Under the pieces are notes generated by a model. The model did not search any database and was not told the DNA's origin. It worked only from the letters and a program-made list of their open reading frames with translations. A stretch of 64,000 nt of DNA from Chloropicon primus (taxonomy: Eukaryota > Chlorophyta > Chloropicophyceae > Chloropicales > Chloropicaceae). Below are positions 1-64,000 of the stretch, one piece after another. Within the stretch, counting starts at the first letter, position 1. The number at the start of each line of letters is the position of its first letter. Made by a program: the position numbers and the translations under genes. The DNA lies in the NCBI GenBank assembly GCA_023205875.1, contig CP060761.1, forward strand, positions 558,001-622,000, in the 5' to 3' direction.

Positions 1-81
1 CAGGAAGCGAGAGAAGCAAGCCTCGATTCGATTCTAAAGCCCAACTGGACTATTCCTTTCGTCCTTTCCTCTCTGCTGCAG

Positions 82-141
82 GAACTCCCTCAATACGACG
101 GCAAGGACCACCAGACCATGTCAGAGGAAGCAACCAAGTGA
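82..141 (+). CDS. possible last exon of an unidentified gene (partial)
   Basis: A pyrimidine-rich tract followed by CTGCAG looks like a splice acceptor. It is followed by 19 sense codons (beginning ELPQYDGKD and ending SEEATK) and a TGA. The bulk of the gene would lie left of the window. The peptide is too short to assign to a family. The reading rests only on the acceptor-like sequence and the tidy open frame, so it could equally be non-coding. Confidence 0.3.
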   Translation, partial: ELPQYDGKDHQTMSEEATK

Positions 142-350
142 CAGCTTGTTATGTATCGAGTTCAGTTGGCTTTCCTTCACTCCCAAGGTTGTACTTGCTG
201 CTCTCTGAACAATTCGAAAGCTCAAGCTTGTGGTCGAGGTGATCCCTCGTCGTCGCCCAGTGAAATGCCTCGCAGTGCTCCTCCCGGTCTTGTCACCCTG
301 AAGGGCTTGGTATATATATACCCTGAAGCGTAGGCGACCTTTGCCACACT

Positions 351-605
351 GTGGCTTTTGTCCAAGAAAGCGTCCAAGGCGTAACCTTTGTACACAATTT
401 CAAAAGGAACACACGCACAGAGAGAGAGAGAGAGAGAGTCTCTCACTGCCCAGTCAGAGAAGCCGCAGTGTTTCCCCTGGCCTTCTTGTGCTTCCCTCCT
501 GACAAACCACCCTCTGGCTTGTTCTATACCCTCAAGGTGAAAGCCTCTGCGACTTTTGTCCAAGAAAGCGTCCAAGGCGTAACCTTTGTACACAATTTCA
601 GAACA
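351..605. repeat. diverged tandem duplication, about 199-base period
   Basis: A block of about 50 bases containing CTTTTGTCCAAGAAAGCG occurs at about 353-403 and again at about 552-602, nearly identical. The sequence after each copy is also related but more diverged. The rest of 142-888 has no convincing gene. It holds a short AG repeat (about 421-438) and a TATATATATA run near 311. Confidence 0.75.
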
Positions 606-888
606 AACAGGGTCTCTCCAACCACTCAGACAAGCGGCAATGTCCCTCCTGGCGTCTTGCTGCCCTCCTGCGCACAAACTCTGCTGCCTTGTTACCCTCC
701 CCTCCTCTCTGCCTCCTGGGGCCTCTCCACTTTCACTTTCGTCTCCCGGAAGGAGTCAAAATTTGGCAATACGGCGTAAGAAATCAAACCTGGGGAGGAC
801 GAGGAGATTGGGCGAAACGCTTGGGTTTCGGAAGACAACAGAGACGATAAGGGTTCTTATTGAGGATAGAGGAGGCTGCAGCACGATA

Positions 889-1112
889 GAACGTCTCGCG
901 ATCTTTCGATAGCGTGGTCGCACGAAAGAATCGGCAGTCTGAGGAGGATTTGGTGAGACTTTCCGTGTGACGACAAACAACTTGAGGTTGGGATCCAAAC
1001 CATGGATAGATTGTGCTGGGTAACTCGTGGAGAGGAGATTTTGGTAGGGGAGGAAGGTTGCGGCACGATAAAACGTCTCGCGATCTTTCAATATCGTGGT
1101 CGCACGAAAGAA
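889..1112 (+). promoter_or_regulatory. two gene-start elements upstream of the deacetylase gene
   Basis: Two copies of a roughly 45-base element lie 182 bases apart (about 889-930 and 1071-1112). Each reads, in gene sense, ACGTCTCGCGATCTTTC, then a GTGGTCGCA centre, then CGAAAGAATCGG. The CTTTCG and CGAAAG ends are inverted copies of each other separated by 14 bases (the second copy has CTTTCA). The start codon of the next gene is 65 bases after the second copy. The same element recurs upstream of many other genes in the window, so a promoter role is inferred; no transcript data are available. Confidence 0.55.
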
Positions 1113-1176
1113 TCGGCGCTCTGAGTGAGATGGGCACACGAAACGTTTCTTTTGGTGTGGCTTTGGACAGCACGCC

Positions 1177-2256
1177 ATGATCGCGGGCGGCCTGCTTCGT
1201 CGGGCGCACCCCTTGGTGGGGCTGGTGAGGGGATCCAAGACTCGTGCGTCCTCGCAGTACACCACCAGATCGTCGCGGTCGCCGTCGGCCATACCGCTGG
1301 TGTACCACGAGCTTTACTCGGGCACGGAGCTGCCCGCGGGTCACAGGTTTCCCATGCCCGTGTTTCGCAGGATATACCAAAAGCTGATGGAGTTGAACTC
1401 GATTGGGAGGGTTGACCTTCAGGTGCACGAGCCGGAGCTCTGCGAGGCGTCCCTGAGAGAAAAGCTAAGCCTAGTGCACACGGAGGAGTACATCCACAAG
1501 TTCATGCTAGGCGATTTGGATGCGAAAGAGATAAGGCGGATGGGGTTGCCTTGGTCGCCCTCTCTCGTGAAGAGAACTCTGAGCGAGCTCGCGGGGACGA
1601 TGATGGCAGCAGATCTGGCCCTATCCTCGCCATCGGGCGTGGCGCTCTCGTGTGCAGGCGGAACGCACCACGCTCACAAGGACTTTGGCTCTGGGTTTTG
1701 CATATTTAATGACATGGGCGTGACGGCCCTCTCCCTGCTGCAGGAAGAAAAAGTGGCGCGGGTGTTGATAGTCGACCTTGACGTCCACCAGGGCGATGGC
1801 ACGGCCGCGATCTTCGGTGGCAGCGGCGACGGGGAAGCGGAGAAGTACGAACGGAGCGTCTTCACCTTCTCGATGCACTGCCAAGACAACTTTCCTGCGA
1901 GAAAGCAGGAGTCGAGCATGGACATCGGTTTGCCCAGGGGGGTGGGGGACGCCGTGTATCTTCCCACCCTCGCCTCAAACTTGACGGATGTCGTGTCAAG
2001 GTACCAGCCGGACCTGGTGCTGTACGACGCTGGCGTCGACGTCCACGCCGAGGACCAGCTCGGGTACTTGCAACTGACAACGGAAGGGATCTACCGCAGA
2101 GACATGATTGTGCTGGACACTTGCGCAGCGTTCGGGGTACCGGTTGCGGGCTACGTGGGGGGAGGATACGCGGAGGATTTGGATGAGCTGGCCTGGCGCC
2201 ATTGCCAGCTCCACCTTGCCGCTCATGACTTGAATAACGTGGGGGCGAGTCCGTGA
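1177..2256 (+). CDS. class IV (HDAC11/HDA2-like) histone deacetylase
   Basis: The single-exon gene encodes 359 residues. The arginase-fold deacetylase domain spans about residues 40-350. Visible signature residues are the GGTHHAH catalytic histidine pair (H164-H165), the zinc ligands D202 and H204 in DLDVHQGDG, and the third zinc ligand D293 in DVHAEDQLG, followed by a GGGY turn. The family removes acetyl or longer acyl groups from lysine. The short domain without extra regions, and the GSGFCIFND segment, fit class IV HDAC11/plant HDA2 rather than class I or II. The first about 35 residues are rich in R, S and L with few acids and could be an organelle-targeting leader, as some plant HDA2-type proteins are reported outside the nucleus; that part is inference. 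The ATG is the first in frame after two upstream gene-start elements. Confidence 0.88.
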   Translation: MIAGGLLRRAHPLVGLVRGSKTRASSQYTTRSSRSPSAIPLVYHELYSGTELPAGHRFPMPVFRRIYQKLMELNSIGRVDLQVHEPELCEASLREKLSLVHTEEYIHKFMLGDLDAKEIRRMGLPWSPSLVKRTLSELAGTMMAADLALSSPSGVALSCAGGTHHAHKDFGSGFCIFNDMGVTALSLLQEEKVARVLIVDLDVHQGDGTAAIFGGSGDGEAEKYERSVFTFSMHCQDNFPARKQESSMDIGLPRGVGDAVYLPTLASNLTDVVSRYQPDLVLYDAGVDVHAEDQLGYLQLTTEGIYRRDMIVLDTCAAFGVPVAGYVGGGYAEDLDELAWRHCQLHLAAHDLNNVGASP

Positions 2257-2503
2257 AAGGGACTGGTGGGGAGATTGTTTTGGTTACATATTCTTTGGTA
2301 AAATCCCTTGGCGAGAGGTCCTTGGTTCTGCACCTGTGCCGCTCGTGGCAGTGGAGCCCCCACCCAATGTTCTCTCGGCAAGAGACCTCGTTCTTGGGAT
2401 CCAGGTTGCATACCTCGCTGTTCTCGAAACGCTCTCCCGCTTGGCACACGGACAGGCCGAGGGCCAGCCAAAGGCCCAGGTGCAGAACAAAACCTTTGCT
2501 CAT
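1862..2503 (-). CDS. candidate Cys-rich secreted peptide ORF, antisense to the deacetylase 3' end
   Basis: The ORF opens with MSKGFVLHLGLWLALGLS, a strong signal-peptide pattern with cleavage expected after VCQA. Four cysteines follow within about 35 residues (EVCNLD, VSCREN, LHCHE, HRC). After about 95 residues the frame runs antisense through the deacetylase coding region and becomes proline- and arginine-rich shadow sequence. If real, the gene should end or splice near 2260-2340, but no clear splice site or stop is seen there. It may be a decayed small secreted gene or chance. Confidence 0.2.
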   Translation of the reverse strand: MSKGFVLHLGLWLALGLSVCQAGERFENSEVCNLDPKNEVSCRENIGWGLHCHERHRCRTKDLSPRDFTKEYVTKTISPPVPFTDSPPRYSSHERQGGAGNGARPAHPNPPRILPPRSPQPVPRTLRKCPAQSCLCGRSLPLSVASTRAGPRRGRRRQRRTAPGPAGTLTRHPSSLRRGWEDTRRPPPPWANRCPCSTPAFSQESCLGSASRR

Positions 2504-2731
2504 TCAGAGAGGAAAAGGCTGCACCTTTGTCCCCAGCAAGAGACCCAGCCAAGCCTGAGCAGGAAGTCTCCCTTCTAGCCTAGCCTGATCCGGGAGGGGG
2601 GAAGAAAAAACCTAAGGACAGAGGTTTCCTTCGGTTTTTTTGGTGGTGGTTTAGGTTTATATATATTTAGAAGAAGTTTCGATAAAATTTTGGAAGAAAA
2701 CAATATCATAGAGTATGGATGCAGCGGATCC
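2257..2731. other. intergenic, convergent 3' ends
   Basis: This spacer separates the deacetylase stop from the PKA regulatory subunit stop on the other strand. Apart from the candidate minus-strand secreted ORF it holds only a T-rich stretch and a TATATATATTTAG run near 2658-2671. Confidence 0.5.
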
Positions 2732-4299
2732 TTATCCCGACAGAAGGTCCCTCATGACCTGCTCGTAGACCTCCATATTCCTTCTCATGATGTTCTCACA
2801 CCTTCCAAGGAGTCTCTTGAAGCTTTGAGCGTCCATAGAAACGCACAACGAGTCCGTCATGCTCACGATGCTGGCAGCTCTTGGCTTGTCGTTGAGGAGG
2901 GCCAACTCACCAAAGTAGTCTCCAGGGCCATAGTCCTTGAGGTCTATGTTGGACCCACTCTGGGTGAACACCTTGGCGGTGACCTTTCCCTCCTCCAAGA
3001 TGAAGAACTTGTCGCCATTCTCGCCCTGGTGGATGATGGTATCGCCGGCCTTGAAGCGCACGGTCTCCAGGACGTCAGCGATCTTGGCCCTCTCCGTGGG
3101 CAGCATGCCGCTGAAGAGTGGGACCTTCTCCAGGAACTGCTCGTGAAGCCTCCTCTTCTTGCTGGTGGCATCCGCCATGATCTGTCTGAAAGTGATTCTA
3201 TCCAAGGCAAACAGCTTGACCCCAGTGGACGCGACCACGGTGGCTGCCCTTGGAGAGTTGTACATCAAAGCCAGCTCTCCGAAACTTGTGCCAGGACCGC
3301 CAGTCCCCTTTGAAGTTCCAGAGACAAAGAACTCGCACTCACCCTCATGCAGAATGTAAAAGTTGTCCCCTTCATCTCCTTGCTTGATGATGACGTGCCC
3401 GGGCTCGTGCGTGATCTCGATGGCGGCGTCGACAAGGTAACTCATCAGAGACTCTTCCAAGTCACTGGAGAGCGGGAGGAGGACGATGGTGATGGTGGCA
3501 CGCATCGGAGGTACATGAAAGAAAGAAAGAAAGAAAGAAAAGAGACACGAGTTGTCGGTTAGTCCAAGGAAGAAACACTTTCACTTTCACTTTCACTTTC
3601 AGCAGCGATCGATGTGTTGTCTTGTGTCTTTTGGAAAAGGTTGGGAGTTTGTGTGTGCACGCACCTGAACAAGAAGTTGTCCTTGACCGCTGACCTGATC
3701 TTCTGCTTGGCTTCTTCCGTCTTGAAGTGAATGATTCTGTTCAAGGCCTCCTCTGGCTTGTCCCTCACGCTGGTGCACTCGGCACTGACACTGATCCTCC
3801 TGTTCCTCAACGAGGGCCTGTGCATCATCTGAGCCTGAGGGAAGGACTCCATCTCGCTCACGCTCTCGTTCTCCTCCCCCTCGATCTCGTCATCGCTCTC
3901 CATGCCGTGGTCCTCCTCCTCGTCAGGCTGCTCCTCATCCAAGGACCTCAAACACGATTCGATGTAACTCAAGGGCTTTTCTGGACGATCTTGGGCCAAG
4001 TTGGAAGCCAGGAGCTCAAACAGGCTTCCGATGCTCAAAGTTTCATTCAAGTACACGTTGTGGCTCGAGTCCTGGTGCTGCACGCTGATGTAAACGTCGC
4101 TCTCTGGCGTGTGAGAGGCATAAGCGTGTCCAAGTTTGGCCGATATCACTTCAGGGTATTTATCAAAGATATAGTCTATCAGGAACTTGACAGGGTCACT
4201 TGGCCTATCCTTGAAACACTGGACGAGTATTTGCTTGAAGATGGAGTCAAGCTCCTTATCCTTCACGTACGTCTCTATCTCGTCCACTACACTCGCCAT
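2732..4299 (-). CDS. cAMP-dependent protein kinase regulatory subunit
   Basis: Two exons (4299-3665 and 3464-2732; intron 3465-3664 starts GTGCGT and ends CTCCAG) encode 455 residues. The N-terminal part is helical (MASVVDEIETYVK) and may act as a dimerisation region. An acidic linker follows, then RRISVSAE, an autoinhibitory RRxS site. Two cyclic-nucleotide-binding domains follow, each with the phosphate-binding cassette: FGELALMYNSPRAATV in the first and FGELALLNDKPRAASI in the second. Both cassettes keep the E and R that contact cAMP, so cAMP responsiveness is expected. The product should hold the PKA catalytic subunit inactive until cAMP binds. RRIS, with serine instead of alanine or glycine, makes it a substrate-type (RII-like) inhibitor. 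The intron contains a CTTT repeat on the sense strand. Confidence 0.93.
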
Positions 4300-5195
4300 C
4301 CTCAACACCAAAGAGTCACCAACCCCACGCAACCCAACCCCACGCAGACCACGATATATGCCATTGCTTTTGGGGGGTCCCGGGAAACGAGGGAAACGAG
4401 GGGAAGCAAAGAAGACCAAGAAGACCTTGTTCTTCTTCTTGTCCAGACACAGACAGAGAGACAGAGAGAGACAGAGAGAGACAGAGAGAGACAGAGACTC
4501 TCCCAGGGTGAAGCAAGTGAAACACTACACAAGGCACATGCGGTGAAGGGCAAAGTCGTGGGTCTTCGAAGACGGAGACATCCTCGCGATCCTCTACGTT
4601 CTAGGGGAGACGAGACTCGGGACAAGGAGAGAGAAAGGGGGAAGGAACTTGTTCAGGAGAACGAGAATCGTTTTCATCGATGATTTCTTTCCTTCAGTCA
4701 GGATGGAAAGCGTCTCTCTCTCTCTCTCTCTTTTGCCTTTAGCACGAAGGACGAGAGAGAGAGAGAGGAAATAAGAAGAGGAAGAGGAAGATGCCTTTTC
4801 TCTGTGTGTGTGTCTCCGAGGAGGAGAGGGAGAAACGAAGCGTCTCTTGATTATATTATTCCATTAGTATTAATAGAAGGGGAGAGAAAGGAGTGTGAAA
4901 GGAACACTCAACTCCAAGGTGCAGGGATCCCATGGACAAGTTTTGAATTGACAGAGACAGACACCTTGGAGCGTGTCCTGTCCTGTCCTGGATTGGTGAA
5001 GAAGAGGAAGGCAGAGGACAGTGGTTGGATGTGGAGGCTTGCTTAAGACGCAGGTCGATCCGTTTCCAATTGGAAGAGACAGGGAGGAGGAAGAGAACCA
5101 CCTTTGTCGGACCAAACATCAACAACAGCATCACTTGATTGGTTGGTTGAGCCAGAGACACGTGGGGCAACAGGAGAATATACACAAGGTATAAT
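4300..5195. other. intergenic / 5' leader region with AG-rich microsatellites
   Basis: This region separates the PKA regulatory subunit start from the small plus-strand ORF at 5196. It contains an AGAGAGAC repeat at about 4452-4498, which is CT-rich in the sense of the PKA gene, and further CT and AG runs at about 4713-4770. No gene or clear gene-start element is recognised. Confidence 0.5.
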
Positions 5196-5438
5196 ATGCC
5201 AGCAGAGCAGCTCCAGCGCTTCTTCACGACCAAAATCAATGCATTGAATGGTCAGTCTCCCTTTGCCAAACTTCGGAACAAGCCGGCGAGGAGCATCAAC
5301 AAGGCTTCGGACTTGAGCAAGGGAAAGCTCATTTCAGCCTTTCTGTTCATCGTTCTGGTTTCCATGGTGTGCTTCTGGAGGCCGCAGAGAGGTATGAGCC
5401 ATCCTGTCATCAGACTCGGGCGAAAGAGTTTGGTGTAG
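5196..5438 (+). CDS. small single-pass membrane protein, unknown
   Basis: The ORF encodes 80 residues. A basic, hydrophilic N-terminal half (FAKLRNKPARSINK) is followed by one hydrophobic segment (LISAFLFIVLVSMVCFW, about residues 45-62) and a short basic tail. The layout resembles small organelle or ER membrane proteins, but no family is recognised. A GTATGAG donor-like site near 5392 could mean that the gene continues by splicing. Support is limited to the transmembrane segment and to its position in a gap between two minus-strand genes. Confidence 0.35.
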   Translation: MPAEQLQRFFTTKINALNGQSPFAKLRNKPARSINKASDLSKGKLISAFLFIVLVSMVCFWRPQRGMSHPVIRLGRKSLV

Positions 5439-5621
5439 GCCACAATCCAAGTCCAGTGCTAGCGGAGCTGGGCGGAAGGAGGAAAGGGAAGGAGGGTCCA
5501 AAAACTCCTCTTGCTGGGGCTTTTAGAAAAAAAAAGATATCTATTCTATCAATCTATATATACATATAACACCACCACAGCTTGCAGTGCGTGGCGAACC
5601 GAGGTCATGTGATATAAGGAT

Positions 5622-6107
5622 CTACTTTTCACCGGGTTTCCAGTACTGAACGTTCTCACCAGGCTCGCCCAAGGTCAAGGTTTCTCCGTCGTCGCCCTCC
5701 TCCTCAGCATCATTCTCCTCTTCCTGAATCCTCTGTCTCCTGAGTTCTTTCTGCTTCAGTTGCTGCACTTGCAGGTTCACTTGGTGCCTGTAACTTGCGT
5801 TTCGTTGGATCTCCTGTTCTGTTGGAGGGTCTGGTCTTGAGCCCCGGAGCCACCCCGTCCACTCTACAGGTGTCCTGTTCGGGTCGTAATTGTAAACGTG
5901 GTTGTACCCCCTAGGACTCTTCATCCACCTTTGCTCTTTCTCTATCCCTAGATCGGGATCCCACTCCATCTTTCTAAAGTACTGGTTTCCTAACTCGTCC
6001 TGGCCAACGAACTCGCCTCGCGTTAGCGCAATGGACAAACGCTGCTGCAGCCCCCCTAAGCGCTTCGTCAACCGGACGCCAGAACCAAACCACTTGGATA
6101 ATGTCAT
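5622..6107 (-). CDS. NDUFAF2-like complex I assembly factor (B17.2L/mimitin)
   Basis: The single-exon gene encodes 161 residues. It matches the NDUFA12/NDUFAF2 family: FVGQDELGNQYF near the N terminus, KEQRWMKSPRG in the middle, then PVEWTGWLRGSRPDPPTEQE. The last residues are VQYWKPGEK, like the tryptophan-proline tail of assembly factor NDUFAF2, and the long charged C-terminal stretch also fits NDUFAF2 better than the structural subunit NDUFA12. In other eukaryotes it binds late intermediates of mitochondrial NADH:ubiquinone oxidoreductase. A basic, amphipathic N terminus (LSKWFGSGVRLTKRLGG) is consistent with mitochondrial import. Three copies of the gene-start element lie upstream at about 6437-6830. 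Confidence 0.85.
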   Translation of the reverse strand: MTLSKWFGSGVRLTKRLGGLQQRLSIALTRGEFVGQDELGNQYFRKMEWDPDLGIEKEQRWMKSPRGYNHVYNYDPNRTPVEWTGWLRGSRPDPPTEQEIQRNASYRHQVNLQVQQLKQKELRRQRIQEEENDAEEEGDDGETLTLGEPGENVQYWKPGEK

Positions 6108-6429
6108 ACCTCTTCTCAGCCTGAGAAGGACAAGAACCTTCTGCCTGATACCTATTCAGTCACAAACGCGACGTCATCCAGCATCCCAAACGGGGGTATC
6201 GATACCGTCGAAGCTTCTGTCACTCCAGGTCCTTCCGCCGAATCAGCGCTAAGTGTGTCTCACAGGCAATCGAGGGGGAGATCAGGTCAACAAAGCTCTA
6301 GCCCGCCAACCGCTTGCCGTGGATGTCTCCACCTCTGACCCAACTCCACCAAAACCTGTCCACCTCCTCGACAAGCAATCACGACGTCCTGTGCTAGAAA
6401 ATGCTGCCGTGATACTCGTCACTCCAAGC

Positions 6430-6900
6430 GTCAAACGAGTCCACCAAGGCACCAATCGAAAGATCACGAGACGAAGATTTCGCCTGACGATCCTGTATTC
6501 CACTCCTCCCCCGTCCTCGTCGTCAAATGCCTCGCTGATTCCGCTGCACTCCTCCCCTTCCCTCGCCAGGAATCAATCAATCTCGTTCACACGGCGGGTC
6601 AATCCTTTGCCGATGCCGTCGACCAAGGTACCAATGGAAAGATATCGAGACGCACTTTCGTATGATGAACACGCCTTGCGCTTTCCTCTCCTCTGTCGTC
6701 GCCACCGTCCTCGCAAACACCTCCCCTCGCCAGGAATCAATCAATCTCGCTCACACGGCGTCTCCTCAGTCAATCCTTTGCCGATGCCGTCGACCAAGGT
6801 ACCAATCGAAAGCTCTCAAGACGCACTTTCGTGTGATCCTCTTGCCTTGCGCTTCCTCCCTCCTTCTCGTCGCGAAACTCGTTAGTGATTGCGGTCCATT
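6430..6900 (-). repeat. three tandem gene-start modules (periods about 179 and 171)
   Basis: Three related units carry ACCAAGG(C/T)ACCAAT followed by (C/G)GAAAG and a GAGACG-like flank, with the GAAAG box at about 6457-6462, 6636-6641 and 6807-6812. Units two and three also share CAGGAATCAATCAATCTCG and TCAATCCTTTGCCGATGCCG. The elements face the minus-strand NDUFAF2 gene in the same orientation as at other loci. Units one and two are almost identical to sequence at 27395-27625 in opposite orientation. The remainder of 6108-7055 shows no gene; AG-rich sequence near 7000-7045 is the leader of the AP-4 gene. Confidence 0.75.
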
Positions 6901-7055
6901 CCTCCACCCGGTCTAAGAGCGAGGAGAGAGCCATCAGAGGAGGAGAGGAGCCCAAAACCCTGATCGATTCCCTCGACGACGCACACGAGGAGGAGGAGAG
7001 GGCGAACGCAGGCGAGGAGGAGCGAGGAGGAGCGAGGAGGAGGAGGTCAGTCACC

Positions 7056-10000
7056 ATGGCGGCGACACAGATGGCCAAGTTCAAGGTAAGTCCATTCCTT
7101 TCCTCTCCCCTTTTCTCAAAAAAGGAAAGAGAAAAAAACACGGAACAACTTTTCATTCCATTCTTCCTCTCTCGAGGGCATGCCATGGCATGGAAGAGCT
7201 TGCTGGCTTGGATGGATAGAGTGATGGATGGATGGATTGACTGACGCTTGTTGTGATGGTGGTGGTGAAGTCACGGGAGTACCTTGACTTGGTAAAGAGC
7301 ATTGGCGAGTGCAAGTCGAAGATAGAAGAGGACGCTATCATGAAGAATGAGGTGGTGTACTTGAAGCAGAGGCTTGCGGATCCAAAGCTAGAGAAAGGAA
7401 AACTCAGGGAGTATCTCTTGCGTTTGCTTTATGTCGAGCTGCTCGGGCACGACGCGAGCTTTGGACATATTCATGCCGTGAAGCTTTGCAGCGACGCTTC
7501 TCTCATTAACAAAAAAGGTGAGTCCATACATACATGACATTGAAACCAACTCACCAAGGTAGTACCTGGAGGCATGGATGGTCCTGACTGTTGTTTGGTT
7601 TGGTTTGGTCCTCGTTGCCTCTTCTTTTGCCTTCATCAATGTGGTGGATGTGATTCCGTGCAGTTGCATACCTCACGACGTGCCTGTTCCTGTCGGAGGA
7701 GTCTGAGCTTTTGATCTTGCTGATGAACACGATGAAGAGCGACTTGCATAGTGACAACTACTTGATTGTTAGTGCTTCCCTGGACACGATTTGCCAGCTG
7801 GCCACAGAGGATGCCGTGCCGCTGCTGTTGCCGAGCATCAAGGAACTTATCACTCATCCGAAGGAGCTCGTGAGGAAGAAAGCGGTGATGGCGCTTCATA
7901 GGTTTTACCTCAAGGCGCCTCACTTGATGATAGATAGCTACGGAGCCTTGTGCCGGAAGGTGCTGTGCGACCACGACCCTAGCGTGATGGGAGCCGCGCT
8001 TTGTGCCCTTTACGAAGCGATAAAAAGGGATGCCTCGCCCTTCAAGAACTTGGTCAAGTCCCTCGTGCACGTGTTGACCCAAATCGTGGATAGGAGGCTT
8101 CCAAAATCCTATGACAACCACAGGGCCCCGGCGCCGTTCTTGCAGATAAAGATATTGAAGATGCTGGCATTGCTAGGCCAGGGCGACAAGGCTGCCTCCA
8201 GCCAGATGCACCCTGCCCTCATCGCTTGCATCAAATCAGCCAACTCGGGCACTGGAATCGGAAACGCCTTGGTGTACGAGTGCGTCAGGACTGCTATTGC
8301 GATCCACCCGGACCCTCAGCTCCTCGCAGCGAGCGCGGCGATGGTCGCCCACTTCTTGAACTCTTCCCACGCGGGCGTAGCGGCCACGGCGGTCAACAAC
8401 CTGAAATATGTCGCACTCGATGCTCTTGGTGGAATTGTCCAGATCGACCCGAGCTATGGTGAGAAGCACCAGCTGTCTGTGATCGACTGCCTGGAGGACC
8501 CGGATGAGACCCTCAAGAAGAAGACGCTGGAGCTTCTTTACAGGATGACTACCACAGAGAACGTGGAGGTTGTTGTGGATAAGATGCTCACGTTCTTGGA
8601 GCAAACGAGCGACGAGCATATCAGGGCAGACGTGGCTACGCGTGTTTCGGAATTGGCAGAGCAGTACGCGCCAGACAACCAGTGGTTCATAGACACGATG
8701 AACAAGGTATTCGAGCTTGCTGGTGACCTGGTAAGGCCTGAGCTCGCTGACGACCTGATGCAGCTGATCGCAGAGGGAACAGGGGATAGCGAGGCGGCAG
8801 ACACGGAGCTCAGGAAGTCTGCAGTGGAGTCTTACATCGATCTGCTGAACCAGACCAAGTCCAAGATGCCAAAGCTGCTGTTGGCAATCATTGCTTGGGT
8901 CTTGGGAGAATACGGAACGCTGTGTATGAGCCCGCAGGAGGTAATGACGTCCCTCGTGCAGATGGGCAGAAGACAAGATTGCACGGACTCTGTGAAAGCT
9001 TTCATCATCACAAGCTTGTGCAAAGCTTGCTGTGCCCAGGGCGGCACCGTGGCTCCAACGGCAGAGGCAGAGCAGTTTATCTCCAAGATGCTCGTGTCCA
9101 AGAATCTGGACCTCCAGCAGAGAGCAGTGGAGTTCAAGAGCATCATGGTCTGTGCCTCTGACTTCAAGTCTGAGGCCATGCCGATGGATGCGTCTTGCGA
9201 GGAGGTCGACACAAGCGAGTTGACGATGCTCGACTCCTTCGTCAGCCAGGCCCTGGCGAACGGGGCTGCTCCGTACATCGACATCGAGTTGAGGGATGAC
9301 TCTGCTCTGTCAGCGGATGTCGCCACGGGGGGGGATGCCCTTAGGTACGACAATTACGAGCAGCCTGAGGTGGCCAGCAGTGTCCCGATGCAGACGAAGA
9401 GCGAGATTTTCAACATGGGCTCCGTGCAGCCTTTGGAGACCCTCATTTCAGGAGATGGGGCGCCCTCCACTACTGTGCAGGACCAGAGCAGTTACGACCC
9501 ATCCAAGCCCCAACTGAACATCAGCGGACCGAGGAAGTGGGGCAGACCCGCTCAGCCGCCACAGCAGCCACCCCCAGAACCACAACCAACACCTTACTAC
9601 GAGGAAGCGCAGATGGTGAGCGAGCCAGAACCCTACAGGGAAACGGAAGCTGCGCCTGTTTACTCGGCACAGCCCCAGGAGCCGGCAGAATTGTCCGAGA
9701 AGGAGCGGCTCGCGGCTTCGTTATTTGGCGGAGGAGGCGGAAGAAGAGGCAGGCGACAGGGAGGAAGGAGGGGAAGGAACCCTGTTCAGAGCTCTGGTGC
9801 TCCTCCGGCTGCTAGCAGGCCCCAGCCCGTACAGCAGGAGCAGCCCAACCTGTTGCTCGACATGGACATGGGGGCTCCAGCGGCACCAGCGGTTCCCGCA
9901 GCCGCAGCACGCCCCGCGAACGTTATGGATGAGCTCTCCCTCCTGGACGTGTCGGCCCCGCCTGCCGCCGTTGCCCCTGCCCAGCCTCAGGCCCCTCCGC

Positions 10001-10152
10001 CGCTGGACCTCATGGGCGGAGGCTCGGGCATGGGTATGGGTGGCATGCCCCCGCCAATGGGAGGAATCTCGCCTATGAAGAAGCAGATGCCCAAGCTGGG
10101 AGAGTCGCCAAAGCCCGCGAACAACGACCCTTTCAAGGACCTTCTTGGGTGA
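7056..10152 (+). CDS. AP4E1: AP-4 complex epsilon subunit
   Basis: Three exons (7056-7085, 7271-7517, 7664-10152) give 921 residues. The start ACCATGG is a strong context, and both introns are GT-AG (GTAAGT and GTGAGT donors). The N-terminal adaptin trunk of ARM/HEAT repeats begins SREYLDLVKSIGECKSK, followed by LLYVELLGHDASFGHIHAVK, YLTTCLFL and RKKAVMALHRFY. These are typical of AP-4 epsilon rather than AP-1 gamma or AP-2 alpha. A proline-rich hinge from about residue 640 contains a GGGGGRRGRRQGGRRG patch. The tail holds short clathrin/accessory-type motifs (LLLDMDMG, NDPFKDLLG). AP-4 works at the trans-Golgi network in clathrin-independent export. Its length is close to plant epsilon (about 940). 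A folded C-terminal ear is not obvious, so the ear may be reduced. Confidence 0.92.
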
Positions 10153-10262
10153 GCCAAGAGTCGAACGAAAGCACGTTTGTTGTCTCTAAACCATGGTGAA
10201 CGTCGTCGTCGTGATACTATACTTACAGCTCTTTTAGTCGTTTTACACACCCCTCGCGTGCC

Positions 10263-10956
10263 TCAGGCTCTGGTCTTCCCCGTGTCCACGTCCAGGGCGT
10301 CTTTTGCCCCTTCAAGCACCAACCCATCCAAGTTCGACCTGGCCTTCTCCGCCGCTTCCTCGTCAAGGAACTCCACCGTGGCACTCCCTTTACTCTCCCT
10401 CGAGTTCTTGAAGTAGTACACCTTCACATCCGCCACGGGGCCAAAGGGAGTGCACAAGTCCGCCACCATCAAAGCATCGTAAGACCTCGGCAGACTCCGC
10501 ACGAAGATACTCTTGGGATTGAACACATAACGAGGACGACTCCCCTCCTCCTCTCCTGACCACTCCCCACCTGAATGGAATCCATCCATCCATCAAACAA
10601 TTGCCACAGAAAAGAAACCGAAATCGAAAACAAAATCAGTCAGTCCACTGATTAGGATTGACAAAAGGAAACCAAGCATTCCTCTTTCCTCTTTCCTCGT
10701 TCTCCACTTTGTCCACCTCACCTGAATGCACACCACCTTCCTCCACTCCTTCCTTGACTCGGCTGGAAGCTTCCTCCTCCTCGTCGTTCTTGTCGTTGTT
10801 GTTGTGGCGGCCGTCGCTCGTCGATAGACTTCGCCACGAGGGACGACCCTGTCCCGGCCTTCCACCGCAAGCCACGTACCAACGTGACCGGAACGTCCTC
10901 GCTGCCATCATCCTCATCATCCTCTGTCTCCTCCTGGCACAAAAACTTGTTGGCAA
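10263..10956 (-). CDS. small RRM-domain RNA-binding protein
   Basis: Two exons (10956-10722 and 10570-10263; intron 10571-10721, GTGAGG...TTCAG) give 180 residues. The C-terminal half is one RNA recognition motif with RNP2 SIFVRSLP and RNP1 SKGSATVEFL. The N-terminal half is basic, beginning MPTSFCARRRQRMMRMMAARTF and containing SRWYVACGGRPGQ, then an acidic linker (NDKNDEEEEAS). The leader could be a mitochondrial or plastid targeting peptide, but an internal methionine start is also possible. The specific family is not recognised. It converges with the AP-4 epsilon gene. A gene-start element at about 10977-11010 lies just upstream in the usual orientation. Confidence 0.72.
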
Positions 10957-10976
10957 ATCTTCAAAACGAAAGCATT

Positions 10977-11440
10977 CCTTTCGAGAGACGGCTCATTCGA
11001 AAGAGCAAGAGCAAGAGCAAGAGCAAGAGCAAGACGCTTCCAATTGTCACGCTCTACGCTCGCCTTTCGACGGACGCCACCTTTCCTTTCCTTTCCTTTC
11101 CTCGCTGTTTACGTTGTCGACAGCCTTCCTCCATAAACCGCCAACCCTTTTTCGAGGAAGAGGTCGCTGGAAAGACCGAGGCGTAACGGTTCCGATCGAA
11201 GGAGAGTGAAGGAGGTGCAAGGGACGAAAGAGCTTCTCGCGGTCTTTCCGACAATACCTTGCTCGACCCATTTGGTGCTCGGATTGGTCGAGGAATCGAG
11301 TTTTGTTCCAGAGAAGGGAAGGAAAAAGTACCGGAGTGGTCTGCCTTGTCGAGGACGGTGACGGCGAGGACGGCGAGGAGAGGGGAAGTGGAGGGTGTTA
11401 TACGAAAGATCACCTCGAGAGCTTTCGATTGGTGTGTCGC
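10977..11440. promoter_or_regulatory. divergent gene-start elements between the RRM and ataxin-3 genes
   Basis: At about 10977-11010, CTTTCG - 14 bases - CGAAAG points toward the minus-strand RRM gene and runs into an AGAGCA hexamer repeat (about 11000-11035). At about 11229-11270 and 11406-11440 two reverse copies, 178 bases apart, precede the plus-strand ataxin-3 gene. They read CTCGCGGTCTTTCCGAC and CTCGAGAGCTTTCGATTGG. The TTTCC repeat at about 11079-11100 lies between. No coding sequence is evident. Confidence 0.5.
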
Positions 11441-11493
11441 TTGCCTGGTTTGGGTCACTTGAAGGGGAACAAACACTGCCAGTTCGTTGCTCG

Positions 11494-12601
11494 ATGGAAG
11501 GGGGTTGCTGCTCAACGAGTGGGAGGGTCTACCACGAGACGCAGGTGATGTCGATGTGCGGCGTGCATTGCCTGAACACGCTGCTCCAGGCGAACGCCTT
11601 CAATGAGGTGGACTTGGCTCAGATAGCACACGAGTTGGACAGAAGGGAGAGAGAAGTCATGGCAGAGGGAGGGATCACATCAGAGGACTACCTCAAGGTA
11701 AGGAAGGCAGAGGAAAGTGAAATGCTTCACTTTCCCTTGGGAAGCAGAATGGCCTGACACGACTTCTTCTTGATCTTCACCTGCTTTCGATGGTTTGACC
11801 GGCCGGCCCTTCGTGCAGTTTGTAGCAGCTGATTCGCAGAACGTTTCCGACGAGGGGAACTTCAGCATCCAGGTGCTAGCCGAGGCTCTCAAGATGTACA
11901 GCGTGACTCCCAAGCCGTGGAGGAACGGCCAGAGCGAGCCTCACCTGCAAAGTGCGTTCATCTGCAACCTCAGGGAGCATTGGTTTACGATACGGAGGCT
12001 TGGTGGGCAGTGGTACAACTTGAATAGCCTCGCGAGCACGCCGGAGAAGATAACAGATTTTTATTTGAGCGCCTACCTTGGCCAACTCTCGACAGAGTAA
12101 GTCGTGGCGGACACGCAAGGAAGTGCGATCGCGCTGGGACTGACTCCCTTGCTTTTTCTTTGTCGCGACAGGAAGTACACCATTTTCGTGGTAGAGGGCC
12201 GGCTGCCGCTGAGCGATGAGGCCGCCGGTAGCTCGGAAAGTGGCCACTGGTGGACCGAGGAGGAGATGGAGAGGGCAAAGCAAGCCAAGGCTACTCAGAG
12301 CGGCACCCCTGATGCCTTCTCGAGTGCATTGACGACCACGCTTCACAACATGCAGGACATGTTCTCCAACGTGGGGACCAACGTTACGCAGGCCCTGAGG
12401 CACCTGCAGCCCGGGAGCGGGGCGACCGGTGATGAAGACGCAGACCTGCAAGCTGCTATTCAGGCAAGCCTCGGCGAGGGACAAGGAACGGTGACAGAAG
12501 GGCGGAACCCTGCGTATGGCACAGCTTCTCAGCGAGACCTGGCGCAAGCCCTCGCGGCGAGCCTTGAGGAGTTCAAAGAGAACCAAGAACAAGAACGATA
12601 A
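11494..12601 (+). CDS. ATXN3: ataxin-3-like Josephin deubiquitinase
   Basis: Three exons (11494-11697, 11819-12096, 12172-12601) encode 303 residues; all junctions are GT-AG and keep the frame. The Josephin domain covers about residues 10-185: HETQVMSMCGVHCLN has the oxyanion Gln (Q17) and catalytic Cys (C22), EHWFTIR the catalytic His, and NLNS the Asn. AEGGITSEDY and FFSIQV-like FSIQVLAEAL are also ataxin-3 signatures. Two ubiquitin-interacting motifs follow, DADLQAAIQASLGE and QRDLAQALAASLEE. The enzyme trims polyubiquitin chains in protein quality control. There is no polyglutamine tract. A polyA-like AATAAA lies a few bases after the stop, which is only about 95 bases from the end of the convergent dioxygenase gene. 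Confidence 0.93.
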
Positions 12602-12695
12602 TTGCGTTGAATAAATGAAAATGCCGTTATCTCAAAACAAAAAGCAAGAGGAAAAAAGAATAAAATGTTTGGAGTTGCCTCCCGATGGAAGGTGT

Positions 12696-14417
12696 CTATT
12701 TGATTGGGGAGCCGGCGCCATTCATTCGTGGGGAGCCGTGCGCCTGCTGGAAAGAACTTCGCTGATGATTCTGATTCTGCTGATCGCTAAGTTTCAATAT
12801 GGTTTTCTCGACCTCGTTCAAATCAAAATGCTGCTTCAGACCCAACCAGCACTTGTAGTAGTCCCTGTCGATCGTTGGAGCTGCCATCGCAGCAGCAGTG
12901 AGCTTTGGGAACAGGTGCGTCTCGAACATGAATGCCATCGTGTCCCTTCCTATATGATGTGGCTCATCCCCAGGCACGTTGGAAGCGTTCTCAAAAGTCG
13001 TCGTATCAGGACCGTGTGGACTCATGCACAGGTGAAGGGATGAACCGCCGGGCAAGAATCCCCCCTTTTTCGCCTCGTACTCCCCTCGAATCAATCCCAT
13101 GAACTCGCTCATACAGTTCCTGTGGTAGTAAGGAGGCCTGAAAGTGTTCTCTGCCACCGACCACCTTGGTGGGAACACGACAAAGTCTGCAACGGCGACG
13201 CCGGGTTCTTGGCTTTGGCAAGTCAAAACGGTGAAGATGGAAGGATCTGGGTGGTCGTAACCCACGGCGTTCATGGGGCAGAAGTTATCCAAGTCGTACC
13301 TAAAAAGGTGGGAAATCGCTTTAGTTTCGGCCCATGGCAAACTCGTTTGGGCGGACGAAAAGAGGAGAGAGGGGACTTACTTGTAGGGCGCGTAGTTTCC
13401 GTGCCACGCAACCACGTTGTAGGGCGAGAAGGACTGCTGCGCGCTGAACAGGCTGCCATCCATCTTGTGTATCACCTCGTAGCTCTGCTGCATGCCTTCC
13501 CTCTCGAACCAGGCCACGGGAGACTTGAAGTCTTGTGGGTTTGCCAAGCCGTTCGCGCCGATAGGACCCAGGTCGGGCAAGGTGAAGCGACCCTCGAAGA
13601 TCTCCAAAATGTAACCCCTCGCGACGTCGTCAAGCAAGTCCACGCTAAAGCGGATGCCTCTCTGGACCACGAATATCTCCCCCGGCTTCACTTTCATGCA
13701 GCCAAACTCCGTCCTCACCAGGAGGCTGCCCTCCTGCGGGACGACCAGAAAGTCCCCATCAGCATTCGCAAAGCTCGTGTTGTCCATGCTAGAATTCGCC
13801 AAGTAGATGTGTATCGCGAATCCTGACTTGCTTCCTGAGCAGCCGCTCCCGCACATCGTGAACATGCCCCTGATGAAGTCAACCTTACTGTCCCCCTTGG
13901 GCACATCGAAGGGCAACCACCTGATCTGGTTCGGTGTTGTCACCAAGTTGTTGCTCCCTTCACCAAAGTTCCCAATGATCTTGTTGTTCGTAAAGGTAAC
14001 TGGATGAAAGGGCTGCAAATCATGTCAGTCTCAACCCACTCAACCTCTTCCTCTCCCTCTTTCATGCTCAAGATCAAATGGCTGCAGTGCGAAGCGATGG
14101 CGATGGCAATGGAGTGGAGGGAAGCGGTGAGAAAGACGTACCTCGTGGGTGACCGAAGGCCTCATTCGGTAGAGCCAACTCCTTTGGTTCTTCGCCCTCG
14201 GAGCCGTGAACGCCGTGCCAGACACTTGCTCAGCGTAGAGACCATAGGGACACTTTTTGGGGTTGTTTCCCTTGGAAGGAAGAGAACCCTTAACCGCTTC
14301 GGAAGAGATGTGATTACCGAAGCCTGAAGCGTACTCCAAAGTCTCGTAAGACTTGGCCGCCGTGGCCATGTCGCCCTTGGCTTGCTCTTCCCTCGTCGTC
14401 GTCGCAAAGAAGCTCAT
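12696..14417 (-). CDS. HGD: homogentisate 1,2-dioxygenase
   Basis: Three exons (14417-14142, 14012-13381, 13299-12696) encode 503 residues with introns of 129 and 81 bases. The N terminus carries [13 protein letters not shown] and [18 protein letters not shown], the middle RWLPFDVP and [16 protein letters not shown], all characteristic of the enzyme. The iron ligands are visible as His and Glu in [12 protein letters not shown] and His in MSPHGPD. It opens the homogentisate ring with oxygen to give maleylacetoacetate, in tyrosine and phenylalanine breakdown. The protein is somewhat longer than the usual about 440-445 residues because of a C-terminal tail rich in Q, N, S and G after the conserved domain. 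No other tyrosine-degradation gene is beside it. Confidence 0.95.
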
Positions 14418-14846
14418 GTTCTCGCTCCTCTTCGGCAGCTTTTTTTTTTTTCATGCTGCTGCTGAGCTGGAAAGCAATCAGGCTTGGCTGGCCGTGGGAT
14501 CACAGCACGGCGGAGGTTGTGGATGGAGGGGTTGGAGCGGGAGGGGTTGGAGCGGGGAGGGGAGGGATCAGGACGAGACTCCGTCTCGCGGGCTTTCCAT
14601 CGAGCACTCGCTTGACGAAATGAACCGAGAAACGGATCGATGAAGGAAAGAAACGAGGGTGGACAAGCAACAGCACAAGTCGAGAGCCCTCCAAGGCTAC
14701 TACTGCTTTCGGATTGTTGGACCCCAATGGGTAAGAACGACGGCTTGCTGTCGCTCTTCGTAGCTCAAAACTAGATTACCGTGATTTGCTTCAGTGCAAT
14801 AAAATTTTCTTGAATCAAAATGGAACAAAAACGTGGGTGTACTCGC
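14418..14846. other. intergenic with an isolated gene-start-like element
   Basis: The spacer lies between two minus-strand genes. At about 14581-14621 it carries CCGTCTCGCGGGCTTTCC then GACGAAATG, resembling the gene-start element but in plus sense. No plus-strand gene is recognised downstream of it. AATAAAA near 14800 may belong to an unrecognised short plus-strand transcript. Confidence 0.4.
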
Positions 14847-16157
14847 TCAACCTCTTCCTGCCATCACACTCGGCGTGGCATACCCCGTCCTCTCGGTCAC
14901 CGTCATTCTAGGCAGTTCTGCGCTCAGGATGCTCTGCATCGACTGGACCCTCCTGCGCCTCCTGCTTCTCATTTCGGCGACCCTGCCTGAGAGACCAGAG
15001 ACCTTGCTGGACACGTTACCAGAGACCAAAGCCGCCCTCGCCCTCGTCGACTTCCAAAGAGGTCCGAGCTTGCTGTGCAAGGTGCCCGAGTGGACCCCTA
15101 TCGTGCTGGCAGCAGCAACGATGAGGGCGCCCCTGAAGGCAACCTTGAAGGCCCCCCTCAACAAGGCAAAGGCGAAAAAGGTCTTGCGCTCGTGCTGAGC
15201 GTCCGGTGGAGATGGCCCTTCCTCGCTGGCGTCGTCCTCCTCGCTGGAGAACGAAAACGAAACACGAAAGACCAAAGGTGTGAGTCAAAACGAATGTGAG
15301 AGACTCTGTGTGCGCTCCACCCGATCCGTTCCTTACCTCTCCTTCTCCTCCACGGTTCCAAACTTGGAGGGGTGGATGTCCGGGACGGCTCGCTGCTTTT
15401 CTTGTGGCCATGACGCTCCCCAAGTCTCTCCCGGCCAATCCAAGACGCTCACGGGAGTGCCCTGCTGCTGTTGTGTCCCCTTCTCCGCCTCCCTCTCCCC
15501 CGACGCCGCCCTTTCGTCCTCCCGCCTCGTGGGCCAAAGAGTCCTCCTTGGACTCCTCGGGACTTCCTGCGGCGCTGGCTGGGCCTCCGGCTCGTGCCAT
15601 ATCGCCCTGCTCGCCGCCTCGATCAGGTTGACGACCTCCTCCCTCTCCCTCTCCCTGTCCTCGTCCACCTTCGTGTCGATGGGGTGCTCCAGGTCCTCCA
15701 GACCGTCCTCGAGTTCCACCGTGCCGCTCCTCGTGAAACCGATCACCGCCTCCAGCACCGTCCTCTCCCTCACCACGACGTCCACCTTCCTGAGAGCCAA
15801 CCACAGCAGCTCGTCCCTCGCCTCATCGATCTCCTCCAACTCCACCCTCTCTCCGCTTATCCCGTCCTCCAGCTTCTGCTGCAACGCGCTCAGCTTCCGA
15901 CTGACGCTGATGAGGGCCTCCCTCTCGTCCTGGGCATCACGCCTCCGACCGAAGGGGCTCCTGAGAAGGTACTCCGTGTCCTTGCTCGGCGTCGACGCCG
16001 GAGTGCTTCCAGCGGAGGCTGAAGCAATACGCTGGATCGCTCTCGTCATCGCATCCAGTAGCAAGCCAACCTGCTTGTGCGCGAACTGCAGACCATTCAT
16101 GGCCTCCACCCCGAGCCCCCCTACCTCCTCGCCGCCGTACACCTCCACCCCTGGCAT
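14847..16157 (-). CDS. unknown coiled-coil protein with C-terminal hydrophobic segment
   Basis: Two exons (16157-15337 and 15243-14847; intron 15244-15336, GTAAGG...TCCAG) give 405 residues. The N-terminal 120 residues look helical (AHKQVGLLLDAMTRAIQRIA; RKLSALQQKLEDG). A highly charged region follows, with EREREEVVNLIEAASRAI. Near the C terminus, after an acidic patch (SEEDDASEEG), comes FALLRGAFKVAFRGALIVAAA, a possible membrane-binding or transmembrane segment, and then a basic RRRRRV stretch. I do not recognise the family. An acceptor-like TTGTTCAG lies just before the ATG and a GTGAGT donor lies about 160 bases upstream, so a 5' UTR intron is likely. Confidence 0.65.
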
Positions 16158-17046
16158 CGTAACCTGAACAAGCAAAGCGGTGTCAGTCCCTCACACACAA
16201 CGACAGATGCCCTTCAAATCCTTCGAGGGAGGGGTCGAACGAAAGAGAAAGATGCGAGGATTTCATCCACGACACGCGAAGCGACCTCAAACGCAACCCC
16301 TCGCCGTCACACCAAGCCCAACACTCACCTTTCGATCCCTTCGTTTGCGTTTGTCCCCACCACCAAAAAAAATTAATAATAAAACGGTTCAGAACTCTCA
16401 AATCCTTAATACTGGACCAAATCCTTCGACCAAGGGGTCAAACGAAGCAGAAAGACGCGAGGCGTTCACCGTGCAGCCTCACTCCTTCCCTTGTCCGCCC
16501 CTTTGTCCGCCCGTCTCACCTCAAACCACGGCGCTCTGCCTCTTCCCCTTTTTGGCGGGAATGGGGGAGATTGATTTTGTCCAAATTTGGCGGGAAATCA
16601 TTCTGAATCCGAATTGAATCCTCGAGGGACTGGAGGTCCGTCAAGTGAGGAGCTCTTGGTCTTGGCCTCCTCCTTGACAAGGGAGCATCATCTTTATCGG
16701 TTTCATTCTCCTTCTCCTTCTCATCCATTTATTCTCTCTATCTTGTGTCAAGGTCCTCTTGTCTTTGGTTTCCTTCCTCCTTTCTGTGGACAGCAGACAG
16801 CAACCGGGTTCACCTTCCAGCTTACACAAGGACAAGGACGAGGAAACTCTTCGAGGACGGATACACACGCACGCACAGACAGACAGACAGACAGACAGAG
16901 AGAGAGAGAGGAACGCTGTGTCTGTGTGCGGCCAACGAGGCTTGGGTCTCATCATCTCCTGCCTTTTCATCGACGAGAGACAGCGGCGCCAACATCAGCA
17001 ACTGAATCACCTTGGATTGGCACAGCTTGGACGAGAGACTGCTGCG
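16158..17046. promoter_or_regulatory. divergent upstream region with two gene-start elements
   Basis: Two elements about 203 bases apart (about 16219-16260 and 16422-16465) read CTTCGA, a GGAGGGGTC or CAAGGGGTC centre, then CGAAAG or CGAAG, in the orientation expected for the minus-strand coiled-coil gene. A likely 5' UTR intron of that gene spans about 16168-16329. Towards the plus-strand EF-hand gene there are an ACAG repeat at about 16876-16898 and AG runs, and no further element. Confidence 0.5.
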
Positions 17047-17634
17047 ATGGGGACAGCAACGGCATCAACCTCGGCAGCAACCTCGGCATCAAGAAGATCA
17101 GAAGAGCCGCCGGGAGGAGTTTCGAAGATCGTGAACCCGAAGAAGGAGAAGCTGGTGAAGGAGGCTTTCCGGGACTGGGACAAGGGGGAGAAGGGAGGCC
17201 TGACAAGGCACGAGGCGAACTGTGCCCTCCTCAGCCTGTTTGGGTGCAAGCCCATCGAGAGCGAGCTGGAAAAGTTGTTCGACTCCTCCGAGCTCGAGCT
17301 CCTCCCTCTGGAGTGCTTCCAAGTCTACTGCCGCCACAGGCTTCTGCTGCTGGACAGGGACGAGGACATCCGGCACGCCTTCAAGGCCTTCGACGCGCGG
17401 GGCGACGGGTACATCTCCAGGCAGACGTGCTTGGACACGTTCAGGCAGCACGCGAGCTTCGTGCCGAGGGACGTGGTGGAGCTGGTGTTCGAGGAGGCCG
17501 ACATCGATGGGGACGGCAAGGTGTCTTACAGGGACTTTGTCAAAGTCTGGAAGAGCGCCGATAGCGCCGGGGAGATGGAGGTGACGAAAAACTACGCTCT
17601 CAGCCTCAATCGGCAGCGCTTGCGGTTGGTTTAA
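17047..17634 (+). CDS. EF-hand protein, EFCAB11-like
   Basis: The single-exon gene encodes 195 residues. After a Ser/Thr/Ala-rich leader of about 30 residues there is a calmodulin-like fold. The first hand (DWDKGEKGGLTRHEA) is followed by LFGCKP, a motif shared with vertebrate EFCAB11. Two further hands are IRHAFKAFDARGDGYISRQT and LVFEEADIDGDGKVSYRDF. The last has a complete DxDxDG loop with a glutamate-like D at the end, so it probably binds calcium; the others are degenerate. EFCAB11 has no well-defined function. The start ATG was chosen because it begins the family-like region after a long non-coding leader. Confidence 0.82.
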   Translation: MGTATASTSAATSASRRSEEPPGGVSKIVNPKKEKLVKEAFRDWDKGEKGGLTRHEANCALLSLFGCKPIESELEKLFDSSELELLPLECFQVYCRHRLLLLDRDEDIRHAFKAFDARGDGYISRQTCLDTFRQHASFVPRDVVELVFEEADIDGDGKVSYRDFVKVWKSADSAGEMEVTKNYALSLNRQRLRLV

Positions 17635-17674
17635 ACGATCAAACGGTGTGTATTACGTGTGTGTGGTGTATGCC

Positions 17675-20600
17675 CTATGCTACAACTTGGTTTCTTGACT
17701 GCAGGAGGTACACCTCCCCCTGGCGGATTGCGCCCTCGATGTCCTGGGCCGTTCCGCAGTGACCCTCCACCTGCAGGGCGATCTTGGCGATCCTCGTGGC
17801 CAGCTCCTCTTGGAACTGAGCGTCCCACATGAGGGGCTCGTTCGAGTAATTCACCGGGCTCGCGACCGTGCCAAGGGTCGCCACGCTGTCGTAAAGCCCC
17901 GCGCCGGCGAAGCTCTCCAAGTCCTCTCCGTTCGAGTCGGATCGAGCGATGACGCTTCCTTCCTCCGGCGCAAAGTAAGCCGTGGGCTTGGAAGGCAGGG
18001 TCAAAATCTTCACCGACTCCGATTCCTTGTTGTACAGGAAGCTCAGAGCCTTGCCGGGGTCGTTGCCCACGAGCGCTTCCCCCAGGCCCACGACGATCTC
18101 GCCGAAGACTTCGTTGGCGTCCAGGGATATCGGGTTCGTCGTGTGCAGCACAAAAGCGTACTCGGCGGGAACCAAGTCCATCAGAAGGACCGCCATGGAA
18201 AGGTCCTCCTCCGCAATCCCGCAGGCCTTTCGGCTGAGGTAAGCCCTCTCCGTCCACTTGCTCGCCCAGACGCTCTTCACCGCCTCCCAGAGCTCCCCCT
18301 CGATCATCTCAGAGCCGGGCACGTGCTCCAGGCCCGCCTGCAGGCTATCCTGCAGCTCCGCCCTGAGCTCTTCGGGCAGGCTGAGGCTCCCCACGAGCGA
18401 TCGAATGGCCTCCAACTCTCGCCTGACCTCCTCCGGGCCTCCTGCAGCTTCTTTCAGTCCCTTGAGGGCGTCCTTGAGCTCACTGTCGGCCTCCCCGTCG
18501 CTTTCCAGGGCCTTCTCAAAGCTCCCAAAAGGCAGGGAAAAGGAGGAGGGCGTGGTCACCCCAGACAACTCTTTTGATATCTTGTGCAGAGCTCCCAAGT
18601 TGAAACTCTTTCCCCCGACAACGCCCCGCTTGTACTCGCTGGGTGTGAGAACCCAATTTTCAGACTTTTCGGGAGGAATGAGCTTGAGAGCTTCCACGAC
18701 CTTCTTCTCGCCCCTCTTGCCGTTAGCCAGCAGCTCGGCCTCCGCGATCTCCTCGAGGAAAATCTTGCCGGTCGTGCTGTCGCAGCACACCTTCGCCGGC
18801 ACCCCCTTGCCGGTGGCGGACATTGCCTCCCACTCCTTGGTGTCAGAGCAGGAAGCCAGGAACACGCCCGTGTTCCTGGCCCTGATCGCGATGTGGCTCA
18901 GAATGTCGATGGGCGACGCCGTCAGGACCGCTACAACGCCCTCCGGAATGTCCTCCAACCCGCCCAAGCCCTCGGACAGCAGCACAATTGGCGCGGCCTC
19001 AAAGCTCTCGCCTTGCAACTCGCTCAAGTTCTCCACCAGAATTTCTCCCTTGGCATCCCCAGAGAGCGGGCTCACGACGTTCCAAGTGCTGCCCCCCGAC
19101 GCCGCCTTGATCGGCTTCTGCAGCCTGTTGATCATCCCCGAGAGCACAAACAGAGGGTGGCCCCTCACGATCTCCTCGCCAAAATTGAGGATGTAGCTAT
19201 CCGGCACTTTGGCCGCCTGGCCAATGGCCTCCGCGGCAGGCTGAGTGACGCTCGTCAGGCCGTCCATGAATTTGCCAAGAGAGATGGAGAGGTACTCCAG
19301 GGCGGAGTCTGCGGCTCTGGCCCACTCCTCTGACCACCTCGACTCCTCGCTCATCATCCGTTGCCAGAGGTGCAAGGCGTTCACGAGCCCTGGGTCGTCC
19401 GTAGAAATCGTCCCGCTCCTCAGCGCGAGTTCGGCCACGGAGATCACGTCGTCGTCGGACAGGGAATACAAGTCAATCTGCTCGATCTTCGTCCTCAGGA
19501 AAGATTCAAGGCAGATGTCCAGCAGAAGGACGTCCCTGGGGCACCCGGGGTTCTTCCACTGGTCGGCGAGCTTGCTTCTGATCTCCACGATCTTCCCCGG
19601 GACCCACCAAGCGTCCCGATTCTGCAGCAAATCGTCCACCTCCCAAGCGACGTCGTCTGGGAGGTGCCCCCTGGCCATCGTCATCGCGGTGTCCAAGTCT
19701 CCCCCGCTGTGCGTGACCTTGAGTATCCAAAGCAGGTGCTCAAAGTCGGGGATCATGTGGGGCATGTGGTTCGCAGGCCCAGTGATCCCAGAGTTGTTCT
19801 TCCAGCCCACTTTCATGGCACCGAGATCCTCCCGGCTCAAGCCGCCGTGGTCCCACAGGTGCCCCCAAAAGTCGTCCCACATTCCAGTTCGAAGAAAATG
19901 CAGGTAAGCCTCGCAGATCGCAATGTCGTCGACCGTCGTGCTCGAGTGAAGCTTCTGGTGCCACTGCGCCAGAAAAGTGTCCTCGATCCCTGGCCTGTGG
20001 CCCTCCTTGATCCCGTGGGTCCTCAGAATGTTCAGGATCCCCATCCTGATGTCGTCCCCGTTGCCCCCGCCCCTGGGAAGGGTGGCCATAACGTTCCTGA
20101 ACAGGTGGCGAACGAGCGGGTCCAGCCTGCCGTCGCTCACGCAGCCGGCCACGTTCTCGGCGAAGCTCTTCTGCAGCGACGCCATGTCCTTCCCCTGGTA
20201 GTTGCCAGAGGTGTACCACTGCAGCTGCCTGTTCGCACTCAAACGGATCCACGCCAGCATCGCTCCGGCCCCCTTGGCCCCCGCCCTTGCCTCGTCGAGG
20301 AGCTCGCTCGCGAGCTGGTACCGCCTGAACAGACCGATCCCGCCCCTCTCAAAGCCCCCTGCGTCCCCGGAGACGGCTTCTTCCGCGGCGGCCCTCTCCA
20401 CCACCGCGTTTGAGTTTGGGTCCGGCGCGCACGTCGGTATCGACAGATCGCCCTTGCCGTCCTCCCCGTGGAGCCAGTTCTCCCCCGAGACGAGAATTCC
20501 GACGATTCCCGTGACCCCGGTCTCCTCCGAAGCCGCCCTCGGGATCACAAACCGGAAGGAGTTCTCCTCGGCGCAAGTTGGCGGCGTGCGCAGGGCTTTC

Positions 20601-21242
20601 CCGTCCCCAAAGTCCCGCGAGTTCTCGGGCCGGATGCTCGAGGGGGGGAGGGACCACTCCCTGCCCTCCGGCCCCTTGTGATGCGTGCATCGTGTTCGTG
20701 GAGAGAGAGAGCAAGCAGTTTACTGTGTCAACAGAAGATAGGTCTCCTCGCCCTCTCCGTCGTCTCGCGGTGATTGCAGCAGACCACTCACCTGAACCGC
20801 CCAGTGCAGCTCGAGCCCCTCCAAGTCCTCGAGCTCACCCGCATCGACAAGGACTTCCACGTCCCCCGTGGAAGGGTTCACGTATGACTTGAGGGGAACC
20901 TCCTTCCCTTGCACCGTCCTCGTTTGCTGAAAGGAAGGAACCGGAACCTCCGAGGAGGAGGAGGAAGAAGAAGAAGAACGAACTGTCGTCCCACGGCGAG
21001 CGTTACGACTGTTACCCTTTCCCCGAACACGGCCACCGAACCCCTTCCCCCTCAACCTCACCTTCTCCAGACTCACGATCATCTCATTCTCAATCAGCTG
21101 CAGACAGAGAGAGACAGAGACAGACAGAGAGAAGGAAAGGAACACGTTAGTCGTGGCGCCTGGAGGTGAAGCAGAAGAGACAGAGACGGAGACGGAGAGC
21201 GGTGACCCCTCTCGTCTTCCTTACCTGAAGCAGGTACAACAT
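17675..21242 (-). CDS. GWD: alpha-glucan water dikinase (starch phosphorylating)
   Basis: Three exons (21242-21225, 21097-20792, 20674-17675) encode 1107 residues. The first coding exon is only 18 bases (MLYLLQ). The central region carries TYTSGNYQGKDM-like WYTSGNYQGKD and WHQKLHSSTTVDDI, and the phosphohistidine site is SPIDILSHIAIRARN (His about residue 702). The C-terminal PPDK-type ATP-grasp domain shows VIARSDSNGEDLESFAGAGLYDS and ends VYLLQSRNQ. The enzyme transfers the beta-phosphate of ATP to C6 of glucosyl residues, opening starch granules for breakdown. At about 1100 residues it is shorter than land-plant GWD1 (about 1400). Only about 150 residues precede the central domain, so the usual tandem CBM45 starch-binding region is reduced or single. 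The presence of the gene implies storage starch. Confidence 0.93.
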
Positions 21243-21618
21243 TCCATCCAATCATTCAACCACATCCATCGTGGGTTGGATCATCATCATCGCGGAGCAA
21301 GAGAGAAGGAGAAAAAAGAGAGAGAGAGAGAGAGAGAAAAGAAAAGGTTTCAGAAGATAACGAAGACGAGGACCAACCCACTGGAGTACTCCCTCCTCCC
21401 TTACAATGCCCCAGCAAGCAAACGATCACGATCGACACGATCGATCTTTTTTCTGATCGATCGATCGTGATCGATCGTGAGCCTCTCCTTTGGGGGGGAA
21501 GGAAATGTTGCGTCTACTTCAAATTTGAAGTAGCTTTCGAGTAGTTCTGACTTTGTTCCCTTGAGATATGAATTACGGGAAAGTCTCGGGTTCCAAAAAA
21601 AGCAAAAGAGAGAAGAGA

Positions 21619-21665
<47 letters not shown>

Positions 21666-21690
21666 GATGACGACGAGGATGACGACGAGG
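21243..21690. promoter_or_regulatory. shared divergent promoter region of GWD and SOD2, with palindromes and an ACG microsatellite
   Basis: The two genes start head to head. The spacer holds AG repeats (about 21320-21345) and a cluster of GATCGATC and CGATCGTGATCG motifs (about 21425-21480). It also holds a perfect 20-base palindrome, CTACTTCAAATTTGAAGTAG, at 21514-21533, followed by CTTTCGAG. An (ACG)n microsatellite at about 21620-21665 runs almost to the SOD2 start codon. Confidence 0.55.
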
Positions 21691-22716
21691 ATGATGATGA
21701 GCACGATAGGGAGGGTTTTGAATTCGGGGTCCATTGGTTTTTCTTCCTCTGCAGTGACCAAACTCACGTCTGTGTCGATGTTGAGTTTGACTCAGGTTCA
21801 GGCCAAACATACTTTGCCTGACTTGCCTTATGACTACTCGGCCTTGGAGCCCGTCATCAGTGGAGAGATCATGGAGCTCCACCATTCCAAGCATCACCAG
21901 GTAATGCAGTGAAACCGCATCGATGCATCGACCACCTTCCTCCTCCTCTCTCTCTCTCTCTCTCTCTCTCTCGAGCTGCTTTTCTTCTGACAGCAAAGCA
22001 TTGGTCTCTCTCTCTCTCTCTCTTGCGATGCCCTGGACATGGCAGGCCTATGTGAACGGATTGAACGCAGCCAGTGAGCAGATGGAAGAGGCTCAATCGA
22101 AAGGTAACTCTCACCCCCTTCCACACAACTCTCTCTCTCTCATTCAGAGAGACAGAATGCGATGCAAATGCATGCTGCTAGCAAGAATGAAACCAGTGGA
22201 CTGACTCTCTCCCTCATTCTCTCATTCTCTCTCTCTCTGTGTGTGTGTGTGTGTGTTGATTGCTTTTGCTTGCCGCTAGGCGATGTTGCGTCGATGACGA
22301 AGCTTGTGAAGGCGATCAACTTCAACGGCGGGGGCCACATCAATCACTCGATCTTTTGGGAGAACTTGTGTCCTGTCAAGGACTACCGTCCACCTCAGGG
22401 TGCGTTGCTGGAGAAGATCAACCAGGACTTTGGAAGCCTGGAGAAGATGCAGGCGAACTTGACCGCCAGCACCGTTGGACTGCAGGGAAGTGGCTGGGGA
22501 TGGCTTGGCTACGACAAGCAGACCGACCAGCTTTACGTCAAGACCATGGCGAACCAGGATCCCCTCAGCTGCGGCGCTCCCCTCTTCGGCATCGATGCCT
22601 GGGAGCACGCGTACTACTTGCAGTACAAGAACGTGAGGCCAGACTACGTCAAGGCGATCTGGGACATTGTGAACTGGAAGGACGTGGAGCAGAGATTCGA
22701 GGCCGCGAGAAAATAA
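21691..22716 (+). CDS. SOD2: manganese superoxide dismutase, mitochondrial type
   Basis: Three exons (21691-21900, 22046-22103, 22280-22716) encode 234 residues. The mature part starts [16 protein letters not shown]. Metal ligands are the His in MELHHSKHH, the His in [10 protein letters not shown], and Asp and His in DAWEHAYY. The Gln in [12 protein letters not shown] and the overall sequence mark the Mn type rather than the plastid Fe type. It converts superoxide to hydrogen peroxide and oxygen. The first about 45 residues ([19 protein letters not shown]) look like a mitochondrial presequence. Three consecutive ATGs can start translation; the open frame also continues upstream through the ACG microsatellite as poly-Thr, which I exclude. 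Both introns are rich in CT repeats on the sense strand. Confidence 0.92.
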
Positions 22717-22839
22717 GTCGTGCCTTACATCAACAACTTTGAAGCGTTTAATTCCTTTTTTTTTGTTTCCTTCCTCTCCTTCTTCTTCGTTTTCGGGGAG
22801 CTCCTGAGCCTCGGGCAGAGCGTGCGTCGCGGGCCGGCC

Positions 22840-24126
22840 TCACCAGGGCTCGTGGAGGGTTCTCAGCCCCATGACTTGGCTCTCCGTGCCCACGATCTTG
22901 GTGAGCTGGTCGAAATCAACGCTCCTTCCCACCGCGAAAGCAAAGAGCTGGAGCTGGAGGCGAAAGAGCTGCTCGGCCGCGGCGGTGGCCGCCTTGGCCT
23001 GGTAGGAGTCGATCCTCCCGTCCGTCAGGATCAGCACGACGTGCGGCACCTGGCTCTGCCTCGCCCCTCCGCCGCCGTTTCCTGGGCCGGCGTCCTCCTC
23101 CTGGCCCGTGACGCAAGCCTTGCTGAGAGCCAAGGCGATGTTGGTGCCGCCGTTCATTCTGGACATGGTGGCCGCAAACGTGTCAAAGTCTTCCGAGGAG
23201 ATGGGCTGCGGCTGCATCTCCACCTTTACCTCATTACTGAATTGGATGATCGCAAACTTCGCGGTGCCACGAGTCTGGCGGTTGAGGGAGCAGACGGCTT
23301 TGCTCATGAAGCTCGTCATCGTCGTGAAGTCGTCATCGGTAACGCTTCCCGAGCCGTCCACGAGGAAGGTGACCATGATCTCTTGCGTGGCCGGGCACTT
23401 GAGACCGGCGAGGTGGTTGAGCATGGCCTGGACCTCAAAGTCGCAGGGCTGGATCCAAGGGGAGCTCTCCTTTTCCGCGAGGTGCTTCGCCTTGTAGAAC
23501 TTGTGCCACCCGCCCGCGAGCTTGCTGGCCTCCACGCCGATCGCCCCGGGATCGCCCCACCTCTCGATGTACAGCGAGGACCACCTCTGCGTCCTCTGGC
23601 TCACCACGAAATCAAACCTGCGGCAGACGAGGGACAAGGTGCAGAGGTCCTTGAACCCCAGGGCGTCGAGGACCGGGCCGTCCAAGAGCTCGTCCGGGAG
23701 GACCTCGATGATGAGGGCCTCCTTCTGCCTCTGCCTCCTCTTCCTCTTCTTCTGGGCTGCTTTAGCGATGGCCGGGGCGCCCCTCGTTTTGCTCCGCTTG
23801 GACGACCCGGAGGAGGATCCTGAGGCGTCCATCGGCGGCACGGCGGTGCTGTTGGCCTTCTTCCACGCGCCCACCCTCACCCCCCTCCGACTCCTCCTCA
23901 CCTTGGCGGGGATGCCGTCCGTCAGCGGCAGGGGCAACGGCACGGTCCCGCTCCTCTTCTGCCTCGACCTCCTGGACCTCGACCTCGTCACCACCCTGGC
24001 GCTGCCGACCTCCTCCGGTTGGCCCGCCTCCTGGCCCTCCCCTGGCCCCACCACGCCTTGCTCCTGGTTCGGGAACAAGGACGCAGTCAGCCTCCTCGCC
24101 CCGCGAAGCACTTCCCTCAGCAGCAT
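22840..24126 (-). CDS. F-box protein with C-terminal von Willebrand A domain
   Basis: The single-exon gene encodes 428 residues. An Arg/Ser-rich basic region (VVTRSRSRRSRQKRSG; KKRKRRQRQK) could be a nuclear localisation signal. A compact F-box follows (LPDELLDGPVLDALGFKDLCTLSLVCRRFD), then a Trp-containing segment (RWSSLYIERWGDP). The C-terminal about 190 residues form a VWA domain with a full MIDAS metal site: DGSGSVTDDDF, Thr in NGGTNIALAL, and LTDGRID. The F-box should recruit an SCF ubiquitin ligase and the VWA domain may choose the substrate; that role is inferred. The combination is unusual. The first ATG of the family-like frame (24126) was chosen; the frame is open further upstream without clear homology. 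Confidence 0.78.
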   Translation of the reverse strand: MLLREVLRGARRLTASLFPNQEQGVVGPGEGQEAGQPEEVGSARVVTRSRSRRSRQKRSGTVPLPLPLTDGIPAKVRRSRRGVRVGAWKKANSTAVPPMDASGSSSGSSKRSKTRGAPAIAKAAQKKRKRRQRQKEALIIEVLPDELLDGPVLDALGFKDLCTLSLVCRRFDFVVSQRTQRWSSLYIERWGDPGAIGVEASKLAGGWHKFYKAKHLAEKESSPWIQPCDFEVQAMLNHLAGLKCPATQEIMVTFLVDGSGSVTDDDFTTMTSFMSKAVCSLNRQTRGTAKFAIIQFSNEVKVEMQPQPISSEDFDTFAATMSRMNGGTNIALALSKACVTGQEEDAGPGNGGGGARQSQVPHVVLILTDGRIDSYQAKAATAAAEQLFRLQLQLFAFAVGRSVDFDQLTKIVGTESQVMGLRTLHEPW

Positions 24127-26101
24127 CGTATCACCTCTGGGGGCACCGTGCGTCGTCGTCGTCGAACTGGTACCGGTCCGCGGTCCGTGAACACGAACAC
24201 GCCGCTGGTGTAACGGATGTGGAAACCTCCTCAGCGATTGTTCCACAGCTCGATCGATCCAGAGATCAACCGCACAACGTGGAAACGTATCGACAACCTC
24301 CCCTACCCTTCCCTTAAAAAAAAAAGTCAGACCTTCTCGAGGCCACCACAGGTACCCGAGGACAAGGCCAAGCACCAAGAGCACGAGACACCTCGAGTGT
24401 TACGTCACCGCGCTCGCCCTCTTCGTAACGGCAATCGGTTACGAAGGAGTCCACGCAAGAGAAGCCTCGACCAGGACGGTTAACCCTTTGGCTCGCTCGT
24501 TCGTTCGTGCGCGAGAGAGAGAGAGCCAAAAGGGGAACGTGGCTCTCTGTGTCAGCACTCCTGTAGCAGGGGGACGCGTGTCGTCTTCCTCTTCGTCGTT
24601 GCGGAGGATGGCGCACAGCGCGGGACTCGAACCGTCGCAAGGGAAAAAGACCTCGGTCCGCGTACTCGACCACCTCCGGAAGGGAAACCGAAGAGAGGAA
24701 GCGTAATCGAAAGAAGCACCGTGTCGCGCTCTCTTGTGGCTTCTCTTTTTCCGTCTCGTCGATCTCTCTCTCTCTGCGTTTCTACGAACGACATTCTACC
24801 TAGATGTTTCCGAATGTCGTATTTGAACTCATAAATCCACTGAACTACTCTCCATATACTTTAAATTTGAAGTATTGATATTTCTATAACGTCAAAAATA
24901 AAATATGTTTTTGTTCACGTGGCAACATCAGCTAGCGGGTTTCAACAGGCATGGCAAAGTGAGTCATGACGTTGACGACTCGGTGAGTCAATCGCACGGC
25001 AGTCACGTTCATGGCCAGCGGCCATCGGAGGTCTGCGTAACCCCAGCAGACGTCTCCGTGTCTCCGTCTCCGTCTGTGAACAACGGTTAGGGAGGCTTTT
25101 CTTGGAGAGGACCAAGAAACGAGGATGGATGGATGGATGCATTGCCTCTTGCTCTTTCCAATGAGCCCTCACTCGCGCGCTTTTGCTCCCTAGAGAGAGA
25201 GAGAGAGAGGAAGAGATTGGGGTGATCAGGATGGTGATGCGAGGAGTCGAGCAGAGCAAGAGGGGGATTGAATGCATGGATGGATTAAAGCTCGTACAAG
25301 CACAAGTAAATAGGGACTGGGTCTTTTGGCGTGGTCGGTATGATCGTACAGCATACTGGTGAATGATACCTTTACACACACACCACCTCACACACCTCAC
25401 AGACTTTTTCGTGGACGCCTCAACCACAGCCAAGGAGGTTGATCTTACTGACTTGGACTTGGACTTGGACTTGTCTTGGGCTTGATCCGCACATCCTCAT
25501 CCTCGCCATCGTCATCATCATCCTCGTCCTCGTCCTGGATGAAAAACGCTTCGGTTGTGTTGAGAAGTTTCGTCCATACCATACCTTTATACACACCACC
25601 ACCTCACACACCTCACAGACTTTTTCGTGGACGCCTCAACCACAGCCAAGGAGGTTGATCTTACTGACTTGGACTTGGACTTGGACTTGTCTTTGGGCTT
25701 GATCCGCACATCCTCATCCTCGCCATCGTCATCATCCTCCCGTCGTCCTCGTCCTCGTCCTGAAAAACGTGAACTTCTAGATGGCCAAAATTCTCGCCAG
25801 CCGACGAGGGGCGGAGGCAGACGAACCGTCGGTCGAGAGAGGGGGGGGACGTGACCTTCGTCTTCGTCTTCGTGACGACCGGGACGAAGGCCAGGAGGGA
25901 CACCTAAGAAGGGGCGGCAAGGCACAACACGAACACGAACTCCAACCGGTCGACCCTTTCGAAATTGCATTGCATTGCGGCAGAAAGCGACGCCACTCGT
26001 TTTCGACGACGACGACGAGGAGGTTGAATTGAATTGAATTGAATTGAATTGAATTGGCTTGGCTTGGCTTGGCTTGCGCCTGGTCCGCGCAACGAACAAC
26101 G
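24127..26101. other. repeat-rich intergenic region without recognised genes
   Basis: This divergent spacer of nearly 2 kb holds low-complexity sequence. It includes TTTAAATTTGAAGTA near 24860-24875, an AG run near 25192-25210, a tandem duplication at 25385-25770, and pentanucleotide runs of GAATT (about 26026-26055) and GGCTT (about 26056-26075) just before the hydrolase gene. Short ORFs here coincide with repeats and show no family resemblance. Confidence 0.55.
25385..25770. repeat. tandem duplication, 216-base period
   Basis: A block containing CTCACAGACTTTTTCGTGG, GAGGTTGATCTTACTGAC, a GACTTG hexamer run and CCGCACATCCTCATCC occurs twice, 216 bases apart (from about 25385 and about 25601). 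On the minus strand both read as an acidic then lysine/serine-rich peptide (EDVRIKPK). The two copies differ by a base in the shared part, so the reading frames diverge and conservation as protein is unlikely. Confidence 0.75.
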
Positions 26102-27238
26102 ATGAGGCTCGTCGCGAAGCCGCTCAGCAGCAGCAGCAGAGGAGGAGGAGGAGGAGGAAACGCTCGTCAGGAGATTTTGTTTTTGGGCAATGGTCGTCGT
26201 CGTCGTGGCTGCTGCTGCTGCCCCGTGTTGGCGAGGAGGAGGTCCATGACGTCGTGCTCGGCGTCGGCCTCGAGGAAGAGGGCCGCGGCGGCGTCCGCGC
26301 CGGACGTGGCGGACCACGACGCGCTGACAGGTGTCCCGGAGGACGTGGTGACGGCGTCCAGAACCTACTCGTCTCACATCAAGTACGAGGTGCTGAAGGG
26401 GCCGCTCGTGGCGTTCAGCGAGAGCTCGAGCGTCGAGGTTCCGACCGCCGTGCTCGTGCACGGGATCCTGGGCTCCGGGAGGAACCTGCGCGGGTTCGCG
26501 AGGAAGCTGGCGAGGGAGAACCCGGCCTGGCAGTTTGTCCTGGTCGATCTGAGGTGCCACGGGGGCACCGCCGTGGCCGGCCTGACGTCCGACGCGGTGA
26601 ATTCCGTGGACGGGGCCTCGGAGGACGTGCTGCGCCTCCTCAAGAAGCTCAACCTCTTCCCCAAGATGCTGATCGGCCACTCGTTCGGGGGAAAGGTCGT
26701 GATGAAGATGGTGGACCAGTTCGGTTCCAAGGCCCTCCCGAGGCCGGTGCAGGTTTGGGTCCTGGACACCGTCCCCGGGGACGTGGAGCAGGATCCGGAT
26801 TGCAGGGACCACCCGGGGGACCTGATCGAGAGGCTCCTGAGGTTCCCCCTCCCCATCAGGTCTCCCAACGTTCTGGTGAAGGATCTCATGAGGGACGGCG
26901 TCTCGTTCGAGGTGGCTTCCTGGGTGGCGACGAACTTGTCCATGCACCCCTCGGGCTTGGGGTACTGCTGGACCTTCGATCTCCAGGGCATCAAGCAGAT
27001 GTACGAGTCGTACAAGAGCTCGGACCTGTGGAGCGTGGTGGAGTACCCGCCGCAGGGCCTGAGCATCGACTTTGTCAAGGCGGAGAGAAGCACCTTCAGG
27101 TGGGCCGGGGCGGATCACCACAGGATCGAGAGCACAGGGGCGAGCGTGCACGTGCTGAAGAACGCGGGGCACTGGGTTCACTCCGACAACCCGGACGGGC
27201 TGTTGAGGATCATGCAGTCGTCCTTCAGTGAGCCGTGA
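26102..27238 (+). CDS. alpha/beta hydrolase, ABHD11-like, probably organelle-targeted
   Basis: The single-exon gene encodes 378 residues. The first about 80 residues are rich in S, R, G, C and A with almost no acids (RLVAKPLSSSSRGG; RRSMTSCSASASRKRAAAAS), as in plastid or mitochondrial transit peptides. The hydrolase domain has the oxyanion HGILGSGRN, VLVDLRCHGGT, the nucleophile elbow GHSFGGK (Ser), and a late His in NAGHWVHSDNPDGL. The LHGILGS...DLRxHG pattern is that of the ABHD11 group, implicated elsewhere in protecting mitochondrial lipoylated enzymes or hydrolysing lipids. The substrate here is unknown. Composition is more GC-rich than neighbouring genes. Confidence 0.82.
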   Translation: MRLVAKPLSSSSRGGGGGGNARQEILFLGNGRRRRGCCCCPVLARRRSMTSCSASASRKRAAAASAPDVADHDALTGVPEDVVTASRTYSSHIKYEVLKGPLVAFSESSSVEVPTAVLVHGILGSGRNLRGFARKLARENPAWQFVLVDLRCHGGTAVAGLTSDAVNSVDGASEDVLRLLKKLNLFPKMLIGHSFGGKVVMKMVDQFGSKALPRPVQVWVLDTVPGDVEQDPDCRDHPGDLIERLLRFPLPIRSPNVLVKDLMRDGVSFEVASWVATNLSMHPSGLGYCWTFDLQGIKQMYESYKSSDLWSVVEYPPQGLSIDFVKAERSTFRWAGADHHRIESTGASVHVLKNAGHWVHSDNPDGLLRIMQSSFSEP

Positions 27239-27394
27239 GCGCGGCGCCCGGAGGCAGGGGAGGCAGGGGAGGGGGTGAAGCACAACTAAGCTAACATATG
27301 TACAAGATTGATGTGTAATGTAAGGAACCAGGCAAGTCCTGAAGCCTGGAGGTTCCTAAAACCTACCTAGAAAAACGCTTTCTCTGTTCAAGGC

Positions 27395-27625
27395 GAGTTG
27401 ATCATACCAAAGTGCGCCTCGAGAGCTTTCCATTGATACCTTGGTCGACGGCATCGGCAAAGGATTGACCCGCCGAGATTGATTGATTCCTGACGAGGGA
27501 AGGGGAGGAGTGCAGCGCAATCAGCGAGGCATTTGACGACGAGGACGGGGGAGGAGTGAAGAGCAAGGTCGCCAGGCAGAACCTTCGTCTCGCGAGCTTT
27601 CGATTGGTGCCCTCTCTTGACGACT
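27395..27625 (+). repeat. gene-start module pair shared with 6430-6700
   Basis: Two gene-start elements (CTTT of the core at about 27426 and 27597, 171 bases apart) precede the iron transporter gene. The whole block, including GATTGATTGATTCCTGACG and GACGACGAGGACGGGGGAGG, is the reverse complement of about 6470-6670 with only a few substitutions and one small deletion. The remaining parts of 27239-27686 contain no gene. Confidence 0.75.
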
Positions 27626-27686
27626 CTCCGACCCAACCATTCATCTCCCTGCTCCATCGAGACCAGACGACCGTAACGCACGCGTC

Positions 27687-28520
27687 ATGGAGGAGGGCGG
27701 TGGCACGAATGCGGCGCCGCTTCTGGGCGGGCATGCGGTGATGCGTCACCACGCTGGTTCGGCCGCGTTCGTGAACTCCCACGACGACTTGCAGAAGGGG
27801 ACGACGCGTGCGGCAGTCCTCGGCTGCTTGGATGGCCTGGTGTCGAACCTGTGCCTCATCCTGGGAGTGATGGCGCCCTGCCTCATGGGAAAGGAGTCGG
27901 ACAAGAAGGTTTTGCTGACGGGCCTCGCGGGAATCTTCGCGGGAGCCTTCAGCATGGCTGTGGGAGAGTGGCTCTCCATCACCGCGGAGAACGAGTATCT
28001 CCTGAAAGAGGTGGAGACGGAGAAGGCTCACATCAGCGAGCACAGGGACGAGGAGAACCAGGAGCTCATCGAGTACTTTGTGGAGCAGGGGCTGAGGCTG
28101 GAGACGGCAAACCTCGTGATTGCTGACCTGGAGGGCCACAGCGACTCGACCGCGAGGCTGCTGAACTTCCACACCAAGTTCCACCTTGGAATTGACCAGG
28201 AGGATCTCGGAGGGAGCGCGTGGACGGCGGCGGGCGTGTCCTTCCTCGCCTTCTCCGCGGGGGGGCTCATCCCCCTTTTGCCTTGGACGGTGCCCTGCTC
28301 CGCCACGCGTTGGGGCGACGGGGCCCCTGCTTGCCTGGAAACCAAGCTGGCCCTCACGATCGCCCTCTCCGCTCTCGCCATGTTCCTCGTCGGCTTCGTT
28401 CTCGCGAGGTCCACGCCCACGAACTCGTGGTACGGAGGGGCCAGGCACACGGCCTGCGGGTTGCTGGCCGCCGGGTCGACCTTTTGCATCGGTTACGGCA
28501 TCGGGTCCGCGGTGGGCTGA
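27687..28520 (+). CDS. vacuolar iron transporter (VIT1/CCC1 family)
   Basis: The single-exon gene encodes 277 residues. The CCC1 family pattern is clear: LDGLVSNLCLILGV in the first membrane helix, GIFAGAFSMAVGEWLSI in the second, then a cytosolic glutamate-rich helical insertion (EVETEKAHISEHRDEENQELIEYF) that binds metal in VIT1. Three further membrane helices follow (VSFLAFSAGGLIPLLPW; LTIALSALAMFLVGFVLA; CGLLAAGSTFCIGYGIGSAVG). Family members move Fe2+ or Mn2+ into vacuoles in exchange for protons. The two gene-start elements directly upstream are within 260 bases of the ATG. Confidence 0.88.
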   Translation: MEEGGGTNAAPLLGGHAVMRHHAGSAAFVNSHDDLQKGTTRAAVLGCLDGLVSNLCLILGVMAPCLMGKESDKKVLLTGLAGIFAGAFSMAVGEWLSITAENEYLLKEVETEKAHISEHRDEENQELIEYFVEQGLRLETANLVIADLEGHSDSTARLLNFHTKFHLGIDQEDLGGSAWTAAGVSFLAFSAGGLIPLLPWTVPCSATRWGDGAPACLETKLALTIALSALAMFLVGFVLARSTPTNSWYGGARHTACGLLAAGSTFCIGYGIGSAVG

Positions 28521-28670
28521 GGCGGCAAAACAATTTTGACAAAACAATTTTGACACACAAACCTCCAGTCGTCGAGGAATATACGATTAGAATACAAAAA
28601 AGCTCCCCTCCCCCTCCTCTCTCTCCCGCCCTCTCCACCATAATATTATGATTGCTATCCATTCCCTCCA

Positions 28671-30672
28671 TCACTTGTCGCCGAAGTCGGAGCAGAGCGA
28701 CTTGACGAGGGAGTTGCCGTTGATGAGCTTGGTCGTCATCACGATGAAGTTGCAGTTCAAGCCGCCCTGGGAGCTCATGAACCTCAACGCGCTGATCTCC
28801 GCGAACGTCACCCCGCCTATGAACACAACGAGGACGGTCTTCCTCCCATCCCCGCTGCCATCTTCGCTCTCCCCCTCGCCGAGCAGTCCCTCCTCCACCC
28901 GGGACTGCTCGTAGGAGAACTGAGGGCCGGGGATCATCTTGGCCGCCTCGTCGGAGCCGAGACCCCCAGGCTTGAGGGCAGCATCCACAAGCCTGCAGCT
29001 GAGGGGGGCGTAGCCAGAGTACACGTAAGAGATGTCGGTCGGGGCGGTGTCGTCCACCTCGTCGACCACCAACCGGAAAGCCTTTTTCACTTGAGGGAAA
29101 GTGTTCCTGCCGCCCTCGTACTTTTTGATGAGCCCCGAATGCTGAATCGACTGCAAGGTGGAGAGGTTGTCGTACCCGTACAAGTGCAGGAGGCCCCACC
29201 TCAGCGTGTCGTAGTACTTTTTCGGAACGCCGCTGTTGACGAGGGACACGAGGGCAATGAGCCTCAGGACCGACTCCATGCTAGCCTTTTGGCCGAACAT
29301 TAGCTCTTCCGCGTACTCGCATGCGCTGTCGATTCCTCTGCCGTCAAGGAGGTCCTGCTCGCACCTCAGGCGCTTCAAGAAGCGTTCGTCCATCGCGGAC
29401 CTCTCCTGGATCAAGCTGGCGAGCTCCGTGTGCCTGTCCAGCACCGGCATGATGTTCAGCTGCTTCACGAACTGGTGCACCTCGCTGAAGGTTCTGCTGT
29501 TGATCTCCTTGTACTCTTCCCTCATGTGCATCGTCTTGTTCCTGAGCTTGGGTCCCACGCTCCCAAAGTTCAGGTCCCTCAACTCCCTGAAGAGGACGTC
29601 GCTCGAATTCAGTGGCACCTTCTTCCCCCTTCTGGCCGACTGCTGCTGCTGCTGCTCCTGGTCCTGGGAGATCACGGGCACCTCGACCAGGCCGTTGTTA
29701 ATTCCGAGCATCTCGTCAATGAGGCCCTCGTACGTCAGCTGGGTGCACATCGGCGACAGCAGGTCCACGCTCCGGTCCAGCAGCACGAGGGTATCAATCT
29801 GGTGACCGCCTTCAGACACGGATGCCGCCTCGCCGCTTGCACTCACGAGATCGTTCTCCAACGCAAGCCTCTGTATCAGATTCGAAACCACCTTGGAGCT
29901 CTCCCCCTTCCCTCTGACCTTTGGTATCAGCCCGCAAACCTTCTGCAGCTGCACGATCGCGCTCGCCACGTCGTACAGCGAGCTGAAGTCCTTCTCCACG
30001 TTCACCTCGTTGAAAACAGAGTTCAGCTCCAGGGACAGGACATCCTCGTCGAATGGGATCAGCCACAGCGGGAACTCGTCCACCTGCAGGGATCCCAGCA
30101 CTCCACAGTCCTCCAAGATCCTTTCACATATCACAGTCTTCCGAGGGGTGAAGTAGATGCTGAAATGAATGGTCGCCGTGTCCTTCCTCTTCGACATCCT
30201 CTCCTCCGCCTCGATGATCTGCTCACTTATCAGACGCATGTTCCCTATCGTTGGCCGAACCAAGTACACAACCTCCTTCATGCTCCCTGCCATCAGCAAC
30301 CACCACCATGCGCATGCCATCAAAGAGAGACAGAGACAGAGACAGAGACAGAGAAGAGAGACAGAAGAGAGCAAAGAGAGTGTGAGCGGATGCCACGGCG
30401 ATGCGGTGCGCGTTACCCGCGGAAGGTATTCCATCCTCACCATCGTCCACCTTGAGTCCCGGCTCGAGATGAAAGAGTTTCTCGACGCCATGCTCCTTGA
30501 GCACACCGATGTTCGCCACTAGGGCAAGTGGACCAGACACCGTCTTGTCGAGAACGAGGACCTTCCGTCCAGGTCTACGATCGAGCAAGCTGATTAGCGT
30601 CCGCTGAGCTTGCGAACGAATGTCTTCCAAGGGAAGAACACTTCCCGCAAGCGAAGGCTGAACTCCTGACAT
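28671..30672 (-). CDS. VPS33: VPS33 (Sec1/Munc18 protein of HOPS/CORVET)
   Basis: Two exons (30672-30417 and 30286-28671; intron 30287-30416, GTAACG...GGCAG) encode 623 residues. The Sec1-like fold runs throughout: KVLVLDKTVSGPLALVANIG near the start, EVVYLVRPTIGNMRLI, ERILEDCGVLGSLQVDEFPL and LIPFDEDVLSLEL, then LVLLDRSVDLLSPMCTQLTYEGLIDE. The C terminus TFAEISALRFMSSQGG and FIVMTTKLINGNSLVKSL is typical of VPS33 rather than VPS45 or SLY1. The protein clasps SNARE bundles and, with VPS16, tethers endosomes to vacuoles. A glutamine run (EQQQQQS) interrupts a loop. The intron contains CTCTGT repeats on the sense strand. Confidence 0.93.
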
Positions 30673-30735
30673 CCTCCTTCGCCGCTTCCTCCTTCGCCGC
30701 TTCGCTCCTGTGTTTTGAGATCAGCAGCAGCAGCA

Positions 30736-31080
30736 GAGCAGGTTTCCTCGAGGAGGCGCAAGGCATAGAGGTGAGGGCGAGGGTGATGACCAACCGGAGG
30801 GAGGGAGGGATGCGTAGGAGGGGTCCTCCCTCTCCTTGGGGTCCTCCTGTGTCGCTTCGAACGCCGAGGAGGAACATCTCGTCCACGGAAGCTCAGAAGC
30901 TCAGCAGCAGAGCAGGTTTCCTCGAGGAGGAGGAGCAAGGCATGGAGGTGAGGGCGAGGGTGATGACCAACCGGAGGGAGGGAGGGATGCGTAGGAGGGA
31001 TCCTCCCTCTCCTTGGGGTCCTCCTGCTTCGCTTCGAACGCCGAGGAGGAAGGTCTCGTCCACGGAAGGAAGGTGCTCGG
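30736..31080. repeat. tandem duplication, 174-base period, upstream of the DUF3598 gene
   Basis: The block beginning GAGCAGGTTTCCTCGAGG and continuing through GGTGATGACCAACCGGAGGG and TCGTCCACGGAAG occurs at about 30736-30895 and 30910-31070, about 90 percent alike by eye. The frame is open through both copies (174 is a multiple of three), which makes a spurious long N-terminal extension of the downstream gene. I treat it as leader DNA. Confidence 0.75.
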
Positions 31081-31082
31081 GC

Positions 31083-32358
31083 ATGAGGATGCTGAAGTTG
31101 TGTAACGGAAGCGCACCAGCAGCAGGATGCCAAGGCAAGAGGAGGAGGGAAATCCGCAGAACAGAGAGTGCATCGTTGTTGGCAAGGTGCAGGCCTCTCA
31201 GGACGGTTACCAAGTCAAGCAGCAGCAGGAGAAGCGACTGTGTTTTGTGGAATACCTTTGAGGAGCATGCTGCGGGGGAGTGGACTGGAAGGCTCGCCGA
31301 GTTCGACTCCGATGGAAACCCTGTTGAGTTGGGTCATTTGTACTTGCCAGAAGCATACAGGGAGTGGGGGAGGAGTCTGTACGACTGGCAGATCCATGTG
31401 GTGACCGAGGCTGGGAGGGAAACCGCAGGTAAACTTTCGGATGGCAGAGGGCTGGACCACATGACGAGGAGGCTGGTGCCGGCGGATACTTGCGAGTGCT
31501 TCGACCTGGAGGTCCTGGAGGAGTCCACGATGATGCTGAAAACGGACGAGGAGAACGAGGGGGAGGATAAGACTGTGCTGAGTGACGGGTCGTATTCCGC
31601 AGGGACGAGGAGGCTCTGTGCTGCGCAGAATCCTACAACGGTGCTGGAGACGAGCCTGCAAGCGAGCCGGGCGAGGAGAAACAGAATCCGCATCCATCTC
31701 AAGCACTCCTCTGACAAGGGTATGTTGGCTTTGGCCTTAGCGTCTAACTCTTCTTCGGTGTTCTGACCTCGAAAGCTCCTTCTTCTTCGGAAACCAGGCG
31801 AGTGGGTCGTCGCCAAGGTCGAGGTAACGGATGAGAAGAGGTTCGAGAGAGATCCCGACCAGCGGGGGTGGAAAGCGGACCCCCTGGAACAGGTATTGGA
31901 CCAGGAGATGGAGATGGGAACGAAGGGGTAAGCGGACCAGCCACGGATCTCGTGCCAGACCAAGCAACTTTGTCTCTCTCTCTCTTTCTGATCGACTGGC
32001 CTGACCGCGTCCTTTCGCTCTGCCTTGCAGGTGGTTTCCGCCGCAGGACGAAGAGGTGTGGTCGGAATTCAGGGGAATGGAATTCGGTCTCGAGCTTGAC
32101 GACTCTCCCCAGGGTGGGAGCTTCAGGGCCAAGTCCGCCCAAGAAAAGATCTTCTCCCTTTTGGCGCCAGTAGCAGGAGAAGGTAGGATTCGACTCCCCC
32201 TGGGCTGCTGGGTTGACGTGACCGTCGACGCCGCGAAGCTTATCTTCGAGGCAGGCGTCCGCCTTGGGACGAGGAGGAAATTTGTGCAGAGACAGTATGA
32301 CAAGGGCACCGGCTACCTGACCAGGCTCATCATTGGTGCGCAAACTCGACTCAAGTAG
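31083..32358 (+). CDS. DUF3598-like protein, probably plastid-targeted
   Basis: Three exons (31083-31719, 31798-31927, 32031-32358) give 364 residues with in-frame GT-AG junctions. The first about 50 residues (MRMLKLCNGSAPAAG; SLLARCRPLRTVTKSSSSRR) resemble a transit peptide. The conserved part begins WNTFEEHAAGEWTGRLAEF, and the C-terminal part ends GCWVDVTVDAA...FEAGV...KFVQRQYDKGTGYLTRLII, the layout of the DUF3598 family of cyanobacteria and plastids. This family is distantly related to bilin lyase-type lipocalin folds, and its function is unknown. The family call is from memory of the pattern. The start codon is uncertain because the frame stays open upstream through a tandem repeat. Confidence 0.6.
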
Positions 32359-32434
32359 CAGAGAGTTTTGTTGTATTGGATCGGATGCAATGTTGTACAT
32401 GAATATATATGACAGGAATTTTTGTTGTTCACAA

Positions 32435-34935
32435 TCAGTGCCCCTCAAAGAGCTGCAGCTCGATCTGCTTTCTCACGAGCTGCTCCTCCCACATGAGCGG
32501 GAACAGCCTCTTCCAGTACGCTTGGCCCGACGCAGTAACGTACTCGTCCAAGGCCTTTGCGCATTTCATGTACCCGGGCATAATGTAAGACTCGAGATTT
32601 GACTTTAGAGTCTGTCTGAGCTCGGGATCCGGCAAAAACCACGTTCGCTGGGTCCTGTACCTGACTTTCCAAGTGTTCTGGAATTGCTTCAGCAGTTGCT
32701 TGAGCTGCTTCTCGCTTTCTGCGACCTCCTTGGCATTGTGCAGGTGCTGGTGCTTTGCCAACTTCTCATCGATCATATCGAGCCACTCCACGCTGAGCCG
32801 CCACGACGCGTGGAGGTAAGAGTTCTTGTGCCTCTGCACATTCTCCTTCATCTCTTTGAAGAAGCCTGCGTTCTCCAACGCTTTGCTGTGCTGGAAAGTC
32901 TTCGCACTCTTCAGGATGTAGTTGGCATTGTTCAGCATGAAAAGGTCCACGAAGAACTGCATGTCCTGCTCCCCGATCGACTGCTTCTTGCCGGAGAGGG
33001 ACAACCTCTGGACTTTGATCTTGAGGTTCTTGAGCAGGGTGTTCAAGAGCTTGGCGATCGTCTTGCCCATCACGTCATCGTTTCCCAAAACATTCGTCGC
33101 GCCGGTCGCCCTTCGGTTCAAGACCGTGCTGGCATTGGGGTATTGCTGCAGCCTCCTGCAGTACTGGATGAGGTAGGCCGTGAGGGGATGGATCGTCGCG
33201 TTTTCTGGGATGCTGCTTTGGCTCTCAAACGATGACTCCGCGTTGTTCATGAGCATCCGGAAGCCCTTGGAGGGCGTCCACTTGAGGCTCGGGACCTTCT
33301 TCTTGCTTGGCGTGCTGCTCATGCTGCTGCTTGATTTGCTTTTGGAGTGGCCCACATCGTCCCTCTCCACCGCGTTCGTGAATTCCCTGTACGTGTCCCT
33401 CACGGAGTTCATCAGCAGCATGTACATCTCCTGCATCTTACTGGCAAGCTGCCCGGCAACTCCGGGGACGGCGACCATGTCCGTAAGAGTCTCCGTCAAG
33501 GCCTTCTCCTTGTCCCAGGCGTTGAGCATGTCCAGCAAGGCGAAGACCTTCTCAGGAGACTTTCTCGACCTTGCGATGCCCGTGGCATGACTCACCATGG
33601 TGTCGAAGTTGCCCTTGAGCACCATGGCGAAGGCGGTGCTGCAGTCCCTCTCGTCCATGAAGATCTTCCTCGCAAAGCTCCTCTCCGGCATCACGTGGGC
33701 CAGCGTGCAATCCAAGTACTGGATCCAGAACTTGACGTGCCTCTGAATTCCCTCCCAGTGCATGTGCTGAAGGTCTTCCGCACTCGTCTCCAGCAGCCTC
33801 TTCAGGGCCTCCTCGTCGCTCTCCAGCGCGCCTTCCTGGTCCTCGGTCCCCAGTGACCTGCCCAACGACGCGATCATCACCTTGCCGATCTTCTCCTTCA
33901 TCGACGTCGAACGGACGTCCGCGTACGATGTGAACAGACTCTCCGAGACGCTCCTGGTGTGGTCGACCCGATGCATGAGAATGGTGCCAGCAAGCATGTT
34001 AAGCAGTCTCAGCTCCCTCTTCCGCCGCTCCAAGAGATACGAAACCTCGTGGCTTCCCGAGAACTCGTCCGGCAATGCGGGAACGTCCTGCTGCTGGGTC
34101 TGCCGACGGTGCGTGATGGCATCCTGCCTCAGTTCCAGAGTGAGGTGAAGGTCGTTCTGCCTCGTCGCGGAATGGATACACTGCTCGATCTGGGAGATGA
34201 ACATCAATCTGTTACTGAACTCAACCTCGCAGTGCGTCAGGGCCATCACAAGAGAGTCTCTCGTTCGAGACCTTTCCCTCGTGCCACGCGGCGAGTCTAT
34301 CCCTCCAAAATGAGAATCCAAAAACCTCAGGCTCGTCTCCAGCTTTCCCACAGCCGAGAGGTAATCCTTCACTTTCTCGGTGTCATTCACGTCCTCCTCA
34401 AGCTTCTCCACATTGTTCTCCCGAAGTCCCTCCTCCACAACATCAATGGTGCTGCAACGCGGCAAGCCTTGGTCAATATAATGCTGAAGCTTCCTGCTCG
34501 CTTCTATCTGCTCCACAGTCTCCGCCGTCGTCCTCAGAGACTGCAGCAGCAAAAGCAAAAGCAAAGCAACACACAGAGAGAGACAGAGACAGAGAGAAGG
34601 AAACCAGCAGCAGGTGTCAGGGGTGTCCTCTTGTTCCTGTCCATGGGATGAAGGTACCTTCACTTGAAGGTTTGCCTCACCTTTTCTATGTTTGCCAAGC
34701 CCCTGCTCAGGCCCTCCGTAGCATCCTTCACCGGCCGAAGGGCATAGTCGATGTTCTTGGCAAGGAGAGAGAGCTCGTCCAAGGCAGTCACTGCATTCCT
34801 CTTTATATCTCCCACTTGGTTCACTTGCTTCTCCATCAAGATAATTTGGTTTCTTATCAGGTCATAGCTCGTACTGAAAGGACTGGACGGCACAGAGCTC
34901 GCCTCCGGCCCAAAGGTCGATCCTTTCCCTCTCAT
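32435..34935 (-). CDS. EXO70: exocyst subunit EXO70
   Basis: Two exons (34935-34681 and 34540-32435; intron 34541-34680, GTGAGG...CTGCAG) encode 786 residues. The N-terminal coiled coil (LIRNQIILMEKQVNQVGDIKRNAV) is followed by the long helical-bundle Pfam EXO70 region: EKVFALLDMLNAWDKE, IHPLTAYLIQYCRRLQQY, DLFMLNNANYILKSAK, and near the end LESYIMPGYMKCAKALDEY. It helps tether secretory vesicles to the plasma membrane by binding phosphoinositides and other exocyst subunits. The protein is slightly longer than typical (620-700), with a Lys/Ser-rich insertion (SKSKSSSSMSSTPSKKK). The intron carries a CTCTGT-type repeat on the sense strand. Its stop lies only 77 bases from the convergent DUF3598 gene. 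Confidence 0.93.
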
Positions 34936-35469
34936 AATAAGCTCCCTACCAAGCTCCTCACTTGCTCCTCACGGTAGTCCAACTTTGTCCAACCACTTTG
35001 CTCTTCCTCAACTTCCACAAAACGTTGGTGCTTGGTGCTCCCCCGAGAGAGAGAGACCACAGGAGAAGCTTAGAGCGCTGCTGGTTTGTGGATTGAGGGA
35101 TACGTTCCAGGCAGGTACTCCCCTTGCCCCCCCTTGGTACTGGCCTTGGCCTTCCAGTCCTTCTCCTCCTCCAAGGCTCGTCCAAGGCCAACCCTCTTGT
35201 GAAGTGACCAGGAGAAGCCAACACGTTCTGACGAGAGAGGCAACGATGAGAATGAGAAGGGCAACGGAGGACGAGGAGGACGAGGAGGGGGGGGGCATCG
35301 CCAGGCATGGAGTTGGAAGGAGGATCTCTGCCTCTTTCGACGGACCACTCACTTCTCGAAGGAACAAGTTCGAAGACTCTGTCTCTGTGTGTGCCTTTCG
35401 TTGGGGGAGACCTCTCCTGCTCTGCGAGGAACAAAACACGGAAAGAAACAGAAAAACGAAATGGTACAA
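34936..35469. other. intergenic with a weak gene-start-like element
   Basis: At about 35334-35370, CTCTTTCGACGGACCAC followed by TCTCGAAGG loosely resembles the gene-start element in the orientation expected for the minus-strand EXO70 gene, but the spacing is 17 instead of 14. The remainder is GA- and CT-rich with no recognised gene. Confidence 0.4.
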
Positions 35470-36066
35470 TTACGATGTCTGGTACACGTCCTCCTTGAGC
35501 ACCCCGACGTAAGGCAGAGTCCGATACTTCTCGCCGTAATCCATGCCGTAGCCTATCACAAAGGCATCAGGACACTCGAACCCGACGTAGCCTAGCTCCA
35601 AGTCTGGCACAGTCCTGCGGCACTTCTTGTCCAAGAACGTCGCAACTGTCACAGACTTCGCACCGAGACCCTTCAGTGCCCCCAGCATTGCCTTGAGAGT
35701 GTTCCCCGTGTCCACTATGTCCTCCACGAGGACGACGTGCCTCCCCCGGATGAGTTCGCCCTCGTCCTCGCCGCCCAAAAAAGTCAGCTTGACGCTCTGG
35801 TTTGACTCGCACGTGTTCCCCTCGTAGCTCCTCGCCTTGGCGAAGTGCACCTCGCATCCATCCGGCACGGGATCGATCTCCTTGCACAAGTCAGAGAAAA
35901 ACATGAAGCATCCCTTGAGGATCCCGACGATCAGAGGCCTCTTCCCCTTGAAGTCCTCCGCTATCTCCTTCCCTAACGCAGAAACTCTCTTGGAGATGGC
36001 ATCCCTCGAGTACAGGACATCCGCTACGTCCTTGTTCAAACCGTTCCCTCCCCCCTTCCCCTCCAT
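35470..36066 (-). CDS. HPRT: hypoxanthine-guanine phosphoribosyltransferase
   Basis: The single-exon gene encodes 198 residues. Family hallmarks are RPLIVGILKGCFMFFSDL, KARSYEG, the PRPP-binding loop VVLVEDIVDTGNTL, ATFLDKKCRR, and the C-terminal FVIGYGMDYGEKYRTLPYVGVL. It salvages hypoxanthine and guanine to IMP and GMP using PRPP. The ATG at 36066 (MEGKGGGNG) is the first in frame, and a short Gly-rich leader precedes the conserved core. The length is usual for the family. A gene-start element, CTTCGAAAGATCAAGAG, lies about 100 bases upstream in the expected orientation. Confidence 0.94.
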   Translation of the reverse strand: MEGKGGGNGLNKDVADVLYSRDAISKRVSALGKEIAEDFKGKRPLIVGILKGCFMFFSDLCKEIDPVPDGCEVHFAKARSYEGNTCESNQSVKLTFLGGEDEGELIRGRHVVLVEDIVDTGNTLKAMLGALKGLGAKSVTVATFLDKKCRRTVPDLELGYVGFECPDAFVIGYGMDYGEKYRTLPYVGVLKEDVYQTS

Positions 36067-36164
36067 CGCACCCCTCAGGGCCTCTCGTCCTCGACCCAAT
36101 CCCTGCCTCCAATCCCTTCCTCGCCGAAGTCCTCGACCCAATCCTTCTCCAAACGAAACAAGCG

Positions 36165-36465
36165 ACCACTCCTTCGAAAGATCAAGAGATGATCTTTCAA
36201 TCTATCTCCTCTCTTGGCGCTCTCCTTTCCGGTTACTACCTCCAGCCGGCGCCAAAGCCGCTGCAGTCCTCGTCCTCCGTCCTCCTCCTCCTCGACATCC
36301 ACATCTGCCGGCTCCTCATCCCATGGACAATTTTGGTGGAACCGGAAGGGGAAGGAAACTGGAGAGAGGTGAGTGGTTTATGGATTGGTGGAGGACAAGG
36401 ACGAGGATTGGTGCGCTTGACAGCGATTGATTTCGAAACATTGTTTCGTGATCTTTCCAAAGAGT
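36165..36465. promoter_or_regulatory. divergent gene-start elements between HPRT and CLC
   Basis: CTTCGAAAGATCAAGAGATG at about 36170-36190 faces the minus-strand HPRT gene. GTTTCGTGATCTTTCC at about 36440-36455 faces the plus-strand CLC gene. The two are in opposite orientation, as the strand rule for this element predicts. Confidence 0.45.
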
Positions 36466-39229
36466 CCTCTCTTGAAACGAATGGCGTCGTATTGAGAATG
36501 TGAGAGAGTGAAACTGACTGGTGCTGGGTCTGGTCCTGGTTGAGGTAGGCTGGCCTAACTTGCAGGGGGAGGAGCACGTCGATGAGAGGGTGATGAGAAG
36601 GGGGAGCAAGACGTACATAGACTTGGCAACCCATAGCGACGACGAGGAGTTAGAGTTAGGAAGTATGCCTTTCGGAAGAAGTTCCTCGGCCAAGTACGAG
36701 GACGTGGATGCCTTGTATGGGTCAGAGGGGGGCAGGGCGACGTTCCACCTCAAGGAGGAGGAGCACCACCTCGAGGCATTGGAGAAGATGAACCGTTTCG
36801 AGTGCAAGGACTACGACATATGCGACTCGCAGCTCAACAAGCTCACAAACTCCGTCAAGTCCAAGAAGGAATACAACTTGAGGGAAGCTCTCTGTTGGCT
36901 CCTGCCCATCGTGATTGGGGTGTTGATGGGCATCACCGCCTTTGTTGTGGACATCGGCATCGAATGGGTCGTTACCTTTCGGTACGAGAGGACCAAGGAC
37001 AAGATCTACGCAAACAGCTCGAGCATTGCCCTGCCATTGTTCATATTCGTGTCCACGTCCGCGGCCTTCACTTGCGTTGCCGGCGGACTCGTCGCCTTCG
37101 TCGAGCCCCTCGCTGCTGGGTCGGGCATCCCTGAGGTGAAGACGTACCTCAACGGCGTAAGGATGAAGAACTTGCTTCACATCAAGACCCTCGTGGCCAA
37201 GCTTTGCGGGATCATGTTCTCCATAGGAGCGGGACTCATCGCAGGAAAGGAGGGGCCTTTTGTCCACGGTGGCGCCATTGTCGGGTCTGGAGTCTCGGCC
37301 ATGGCCAGCAAGGCCTTGGGCTGGAGGATCAATGGCAAGTACGCCAACCTTTTCAGGAATGACGTGGACCACAGGGAGTTCACGGCGATTGGCACTGCGG
37401 CTGGAGTGGCCACGGCATTTGGCGCTCCCATCGGCGGTGCCCTGTTTACCATCGAGGAGGGGTGCTCCTTCTACTCGACCTTTGTGTTCTGGAGGTGCTT
37501 CATCGCGACCTGCTCTGGCGTCCTGACCCTCCACGCTCTCGTGGAGGCGAGGCACACGACCTTTGATGTCTCCGAGGCGAAGCTCGGCAATCACAGGGAC
37601 TTCGGCCTGTACTCGGACGGCGATGCGAACTACGGGGAGGCGTTCTGGTACTACGTGTGGGAGTTCCCCGTGTTCGTGATTGTTGGCATCCTGGGAGGAT
37701 TGATGGGAGCCCTGTTCATCCACTTGAACGTCAAGATCACCATGTGGAGGAGGAAGCACATCCCGGTGGACAAGAGGAACAGAAGGTTCTACGAAGTTGT
37801 CGCGATTGCTGTCCTCACCTCCATCATCCTGTTCTCCTTCGCCAAGGCCTCGCCTTGCAGGACGCTGCCCGAAAACGCAGCCATCGAGGAGAAGTTCAAC
37901 GAAGAGGAGGCCGAGCTCTCGGGCGAGGACACGGTGAAGGAGGGGAGGCACATGTACTTCCCGAGGCTTTGGTGCGAGGAGGGCAAGTACAGTGTGTACG
38001 GGCAGCTGCTGATGGTCCCACTCTCCGAGGCGCTTCGGATGATCGTGCACTTGGGGGAGACGGTGGACTGCACAACCACCGGCTGCCAGTCTGAAATCTT
38101 CCCCTCCGCGTCGCTCTTCGTCTTCCTCGTCGTCATTTACCTGCTGATGACCCTGACATACGGAGTGAGCGCTCCCACGGGGCTCTTCGTGCCCAGTCTC
38201 GCGGTCGGAGCCGCGATGGGGCACTTGGTGGGCCAGATCCTTCAGAACAGCGTGGGCGCGGACAAGATCACGATCAACATGCACACGTACAGCATCTTGG
38301 GGGCTGCCGCCTCGCTCGGGGGAGCCACTAGAATGACCCTGAGCATTGCCGTCCTCGTGATGGAGACGACTGGCGCCATGCAGCTGATCGTCCCGATCAT
38401 GCTTGTCATCTTCATCTCCAAGATTGTCGGCGACTTCTTCAACGAGGGGATCTACGACACGCACATCCACATCCGCGGCGCTCCCTTGCTGGAGGAGAGC
38501 GGCCTGAGCTCCTCGCACAGGATGATCACCGAGAAAGTTTCGATTGGGGACGTGGCAAAGAAGGAGCTCGTCGTGCTGCCCAGCAAGATTCAGGTGAGGT
38601 CCCTGGTCGAGATCCTGAAGAACTGCAGCCACAACAGCTTCCCCATCGTCAACGGGGCCGAGAAGTCCAAGATGGTCATCGAGGGGTCCATCTCGAGGGT
38701 CGTGCTGTACAAGATGCTTGAGCATAGGCTGGGCCTGTACAACAACGCTTCCACGGCGGAGGGCGGCGAGGAGGAGGCATCCGGTGTGATGAGCGAGGAC
38801 TTGGATACCAAGTACGTCTTGCCAAAGGATCAGAGGAGGAGGAGGAACCTGCAAAACAAGCTGGAGCCAAGGATTGACGGGGAGCCCTTGCACCTGGATC
38901 TCCTCGAGTTCGAGCTGAACCAGGAGAACTTCCTGGAGTCCCACGTCTACGTGGACATGACCCCCTTCATGCAGCAGAACCCCTTCGTGCTCTCGCCGGA
39001 CACGAGCCTGAGTCGAGCGTACCACCTGTTCCGAACCATGGGTCTGCGTTACTTGTTAGTTGGCCACGCCCAGCCAGTGGTCTCGGGCATCATCACCAGG
39101 AAGGACCTCACCGAGGAGCACATCAAGATCTCCATTGGGAAGAAGGTGAGGAGGAGGATGAAGTCCAAGGCCACCGAGGACGCCGAGGACGTCGGTGAGC
39201 GCTCTGCCAACGACACCACCGGCAACTAA
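36323..39229 (+). CDS. CLC-6/7-like chloride/proton exchanger
   Basis: A short first exon (36323-36368, GTGAGT donor) and a long second exon (36549-39229) give 908 residues. Alternatively translation starts at MRRGSKTY (about 36590) in exon 2, and the choice is open. The membrane domain shows the CLC signatures GSGIPEVKTYLNGV, GKEGPFVH with the gating glutamate, and GLFVPSLAVG. IEEGCSFY matches the proton-glutamate region of CLC-6/7 type 2Cl-/H+ exchangers, so an endosomal or vacuolar exchanger is expected. GSGIP, with serine, favours chloride over nitrate. Two CBS domains follow at the C terminus (KIQVRSLVEILKNCSHNSFPIV; SLSRAYHLFRTMGLRYLLVG). The length fits the family. Confidence 0.9.
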
Positions 39230-39332
39230 GCGTCCGCGGGGTTACACAACCACAACAAAACCGAGTTATTCAATGTACACATTTCTTAATCTATAAATAA
39301 CAGCTCCCAACTTGCCCTTCAGAGGGTCCAAC

Positions 39333-39447
39333 TCAAGTCCTCTTGCCTTCCTCCACCTTCCTCTCCTCCTCCTCCTTGGGAGAGGTCACCATACTTCCCA
39401 GGAAAGCAATGCCAGCAACACCTGGAGCAATCCATGGTCACGTCAGT

Positions 39448-39489
<42 letters not shown>

Positions 39490-39776
39490 GATGGGATGGG
39501 ATGAAGTGACTCACACAAGACGCCGGACCACGCGTAACCCTGGTACTTGGAATACCTCCTCGCTGCGTAAGCCCACTGCTCGCCTATTGTGGGGACCTTG
39601 CTCGGGTCGGTAGCAGCAAACGGCTTGTTCATCTTGTCGTACTTGGAGCTTGGCGCCATCTTGGCCATCCTGTCGAAGTCTTGATTCCAAGGGAGTTCTG
39701 GTTCATCTGCGTTCCTCGAGGACGCACTCGCGCTCCCCTTGCCTTCGCCTCTCGTCGTCGTCGACTTGTCCGCCAT
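39333..39776 (-). CDS. small single-pass membrane protein, unknown
   Basis: Two exons (39776-39515 and 39421-39333; intron 39422-39514, GTGAGT...CTCCAG) give 116 residues. The N-terminal two thirds are hydrophilic (ELPWNQDFDRMAKMAPSSKYD; TIGEQWAYAARRYSKYQ). One hydrophobic segment follows (YAWSGVLCVAGIAFLGSMV), then a charged Glu/Lys tail (PKEEEERKVEEGKRT). The splice keeps the transmembrane segment intact, which supports the model. I do not recognise the family; the size and layout would suit an accessory subunit of a mitochondrial or ER complex. A long GA run (CT on the sense strand) occupies the intron. Confidence 0.65.
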
Positions 39777-40010
39777 CTCCAGGCAGAGATTGAGGATTTT
39801 GAGCGAGCAGCTTCAGAAAAAAGTAACAGATGGATATGAGGTGATGATGTGATGATGGTGGTGGTGGGGTGGAGGCCAAGGGAGGATAGTGAAAGAGGTT
39901 GGGATGGTCCATTCCGTTCCTGCATCATGTCACCCTACAGAGTTGTACAAAACAATAAAGAATATTACAACAAAACACACACCATAAATTATTTTCGGAT
40001 CGAGTGGTGC

Positions 40011-43000
40011 CTAGGCGTGGGTGACACGCTTCGTTCCCCCGCCTTGGTCGCCACCATGCTCAAAGACGCTGTAAATTCCCTCGAGCCTCTGCCTCTCCGG
40101 GGCGCTCACGGAGGGCCTGGAGGAAAACAGGGCGTCCTGGAGCTCCTGATCGCTCACAGAGGGCTTGGAGGCCACCAGTGAGTCGTCGTCCTCGATCTGC
40201 CTCTGGACGGCCATGAGCTCCGCCTCCCCCAGCATCCCCATAAGGTCCGCCCCGCTGTACCCCGCGGTCTTGCTGGCAATGTCGGCCAAGACGTGCTCGG
40301 AGACGCCAGACATGCCCTGGGACAAGATCTCAAACCTCTCCTGGTGGCTCGGAAAGTCGAGCTTGATCCTCACGTCCAGCCTCCCCGGCCGGAGAAGGGC
40401 GGCATCCACGAGGTCTGGCCTGCTGGTCGCGGCGAGGACGAAGACGCCCACGAGGGACTCGATTCCATCCAGCTCCGTCAGAAACTGGTTGACCACCCTG
40501 TCGGTCACGCCAGTGGAGTCGTGCCCGCGTTTCGGAGCGATGGCATCGAACTCGTCGAAGAAGAGCATGCAGGGGCTGGCCCCGCTGGCCTTCTCGAAGA
40601 GCTCCCTCACCCCCGCCTCGCTCGCGCCGATGTACTTGTTGAGGAGCTCGGGACCCTTCACGCTGATGATTCTCAAGTTGCAGATTTTGGCCGCGCACCG
40701 GACCAAGAAGGTTTTGCCGCACCCGGGCGGGCCGTACAACAAGGCGCCCGTCCTCAGCCTGAGCGGACACTTGTCGATGAGATCCTTGTACTTGGAAGAG
40801 AAGCTGAGGAGGTCCTCCAGCTGGGCTTTGGCCTTCGTCATCCCCACAATGTTGTCCCAGGACTTGACGCTGTCGTCCCCGTCCGAGATTTGCGAGGTTC
40901 CTCGGGCCTTGGAAGGAACGTAGCTCTTTAGAATCGATTCCATCTGGCCGCCAGAGATCGCCAGCCCCGCGTGCCGCCCGGGGCCCCCGTGGCGCTCCGT
41001 GAGATTCTGCAGTCCCCGGTGCATCGCGAGCTCCACGAGGGCTTCCACGTCGAGAACGTCGAGACCGTCGCAGTTCTCCTCCAGGTGGCTCAGGACGTCT
41101 GGCCCCACGTGAATTCTCTTGGCACCCGCCAACCTTTCGAAGATCTCCACCTTCTGCTTTCTGCTCGGCATTGGCATCGCAAAATGGCTGTCGAAGCATC
41201 CAGACTTCTTGAGGCTCTTGTGCACGTTGTCAAGACTCCTGGCCGTCCCAAGGAAAGAAATTCTGTGGCGCTCCTCCCTCACACAATCCGTGAGGTGGGA
41301 CAGGTATTCTGCAAACACGCAAAACTGGAACGTCTCCATGGACGCTTGCCCGTCCCCGAGGGACGACGCAAAAATGTCAATGTTCTCGAACACGACGAGG
41401 GCGGGCTGGCACTCCACCGCCTTGGACAACGAGACCCGCATGTCCTTCTTCATCTTTTCCAGGTCCATGTTCATGTAATCCTGGCAATCAAGCCACACGA
41501 CCTTGCTCAAAAACTTGGTGCTCGAAAACTTGTCGCAGATGCTCTGGCACAGGACGGTCTTCCCGCTCCCGCTGGGGCCGCAGACCAGCACCCCGCCAGG
41601 GAACTGAATCGAACGACTCAAGAATTTAGAGCTCAGGTCATTGTCCAAGGCCATCTGGAGAGTTTCAACGCAGCTGTCTCTCGCAGAGACCAGCCAAGGG
41701 GAGTTGAGATAATCCCTCTTCTGCCCTTCCCTCGTCCCAGTGCAGAACCCCAGGCCCCCCGAACAATCCAAGTCCGATAGCCGCTGCCCCATCGAGATTT
41801 CCATCTCCACGCTGCTCAGCGCGCGGACGGCGACGTGCTCCAGTGAACCCACGTCATCCAGCGTGTCATCAGGGCTCGATGCAGACACGCTGTTGATGTG
41901 GAGCTTCAATCCCCTGCCCCCGTTGGCATCGTCGCAGGCCTCCACGATCATGCCCTTGGAAAGCACCAGGAAATCGCCTTGGTCGTTCTCGGCGGTGGAG
42001 TCCTTGAATTTCTTTAGAATGCTCTTGACAATCCGTTCGCTGGTGCTTGCGTCTGCCACCAGCTTGAAGGGCTTTTCCTCGTCGCCCCCCTCTTCTTCGA
42101 GGCTCTCGTCCACCTGCGCCTCTTGGTCTTTCTGATCAACCACCTCGCTCACCTCCATGCTGAAGCTCACTGCCTCCCTGGCACTCTCCTGCTCGCAATC
42201 CACCGGCAAAACCAACACCCGTTGAAGGTTCTCGACTCCGAGGGAGAGAAACAGCCCAGGGGCGAGAGCCAAGTGGCCTTCGGGCACCGCGGCCTTGGCC
42301 ACGAGTCGGAGGCACAGAGACGCGTGCCTTCTGGGCCCCTTCGCGTCGTTGCCGCCCTCCAAAGATTTTGGAACCACTTTCACTAGAACGGACTCAATCT
42401 CGTCGCCGCCAGGGCTTTTGCCATTCGCTTGGTCCCTCTCCCCGACCCCCAGATCCCGCACCACGTCCGGAGCCGCAAAGCCTGTGATGTCCCAGACCAC
42501 CAAGGCCTCGCCCGCCTCCCCCTCGGAGTTGAGGACGGCCTCCTCCCCGAGATCCAAGATCGGCAGGATATCCCTCGTCAGGCAAAGAAGCCTGGCCTCC
42601 GTGGGTCGCCTCGATGCGCCCCCGCCGCCAGCAACAGGGGTCCTCTTCGCCTCCTTCCTCTTGCTCACCGTCTCGAGGGGCTCCATGACAACAAGCTCAG
42701 TTCCCGATCGTATCATGCCTTGACTCGACGTGCTCCCATCAGAGAACTCAAGCGACCGCACCGTGAAGTGTGCAATCTTGTTGGTCCCGTCAACCCAGAC
42801 GGGAAAGCTTCCCCCCACAGTAAGCAACCCAACCTGATTCAGGACATCCCCATCCTCCGCTGCCTTGGAGGAGATGCTCACAGCCGCGTAGTCCCCTTCC
42901 GTCTTCGGCACGACCACCGCACGACTCGCGGTTGGCACATCAGCCTCCTGCACCCGAAACCACATCCGTTCCCGAAGCCCCAAGCTCTCCGCAAGCTCCT

Positions 43001-43211
43001 TGGACACCTCCATACCACCTTCTCCCTTGGCCTTCTGCCCAGCAAAAGCAACTTTGTGTCTCCTGCATGGAGGCTGAAGCTCCACGATCTCCAGCGGTAT
43101 CGGGAACTTCTTCGTTCCGGAGACTTCGCACAAGTATTGACACAAGGACGGAGGCAATGCAACGAAGGAGTCCCGCTTCCATCCCGCTACCCTCACGCAG
43201 ACACGCTCCAT
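40011..43211 (-). CDS. PEX1: peroxisomal AAA ATPase PEX1
   Basis: The single-exon gene encodes 1066 residues. The N-terminal double-psi domain contains [13 protein letters not shown] and a PEX1-like [10 protein letters not shown]. Two AAA modules follow. D1 has Walker A [10 protein letters not shown] and a weak Walker B (LVVFENIDI). D2 has [31 protein letters not shown], the Walker B [21 protein letters not shown], and [14 protein letters not shown] with [17 protein letters not shown]. The D2 sequence is the PEX1 signature. With PEX6 it forms the exportomer that pulls ubiquitinated PEX5 out of the peroxisome membrane. The ATG at 43211 ([10 protein letters not shown]) starts the conserved N domain. 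The gene-start element lies about 90 bases upstream, within an inverted repeat. Confidence 0.95.
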   Translation of the reverse strand: [1066 protein letters not shown]

Positions 43212-43247
43212 CGAGACCAAACCAAACCAATCCAATCCAATCCAATC

Positions 43248-43985
43248 CTCCTGCTGACACAACAAACGAATTCGTTCCTCGTTCCTTTGTCAATCCTTTC
43301 GACCGAGGAGTCTAACGAAAGCCAAGACCACGAAGCTTCCGCCTGTCACCCACACCCTCTCGTCCTACCTCGCCCTCGCCTCCTAGAGCGCCCTCCGCAA
43401 CCCTCTGTCTTTTTTTGTGTTCGCCTCCCTCTCCTGTCGAGTTGACAGACTGAAGGTGAAGGTGAGTGACGCGTTCTAAGGGACGAGGAGGGAGAGGGCG
43501 AGGAAAGTGGCGAGGGTGTGGGTGACAGGCGGAAGCGTCGTGGTCTCGTCTTTCGTTAGACTCCTCGGTCGAAAGGAATGACCAAGGAATGAGGATTTAG
43601 GACTGAAAAACGATTGCTTTCTCTTCCAAGGGAGACAGACAGGGGAGAGGTTGCGGAGGGCGCTCTGGTCGAGGAGGGCGAGGTAGGACGAGAGGGTGTG
43701 GGTGACAGGCGGAAGCATCGTGGTCTTGGCTGTCGTTAGACTCCTCGGTCGAAAGGAATGACCAAGGAATGAGGATTTAGGACTGAAAAACGATTGCTTT
43801 CTCTTCCAAGGGAGACAGACAGGGGAGAGGTTGCGGAGGGCGCTCTGGTCGAGGAGGGCGAGGTAGGACGAGAGGGTGTGGGTGACAGGCGGAAGCATCG
43901 TGGTCTTGGCTGTCGTTAGACTCCTCGGTCGAAAGGATTGACAAAGGAACGAGGAACGAATTCGTTTGTTGTGTCAGCAGTGGAC
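43248..43985. repeat. inverted promoter repeat with exact 180-base tandem copies, between PEX1 and SCCPDH
   Basis: The left arm, about 43252-43418, is nearly the reverse complement of the right arm, about 43815-43979. Both contain GACACAACAAACGAATTCG, CTTTCGACCGAGGAGTC, TCTAACGA and CGCCTGTCACCCACACCC or their complements. In addition, 43561-43740 and 43741-43920 are identical over all 180 bases, and a partial third unit begins near 43500. Each unit holds one gene-start element. The PEX1 and SCCPDH start codons are outside the two arms, 41 and 128 bases away, so each gene has its own copy of the same upstream sequence. The open frame across the units is an artefact, because 180 is a multiple of three. 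Confidence 0.9.
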
Positions 43986-44106
43986 GAACGCTTGGCGGAG
44001 AGTGGAAGACAAAAGCATCGGACGGGTCATCTTTTCCTCTTTCGAGTGAGTGAAGGGGAAGGTGTTTGGGATCCATCCATCGATCGATCGTACGGCGTTG
44101 GGCGCC

Positions 44107-45396
44107 ATGAAGAGTCGAGAGTATGATATTGTTGTGTTCGGAGCGACGGGGTTCACGGGCGAGTACATCCTCAAGGAGGTGGCCAAGTCGAGCTCGACCT
44201 CGTTGCGGATTGCTGCGGCGGGAAGGACGGCAACGAAGGTGGAGAGTGTCATCGAGAGAGTGACTCCAGCAGAGAGGCAAGTCAAGTGCATTGTGGCTGA
44301 CGTGAATGATGTGGAGAGTCTGTTTGAGATGGCAAGAAGGACAAAGTTGGTGATCAATGCCGTGGGCCCTTACAGGAAGTACGGAGAGAACGTGGTCAAG
44401 GCATGCGTGGAGTGCTCCACTCACGTGCTGGATATTTGTGGAGAGCCAGAGTTCATTGAGAAGATGGATATGTTGTATGGAGGAGAGGAGGGATTGGCGG
44501 CGAAGAACGGATGCTATGTCGTGTCGGCGGTTGGATTCGATAGCGTGCCGTGCGATCTTGGCACGCTCCACAACCAGAGAGAGATGGAGAAGCTGGGTTG
44601 GGTGCCTTCGTCGGTGTCGAGCTATCTCTCGGTGTCCTCGGGGAGTGCTGGTATGGCGGTGCACTACGCGACGTGGGAAGCTCTCGTCCTTGGCTTTGCG
44701 AACGCTGGGAACTTGAAGTCGATAAGAAAGAGCGTGAGCGAGAGGAACGCAAAGTGTCCCGGGGAAGCCGTCGCGCCTGTCGGTCCAAAGCCGAAGCGAG
44801 CCTCCGGTGCGGTCTGGAACGAGAGGCTGAAGAGTTGGGCCCTGCCTTTCCTCGGCAGCGACGCCAGCGTCGTCAGGAGAACTCAGAGAGCCCTCGGATT
44901 GAGAGGGATGTCCCCCGTGCACCACTCTTGCATGTTCACAGTGCAGAGCCGGACGACCGTGGGTCTCTTTGGAATGTTCGGCGCCATGATGAAGCAGCTC
45001 ATCAAGAGTGGTTTCGGGAGGAACATGTTGCTCTCCCACCCCTCGTGGTTTTCCTGGGGATTATTCTCGCACAAGGGACCCACCAAGGAGCAGATCGACC
45101 AGACCAGCTTCGAGTTCACGTTCGTTGGGAAGGGCTACGGCTCCAAGAGCTCTGCGGATTCAGGAGGCAAGCAAGACAAATTCCTTGTGACGACACTCAG
45201 CGGACCGGAGCCAGGGTACGTCGCCTGCTCGGTATTCATAGCGGAGGCCGCCTACACGGTCCTCGAAGAGGACCTGGAGCAGCATTGTGGATTTGGCGTC
45301 AGGACGACTGGTGAGCTCTTCTCTCACTCCACTTACCTTGACAGGCTGCAAAAGAACGGCATCTCGATCACCAATGCCGAGTCCGGTGACTTGTGA
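44107..45396 (+). CDS. SCCPDH: saccharopine dehydrogenase-like oxidoreductase
   Basis: The single-exon gene encodes 429 residues. The N-terminal Rossmann fold is clear: YDIVVFGATGFTGEYILKEV, IAAAGRT, LVINAVGPYRKYGENVVKAC, and CGEPEFIEKM, followed by VSAVGFDSVPCDLG. This is the SCCPDH type (trans-acting enoyl reductase/saccharopine dehydrogenase-like), not the lysine-degrading enzyme itself. A hydrophobic segment near the C-terminal third (TVGLFGMFGAMMKQLIKSGFG) matches the membrane-associated region of the family. The animal protein is found on lipid droplets, and its substrate is unknown. The start ATG follows a third promoter-repeat unit. Confidence 0.9.
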   Translation: MKSREYDIVVFGATGFTGEYILKEVAKSSSTSLRIAAAGRTATKVESVIERVTPAERQVKCIVADVNDVESLFEMARRTKLVINAVGPYRKYGENVVKACVECSTHVLDICGEPEFIEKMDMLYGGEEGLAAKNGCYVVSAVGFDSVPCDLGTLHNQREMEKLGWVPSSVSSYLSVSSGSAGMAVHYATWEALVLGFANAGNLKSIRKSVSERNAKCPGEAVAPVGPKPKRASGAVWNERLKSWALPFLGSDASVVRRTQRALGLRGMSPVHHSCMFTVQSRTTVGLFGMFGAMMKQLIKSGFGRNMLLSHPSWFSWGLFSHKGPTKEQIDQTSFEFTFVGKGYGSKSSADSGGKQDKFLVTTLSGPEPGYVACSVFIAEAAYTVLEEDLEQHCGFGVRTTGELFSHSTYLDRLQKNGISITNAESGDL

Positions 45397-46068
45397 TTAC
45401 GATGATTATTATTGCTGCCTGCTGTCATCCCTCATCACCTTCACTCTCCACCACCACCATCAATATCAATAGCCTTCCTCGACGCCATTCCTTGCAAGCG
45501 AGGGCTCTTTGGAAAGAGCAAGAGGCAAGCCCTCGACCCATTCGCGTGCCACCCATCCCCCGTCCCCTCCTCCTCCTCGGCATCCACTATCCACCACTGT
45601 CACCCCTCCTCCTCTGCTGCTGGAGATCCCCCGCGTCCATCGGTTCGGAGACAGAAGGAGCAGAGCAGAAGAGGAAGCGACAGCCAAGAGAGAGAGAGAG
45701 AGAGAGAGAGAGGAAAGAGAGAAGAGCGGAGGGAGGCAAGGCAACGCGGAGGATTCGCTGCCTCGACGGACGGAGCGGACCTTCTCACACACCACACCAC
45801 ACCACAACGCAACAACAAACCACGACGCAGACAGACAGACAGAGAGAGACAGACAGAGAGAGAGAGAGAGAGAGGGAGGACTCTTGAGTTCAGCGGAAGG
45901 AAGGGGAAGAGTATTGGATTCTGTTCTCCTCGATCGTCTTCACGAGGACGGGACTCGTGTTATTGAGAGAACCTCTCAATTTCATTCATTCATTGGTTCA
46001 TTCATTCGTTGATCAATACATCAGCGTTGCTCCTCCTCTTCAACAACAACAATAACATCAACATCATC
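45397..46068. other. intergenic / 5' leader of ALIX with AG microsatellites
   Basis: GAGAGA runs occupy about 45691-45720 and 45842-45873, and CACCACACCACACC lies near 45785-45800. CGAGGGCTCTTTGGAAAGAG at about 45500 is a weak match to the gene-start element. No other gene is visible. Confidence 0.45.
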
Positions 46069-48627
46069 ATGTCGACTGCACGCGGAGGGTTGTTGGCGAT
46101 CCAATCGAAGCGCGCGGAGTCTCTGTCGCTTGATCCGGTTCGTGTGTATTGCAGGGCAACGTACCTGGATCGTGGGGAGAGTGTTGTCGAGGGAGCCATC
46201 GAGGACTTGGATGAGGTGGAGAAGCTTCGAGCAGAGATATTGGCGAGCAGTGCAACTGCAGAGAAGCACCAGGAGAACTTGACCAAGTATTATTCGATCC
46301 TTTCGGCGATGGAGCTGAGGTTTCCGATGAGCAAGGATCCGAGCCACATCCAGCTGCTGTTCTCGTGGTATGATGCCTTCAAGCCGAACAAGAAGGAGAA
46401 GCAGTCGAACATAAACTTCGAGAAGTGTTCCGTCCTTTTCAACCTGGCAGCGTTGCACTCGCAGTCTGCGATTGACCAGGACAGGACGACTTCCCCTGGG
46501 CTTGTTGCGGCTTGCAAGAAGTTTCAGGAAGCGGCCGGCGTGTTCTCCTTCATCAAGGAGAACGTGTCCATGAGGACGGATGCGCCTCATCCTTTGGATA
46601 TCTCTCCAGACTCGGCCAAGATGCTCGAGCAGCTTATGCTGGCCCAAGCGCAGGAGTGCGTCTACGAGAAGGCGATGTGCGAAAAGAAGTCAGAGGGCGT
46701 GTGTGCCAGGCTTGGGAAGCAGTGTGTGGTCTTCTACAGCGAGGTCGTGTCCATCATCGCGGGGAGCGCTTTGAACAACCACATGGAGAAGTCCTGGCTC
46801 AACCACTTGAGGAGCAAGGTCCTCTACTTTTCGGCAGAGTCCGAGATGCTGATGGCAGAGGCGGAGAAGAAGAAGGACGAGAGCAACATCGGTCCCCGAA
46901 TCGCGAGGCTTCGGTACGCTGACTTGAAGATCAAGGAGGGGGAGAAAGCCAGTAAGAACGCCAACAATTTCATCATGGAGGCGTCGAAGAACCTCTCCCA
47001 AGCCTGCAACGACAAGCTGACAAAAGCTGTGAGGGACAACGAGAGCATTTACCTGGAGAGCGTCCCCCCCTACGAGAAGGTCCCTCCGATATCGGAGGCT
47101 TGCATGGTCAAAGCAGTGCAACCGAGCAACTTGAACAAGATGTCCGGGGACGTGTTCGTAGGCCTTGTTCCGGACTCGAGCGCCAAGGTGGTCTCCAAGT
47201 ACACCGAGCTGGTTGACACGCTGATAAAGAAGGAGAAGGGCAAGCTGAACGCCAGCACCGACGTGGCGAGGTCCAAGCTGAAGGAATTCGAACTTCCCGA
47301 GATTCTGGTGGCCTTGGACCCAGCGGACAGCCGCAACCTCACCACCATCCTCTCGGAATCCTTGAGAGAGAAGATTGCCGAGGTGAACTCTTACGGCGGA
47401 GTGAAGCACTGCTTCGAGCTGGCGAAGGAGCTCCAGGGACTGAGGAACGTTGGTACACAGATGCTCAACAGCGCTGAGCAGGAGCTGGAGACCGAGTCCA
47501 ACGAGGACCAGACCGAGAGAGACAGGTACAAGGAGAAGTGGGTCATCCCGGCCTCCGCCACTTTGACTGGATCCCTCAAGGCCAGCATAACGGATTTCAG
47601 GGCGAAGATTCAGACGGCGAGGGATAGCGACAAGAGCACCTTGCAGCAGCTGGAGCAGCCAGAGAACCCGATCTTGCTCCTGGAGAACGAGAACCTCTGT
47701 GCAAAGACTCCTTACTTGAGCAAGCCCATGGTCTCGGTCGGAGCTTGTGACCCAGAGACAGCCGCGAACGAGCTCAAGCAGTGCCTCAGTGAATTGGACA
47801 GCTGCTCGGCTCAGAGGACCCTCCTGGAGGACAAGCTCAACGAGACCAAGTTCAAGGACAACATTCTGCCTCAGCTGATGTCGTCCTCGGACTCGGAGGA
47901 GAAGATATTCAACGACCAGCTTCTCAAGTACAAGCCGTTGCAGGACTCTGTGGCTGAGAACGTCAAGCTCCAGGAAGGCCTCGTCGCAAAGCTGATCCAG
48001 AAGCACCAGCAGTTCCTTTCGGTGTACAACATCGGGGAGTACAAGTCCGAGTGCAGCGCTTTTGCTGTCCAGGTCCAGCACGCGTACGAAATCTACAAGC
48101 AGATCCAAGAAAACTTTGAGAAGGGTATCCGCTTTTACACCTCGCTGCAAGATGCCATCAATGCCCTCAAGATGCAGTGCGGGGATTTTTGCTTGACCAG
48201 GAAGATGCAGCGCGATGACTTCATCCGCCAGCTGGCTTACGCCAACCAACAACAGCAGCAGTACCAGCAGCAGCAGACTTATGGTGCGCCACCACCTCAG
48301 CAGCAGCAACAACAACAACAGACTTATGCTGCCCCACCAACTCACCAGCAGCAGCAGAGCTATGCTCCGCCGCCGCCACAGCAGCAACAGCACTACCCCC
48401 CTCCACCGCAACAACAAGCATACCAAAGCATGCCACCGCCCCAGATGCAAGGCTACCCTCCCCACCAGGTGCCACAGCAGCAGCAATGCCCTCCCGTCCC
48501 CATGCAAGGGGGACCACCAGGGGGTTATAGGGTTGACCAGGCTGCTGCCCAGATGAACCAGATGCATGTTGCGCACCAGTACCCTCCGCATCAGGGCTAC
48601 CCTCCGCCACCGCCTCCGCAGGGCTAG
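46069..48627 (+). CDS. ALIX/BRO1-domain ESCRT-associated protein
   Basis: The single-exon gene encodes 852 residues. The Bro1 domain occupies about the first 370 residues: YYSILSAMELRFPMS, FSWYDAFKPNKKEKQSNINFEK, CSVLFNLAALHSQSA and MLAQAQECVYEKA. A helical V domain follows (about 380-710), with KGKLNASTDVARSKLKEFELPEIL-like helices and ILLLENENLCAKTP. The last about 120 residues are rich in Q and P (QQQQYQQQQ; PPPPQQQQHYPPPPQQQ), comparable to the proline-rich region of ALIX and PalA/RIM20. ALIX links ESCRT-I and ESCRT-III in multivesicular-body sorting and membrane scission. The ATG at 46069 directly precedes the conserved start. Confidence 0.92.
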   Translation: MSTARGGLLAIQSKRAESLSLDPVRVYCRATYLDRGESVVEGAIEDLDEVEKLRAEILASSATAEKHQENLTKYYSILSAMELRFPMSKDPSHIQLLFSWYDAFKPNKKEKQSNINFEKCSVLFNLAALHSQSAIDQDRTTSPGLVAACKKFQEAAGVFSFIKENVSMRTDAPHPLDISPDSAKMLEQLMLAQAQECVYEKAMCEKKSEGVCARLGKQCVVFYSEVVSIIAGSALNNHMEKSWLNHLRSKVLYFSAESEMLMAEAEKKKDESNIGPRIARLRYADLKIKEGEKASKNANNFIMEASKNLSQACNDKLTKAVRDNESIYLESVPPYEKVPPISEACMVKAVQPSNLNKMSGDVFVGLVPDSSAKVVSKYTELVDTLIKKEKGKLNASTDVARSKLKEFELPEILVALDPADSRNLTTILSESLREKIAEVNSYGGVKHCFELAKELQGLRNVGTQMLNSAEQELETESNEDQTERDRYKEKWVIPASATLTGSLKASITDFRAKIQTARDSDKSTLQQLEQPENPILLLENENLCAKTPYLSKPMVSVGACDPETAANELKQCLSELDSCSAQRTLLEDKLNETKFKDNILPQLMSSSDSEEKIFNDQLLKYKPLQDSVAENVKLQEGLVAKLIQKHQQFLSVYNIGEYKSECSAFAVQVQHAYEIYKQIQENFEKGIRFYTSLQDAINALKMQCGDFCLTRKMQRDDFIRQLAYANQQQQQYQQQQTYGAPPPQQQQQQQQTYAAPPTHQQQQSYAPPPPQQQQHYPPPPQQQAYQSMPPPQMQGYPPHQVPQQQQCPPVPMQGGPPGGYRVDQAAAQMNQMHVAHQYPPHQGYPPPPPPQG

Positions 48628-48849
48628 GTCGTACTCACCGCCCGTGGCTCCTTCTTGTACGATAAAAGTAAAAGGAACTATTGTAGTGTATGATAATTAA
48701 GTTACTGAGTCTTCTTTCTTGTGGCTGGTCTCGTCTTTACGCTTCCCCCAAAGTCCAAGAACGACTAAACGATTGCTCACGACACCGCTGCGAGCGAACC
48801 ACAAAGTGAGAGAGAGAGAGAGAGAGAGCACGCGCGCGCACCCTTGCCT

Positions 48850-49356
48850 CTAATTCATGGAACCCAAGAACTCCGTCGCCACCGCACGTCCCCTGGTATT
48901 CACAGACAGCTTCATGACATTGATCTCCTTGTCCACCTCCTCCAAGAACGTGACAACAAAGTCCACAATCTTCTCCTGCAAGAGGTCCTCGGTGTGAAAG
49001 TTTGTGATCAGCAAACTGATGTCGTATCCCTCGATGGCTACCCGCCTAATGATCCAGAAATGTTCTGCCCTTTGCGTGATGAACCTCATGAACTTCTTCG
49101 TCAATATCTCCTCCAGCAAGTCACCCTGCTTCACCTTGACGCTAAACCTCAGCGAATTGATGCTCGCTTCTATCAGACAATACTCATGTTCCGTCCTCGA
49201 TATCAATATCGGTGGAAGCATGAGCTCCTTGTTGTGTCCGAACTCCACCTCAGGCACATTATGCCTCTCGATCTGCTGCGACGGAAAGTTCATCAAGCAA
49301 CACGTCGCGTTCAGAGTGTGCCGGATGCAATTCAAGTACGGCCTTATCGTGTTCAT
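48850..49356 (-). CDS. ARPC4: Arp2/3 complex 20 kDa subunit ARPC4
   Basis: The single-exon gene encodes 168 residues and matches ARPC4 along its full length: [79 protein letters not shown], and [16 protein letters not shown]. The C terminus is [20 protein letters not shown]4 forms the core dimer with ARPC2 that nucleates branched actin. The gene is in the spacer 3' of ALIX, in convergent orientation. Arp2/3 has been lost in several algal groups, so its presence helps to limit the lineage. Confidence 0.95.
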
Positions 49357-49989
49357 CTTCGAACACCTTGATGCTCCTCCTCCTCCTCCTCTTCAAAACA
49401 AAAACGATAACGAAAACGAAACAAGTCAAGAGGTCAAGAGAGGTGCAGCTTCGTCGGTCCCCCTTGCCCTTCGCCCTTGCCCTTCGCCCTTGCGCTCTCG
49501 CTCTCGCTCTCTCGCCTCTTGTGCGAAAGGGTTTGCTTGCTTTTGCTTTTCTCTCTCTCTCTCTCTCTCTCAAGGCAGTGGAGGAGGGAGGAGGCAATGG
49601 CTGGAGTTGTGGACGGATGGAAGGCGGAGGGAGGAGGGAGGGACTCCGAGGGTGGTGCACAACGATAGATCGTCTCAAGATCTTTCGATAGATGGGTCTC
49701 GTTACAATGGGTGGCCGCCTGGAGAGGAAGGGGAAGGATCGATCAGCAGGAGGCGCTGGGGTCCGAAGGACAATGACGAGAGGGAGGGACAAAGGCGGAG
49801 TCTTGGTGGCAGCCAATGCCAGCATCGTGCTCGTATGGGATAGATTAGACTTTTATTGTGATCAATCACGTAGTCTTGCTCCGTCTTTTTGAAGCGCCGT
49901 CATCTTTCGGGTGGCTCCCCTGCCCCTCAAGGACTAAGAGGTCGCACCGAGGAAGGCGACAGGAGGACGGGACCTAAACCCGAGTGGAG
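49357..49989. other. intergenic with an isolated gene-start-like element and a possible short ORF
   Basis: CTCC and CTCT runs lie at about 49376-49392 and 49551-49573. At about 49655-49700, CGATAGATCGTCTCAAGATC followed by TTTCGATAGATGGGTC matches the gene-start element in plus sense. A plus-strand frame of 66 codons starts at 49692 and ends at 49892 but shows no family resemblance. A second cluster of Arg codons near 49440-49520 is low complexity. Confidence 0.4.
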
Positions 49990-50988
49990 TTACTCCAAAA
50001 GAGGATGTCCAGCATAAACCTGGTCCTCGATGTTGCAGGTGTCGTCGCCCCTCTTGATCTTGAAGAATCCACCGAGGTCACCCCAAGTGTTGCCCCAGGA
50101 GTTAGCGCACAACCAGTAAGGGATGTCGTTCTCAACGCCCCATCCGAGTATCTTAATGGCGTGTCCTCCGACAGGCTGCTCGTTAGGCTGTGGCACGAAG
50201 ACTCCAGACTTGTAATTGAAGAAGGATGGAGGAACCATGAAGGCTCCCTCGACAGGTCCGTTGGTGAAGATGTCCTGCTGGATATCAGAAACAGAAGTCA
50301 AGTGATAAGAGTCCTTGGTCTTGTACTTCTTGAACTCGACGCTCGCGTTGTGGCACTTTGGTGGGGTGAAGTTGGTTGGGCAGTAAGTCCTGAAGGAATC
50401 TCCCTGTCCGGAGATGTATGGGTCACAGGCATCGGAGACAATGCCGTAGTTCTCCAAGTATTCCCAGGCCTTGTTCATCCAACCACCTTGGCAACCCATG
50501 TCGGTCTTGTCACACTGCACCATGTCCTCAGGGGACAGCACAACGTTGATGTCTCCATCAGAAGCGATGGCAAACCTATCAGAAAGAGCCTCGGAGGCAG
50601 CAAAGGCCCAGCAAGATCCGCACTGCTGCTGGTTCCTGATGGGATGGATGTATCCTGGCCACTGAGACCTGGCATCAAACTCCTTGGGCAGACCAGACTT
50701 GACGTCCTCAGAGTAAGTCTTGGTTGGGAACTCGCCCTCCTCGGGGAACATGTAGTAGCTCGGGGTCATGAAGGTACCCAAGAGCTTCTTGGCCTCATCC
50801 ATGGTCATCCCCTTGAAGTACTCGTTCTCTCCAGCAACCCAAGGCATGGACTCGTTCCTGTTCACGGCATCAATAGCCTTCTTGCTCGTTGCAAGCTCCT
50901 GGGGCCTGACCAAGATTTGTGGCCTAGCAGCTGAGGCAACTCCCATAAGGAGAGCCAACACGGTCAAGGTAATTGTCCTGTTCGACAT
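49990..50988 (-). CDS. cathepsin B-like cysteine protease, copy 1
   Basis: The single-exon gene encodes 332 residues. A signal peptide (ITLTVLALLMGVASA) is followed by a short pro-region with the WVAGENEYFKGMT motif that cathepsin B proregions carry. The papain fold begins at PKEFDARSQW. Catalytic residues are C126 in QQCGSCWAF, H276 in GGHAIKILGW and N296 in CANSWG. The occluding loop region (YCPTNFTPPKCHN) lacks the paired histidines of animal cathepsin B, so endopeptidase rather than dipeptidyl carboxypeptidase activity is likely. It should act in lysosome or vacuole, or be secreted. This is the most diverged member of a three-gene tandem group. Confidence 0.93.
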   Translation of the reverse strand: MSNRTITLTVLALLMGVASAARPQILVRPQELATSKKAIDAVNRNESMPWVAGENEYFKGMTMDEAKKLLGTFMTPSYYMFPEEGEFPTKTYSEDVKSGLPKEFDARSQWPGYIHPIRNQQQCGSCWAFAASEALSDRFAIASDGDINVVLSPEDMVQCDKTDMGCQGGWMNKAWEYLENYGIVSDACDPYISGQGDSFRTYCPTNFTPPKCHNASVEFKKYKTKDSYHLTSVSDIQQDIFTNGPVEGAFMVPPSFFNYKSGVFVPQPNEQPVGGHAIKILGWGVENDIPYWLCANSWGNTWGDLGGFFKIKRGDDTCNIEDQVYAGHPLLE

Positions 50989-51694
50989 TCTGCTTTGCTC
51001 TTCGTTCCAGTCCTTGGGTTACTCTGTCTCTGTCCTCTCTGTTGTGTGTGTCTTGGCGTCCAACAACTCCACAAACTTTTGCAGGACGAGGAGGACGAGG
51101 AGGACGAGGCCAGCAACAATGCTTTGCGCAAGTGAGGTCAACCTTTCGTCCTCTTGCTTCGGTAGAGATTAAGGGAATGTGTTTGGATCGAAGGACTTAT
51201 ATCGAAGAGACCGAGCGTCCTCTTCGGTCTCGGAGTTCGGAATCATCCCGGAGGTGGAAGGCGGCTGGCGACGTTAGACCAAATTCATGGATAGCGGGGT
51301 CTGAGGTGGCAGTGGCAGTGGCAGTGAGGGTGGATGGGGACCAGGAGGGGTGGATGGGGAGGAGGGGGTGGTGGCACCAGAGTCTCTTGAGGTACCAGGG
51401 TCGCCTCCTCTTGCTCTTGCTCTTGCTCTTGCTCTTTAAAGATTCATCACATCCAACGAAGAGGAAGGTGATGGGATCGATCGATTGTTGGTGAAGATAG
51501 GGGAGGAAGGCTGATGATAGTGGTGGGAGGGACGGGTCAGGTTTGGGTGGTTGACAGTGGTGGTGGACGTCAAGGAGCAGGGTCAGGCGAAGGGAGCCAT
51601 TGATGGATAGAATCACAAGATATTATGCACATTGATTCCTTCACTCTGGACTAAAACAGAAACGGATGATTCATCCTGATGATGGCGGAGCGCC
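50989..51694. other. spacer between cathepsin copies 1 and 2
   Basis: It contains GACGAGGAG repeats (about 51083-51110), an isolated GGATCGAAGGAC...CGAAGAGACCGAG stretch near 51186-51215 that only weakly resembles the gene-start element, GGCAGTGGCAGTGGCAGTG near 51306, and a CTTGCT hexamer run near 51411-51436. No additional gene is recognised. Confidence 0.45.
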
Positions 51695-52705
51695 TTAGAC
51701 CAAGGCATCGCCAGCGTAGACCGACTCTTCGATGAAGCACTCGTTGACGCCTCTCTTGATCTTGAAGTACCCGTGAAGGTTGCCCCAGTAATCGCCCCAG
51801 GAGTTCGCAATCAGCCAGTAAGGCACAGAATTGTCCACGCCCCAGCCAACAATCTTCACGGCGTGTCCGCCCGCGAGCAAGTCGCCGAAGTCCCACCACG
51901 CGCGCTGGTACACGCCTTCCTTGTAACCGAAGAACGACTGGTACACGAGGAAGCCGGCCTCGACTGGACCGCCGGTCATGATCGCCTTCTGGATGTCAGC
52001 AACGGTGGACAGTCTATAATAATTCTTCGCCTTGTACCGGATCGGCTTCTCTCCGCTATCAGGGCACCTGGTGGCGTGCTCCCAGTCCTTGGGGCACTGG
52101 ATGGGCCTGCCATCGCCGGCAAGGTACTCCATGCAAGTCTCGGTCACCACGCCGTGCTCCTCGAGGTACAGCCAAGCCAAGTTGACGAGGCCTCCCTTGC
52201 AGCCGAAGGAGAGGTCATCGCAGCTCACCAAATCCTCTGGAGAAAGCGTAACGTTGACCTTGCCGTTGGTGGCGATGGCGAATCTGTCGGCCAGTGACTC
52301 CACAGCCCCAAAGGCCCAGCAAGATCCGCACCTCTCCTGGTTCCTGATAGCACCGATGAGTCCTGGCCACTGCTCTCTGGCATCAAAGCTATCCGGGATG
52401 TCCTCGTCCCTGATGTGGTCGAAGGACTTGGTTGGCTGCATGCTCTTCTCCTCGTCGGAGAGGTCGAGCCTCGCTCCCATGAGCTTCTTCGCGTCCTGGA
52501 ACGTCATGCCCTCGAAGAACTCGTTCTGTCCCGCGACCCAAGTCACGTTCTCTGCTCTGTTGTGAGCCAGAACCTTGATGGGATCAATAGCAGCCATCCT
52601 CTCTTTACTCCTGCCAAAGTCTCTGGCGGCGGTGGCCACACCAAACACGGCAGCAATGACGGACAATGCCAAGCATGCTGATCTCCCTCTCCTTTGCGTC
52701 ACCAT
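51695..52705 (-). CDS. cathepsin B-like cysteine protease, copy 2
   Basis: The single-exon gene encodes 336 residues. The start at MVTQRRGRSA was chosen because it directly precedes the signal peptide core (ALSVIAAVFGVATA); the frame is open upstream. The proregion motif WVAGQNEFFEGMT, the junction DIPDSFDAREQW, the active-site Cys (C129) in ERCGSCWAF, the His in GGHAVKIVGW and the Asn in IANSWG are all present. The region corresponding to the occluding loop (PIQCPKDWEHATRCPD) has one His rather than the HH pair. It shares SFDHI-DEDIPDSFDAR with copy 3. A gene-start element lies at about 52825-52865. Confidence 0.93.
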   Translation of the reverse strand: MVTQRRGRSACLALSVIAAVFGVATAARDFGRSKERMAAIDPIKVLAHNRAENVTWVAGQNEFFEGMTFQDAKKLMGARLDLSDEEKSMQPTKSFDHIRDEDIPDSFDAREQWPGLIGAIRNQERCGSCWAFGAVESLADRFAIATNGKVNVTLSPEDLVSCDDLSFGCKGGLVNLAWLYLEEHGVVTETCMEYLAGDGRPIQCPKDWEHATRCPDSGEKPIRYKAKNYYRLSTVADIQKAIMTGGPVEAGFLVYQSFFGYKEGVYQRAWWDFGDLLAGGHAVKIVGWGVDNSVPYWLIANSWGDYWGNLHGYFKIKRGVNECFIEESVYAGDALV

Positions 52706-53381
52706 CCTTCCTCTCAAACTCTCCGTCCAAACTACACTTGGACAAGCAATGACAAGCAGAGGAAACCCCAAGGCGAAGAAAAAAACATAGTTTAGTCTCC
52801 AAGATTCACCAAGACGCCAATCTTTTCAAGGAAGGGGTCAAAGGAAAGCCCCAGGGATGAAGCATGGGACTCATGCTTGTGGCTCCACCCCGTTTCTCCC
52901 TGTCTTTGGTGCCGAAAGCCAACCAAGAGCTCACCTTTGCGGTGCGATGTGAGAGGATGCCAACACAAAAAGTGAGAAACTGGGGAGGAAGCTTGACAGG
53001 GGCGATGGGGGTGAGGGGGGTGAGGAGGAAGAGGAAGGGAAGGATGGGGAAGGGGTGATTCACGGATGCATAGATCGCGTCCTCCTCTTTCCATAGAGCT
53101 CTCACTTGAAAGGAATGATGAGGAGGAGGGGAGTGAGGAAGTTTTTGGAGTGAGAGAGTCGTAGAGAGTGGACCAGACACAAGTTGGAGGAGAGGTAGAG
53201 CCGAGGGGATGTTGTGCTGGACGGAGGACACCTCGGTGCTTCTTTTGATCTTTCGTGGATTACAAAAAGATTTTTTTTTCGTAACAACAACAACAAAACC
53301 TGAATCACCGGCGGCGGCACTCCGTCGTCGCGCAGACGCCCAGGCGTGGCTCAAGTCTTGATCAAGGGAAAGAAAAAAAAC
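52706..53381. other. spacer between cathepsin copies 2 and 3, with gene-start element
   Basis: The element at about 52825-52865 reads TTTTCAAGGAAGGGGTCAAA then GGAAAG, upstream of copy 2 in the usual orientation. A poorer match (CTCTTTCCATAGAGCTCTC) lies near 53088. No gene is seen in the rest; a T-rich run lies near 53270. Confidence 0.45.
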
Positions 53382-54341
53382 TTAAGCCAAGAGTGGATGT
53401 CCGGCGTAGACGGTGGACTCGATCTGGCACTCGTTGACGCCTCTCTTGATCTTGAAGAATCCGTCAAGACCCCAGTCGGTTCCCCACGAGTTGGCGATGA
53501 GCCAGTAGTCAGTTCCGTCCTGGTTTCCCCAGCCAACAATCTTGATGGCGTGGCCGCCCATGAGCTCATCCCAGAACTGCCACCACTCCCTGGAGTAGAC
53601 ACCAGACTTGTAGGCCATGAAGGACTTGTAAACCTCGAACCCAGCCTCGACAGGACCGTTCGTCATGATGGCCTTCTGGATATCCTCCACGGTAGCGAGT
53701 CTGTAGTAGTCCTGGGACTTGTACTTCTTGTAGGTCTGGCCCTGAGCGGCGCACTGTCCAGCAGCTGGGCATGGAGCAGCCTGTCCGTTTCCAGCAGTGT
53801 ATGGGAAGCAAGCATCAGAGACAATACCGGTCTCGGAGAGGTACTTCCAGGCCTGGGACAAGATACCACCGTTGCAACCCATGTCTCCGGTGTCACAAGA
53901 GACGAGGTCCTCAGGGGACAAGACAACGTTGATGCTTCCGTTGGAGGCAATGGCGAATCTGTCGGAAAGAGCCTCGGAGGCGGCGAAGGCCCAGCAAGAT
54001 CCGCACCTCTCCTGGTTCCTGATAGGGTGGATGAAGTTAGGCCACTGAGCCCTGGCATCAAAGCTATCAGGGATGTCCTCGTCCTTGATGTGGTCGAAGG
54101 ACTTGACGGGCTGAGCGTACAAGAACTTGTCCTCGAGCAAGGTACCCATCAACTTCTTCGCGTCCTTCAAGGTCTTTCCCCTGAAGAACTCGTTCTCACC
54201 GGCAACCCACTTGGATGGTCCCATGTTGTGGGCGTTGATGTGCCTCGTATTGATGGCCATCTCCTCGTTGGAGAAGTCCCTGGCAGCGTTAGCCACTCCG
54301 AGGAGGGCAAACAGGACTGCATACGTCAAGTACTTGTTCAT
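53382..54341 (-). CDS. cathepsin B-like cysteine protease, copy 3
   Basis: The single-exon gene encodes 319 residues. A signal peptide (YLTYAVLFALLGVANA) precedes the proregion (WVAGENEFFRGKTLKDAKKL) and the mature protease starting DIPDSFDARAQW. The catalytic Cys is C116 in ERCGSCWAF, with His in GGHAIKIVGW and Asn in IANSWG. The occluding-loop position is a short Ala/Gly/Pro segment (TAGNGQAAPCPAAGQC) without histidines. Copies 2 and 3 are closer to each other than to copy 1. The start MNKY is the first ATG of the signal peptide. The gene-start element at about 54450-54495 is about 115 bases upstream. Confidence 0.94.
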   Translation of the reverse strand: MNKYLTYAVLFALLGVANAARDFSNEEMAINTRHINAHNMGPSKWVAGENEFFRGKTLKDAKKLMGTLLEDKFLYAQPVKSFDHIKDEDIPDSFDARAQWPNFIHPIRNQERCGSCWAFAASEALSDRFAIASNGSINVVLSPEDLVSCDTGDMGCNGGILSQAWKYLSETGIVSDACFPYTAGNGQAAPCPAAGQCAAQGQTYKKYKSQDYYRLATVEDIQKAIMTNGPVEAGFEVYKSFMAYKSGVYSREWWQFWDELMGGHAIKIVGWGNQDGTDYWLIANSWGTDWGLDGFFKIKRGVNECQIESTVYAGHPLLA

Positions 54342-55206
54342 ACTTCTTTGCGTTTCTCTAGCAACCACAAAACTTTAGTTCTAGCCATCCCAACAAACCA
54401 AAGATAGAGAGACAGACAGACAGGTTTCAGTTTCCTCCAATCTTCAAAAGAACGTCGTTTCTTTCGACAGAGGGGTCAAATGAAAGGTTAAGACGTAAGG
54501 AAGTCACTTGTGTCCTTTCCTTTCGTCGTCCTTCCCTCCCCTTGCTCTCCTTGTCGCCGCCTTCCTTACCTCTTCTGTGTTCCACTTTGGGCTCCAAGGT
54601 GCAATCTTGGAATTGAGGGAGCAGAAAAGGAAAAGGAAGGACAAAGTGACGGCGTGCAGTGCAAAACTCCTGTTGAGGGTTCCTTTGGAGATGAACCAGC
54701 TGTCGTCGACGGCCGACGTGGAGGCTACACCCAGTTTTGCGATGGAGTGTGGAGGAAGGAAGGAGGCGCTGGCAATGCAGTGTGTTGAAGCCTGAAGCCT
54801 GAAGAAGCCTGCTGAAGATGAAGCTGGAGATGAAACGTTGGTGGTAGTGCCGTCAGCCTGACTGGGAATGGCAACAAGATTGTCTACACCCAACACGCAA
54901 AAGAACGCCCAGTTTTGCGATTGAGGAGGAGGAAGGAGGAAGGATGCGGTGGCAATGCAGGGATCCCAAGGACAATCTTTAGGAGCACTCGACTGGGGAA
55001 GCGGATTGGGTCGATTGGTGGGTCAAGAGGTTGACCAAGAGGGAAGCAATCCAAGGAGAGGACCATCCTTGAGCTCTTCATTCACCTTTTTTGCCCCTGG
55101 ATCGATTTCCTTGGATTCCTTTGGTCTTCCTTTCTTCCATTTTTCAATGATAATATGAATTTCATTGTCGTCGTACACAGAAGCCAAGGCGGCCTTGACT
55201 TTTGGT
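54342..55206. other. upstream region of cathepsin copy 3 with gene-start element and a diverged duplication
   Basis: At about 54450-54495, CTTTCGACAGAGGGGTCAAA then TGAAAGG matches the gene-start element with the exact 14-base spacing. Further right, CAGTTTTGCGATGGAGTG and GGCAATGCAG (about 54731-54780) recur as CAGTTTTGCGATTGAGGA and GGCAATGCAG (about 54911-54960), a diverged duplication with a period of about 180. Small open frames here show no protein family. Confidence 0.55.
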
Positions 55207-57894
55207 TTAGGGACTCGAGCAAGGCAAACCAAAGAACTCGCAGGTTCTGAGGCACTCCTCCTCGTTGCAGTCCTCTACCTCTTCCCTCGCAGGGCAACTG
55301 ACCCCGCCCTCGGAGTTCATTCCCCTCCCCGCCGTGTTCAGGACCTTGCGAGTTCGCTTCCTCGTCCCCCCGCCGCACGGCTTGTCGCACTCGGACCATT
55401 CGCTCCACTCTCCGACTTTGCAGCCCCCTCCCGAGGAGACCGAGCTGGTCCTTGGAGCGAAGATCGAGCTGACCCTGATGCCTTCGCCGCCCCTCATCGC
55501 GGGGACGCAGGTGCCGTTGAGGGAGCTCAGCGCCGGCATCAGCCTGGCCCCGTCCACCTCCCTCCCGGAAGACAAGCCAACAATGATTGGCGAGCTCGCG
55601 GTGGATATGCTCCTGTAAGACAGAACGACGTCCCCCCTCCTCCCGCCGTCGAACCACAGCACCGCTTGCCCCGTGTTCGACCCAAAGCAGCCGTACCACG
55701 TGCAGTAATCGTGCAAATGGTCCCAGGTGACCGCGACTCGATCGCTGAAGATCCTGTACTTGACGCTCCCGGACTTCAGCTCCGGCTTCAAGTCCGTGAA
55801 GAGCACGCTTATCCTCGCCTTACCGTGGTGGTCCTCCCAAGTCGCCTTTCTCACATTGTCGGGCTCCTCGAACGTGATGTAACCGTTCGACCCGACCCAG
55901 AGGCCAGGGTACTCGACCCCAAACAGTTTCACCTTCTTCCCAGTCTTCCCAACGACATCAATGTACGCAGCAGAGTCGTCCTCGAGATCGAGCTTTGTCC
56001 AATCGCCCGCCTTGACGCTCTCGGCCAGCGGCTTGCCCTCCACGAGGCAGGTGGAATAAGCGTTTTCCGAGAACACCTTGTAACGGATTGTCTTGTACTC
56101 CAAGTCAAAAGCACTCTCCGAGGCAAACATTTGGGAAGCGTGGGCAGAAGCCGGGCACTTTGGCCCCTCGCCACAGTACCGCTCCTCCTCCAGTACGCAA
56201 GGGTCCCCCCCGCACCTCTGCCTCTCCTGGATGTTTCTCCTCCTCTTCTGAAACCTGGCACCGCACGTGTCAGTGGGACAGCTGTCCCACTCCAGCCACG
56301 GGCCTGGGACGCAGTCCCTGACCTCCGCGCAGGGCAAGTCGGCGATGTTCAAGAACCTGCTCGTGGTGCCTTTGGGGTTCCCGCCAATCTTGATGGTGCT
56401 GGCAGCTTTCATCAGAGTCCTCCTGACTTGAGCCGGGGTATCCGTGGGATGATTCTCCAGGTGGAGGGCGACGGCGCCAAGGACATGGGGACACGCCATG
56501 CTGGTGCCGCTGGAAAGGCTCGTGTCGTAGTCCTTTCTGTTCCAGGTGCTCATGATGTCAGTCCCGGGGGCAAAGATGTCCACGCAGCTGCCGTAGTTGG
56601 CGAAGCTCGAGATGTGGTCGCTCCGGTCGGTGGCCGACACCGTGATCGCGGTCGGAACGCTGGCGGGAGAGAACCCGCAAGCGTCCTTGTGGCTGTTCCC
56701 CGCGGCGACGACGACGGTGACCCCGGCATCTATCAGGGCTTGGACTGCCCTGTTGACGGACCAGCTCTTGTGTCCCCCCAGAGAAAGAACGGCCGCCGCG
56801 GGCTTCTTGTGATTCATGGCGATCCAATTCAACCCCTTGATAATGCCGCTCCAGGCCCCAGATCCATCGCTCCCGAGGACTCTCACCGGGTGAATGATGG
56901 CGTCCTTGGCCACCCCAAACTTCCTGCCGGCCGCGGTTCCAGCGATGTGAGTCCCGTGACCGTACTCGTCCCAGGGATCCCAGTCCCCGTCGATAATGTC
57001 GATGCCGTCTGCGACCCTTCCCGCGAAGTCGACGTGAGAGTAGCGGATTCCCGTGTCCAAGACGTACAGATGGACCCCCTTCCCGGTCGCGGTGACGTGG
57101 AAGGCCCTGTCCAGGGGCAGGTAGCTCTGGTCGATCCTGTCGAGACCCCACAACCTGCTGCTGACTTGCTGCACCCTCATCCCCGAGCCCATGGTGCGGG
57201 CCAAGGTGTCCATGGTGTAGCTCTTCATCTCCCTCTCGATGAACTCGAGCTTGTCCCCCAGCACCTCCCTGCACCTCATCAGCTCCTCCTCGCCCTCGGC
57301 CCTGAAGAACACGATCCCGTCGAGACTGCTGGCGGACGTGTCCCAACACTCGCCGCGGCAATCCAAAGTTTTGTCTGGCCCCTTCAAACCATCGCAGATC
57401 CTCTCCACCTCCTCCAACCCGACCTCTGACCTGAACTTGAGGATCCACCGCCCTGCGTCGTTGTCCGGCAGGGGTCCACCCCCTCGCCCCGCGAACGAGT
57501 GGATCGGGGGATTCATCCAATGCACCGGCGCCAGTCCCTCCGTCCCCTCCATCACGTCGCTCACCTCCTCAAAGTCTTCATCAAAGTTCCCGTGCGATGA
57601 CGACGACGACGAAGGCGTCAGCGAGTCCGAGTCCCCGCCGGAGAAGGCCCTCCGGTGCATCGTGAAGTTGACCCACGACGACGCAGGGTCAACCTCGAGC
57701 ATGTCCTCGAGATCGTAAAACTGATACCCGGAGTCCCAAACGCTCCTCCACGCCGCCGCCGTCGTCGTCGTCGTGGTGGTGTTCGTCGCGTCGGTGCGAT
57801 GCGACGACAGAAACGCGACAACCACGAGCACAAGCATTAGGAGGAAGGGTCGTCCATTGCCTGTCATCCCCAACGACGACGACAAAAACGGCAT
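55207..57894 (-). CDS. secreted subtilisin-like serine protease with thrombospondin type 1 repeats
   Basis: The single-exon gene encodes 895 residues. The start MPFLSSSLG was chosen because it precedes a signal peptide (PFLLMLVLVVVAFLSS). A propeptide of about 200 residues follows, then a proteinase K-type S8 domain. Its triad is Asp in LYVLDTGIRYSHVDF, His in GHGTHIAGTAAG and Ser in SSGTSMACPHVLG, with the oxyanion Asn in VVAAGNSHKD. A first thrombospondin-like segment (PWLEWDSCPTDTCGARFQKRRR) comes next. Then there is a region with GLWVGSNGYITFEEPDN and YDYC-like HDYCTWYGCFGSNTGQAVLWFDG, which looks like a beta-sandwich. A clear second repeat is GEWSEWSECDKPCGGGTRKRTRKV. Such TSP1 fusions suggest extracellular matrix or cell-surface attachment. 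Confidence 0.9.
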   Translation of the reverse strand: MPFLSSSLGMTGNGRPFLLMLVLVVVAFLSSHRTDATNTTTTTTTAAAWRSVWDSGYQFYDLEDMLEVDPASSWVNFTMHRRAFSGGDSDSLTPSSSSSSHGNFDEDFEEVSDVMEGTEGLAPVHWMNPPIHSFAGRGGGPLPDNDAGRWILKFRSEVGLEEVERICDGLKGPDKTLDCRGECWDTSASSLDGIVFFRAEGEEELMRCREVLGDKLEFIEREMKSYTMDTLARTMGSGMRVQQVSSRLWGLDRIDQSYLPLDRAFHVTATGKGVHLYVLDTGIRYSHVDFAGRVADGIDIIDGDWDPWDEYGHGTHIAGTAAGRKFGVAKDAIIHPVRVLGSDGSGAWSGIIKGLNWIAMNHKKPAAAVLSLGGHKSWSVNRAVQALIDAGVTVVVAAGNSHKDACGFSPASVPTAITVSATDRSDHISSFANYGSCVDIFAPGTDIMSTWNRKDYDTSLSSGTSMACPHVLGAVALHLENHPTDTPAQVRRTLMKAASTIKIGGNPKGTTSRFLNIADLPCAEVRDCVPGPWLEWDSCPTDTCGARFQKRRRNIQERQRCGGDPCVLEEERYCGEGPKCPASAHASQMFASESAFDLEYKTIRYKVFSENAYSTCLVEGKPLAESVKAGDWTKLDLEDDSAAYIDVVGKTGKKVKLFGVEYPGLWVGSNGYITFEEPDNVRKATWEDHHGKARISVLFTDLKPELKSGSVKYRIFSDRVAVTWDHLHDYCTWYGCFGSNTGQAVLWFDGGRRGDVVLSYRSISTASSPIIVGLSSGREVDGARLMPALSSLNGTCVPAMRGGEGIRVSSIFAPRTSSVSSGGGCKVGEWSEWSECDKPCGGGTRKRTRKVLNTAGRGMNSEGGVSCPAREEVEDCNEEECLRTCEFFGLPCSSP

Positions 57895-58283
57895 GGCCGT
57901 TACGCTCGGCGTGAGGGCGTTACGTTTACGTTTACGGGAAAAGAGAATGCGCCGCGCTACGCGGCGATTAAAAGAACGACGCGGAGTCCTTGTCCCTCCT
58001 TCGAGAGAGCACATACATACTCTCTCTCTCTCTCTCTCTTGATGCATCGGCGTTGCTCATTCTCGGATTCTCCAACTTGTCCATAGGACCATGGGGTGAC
58101 GAAAGAAAAAACAAAGGGGGGTTGCCTCAAGAGAGAGAGAGAAGAGACACAACAGAAAGCAGACGAGGGCATGATCATGAAACCGTATGCAATGCGATCC
58201 AAGTGTGGTCCACAGGTTGCTTAGATTGTCCCATGCCACTGCCTCCTCCTCCTCTTTTCATATATACATATTACATCCAATAA
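57895..58283. other. 5' leader of the subtilisin gene and 3' flank of PPME1
   Basis: A CTCTCT run lies at about 58020-58040 and a GAGAGA run at about 58130-58143. CCTCCTCCTCCTC lies near 58241. No gene is visible. Confidence 0.45.
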
Positions 58284-59715
58284 TTATTGAACGACCTGGG
58301 TCTGAAACCGCGTGATGAAGTCGTCCACAGCCTCGGCAGTCTTGTCCGGCTCGTCCTCCTGGATGGCGTGGCCAGCGGGAAGGACCTTCATCTGGAACTT
58401 CCCCTGCATTTGACCGATGGTCAGGTCCTTGTCCAAGCGGTCCGTACCGGCCAGGAGCAGCAGCTTGGGAGCAGGAACCTTGAGGAACCTCGCGCTAAGA
58501 CCTTGGTACCACTCCTTCCAAAAGGGTTCGGTCGCCATCAGATCCGTGATCCAGGCGTACTCGCTCGTGCCCGGGTTCTTCTTCACTTGGCTCGAGGCCG
58601 AGACCCTGGCCGCTTCAAAGTTCTTGGTCAGGCCGGAGCTGTAAGCGTACTTGACGAATTCCTCCACCCCCTTGAAGGTCTTGGGCCTCTTGTTGATGAC
58701 CTGCTGCATGTATGGCAAGGACGCCATCGCCGTGCCTTCGACCACGTCGATCACAATGGTTCCCGCCAGAGAGGGAATGGACTCGAGGGACGAGGCGTGG
58801 ATCGCTATCGCGCCGCCGAGCGAGTGCCCAAGCAGAACCGTCTTGGGCTTGGTCGAACCAAAGCACTCCTGCCACACCAGAGTCACGTCCTTCGCCAGCG
58901 CTTCAATGGAATAGTCTTCCGACTGGGAGGATTCCCCGTGAGATCTCAAGTCCAGCGCAGCGATCGTGTACTTGTCCCTCAGCTTCTTCGCCAGAAGGGC
59001 CCAAGTCAGGCCCGTGTAGCCTCCGCCGTGAATACAGTACACGAGCGGCCTATCCTCGCTGGCCTCTCCCGTCGTGTACATGTTGAAGGACAACTTGGTC
59101 CCGTCTTTTCCGGAGGCCACCTCCACATTCTTCTTCACCTCGAAATAGTCTCCCCACGGAAGCGCCTCGAAGCTCTTCATGCTCGGCACGTTCGTCCCTG
59201 GAAAGGCTCCAGTGTTCGCCCCGCTGGTGTGGAACATGGCAGCCTCCTTCTCCCTAGCCGAGAGCAAAACAATCGGAAAAGGTAAGAAAAGAAAAAGTTC
59301 AGTCAACGGAAGAGACGCATCGAAGCGGAGAGGAGCACAAGGAAAGAAGCCGCTATGCTCCATGGAGGAACCATGGAATGAATGAATGGTCCACGTCATG
59401 GGCCATGCAGCTGTATGCATAGAGTCTCTATGTTTTGATCAGAAGGCTGGGGAGGACTTACTTGAGGGATGTCATCCCAGGCGGAAGCTGCTTCTTTTCG
59501 AACATTCCTTTGAGGAGCTCCGTGTGATTCTTTATCCGTGGCACGCCGAAGCTTTCCTTCCGCATGAGTCCGAACTTATTCGGGTTCCGCATTCTATTCT
59601 CTGGCGCGGTGACTGCGGGGTTCCTCGGTATGTTCAAGCGCGAGGGAGCCTGGTCACCGCCTTCCGAGGGGAACGCCTCCATCCCGCTCTCGTTTGTCTC
59701 GTCCTCGTTCACCAT
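58284..59715 (-). CDS. PPME1: protein phosphatase methylesterase 1 (PP2A demethylase)
   Basis: Two exons (59715-59462 and 59253-58284; intron 59254-59461, GTAAGT...GCTAG) give 407 residues. The alpha/beta-hydrolase core matches PPME1: VYCIHGGGYTGLTWALLAKKL, ALDLRSHGE, the nucleophile GHSLGGAIAIH, and the family-specific IDVVEGTAMASLPYMQQ. RPKTFKGVEEFVKYAYSSG and ESARVS-like EAARVSASSQVK follow, with a late His in LPAGHAIQEDEPDK. It removes the methyl ester from the C-terminal leucine of the PP2A catalytic subunit. The N-terminal exon (MVNEDETNESG; ELLKGMFEKKQLPPGM) is variable, and an upstream in-frame ATG exists, so the start is a choice. Confidence 0.9.
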
Positions 59716-59762
59716 TGCGCGGCGTGTGGTGAGGCAAGCGCGCCACCTCTCCTCTCTCTCAC

Positions 59763-60065
59763 ACACACCAGCCTGGGAGGCGGAGACCAGAATGATCATC
59801 CAGACTGATGGGGATGGGGATGGTGATGGTGATGGAGGGAGGGAGTGATGGTGATGGAGGGAGGGAGTGATGGCGATGGAGGGAGGGAGAGAGGGGTAGG
59901 TGAATACAGACTCAACTCAGTATCTCTCTCTCTCTCTCACACCAGCCTGGGAGGCGGAGACCAGAATGATCATCCAGGCTGATGGTGATGGTGATGGTGA
60001 TGGTGATGGAGGGAAGGGAGAGAGGGGTAAGTGAATACAGACTCAACTCAGTATCTCTCTCTCCT
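59763..60065. repeat. tandem duplication, about 174-base period, with GGTGAT repeats
   Basis: GCCTGGGAGGCGGAGACCAG followed by AATGATCATCCAG occurs at about 59771 and 59945. GAATACAGACTCAACTCAG occurs at about 59902 and about 60033. Between them are GATGGT and GGGAGGGAGTGATGG runs and CTCTCT runs. The first copy overlaps the 5' leader of PPME1. Positions 59716-60249 otherwise show no gene. Confidence 0.7.
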
Positions 60066-60249
60066 CTCTCTCTCTCTCTCTCTTGCCGTCTCATTGAAGT
60101 GAGCTGCTTCCTGCTGGATGGATAAATCCAACGAACCGGGCCTATCGTACATTATTAAAAGGTGGTAAATACAAACAAAACAAAACAAAAAAGCAAGTGA
60201 GTGTCCAAGTCCGCTCCGCTCCGCGCCGAACTCAATGCCTCAAGCACCC

Positions 60250-61200
60250 TCACTCGAAGAGGGTGTCCTCGAAGAGCTGGCCCTTCTTGAAGGCGGTCAC
60301 GAAAGGCTTGTGAGAGATGTTTCCCTTGGCAGCGTTCGCCTTGGCTTGTGCCTCCCTCTGCGCGGTGGACTTGTACGGCGTGCTCGCTCTCAGCGTCGGC
60401 TCGCTCGTCAACACGTTCGAGCTTCCGGCGCTGATGAATGGCTTGTACGTGATCGGGGTCCTGCCAGCGAATCGTTCCTTTGTCTCGGCAAAGGAATCCT
60501 CGAAGCTCTTGTCGAGCCCCGCGATGGAGTTCTCGTCCACCTGAGGCAACGTCTTCGCCAGCTCGCCCTTCTTCGTCTTCCTGAGGTAATCCTCCACGTG
60601 CTGGCCCGCAATCGTCGGCGGACCCCCAGTCAACGCCGTGTAAGGAGAATTGAAGATGCTCGGGCAGCTCTCCGTCGATATCAAGTGATGAAGCTTGGAG
60701 AATATCTCCTCGAACTTGACCTGACACTCGGCATACTTTGTGGTCTCCTCGTACTCCACCTGCCTCTTGTGGCTCGACCTCATCTCCTTCACCACCTCCT
60801 CGGACCGACGCGTCACTTCCCTAATGTACTCCTTCCTCGCGTAAAAGTCATGCTTGTACTTTCTTGACATGAATGCCCTGTAGTGCTTCTGAATGCAGAT
60901 GGCCTGCTTGTTGAAGTACTCCACCCTGAGGGCGATGATGTGCTGATGGAGGAGCTTCTTGTGTTTCTTCTTCGCAAGACGGGCCCTGTAGACCTTCTGA
61001 ATCACCACAGCGTGACCATTCAGCCTGCTCAGACTCCGTCGGACCACGAAGGCTCGATAATAGCTCTGTATCACAGTGGCAGCATGGGACTCCAACTCGC
61101 GATTCTCCTCCGCGAGTTTTGACTGCTCGAAGAAGCCTTGGAGGACATCCTTCTTGAAGTCCGTGAAACGGTTCTCGACCCCAAGAGACGTCATCGGCAC
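60250..61200 (-). CDS. SPATA17-like IQ-motif ciliary protein
   Basis: The single-exon gene encodes 316 residues. It begins FTDFKKDVLQGFFEQSK and carries three consecutive IQ-like motifs: AATVIQSYYRAFVVRRSL, AVVIQKVYRARLAKKK and AICIQKHYRAFMSRKYK, expected to bind calmodulin. A charged helix (YIREVTRRSEEVVKEMRSSHKRQ) and TSTESCPSIFNSPY-like TESCPSIFNSPYTALTGGPP follow. The pattern fits SPATA17, a conserved protein of motile cilia, found in the radial spoke or central apparatus region. Its presence suggests a flagellated stage. The C-terminal third is Lys/Thr/Ser rich and variable. A gene-start element lies at about 61332-61375. Confidence 0.8.
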   Translation of the reverse strand: MPMTSLGVENRFTDFKKDVLQGFFEQSKLAEENRELESHAATVIQSYYRAFVVRRSLSRLNGHAVVIQKVYRARLAKKKHKKLLHQHIIALRVEYFNKQAICIQKHYRAFMSRKYKHDFYARKEYIREVTRRSEEVVKEMRSSHKRQVEYEETTKYAECQVKFEEIFSKLHHLISTESCPSIFNSPYTALTGGPPTIAGQHVEDYLRKTKKGELAKTLPQVDENSIAGLDKSFEDSFAETKERFAGRTPITYKPFISAGSSNVLTSEPTLRASTPYKSTAQREAQAKANAAKGNISHKPFVTAFKKGQLFEDTLFE

Positions 61201-61930
61201 ACCCTAATTGCCTAGAACCGGGCTTGGCCAACACAAACACACACACAAACACAAAAAAACTTGTGGCACAAACCAAACGAAATGCTCCAACCCCTTTGAC
61301 TCCCAAACCTCTTCCGCTCGAGTTTTTGAACAAGGTTGGTACCAATCGAAAGGTCTCGACAAGACGCTTCGTTTGATTTCGGTGTCGGCCTCTTCGCGAC
61401 CCTCCCCTCGCCGAGACAACCTCCACAACCCGCGACACTTTGTCCTCCTCCTCGGTCCTCGGTGAAACTGGTCAAACCTAAGCCAAAGATTTCGTCGTAT
61501 AGCGTTCTAATTAGAGAAAGACATAACGGAGCATCCAATCAAACGATGGCGATGGCGATGGAGAGCAAGGTGGACAACACCACGTGGAACGTGATGAGCT
61601 CCCAGATGACATATCAACCTCTCCGTGAGTTCCTCTCTCTCTCTTCCCTCTTCTCTCTTCTCTCTTCTCTGCTGCGCTCCTTTGCTCGCCTCCAGGCACC
61701 TGAGAGAGAGACAGAGAGAGAGAGAGCATCAGAGGGACGACACGTGCATGAAGGGAGGTCCTGGTGAAGAGTCGGTCCAGCAGAAGTGTACTGAAACGGG
61801 GCAGGGCAAAGATTCACGACGATCTTGGCAACATTATTTTCCCATTGAAGATTGTTTAACGTCACTGCGGCCTCCCTCCTCTTCTTCTTCTTCTTCTTCT
61901 GCTTTTTCTTGTCAACACGCAAGTGGAGCG
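61201..61930. other. intergenic with gene-start element and a possible short plus-strand exon
   Basis: The element at about 61332-61375 reads AACAAGGTTGGTACCAATCG then AAAGGTCTCGACAAGACG, facing SPATA17. A plus-strand frame starting at 61546 (MAMAMESKVDNTTWNVM) runs to a GTGAGT donor-like site near 61624 and might be a first coding exon, but no convincing continuation was found. AG runs lie near 61699-61724 and a TCT triplet run near 61878-61900. Confidence 0.4.
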
Positions 61931-63367
61931 TTACAGGAGGTGTGGCTTGCGACCTCTTTGCTCGTGCTTGTAGTCGCAGCGGCTGCAAATGTACTCGAGG
62001 ACCTCGTCGTGCTCTTGGATCTCGTCGTAGCCCCACGAAGGATCGATGGGGCTCTCCCTCAGGGTCTCGCAATTTGCCAGGCACCACGGCTCGAAACTGT
62101 CGAAGCCCGACATCTCGTGGAGCGTCTTGTCCCTCAACCTCCCCTCGTCGTACTCCTTTTGAATCCTCTGAACCAGCGGCGAGTCCAGAAGGCACGACCG
62201 GAGGTCCTCCTTGGTTTCCACGTCCGGATCGCACCCCGCGCTCTCCGTCGCGAATTCCTTGCAGTACAACCCAAAGTCCGTTTCGTGGCAAACGTCCACG
62301 AACTTGTCAAAGGTGGACGGATACAACGAGTTGGAGCTCACCGCCCACGACCTTTCGTGATTGTACACGGCGTGGAGCGTCGCGGGAGGCAAGTAAATGA
62401 AATCGCCGCCGACGAGGGTTCCCTCGTGTACCGTAACGTCCGCCAAGTCTGGAAAAGCTTCGAGGTCAGGATTCCATACTTCCAATTGCCTCGTCTCCTC
62501 CTCCCCGGGCCCCTTCGAGCGGATCGTCGTGCTGGGCCTGTCTTGATCCTCGTAGAAAGACAGAGCCTGCGAGCTTCTCGTCTCGTTGTACAAGATGGTC
62601 CTAAAGGTTTTCTTGCCCTCGTAGACAACCATCCAGAAAGGAATCAGCATCGAGTCCATGTGGAGCTCGCTCTTCGTTCCTGCGGGGCCGATGAAAACCT
62701 CGGGCTGGCCTTGCTGCAGGTACTTGGCTTCACCGCCTTCGGTTGCGTTGTTGTAGACCTGGTCCACGGGGATGAGCGCGGACGACACGAAGCTGGGGAT
62801 TTTGGCAAAGTGATCCAGCGGAGGACACAATTCGGGAATTCCGACGCCGCCCGAAGCATACCTGAGTTCCTCCTCTCCACCGCCACCAGAGAGCACGTGC
62901 CTCTCAATGTATGTGGCCAGCTTCATCTTCTTTGTGTCCTCAAGGCCAGCCCAATCCGCAGCCGTCTCGCTGTACGTCGTCGTCTCGATCGTGCTTCCGC
63001 CACACAGGTCTTTCAGCCCCTGCCACCCCAGCCCGAACGCCGGGTGGCTTCGTGCTTCCCCCTCAACGATGACCACCTCGTCTCCGTGCTTGTCGAAGAA
63101 CTCCTTCACGCTGATCGAGCCCGCAGGGATCCTGGTGATTGGGACGATATGGAGCCCATCCCTCCGCTGCACCTCGCCAGGAGATCCCTCGCCGCTGTCC
63201 GTGGGGGTGTCATCACCCCTGATCAGACCCGAAAGCCTCCTCGGTGGAGGGCGGGCCCCACGATACCACCTCAAGGAACACAGTGATGCCAAGGCGAACA
63301 CCGATAGAGCAACGATGATGATGTTGATCCTCCCACCGGACCTTTGCCTCGCATACGGCACCCCCAT
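61931..63367 (-). CDS. JmjC-type dioxygenase with N-terminal membrane anchor
   Basis: The single-exon gene encodes 478 residues starting MGVPYARQRSGG. A hydrophobic segment at about residues 15-33 (INIIIVALSVFALASLCSL) looks like a signal anchor, placing the bulk in the secretory lumen. The cupin/JmjC domain has the iron-binding HxD in SELHMDSMLIPFW, GKKTFRTILY, GDFIYLPPATLHAVYN with the distal His, and a preceding PEVFIGPAGTKSE. The C-terminal region is Cys-containing (DVCHETDFGLYC; FEPWCLANC; YICSRCDYKHE), consistent with disulfides. It is probably a 2-oxoglutarate-dependent hydroxylase of the cytoplasmic/ER JmjC group rather than a histone demethylase. The substrate is unknown. Confidence 0.82.
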   Translation of the reverse strand: MGVPYARQRSGGRINIIIVALSVFALASLCSLRWYRGARPPPRRLSGLIRGDDTPTDSGEGSPGEVQRRDGLHIVPITRIPAGSISVKEFFDKHGDEVVIVEGEARSHPAFGLGWQGLKDLCGGSTIETTTYSETAADWAGLEDTKKMKLATYIERHVLSGGGGEEELRYASGGVGIPELCPPLDHFAKIPSFVSSALIPVDQVYNNATEGGEAKYLQQGQPEVFIGPAGTKSELHMDSMLIPFWMVVYEGKKTFRTILYNETRSSQALSFYEDQDRPSTTIRSKGPGEEETRQLEVWNPDLEAFPDLADVTVHEGTLVGGDFIYLPPATLHAVYNHERSWAVSSNSLYPSTFDKFVDVCHETDFGLYCKEFATESAGCDPDVETKEDLRSCLLDSPLVQRIQKEYDEGRLRDKTLHEMSGFDSFEPWCLANCETLRESPIDPSWGYDEIQEHDEVLEYICSRCDYKHEQRGRKPHLL

Positions 63368-64000
63368 GGCTTCTCCCAGATCCGATGCACCCCTAAGCAA
63401 GCATTGAGGCCATGGCAAGGAAGGATCACCATTCGCCTCACCACTTCATCGCCCTCCCACCCAGAGCTCCTTTCTCTCCTACCTCCTGGTCCACCTCCTT
63501 TGCCTGTCAAGCAAGATATTACTTGGAGCACGAGCACGCTCTGGAGTCCACCAAGGGTGAAAGGTAGCGAGAACGGTGGATCACCACTCGCCTCACCACC
63601 TCATCGCAATGAAGCCCTCCCCTCCACCGCCTCCCTCTCTCCCACCTCCTCCTGATGCCCTGCTGACCAGCAGCTGGAGAGACCTCCCAGGAGGCTCGAA
63701 AGATGTTCCTCAAAACGGGCCAAGCGAGGGGTCAAACGAAAGGTCTCGAGGTCTAGTTTCGCTCCACGGGGTCAGACAAGAGTTTCACGCGCTCTGTTCG
63801 CCTCTGCTTCACCCTTTGTGCTGCCAAAGATGGGATCTTGGGTTGGATCTTGCTGAATTCTGTCCATCTGGAGCTTTGAAATACGACAGACGAAAGTCCA
63901 TCGAGGCCAAGGCGGTCGAGAGGGAGAGAGAGGGTAAGTTATCGATAAGATGGACGCACGAAGTGGAGAGGGGAACAAGAGAGAGGGTGATGGATGGAAA
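63368..64000. other. right-end intergenic with diverged duplication and gene-start element
   Basis: GGATCACCATTCGCCTCACC (about 63424) recurs as GGATCACCACTCGCCTCACC (about 63580), a diverged duplication about 156 apart. At about 63718-63760, AGCGAGGGGTCAAACGAAAG followed by GTCTCGAGG matches the gene-start element facing the JmjC gene. The window ends in AG-rich sequence, and no gene is recognised from 63770 on. Confidence 0.45.

Follow-up and report, generated by a model that had tools for sequence, protein, structure and literature searches.

In a 64-kb stretch of the Chloropicon primus RCC138 genome (contig C8:558001-622000, hereafter the window), one short inverted repeat recurs in front of genes on both strands. 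What is this element, and what could it do there? The Chloropicophyceae are described as an important class in marine phytoplankton (PMC12301720). A sequence-only reading of the window had proposed a core promoter or factor-binding module, common in this genome and without a described equivalent. Positions are given from the first base of the window.

Sequence data and searches

Window copies were listed with a profile HMM at a threshold of at least 9 bits; overlapping weaker matches and those below 9 bits were excluded. The model was built from 31 seeds, 13 of which are among the 29 window copies, so the genome-wide pattern counts are a cleaner test than the HMM window list. Two 100-kb blocks, one each on C1 and C2 (both 200001-300000), served as controls. 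Gene starts are hexamer/ORF predictions, not mapped transcription starts, and predicted genes scoring below 80 or without an ATG were excluded from gene-by-gene promoter scoring. Sixty elements were classed by hand as proximal (29), distal (18) or neither (13, excluded from the comparison); the PWM was made from these same 60 elements. Orientation was counted for 56 elements, after exclusion of four that had no gene on either side.

Copies in the window and in the genome

The HMM returned 29 window copies. All 22 positions behind the earlier count of more than 20 were recovered, together with seven further ones: palindromes near 11149, 14593, 25154, 45491, 49682 and 53087, and a weak match at 44018-44050. 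Four copies (near 6616, 6787, 11229 and 11406) are weak, at 9.3-10.3 bits, and lie within the noise of the HMM, whose best match in the reversed-sequence control reached 9.4 bits; the same four share 21-28 of 37 bases with a consensus made by hand. The two control blocks together held one match of at least 9 bits (10.8 bits). In the following list, the strand is the direction of transcription that the element faces, and "new" marks copies added to the earlier list.

903..928, +, element core; distal copy, histone deacetylase gene at 1177 (+)
1085..1110, +, element core; proximal copy, ATG at 1177; spacing 182 from the 903 copy
6437..6462, -, element core; left half-site degenerate
6616..6641, -, element core; spacing 179; weak HMM score, 10.3 bits
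6787..6812, -, element core; spacing 171; weak HMM score, 9.5 bits
10978..11003, -, element core; 19/20 dyad positions
11149..11174, -, element core, new; spacing 171; spacer homology not detectable
11244..11269, +, element core; distal copy; weak HMM score, 9.8 bits
11422..11447, +, element core; proximal; spacing 178; spacer homology not detectable; weak HMM score, 9.3 bits
14593..14618, +, element core, new; exception, gene-facing side lacks a predicted gene start
16220..16245, -, element core; proximal copy, predicted gene 15333-16157 (-)
16423..16448, -, element core; distal copy; spacing 203
25154..25179, +, element core, new; orientation exception
27426..27451, +, element core; distal copy, VIT-family gene at 27687 (+)
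27597..27622, +, element core; proximal; spacing 171; spacer homology not detectable
36155..36180, -, element core; phosphoribosyltransferase gene 35470-36066 (-); divergent partner of the 36453 copy
36453..36478, +, element core; CLC channel gene at 36593 (+)
43296..43321, -, element core; Pex1-like AAA gene 40011-43211 (-)
43550..43575, +, element core; copy 1 of a near-identical 180-bp series
43730..43755, +, element core; copy 2 of the same series
43910..43935, +, element core; copy 3 of the same series; predicted gene at 44107 (+)
44018..44050, +, weak partial copy, new; 12.5 bits; immediately 5' of 44107
45491..45516, -, element core, new; exception, faces the 3' end of gene 44107-45396
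49682..49707, +, weak element core, new; exception
52823..52848, -, element core; papain-family protease gene 51695-52705 (-)
53087..53112, +, element core, new; exception
54461..54486, -, element core; papain-family protease gene 53382-54341 (-)
61327..61352, -, degenerate element core; IQ-motif gene 60250-61194 (-)
63717..63742, -, degenerate element core; Cupin_8 gene 61931-63367 (-)

Across the whole genome, the dyad pattern occurred at 657 sites with at most 3 mismatches in 20, compared with 2 for the reversed pattern. The exact half-dyad (494 versus 2 reversed) and the flank TCGAAAGMBCDMGAGACG at up to one mismatch (532 versus 2) behaved alike, and CTTTCG-N14-CGAAAG with at most one mismatch in all was found 518 times, versus 68 reversed. 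Under this last criterion, the window held 9 hexamer pairs at gap 14 and 0-3 at any other gap in the range 8-21, while a 4th-order Markov model predicted 0.2 at gap 14. The preference for a 14-base gap, as first described, thus stood; that the hexamers are usually 14 bases apart did not, since just 9 of the 29 copies have both hexamers, each with at most one mismatch, at exactly this distance. The exact dyad had 0 matches in viral and prokaryotic collections, from which close relatives of C. primus are perhaps absent, so that the result carries little weight.

Sequence and symmetry of the element

The core of the element is a 26-bp dyad, CTTTCGAnnGAGnnCTCnnTCGAAAG, within a directional unit of about 70 bp. 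In gene orientation, the consensus is about GGAAGCGTCGTCTCGTGAT-CTTTCGAAAGAGCCCTCGCTCGAAAG-GAATGGC...GGTGAGGATT. The inner dyad is GAG/CTC, and the asymmetric flank has a third half-site 19-20 bp upstream. The centre had been read as ACCnAGG followed by GGTC or TACC; this is a local variant in the window, and AGCGAGGGCTCTTT is the usual form among the genome-wide sites listed. Conservation tracks the dyad columns and declines gradually. The consensus of proximal copies (n=29) is similar to that of distal copies (n=18). The dyad symmetry points to a DNA-binding protein. A reading of the gene-side flank GTGAG as a 5' splice site was dropped, as many copies have TGAGGAT, AGGATT or similar there.

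Orientation and the genes that carry the element

The strand bias claimed for the window is largely borne out in the elements examined: for 49 of the 56 elements, the next predicted gene on the gene-facing side shows its start, and 7 face a 3' end. In 15 three-kb loci of C1-C3, 18 of 20 elements had a gene start on the facing side. Within the window, 24 of the 29 copies face a predicted start; the orientation lock described earlier therefore has five exceptions (14593, 25154, 45491, 49682 and 53087). Among 30 elements flanked by starts on both sides, 4 were nearer to the other start. The midpoints of the 29 proximal copies were separated from the predicted start by 56-212 bp, with a median of 100. 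No common function was evident among element-bearing genes with a Pfam match, in line with the earlier description of these genes as functionally unrelated. With the pattern counts, these results support a genome-wide, promoter-proximal and strand-locked element upstream of functionally unrelated genes.

It is not a universal core promoter element. Most promoters examined lack it, and the idea of a module common to the whole genome is not supported. PWM scores were bimodal: 11 of the 26 confidently predicted window genes carry the element (PWM at least 26), and the other 15 score -6 or lower. Of the 87 genes predicted with confidence in the control blocks, none carries it, and no PWM score there is above -7.9. 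The reverse orientation scored above 12 in 5 of the 26 window promoters, mostly through a divergent neighbour's copy or one of the exceptions. Long stretches of C1 and C3, C1:85-937 kb for example, contain no exact half-dyad, in a survey that merged sites up to 1 kb apart and excluded C4 and C5.

Occurrence in a subset of genes only, and the likeness of proximal and distal copies, would also fit an ordinary transcription factor site of one gene class, serving for instance a light, cell-cycle or nutrient programme. Its further copies would then be enhancer-like sites or mark alternative starts, and not linkers. We consider this rather unlikely, given that the Pfam-matched carriers have no evident common function and that the copies keep a narrow spacing of about 180 bp, also across unrelated spacers, which is unexpected for ordinary clustered sites.

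Spacing of about 180 bp

This recurrence of same-strand copies is new here; the sequence-only reading had lacked it, and likewise the third half-site and the inner GAG/CTC dyad. Start-to-start spacings of 157-187 bp were found for 230 same-strand pairs, versus 43 for the reversed word, which is not a clean spacing control because the word overlaps TCGAAAGCT. At other spacings there were 20 pairs (117-147 bp), 29 (188-196 bp), 32 (197-227 bp) and 48 (342-372 bp), and the reversed word gave 10-21 pairs outside the 157-187 bp range. Among the first 100 of the 230 pairs listed, 62 of 86 merged pairs fell at 176-187 bp. Merging left out five rows from a C2:1760-1763 kb repeat array and counted pairs seen on both strands once; the total of 230 still includes such cases. 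The spacing would correspond to roughly one nucleosome repeat.

The spacing might be a mere relic of tandem duplications of promoter units, an explanation that concerns the spacing alone and is compatible with a promoter role. Eighteen adjacent pairs, chosen at 150-215 bp spacing and some of them from one series, were compared by a gapped test. Spacer homology was present in 9 (p<0.005), some spacers being nearly identical, so duplication contributes. An earlier claim from ungapped self-comparison, that most spacers are unrelated, was dropped after this result. In the other 9 pairs, homology was not detectable at p<0.005 (two were borderline, p 0.03 and 0.04), and in 5 of these 9 the elements themselves are just 41-54% identical. 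Tandem duplication alone therefore does not seem to explain the spacing. Pairs genome-wide still cluster near 180 bp, and there is no known reason for duplications to share one length. As a full account of the spacing, duplication is improbable.

Mobile repeats and RNA

Hundreds of copies, recent local duplicates (43494-43853; 6448-6585 versus 27474-27611) and the Fanzor2 transposons with terminal inverted repeats reported in C. primus (PMC10711439) could suggest that a mobile or MITE-like dispersed repeat, or the terminal repeat of Fanzor2, accumulated upstream of genes. This is very unlikely. The ends are not constant, as homology limits vary across the 13 pairs compared; conservation is tied to the dyad columns and fades gradually; and orientation is locked to genes. 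The single one of 43 Fanzor-domain copies within the examined blocks (C2:220185) has no element nearby. Transposon-end identity was rejected on the variable homology ends and this copy, and the random insertion of a transposable repeat, named at the outset as evidence against a promoter module, was not seen.

That the element is transcribed and works as RNA, as a hairpin or small ncRNA gene, is hardly credible despite its palindromic core, the units of about 180 bp and a few copies distant from predicted gene starts: the 7 inner pairs showed no covariation in 38 distinct sequences, all values being near shuffled ones, which argues against a hairpin of RNA or DNA, and Rfam gave no match at gathering cut-offs. 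A tRNA identity was also rejected, with a tRNA search under bacterial settings.

A putative linker-bound factor and known systems

Taken from sequence features, the likely reading is a directional promoter-proximal module of one gene class in C. primus, read by a putative dimeric factor, with copies in linkers that would phase nucleosomes. A protein dimer would recognise the 26-bp dyad in double-stranded form and would probably occupy the element in nucleosome linkers. Direction would be set by the asymmetric flank, as the orientation lock to genes suggests, together with the third half-site 19-20 bp upstream. With further copies about 180 bp, or about one nucleosome repeat, farther upstream, the putative factor would sit on linker DNA, keep it open and phase the nucleosomes between copies, and transcription would start just downstream of a factor-held linker. 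If true, this would be a rare case of DNA sequence itself carrying a nucleosome ruler at promoters.

Sites for the yeast general regulatory factors Reb1, Abf1 and Rap1 are thought to keep DNA open and to phase nucleosomes. Like them, the element is sequence-specific and lies close 5' of genes, in many unrelated promoters. Unlike them, it is a longer, two-part 26-bp dyad within about 70 bp, is oriented, repeats at about 180 bp and is limited to some chromosome regions. The CENP-B box is a TTCG-containing protein site in the 171-bp alpha satellite. It shares with the element the TTCG-containing site and recurrence at a nucleosome-like period, but the C. primus element is dispersed, promoter-linked and dyad-symmetric, with no satellite array.

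Prasinophytes have a linker-specific 5mC/6mA periodicity, a modification pattern at CG or ApT that is described for sequence 3' of the TSS and for gene bodies (PMC12636532 and PMC12695648). That pattern also has nucleosome-scale periodicity near genes of small green algae, whereas in C. primus a long conserved sequence lies upstream of predicted ATGs. Among the matches listed from the openly licensed literature, no title or abstract start described the element, the literal core CTTTCGAAAG gave nothing relevant by title or abstract, and no promoter study of Chloropicophyceae was found. This is consistent with the initial remark that no equivalent had been described.

It is possible, though somewhat doubtful, that the promoters of C. 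primus follow two architectures, arranged in large chromosome domains. In the first, the directional dyad, iterated per nucleosome repeat, would phase promoter nucleosomes by sequence; the second, as in C1:85-937 kb, would lack the dyad and use other motifs. Such a domain-wise split of promoter types inside one small genome would be unexpected. CGTAACG seemed enriched upstream of element-free genes in the control blocks; it was equally common in the window and was discarded as their motif. The plant and algal site II, TGGGCC, is a short motif by the starts of a gene class, and the C. primus element is likewise near the starts of one gene class. In intergenic DNA, TGGGCC occurred 22 and 12 times in the element-free control blocks versus 3 times in the window; because it is commoner in the element-free blocks, TGGGCC and the dyad element may mark different promoter classes.

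Copy number and anatomy of the element

The element was directional, cored by a dyad, iterated near 180 bp and unevenly distributed along the chromosomes. Judged by predicted gene starts, it was also promoter-proximal. The window (C8:558001–622000) belongs to a nuclear chromosome of Chloropicon primus, a very small green alga of the sea, which has few introns according to passages of PMC6731263. A VPS33-like protein encoded in the window is identical to a C. primus protein across the aligned 88% of its length.

All 22 copies listed by the sequence-only reading were recovered; over the whole window, a profile HMM reported 29 elements scoring at least 9 bits. Four of these scored 9.3–10.3 bits, within the HMM noise range, while still matching the hand consensus. 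The proposed 14-base gap was indeed favored: with at most one mismatch, CTTTCG-N14-CGAAAG occurred nine times in the window versus 0.2 in a Markov model, and none of the other gaps of 8–21 bases gave more than three occurrences. From the perfect sites, the symmetric core CTTTCGAnnGAGnnCTCnnTCGAAAG became visible. Across the genome (17,584,162 bases, 20 contigs), it had 657 sites with up to 3 mismatches in 20 bases, versus 2 for the reversed pattern. The asymmetric exact half of the dyad (494 vs 2) and the flank pattern (532 vs 2) behaved similarly.

A consensus was derived from 60 elements (29 from the window, 20 from 15 three-kb loci and 11 from four short stretches). In gene orientation it read roughly GGAAGCGTCGTCTCGTGAT, then CTTTCGAAAGAGCCCTCGCTCGAAAG, then GAATGGC...GGTGAGGATT, with conservation weakening past about −20 and +50. 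Most information sat in the dyad's first ten bases. A third CGAAAG-type half-site (≤1 mismatch) began 19 bases upstream in 14 of the 60 elements and 20 bases upstream in 12, and the gene strand was G-rich upstream of the element. The 50 exact sites listed on C1–C9 gave 38 distinct sequences, in which no covariation was detected at seven symmetric inner pairs; the symmetry would therefore be of the kind read by a protein dimer.

RepeatModeler repeats make up 4% of the first assembly and 9.09% of RCC138, according to passages of PMC6731263 and PMC12301720. The terms "promoter" and "palindrom" are absent from the main text of both papers, and no description of the element was found among the matches listed from the openly licensed literature.

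Relation to genes

Genes were predicted ab initio from in-frame hexamers. On the gene-facing side, a predicted gene was present for 56 of the 60 elements, with its start facing the element in 49 and its 3' end in seven. For the 15 loci from C1–C3, which had contributed to motif building but not to the motif-gene relation, a start lay on this side in 18/20 elements. The opposite side had 37 starts, a number reflecting the many divergent intergenic regions, as well as 12 3' ends and 11 cases without a gene in reach. Where starts lay on both sides (n = 30), the gene-facing one was closer in 26. Because tandem copies lack independence, the figures here are counts rather than probabilities. In the 29 hand-classed proximal copies, a median of 100 bp (range 56–212 bp) separated the element midpoint from the predicted start.

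The element-bearing genes had been called functionally unrelated, and their family matches agreed: histone deacetylase, Pex1-like ATPase, CLC channel, VIT family, phosphoribosyltransferase and papain-family proteases, among others. Three papain-family (C1) protease genes lay in tandem at 49990–54374 (−), two with an upstream element and one (49990–50988, −) without. Five copies, at 14593, 25154, 45491, 49682 and 53087, did not face the predicted start of any gene and are possible markers of antisense or unannotated transcripts. Of these, the copy at 45491 faced an ATG, then GTAAGT.

A dimeric DNA-binding protein may read the dyad, and the element would act on transcription start. In function it would resemble the site of a general promoter factor, a putative class assignment.

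Spacing of tandem copies

Spacing was measured between exact TCGAAAG pairs on the same strand, start to start, adding both strands.

Spacing of TCGAAAG pairs (pairs; pairs per base of range; reversed-word control)
117–147 bp: 20; 0.65; 12
157–187 bp: 230; 7.4; 43
188–196 bp: 29; 3.2; 10
197–227 bp: 32; 1.0; 21
342–372 bp: 48; 1.5; 10

The control value of 43 stands out but is not clean, because GAAAGCT, the control word, overlaps with elements and repeats reading TCGAAAGCT. The 230 pairs contain at least five matches of an array at C2:1760–1763 kb, plus pairs read on both strands. After removal of both, 86 of the first 100 pairs listed remained, 62 of them at 176–187 bp. The array (C2:1760065–1762159) is a dense repeat in which exact TCGAAAG pairs recur at a distance of ~159 bp; it does not show the element's flank and was taken as unrelated.

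Among 18 adjacent pairs chosen at 150–215 bp, the spacers of nine were homologous at p < 0.005. The other nine were not at this threshold (two had p = 0.03 and 0.04), and in five of these the elements themselves were just 41–54% identical. Duplication thus feeds the process, but a length of about 180 bp seems to be preferred and maintained. Window positions 6448–6585 and 27474–27611 form a 138-nt inverted pair with 90% identity; these promoter regions share a recent copy spanning the element and its surroundings.

The nucleosome core is 147 bp. The ~180 bp period would correspond to about one core with 33 bp to spare, compared with a dyad length of 26 bp, so the element may lie in linker DNA. 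For other prasinophytes, passages of PMC12636532, PMC5728721 and PMC12695648 describe well-positioned nucleosomes and linker-specific DNA methylation.

Distribution along chromosomes

By PWM, 11/26 confidently predicted window genes carried the element in gene-facing orientation. It was found in 0/87 such genes in two control blocks, positions 200001–300000 of C1 and of C2 (best score −7.9), whose coordinates were arbitrary but picked after the exact sites listed had shown none there. In reverse orientation, 5/26 window promoters scored ≥12 versus 0/87; these five were mostly a divergent neighbor's copy or a copy facing no gene start. The control blocks had coding shares of 74 and 78% (window 62.5%) and GC contents of 0.586 and 0.589 (window 0.566).

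Gaps on C1, C2 and C3 were analyzed with the exact half-dyad sites listed, which extend through C5. Among these matches, none fell within 85 to 937 kb of C1 (p about 1e-4, uniform placement) or 679 to 1245 kb of C3 (p = 0.004), and one lay beyond 888 kb on C2, whose largest gap was not significant alone (p = 0.06).

Ten control-block proteins were those of ordinary genes, including a nitrate-reductase-like protein, a kinesin and a dynein assembly factor. TGGGCC occurred 22 and 12 times in intergenic DNA of the control blocks versus three times in the window, which may point to another class of promoters in these element-free blocks. PF07282 (TnpB/Fanzor zinc domain) had 43 genome matches; they occurred both where the element is abundant and where it is absent, and many of them had long open frames.
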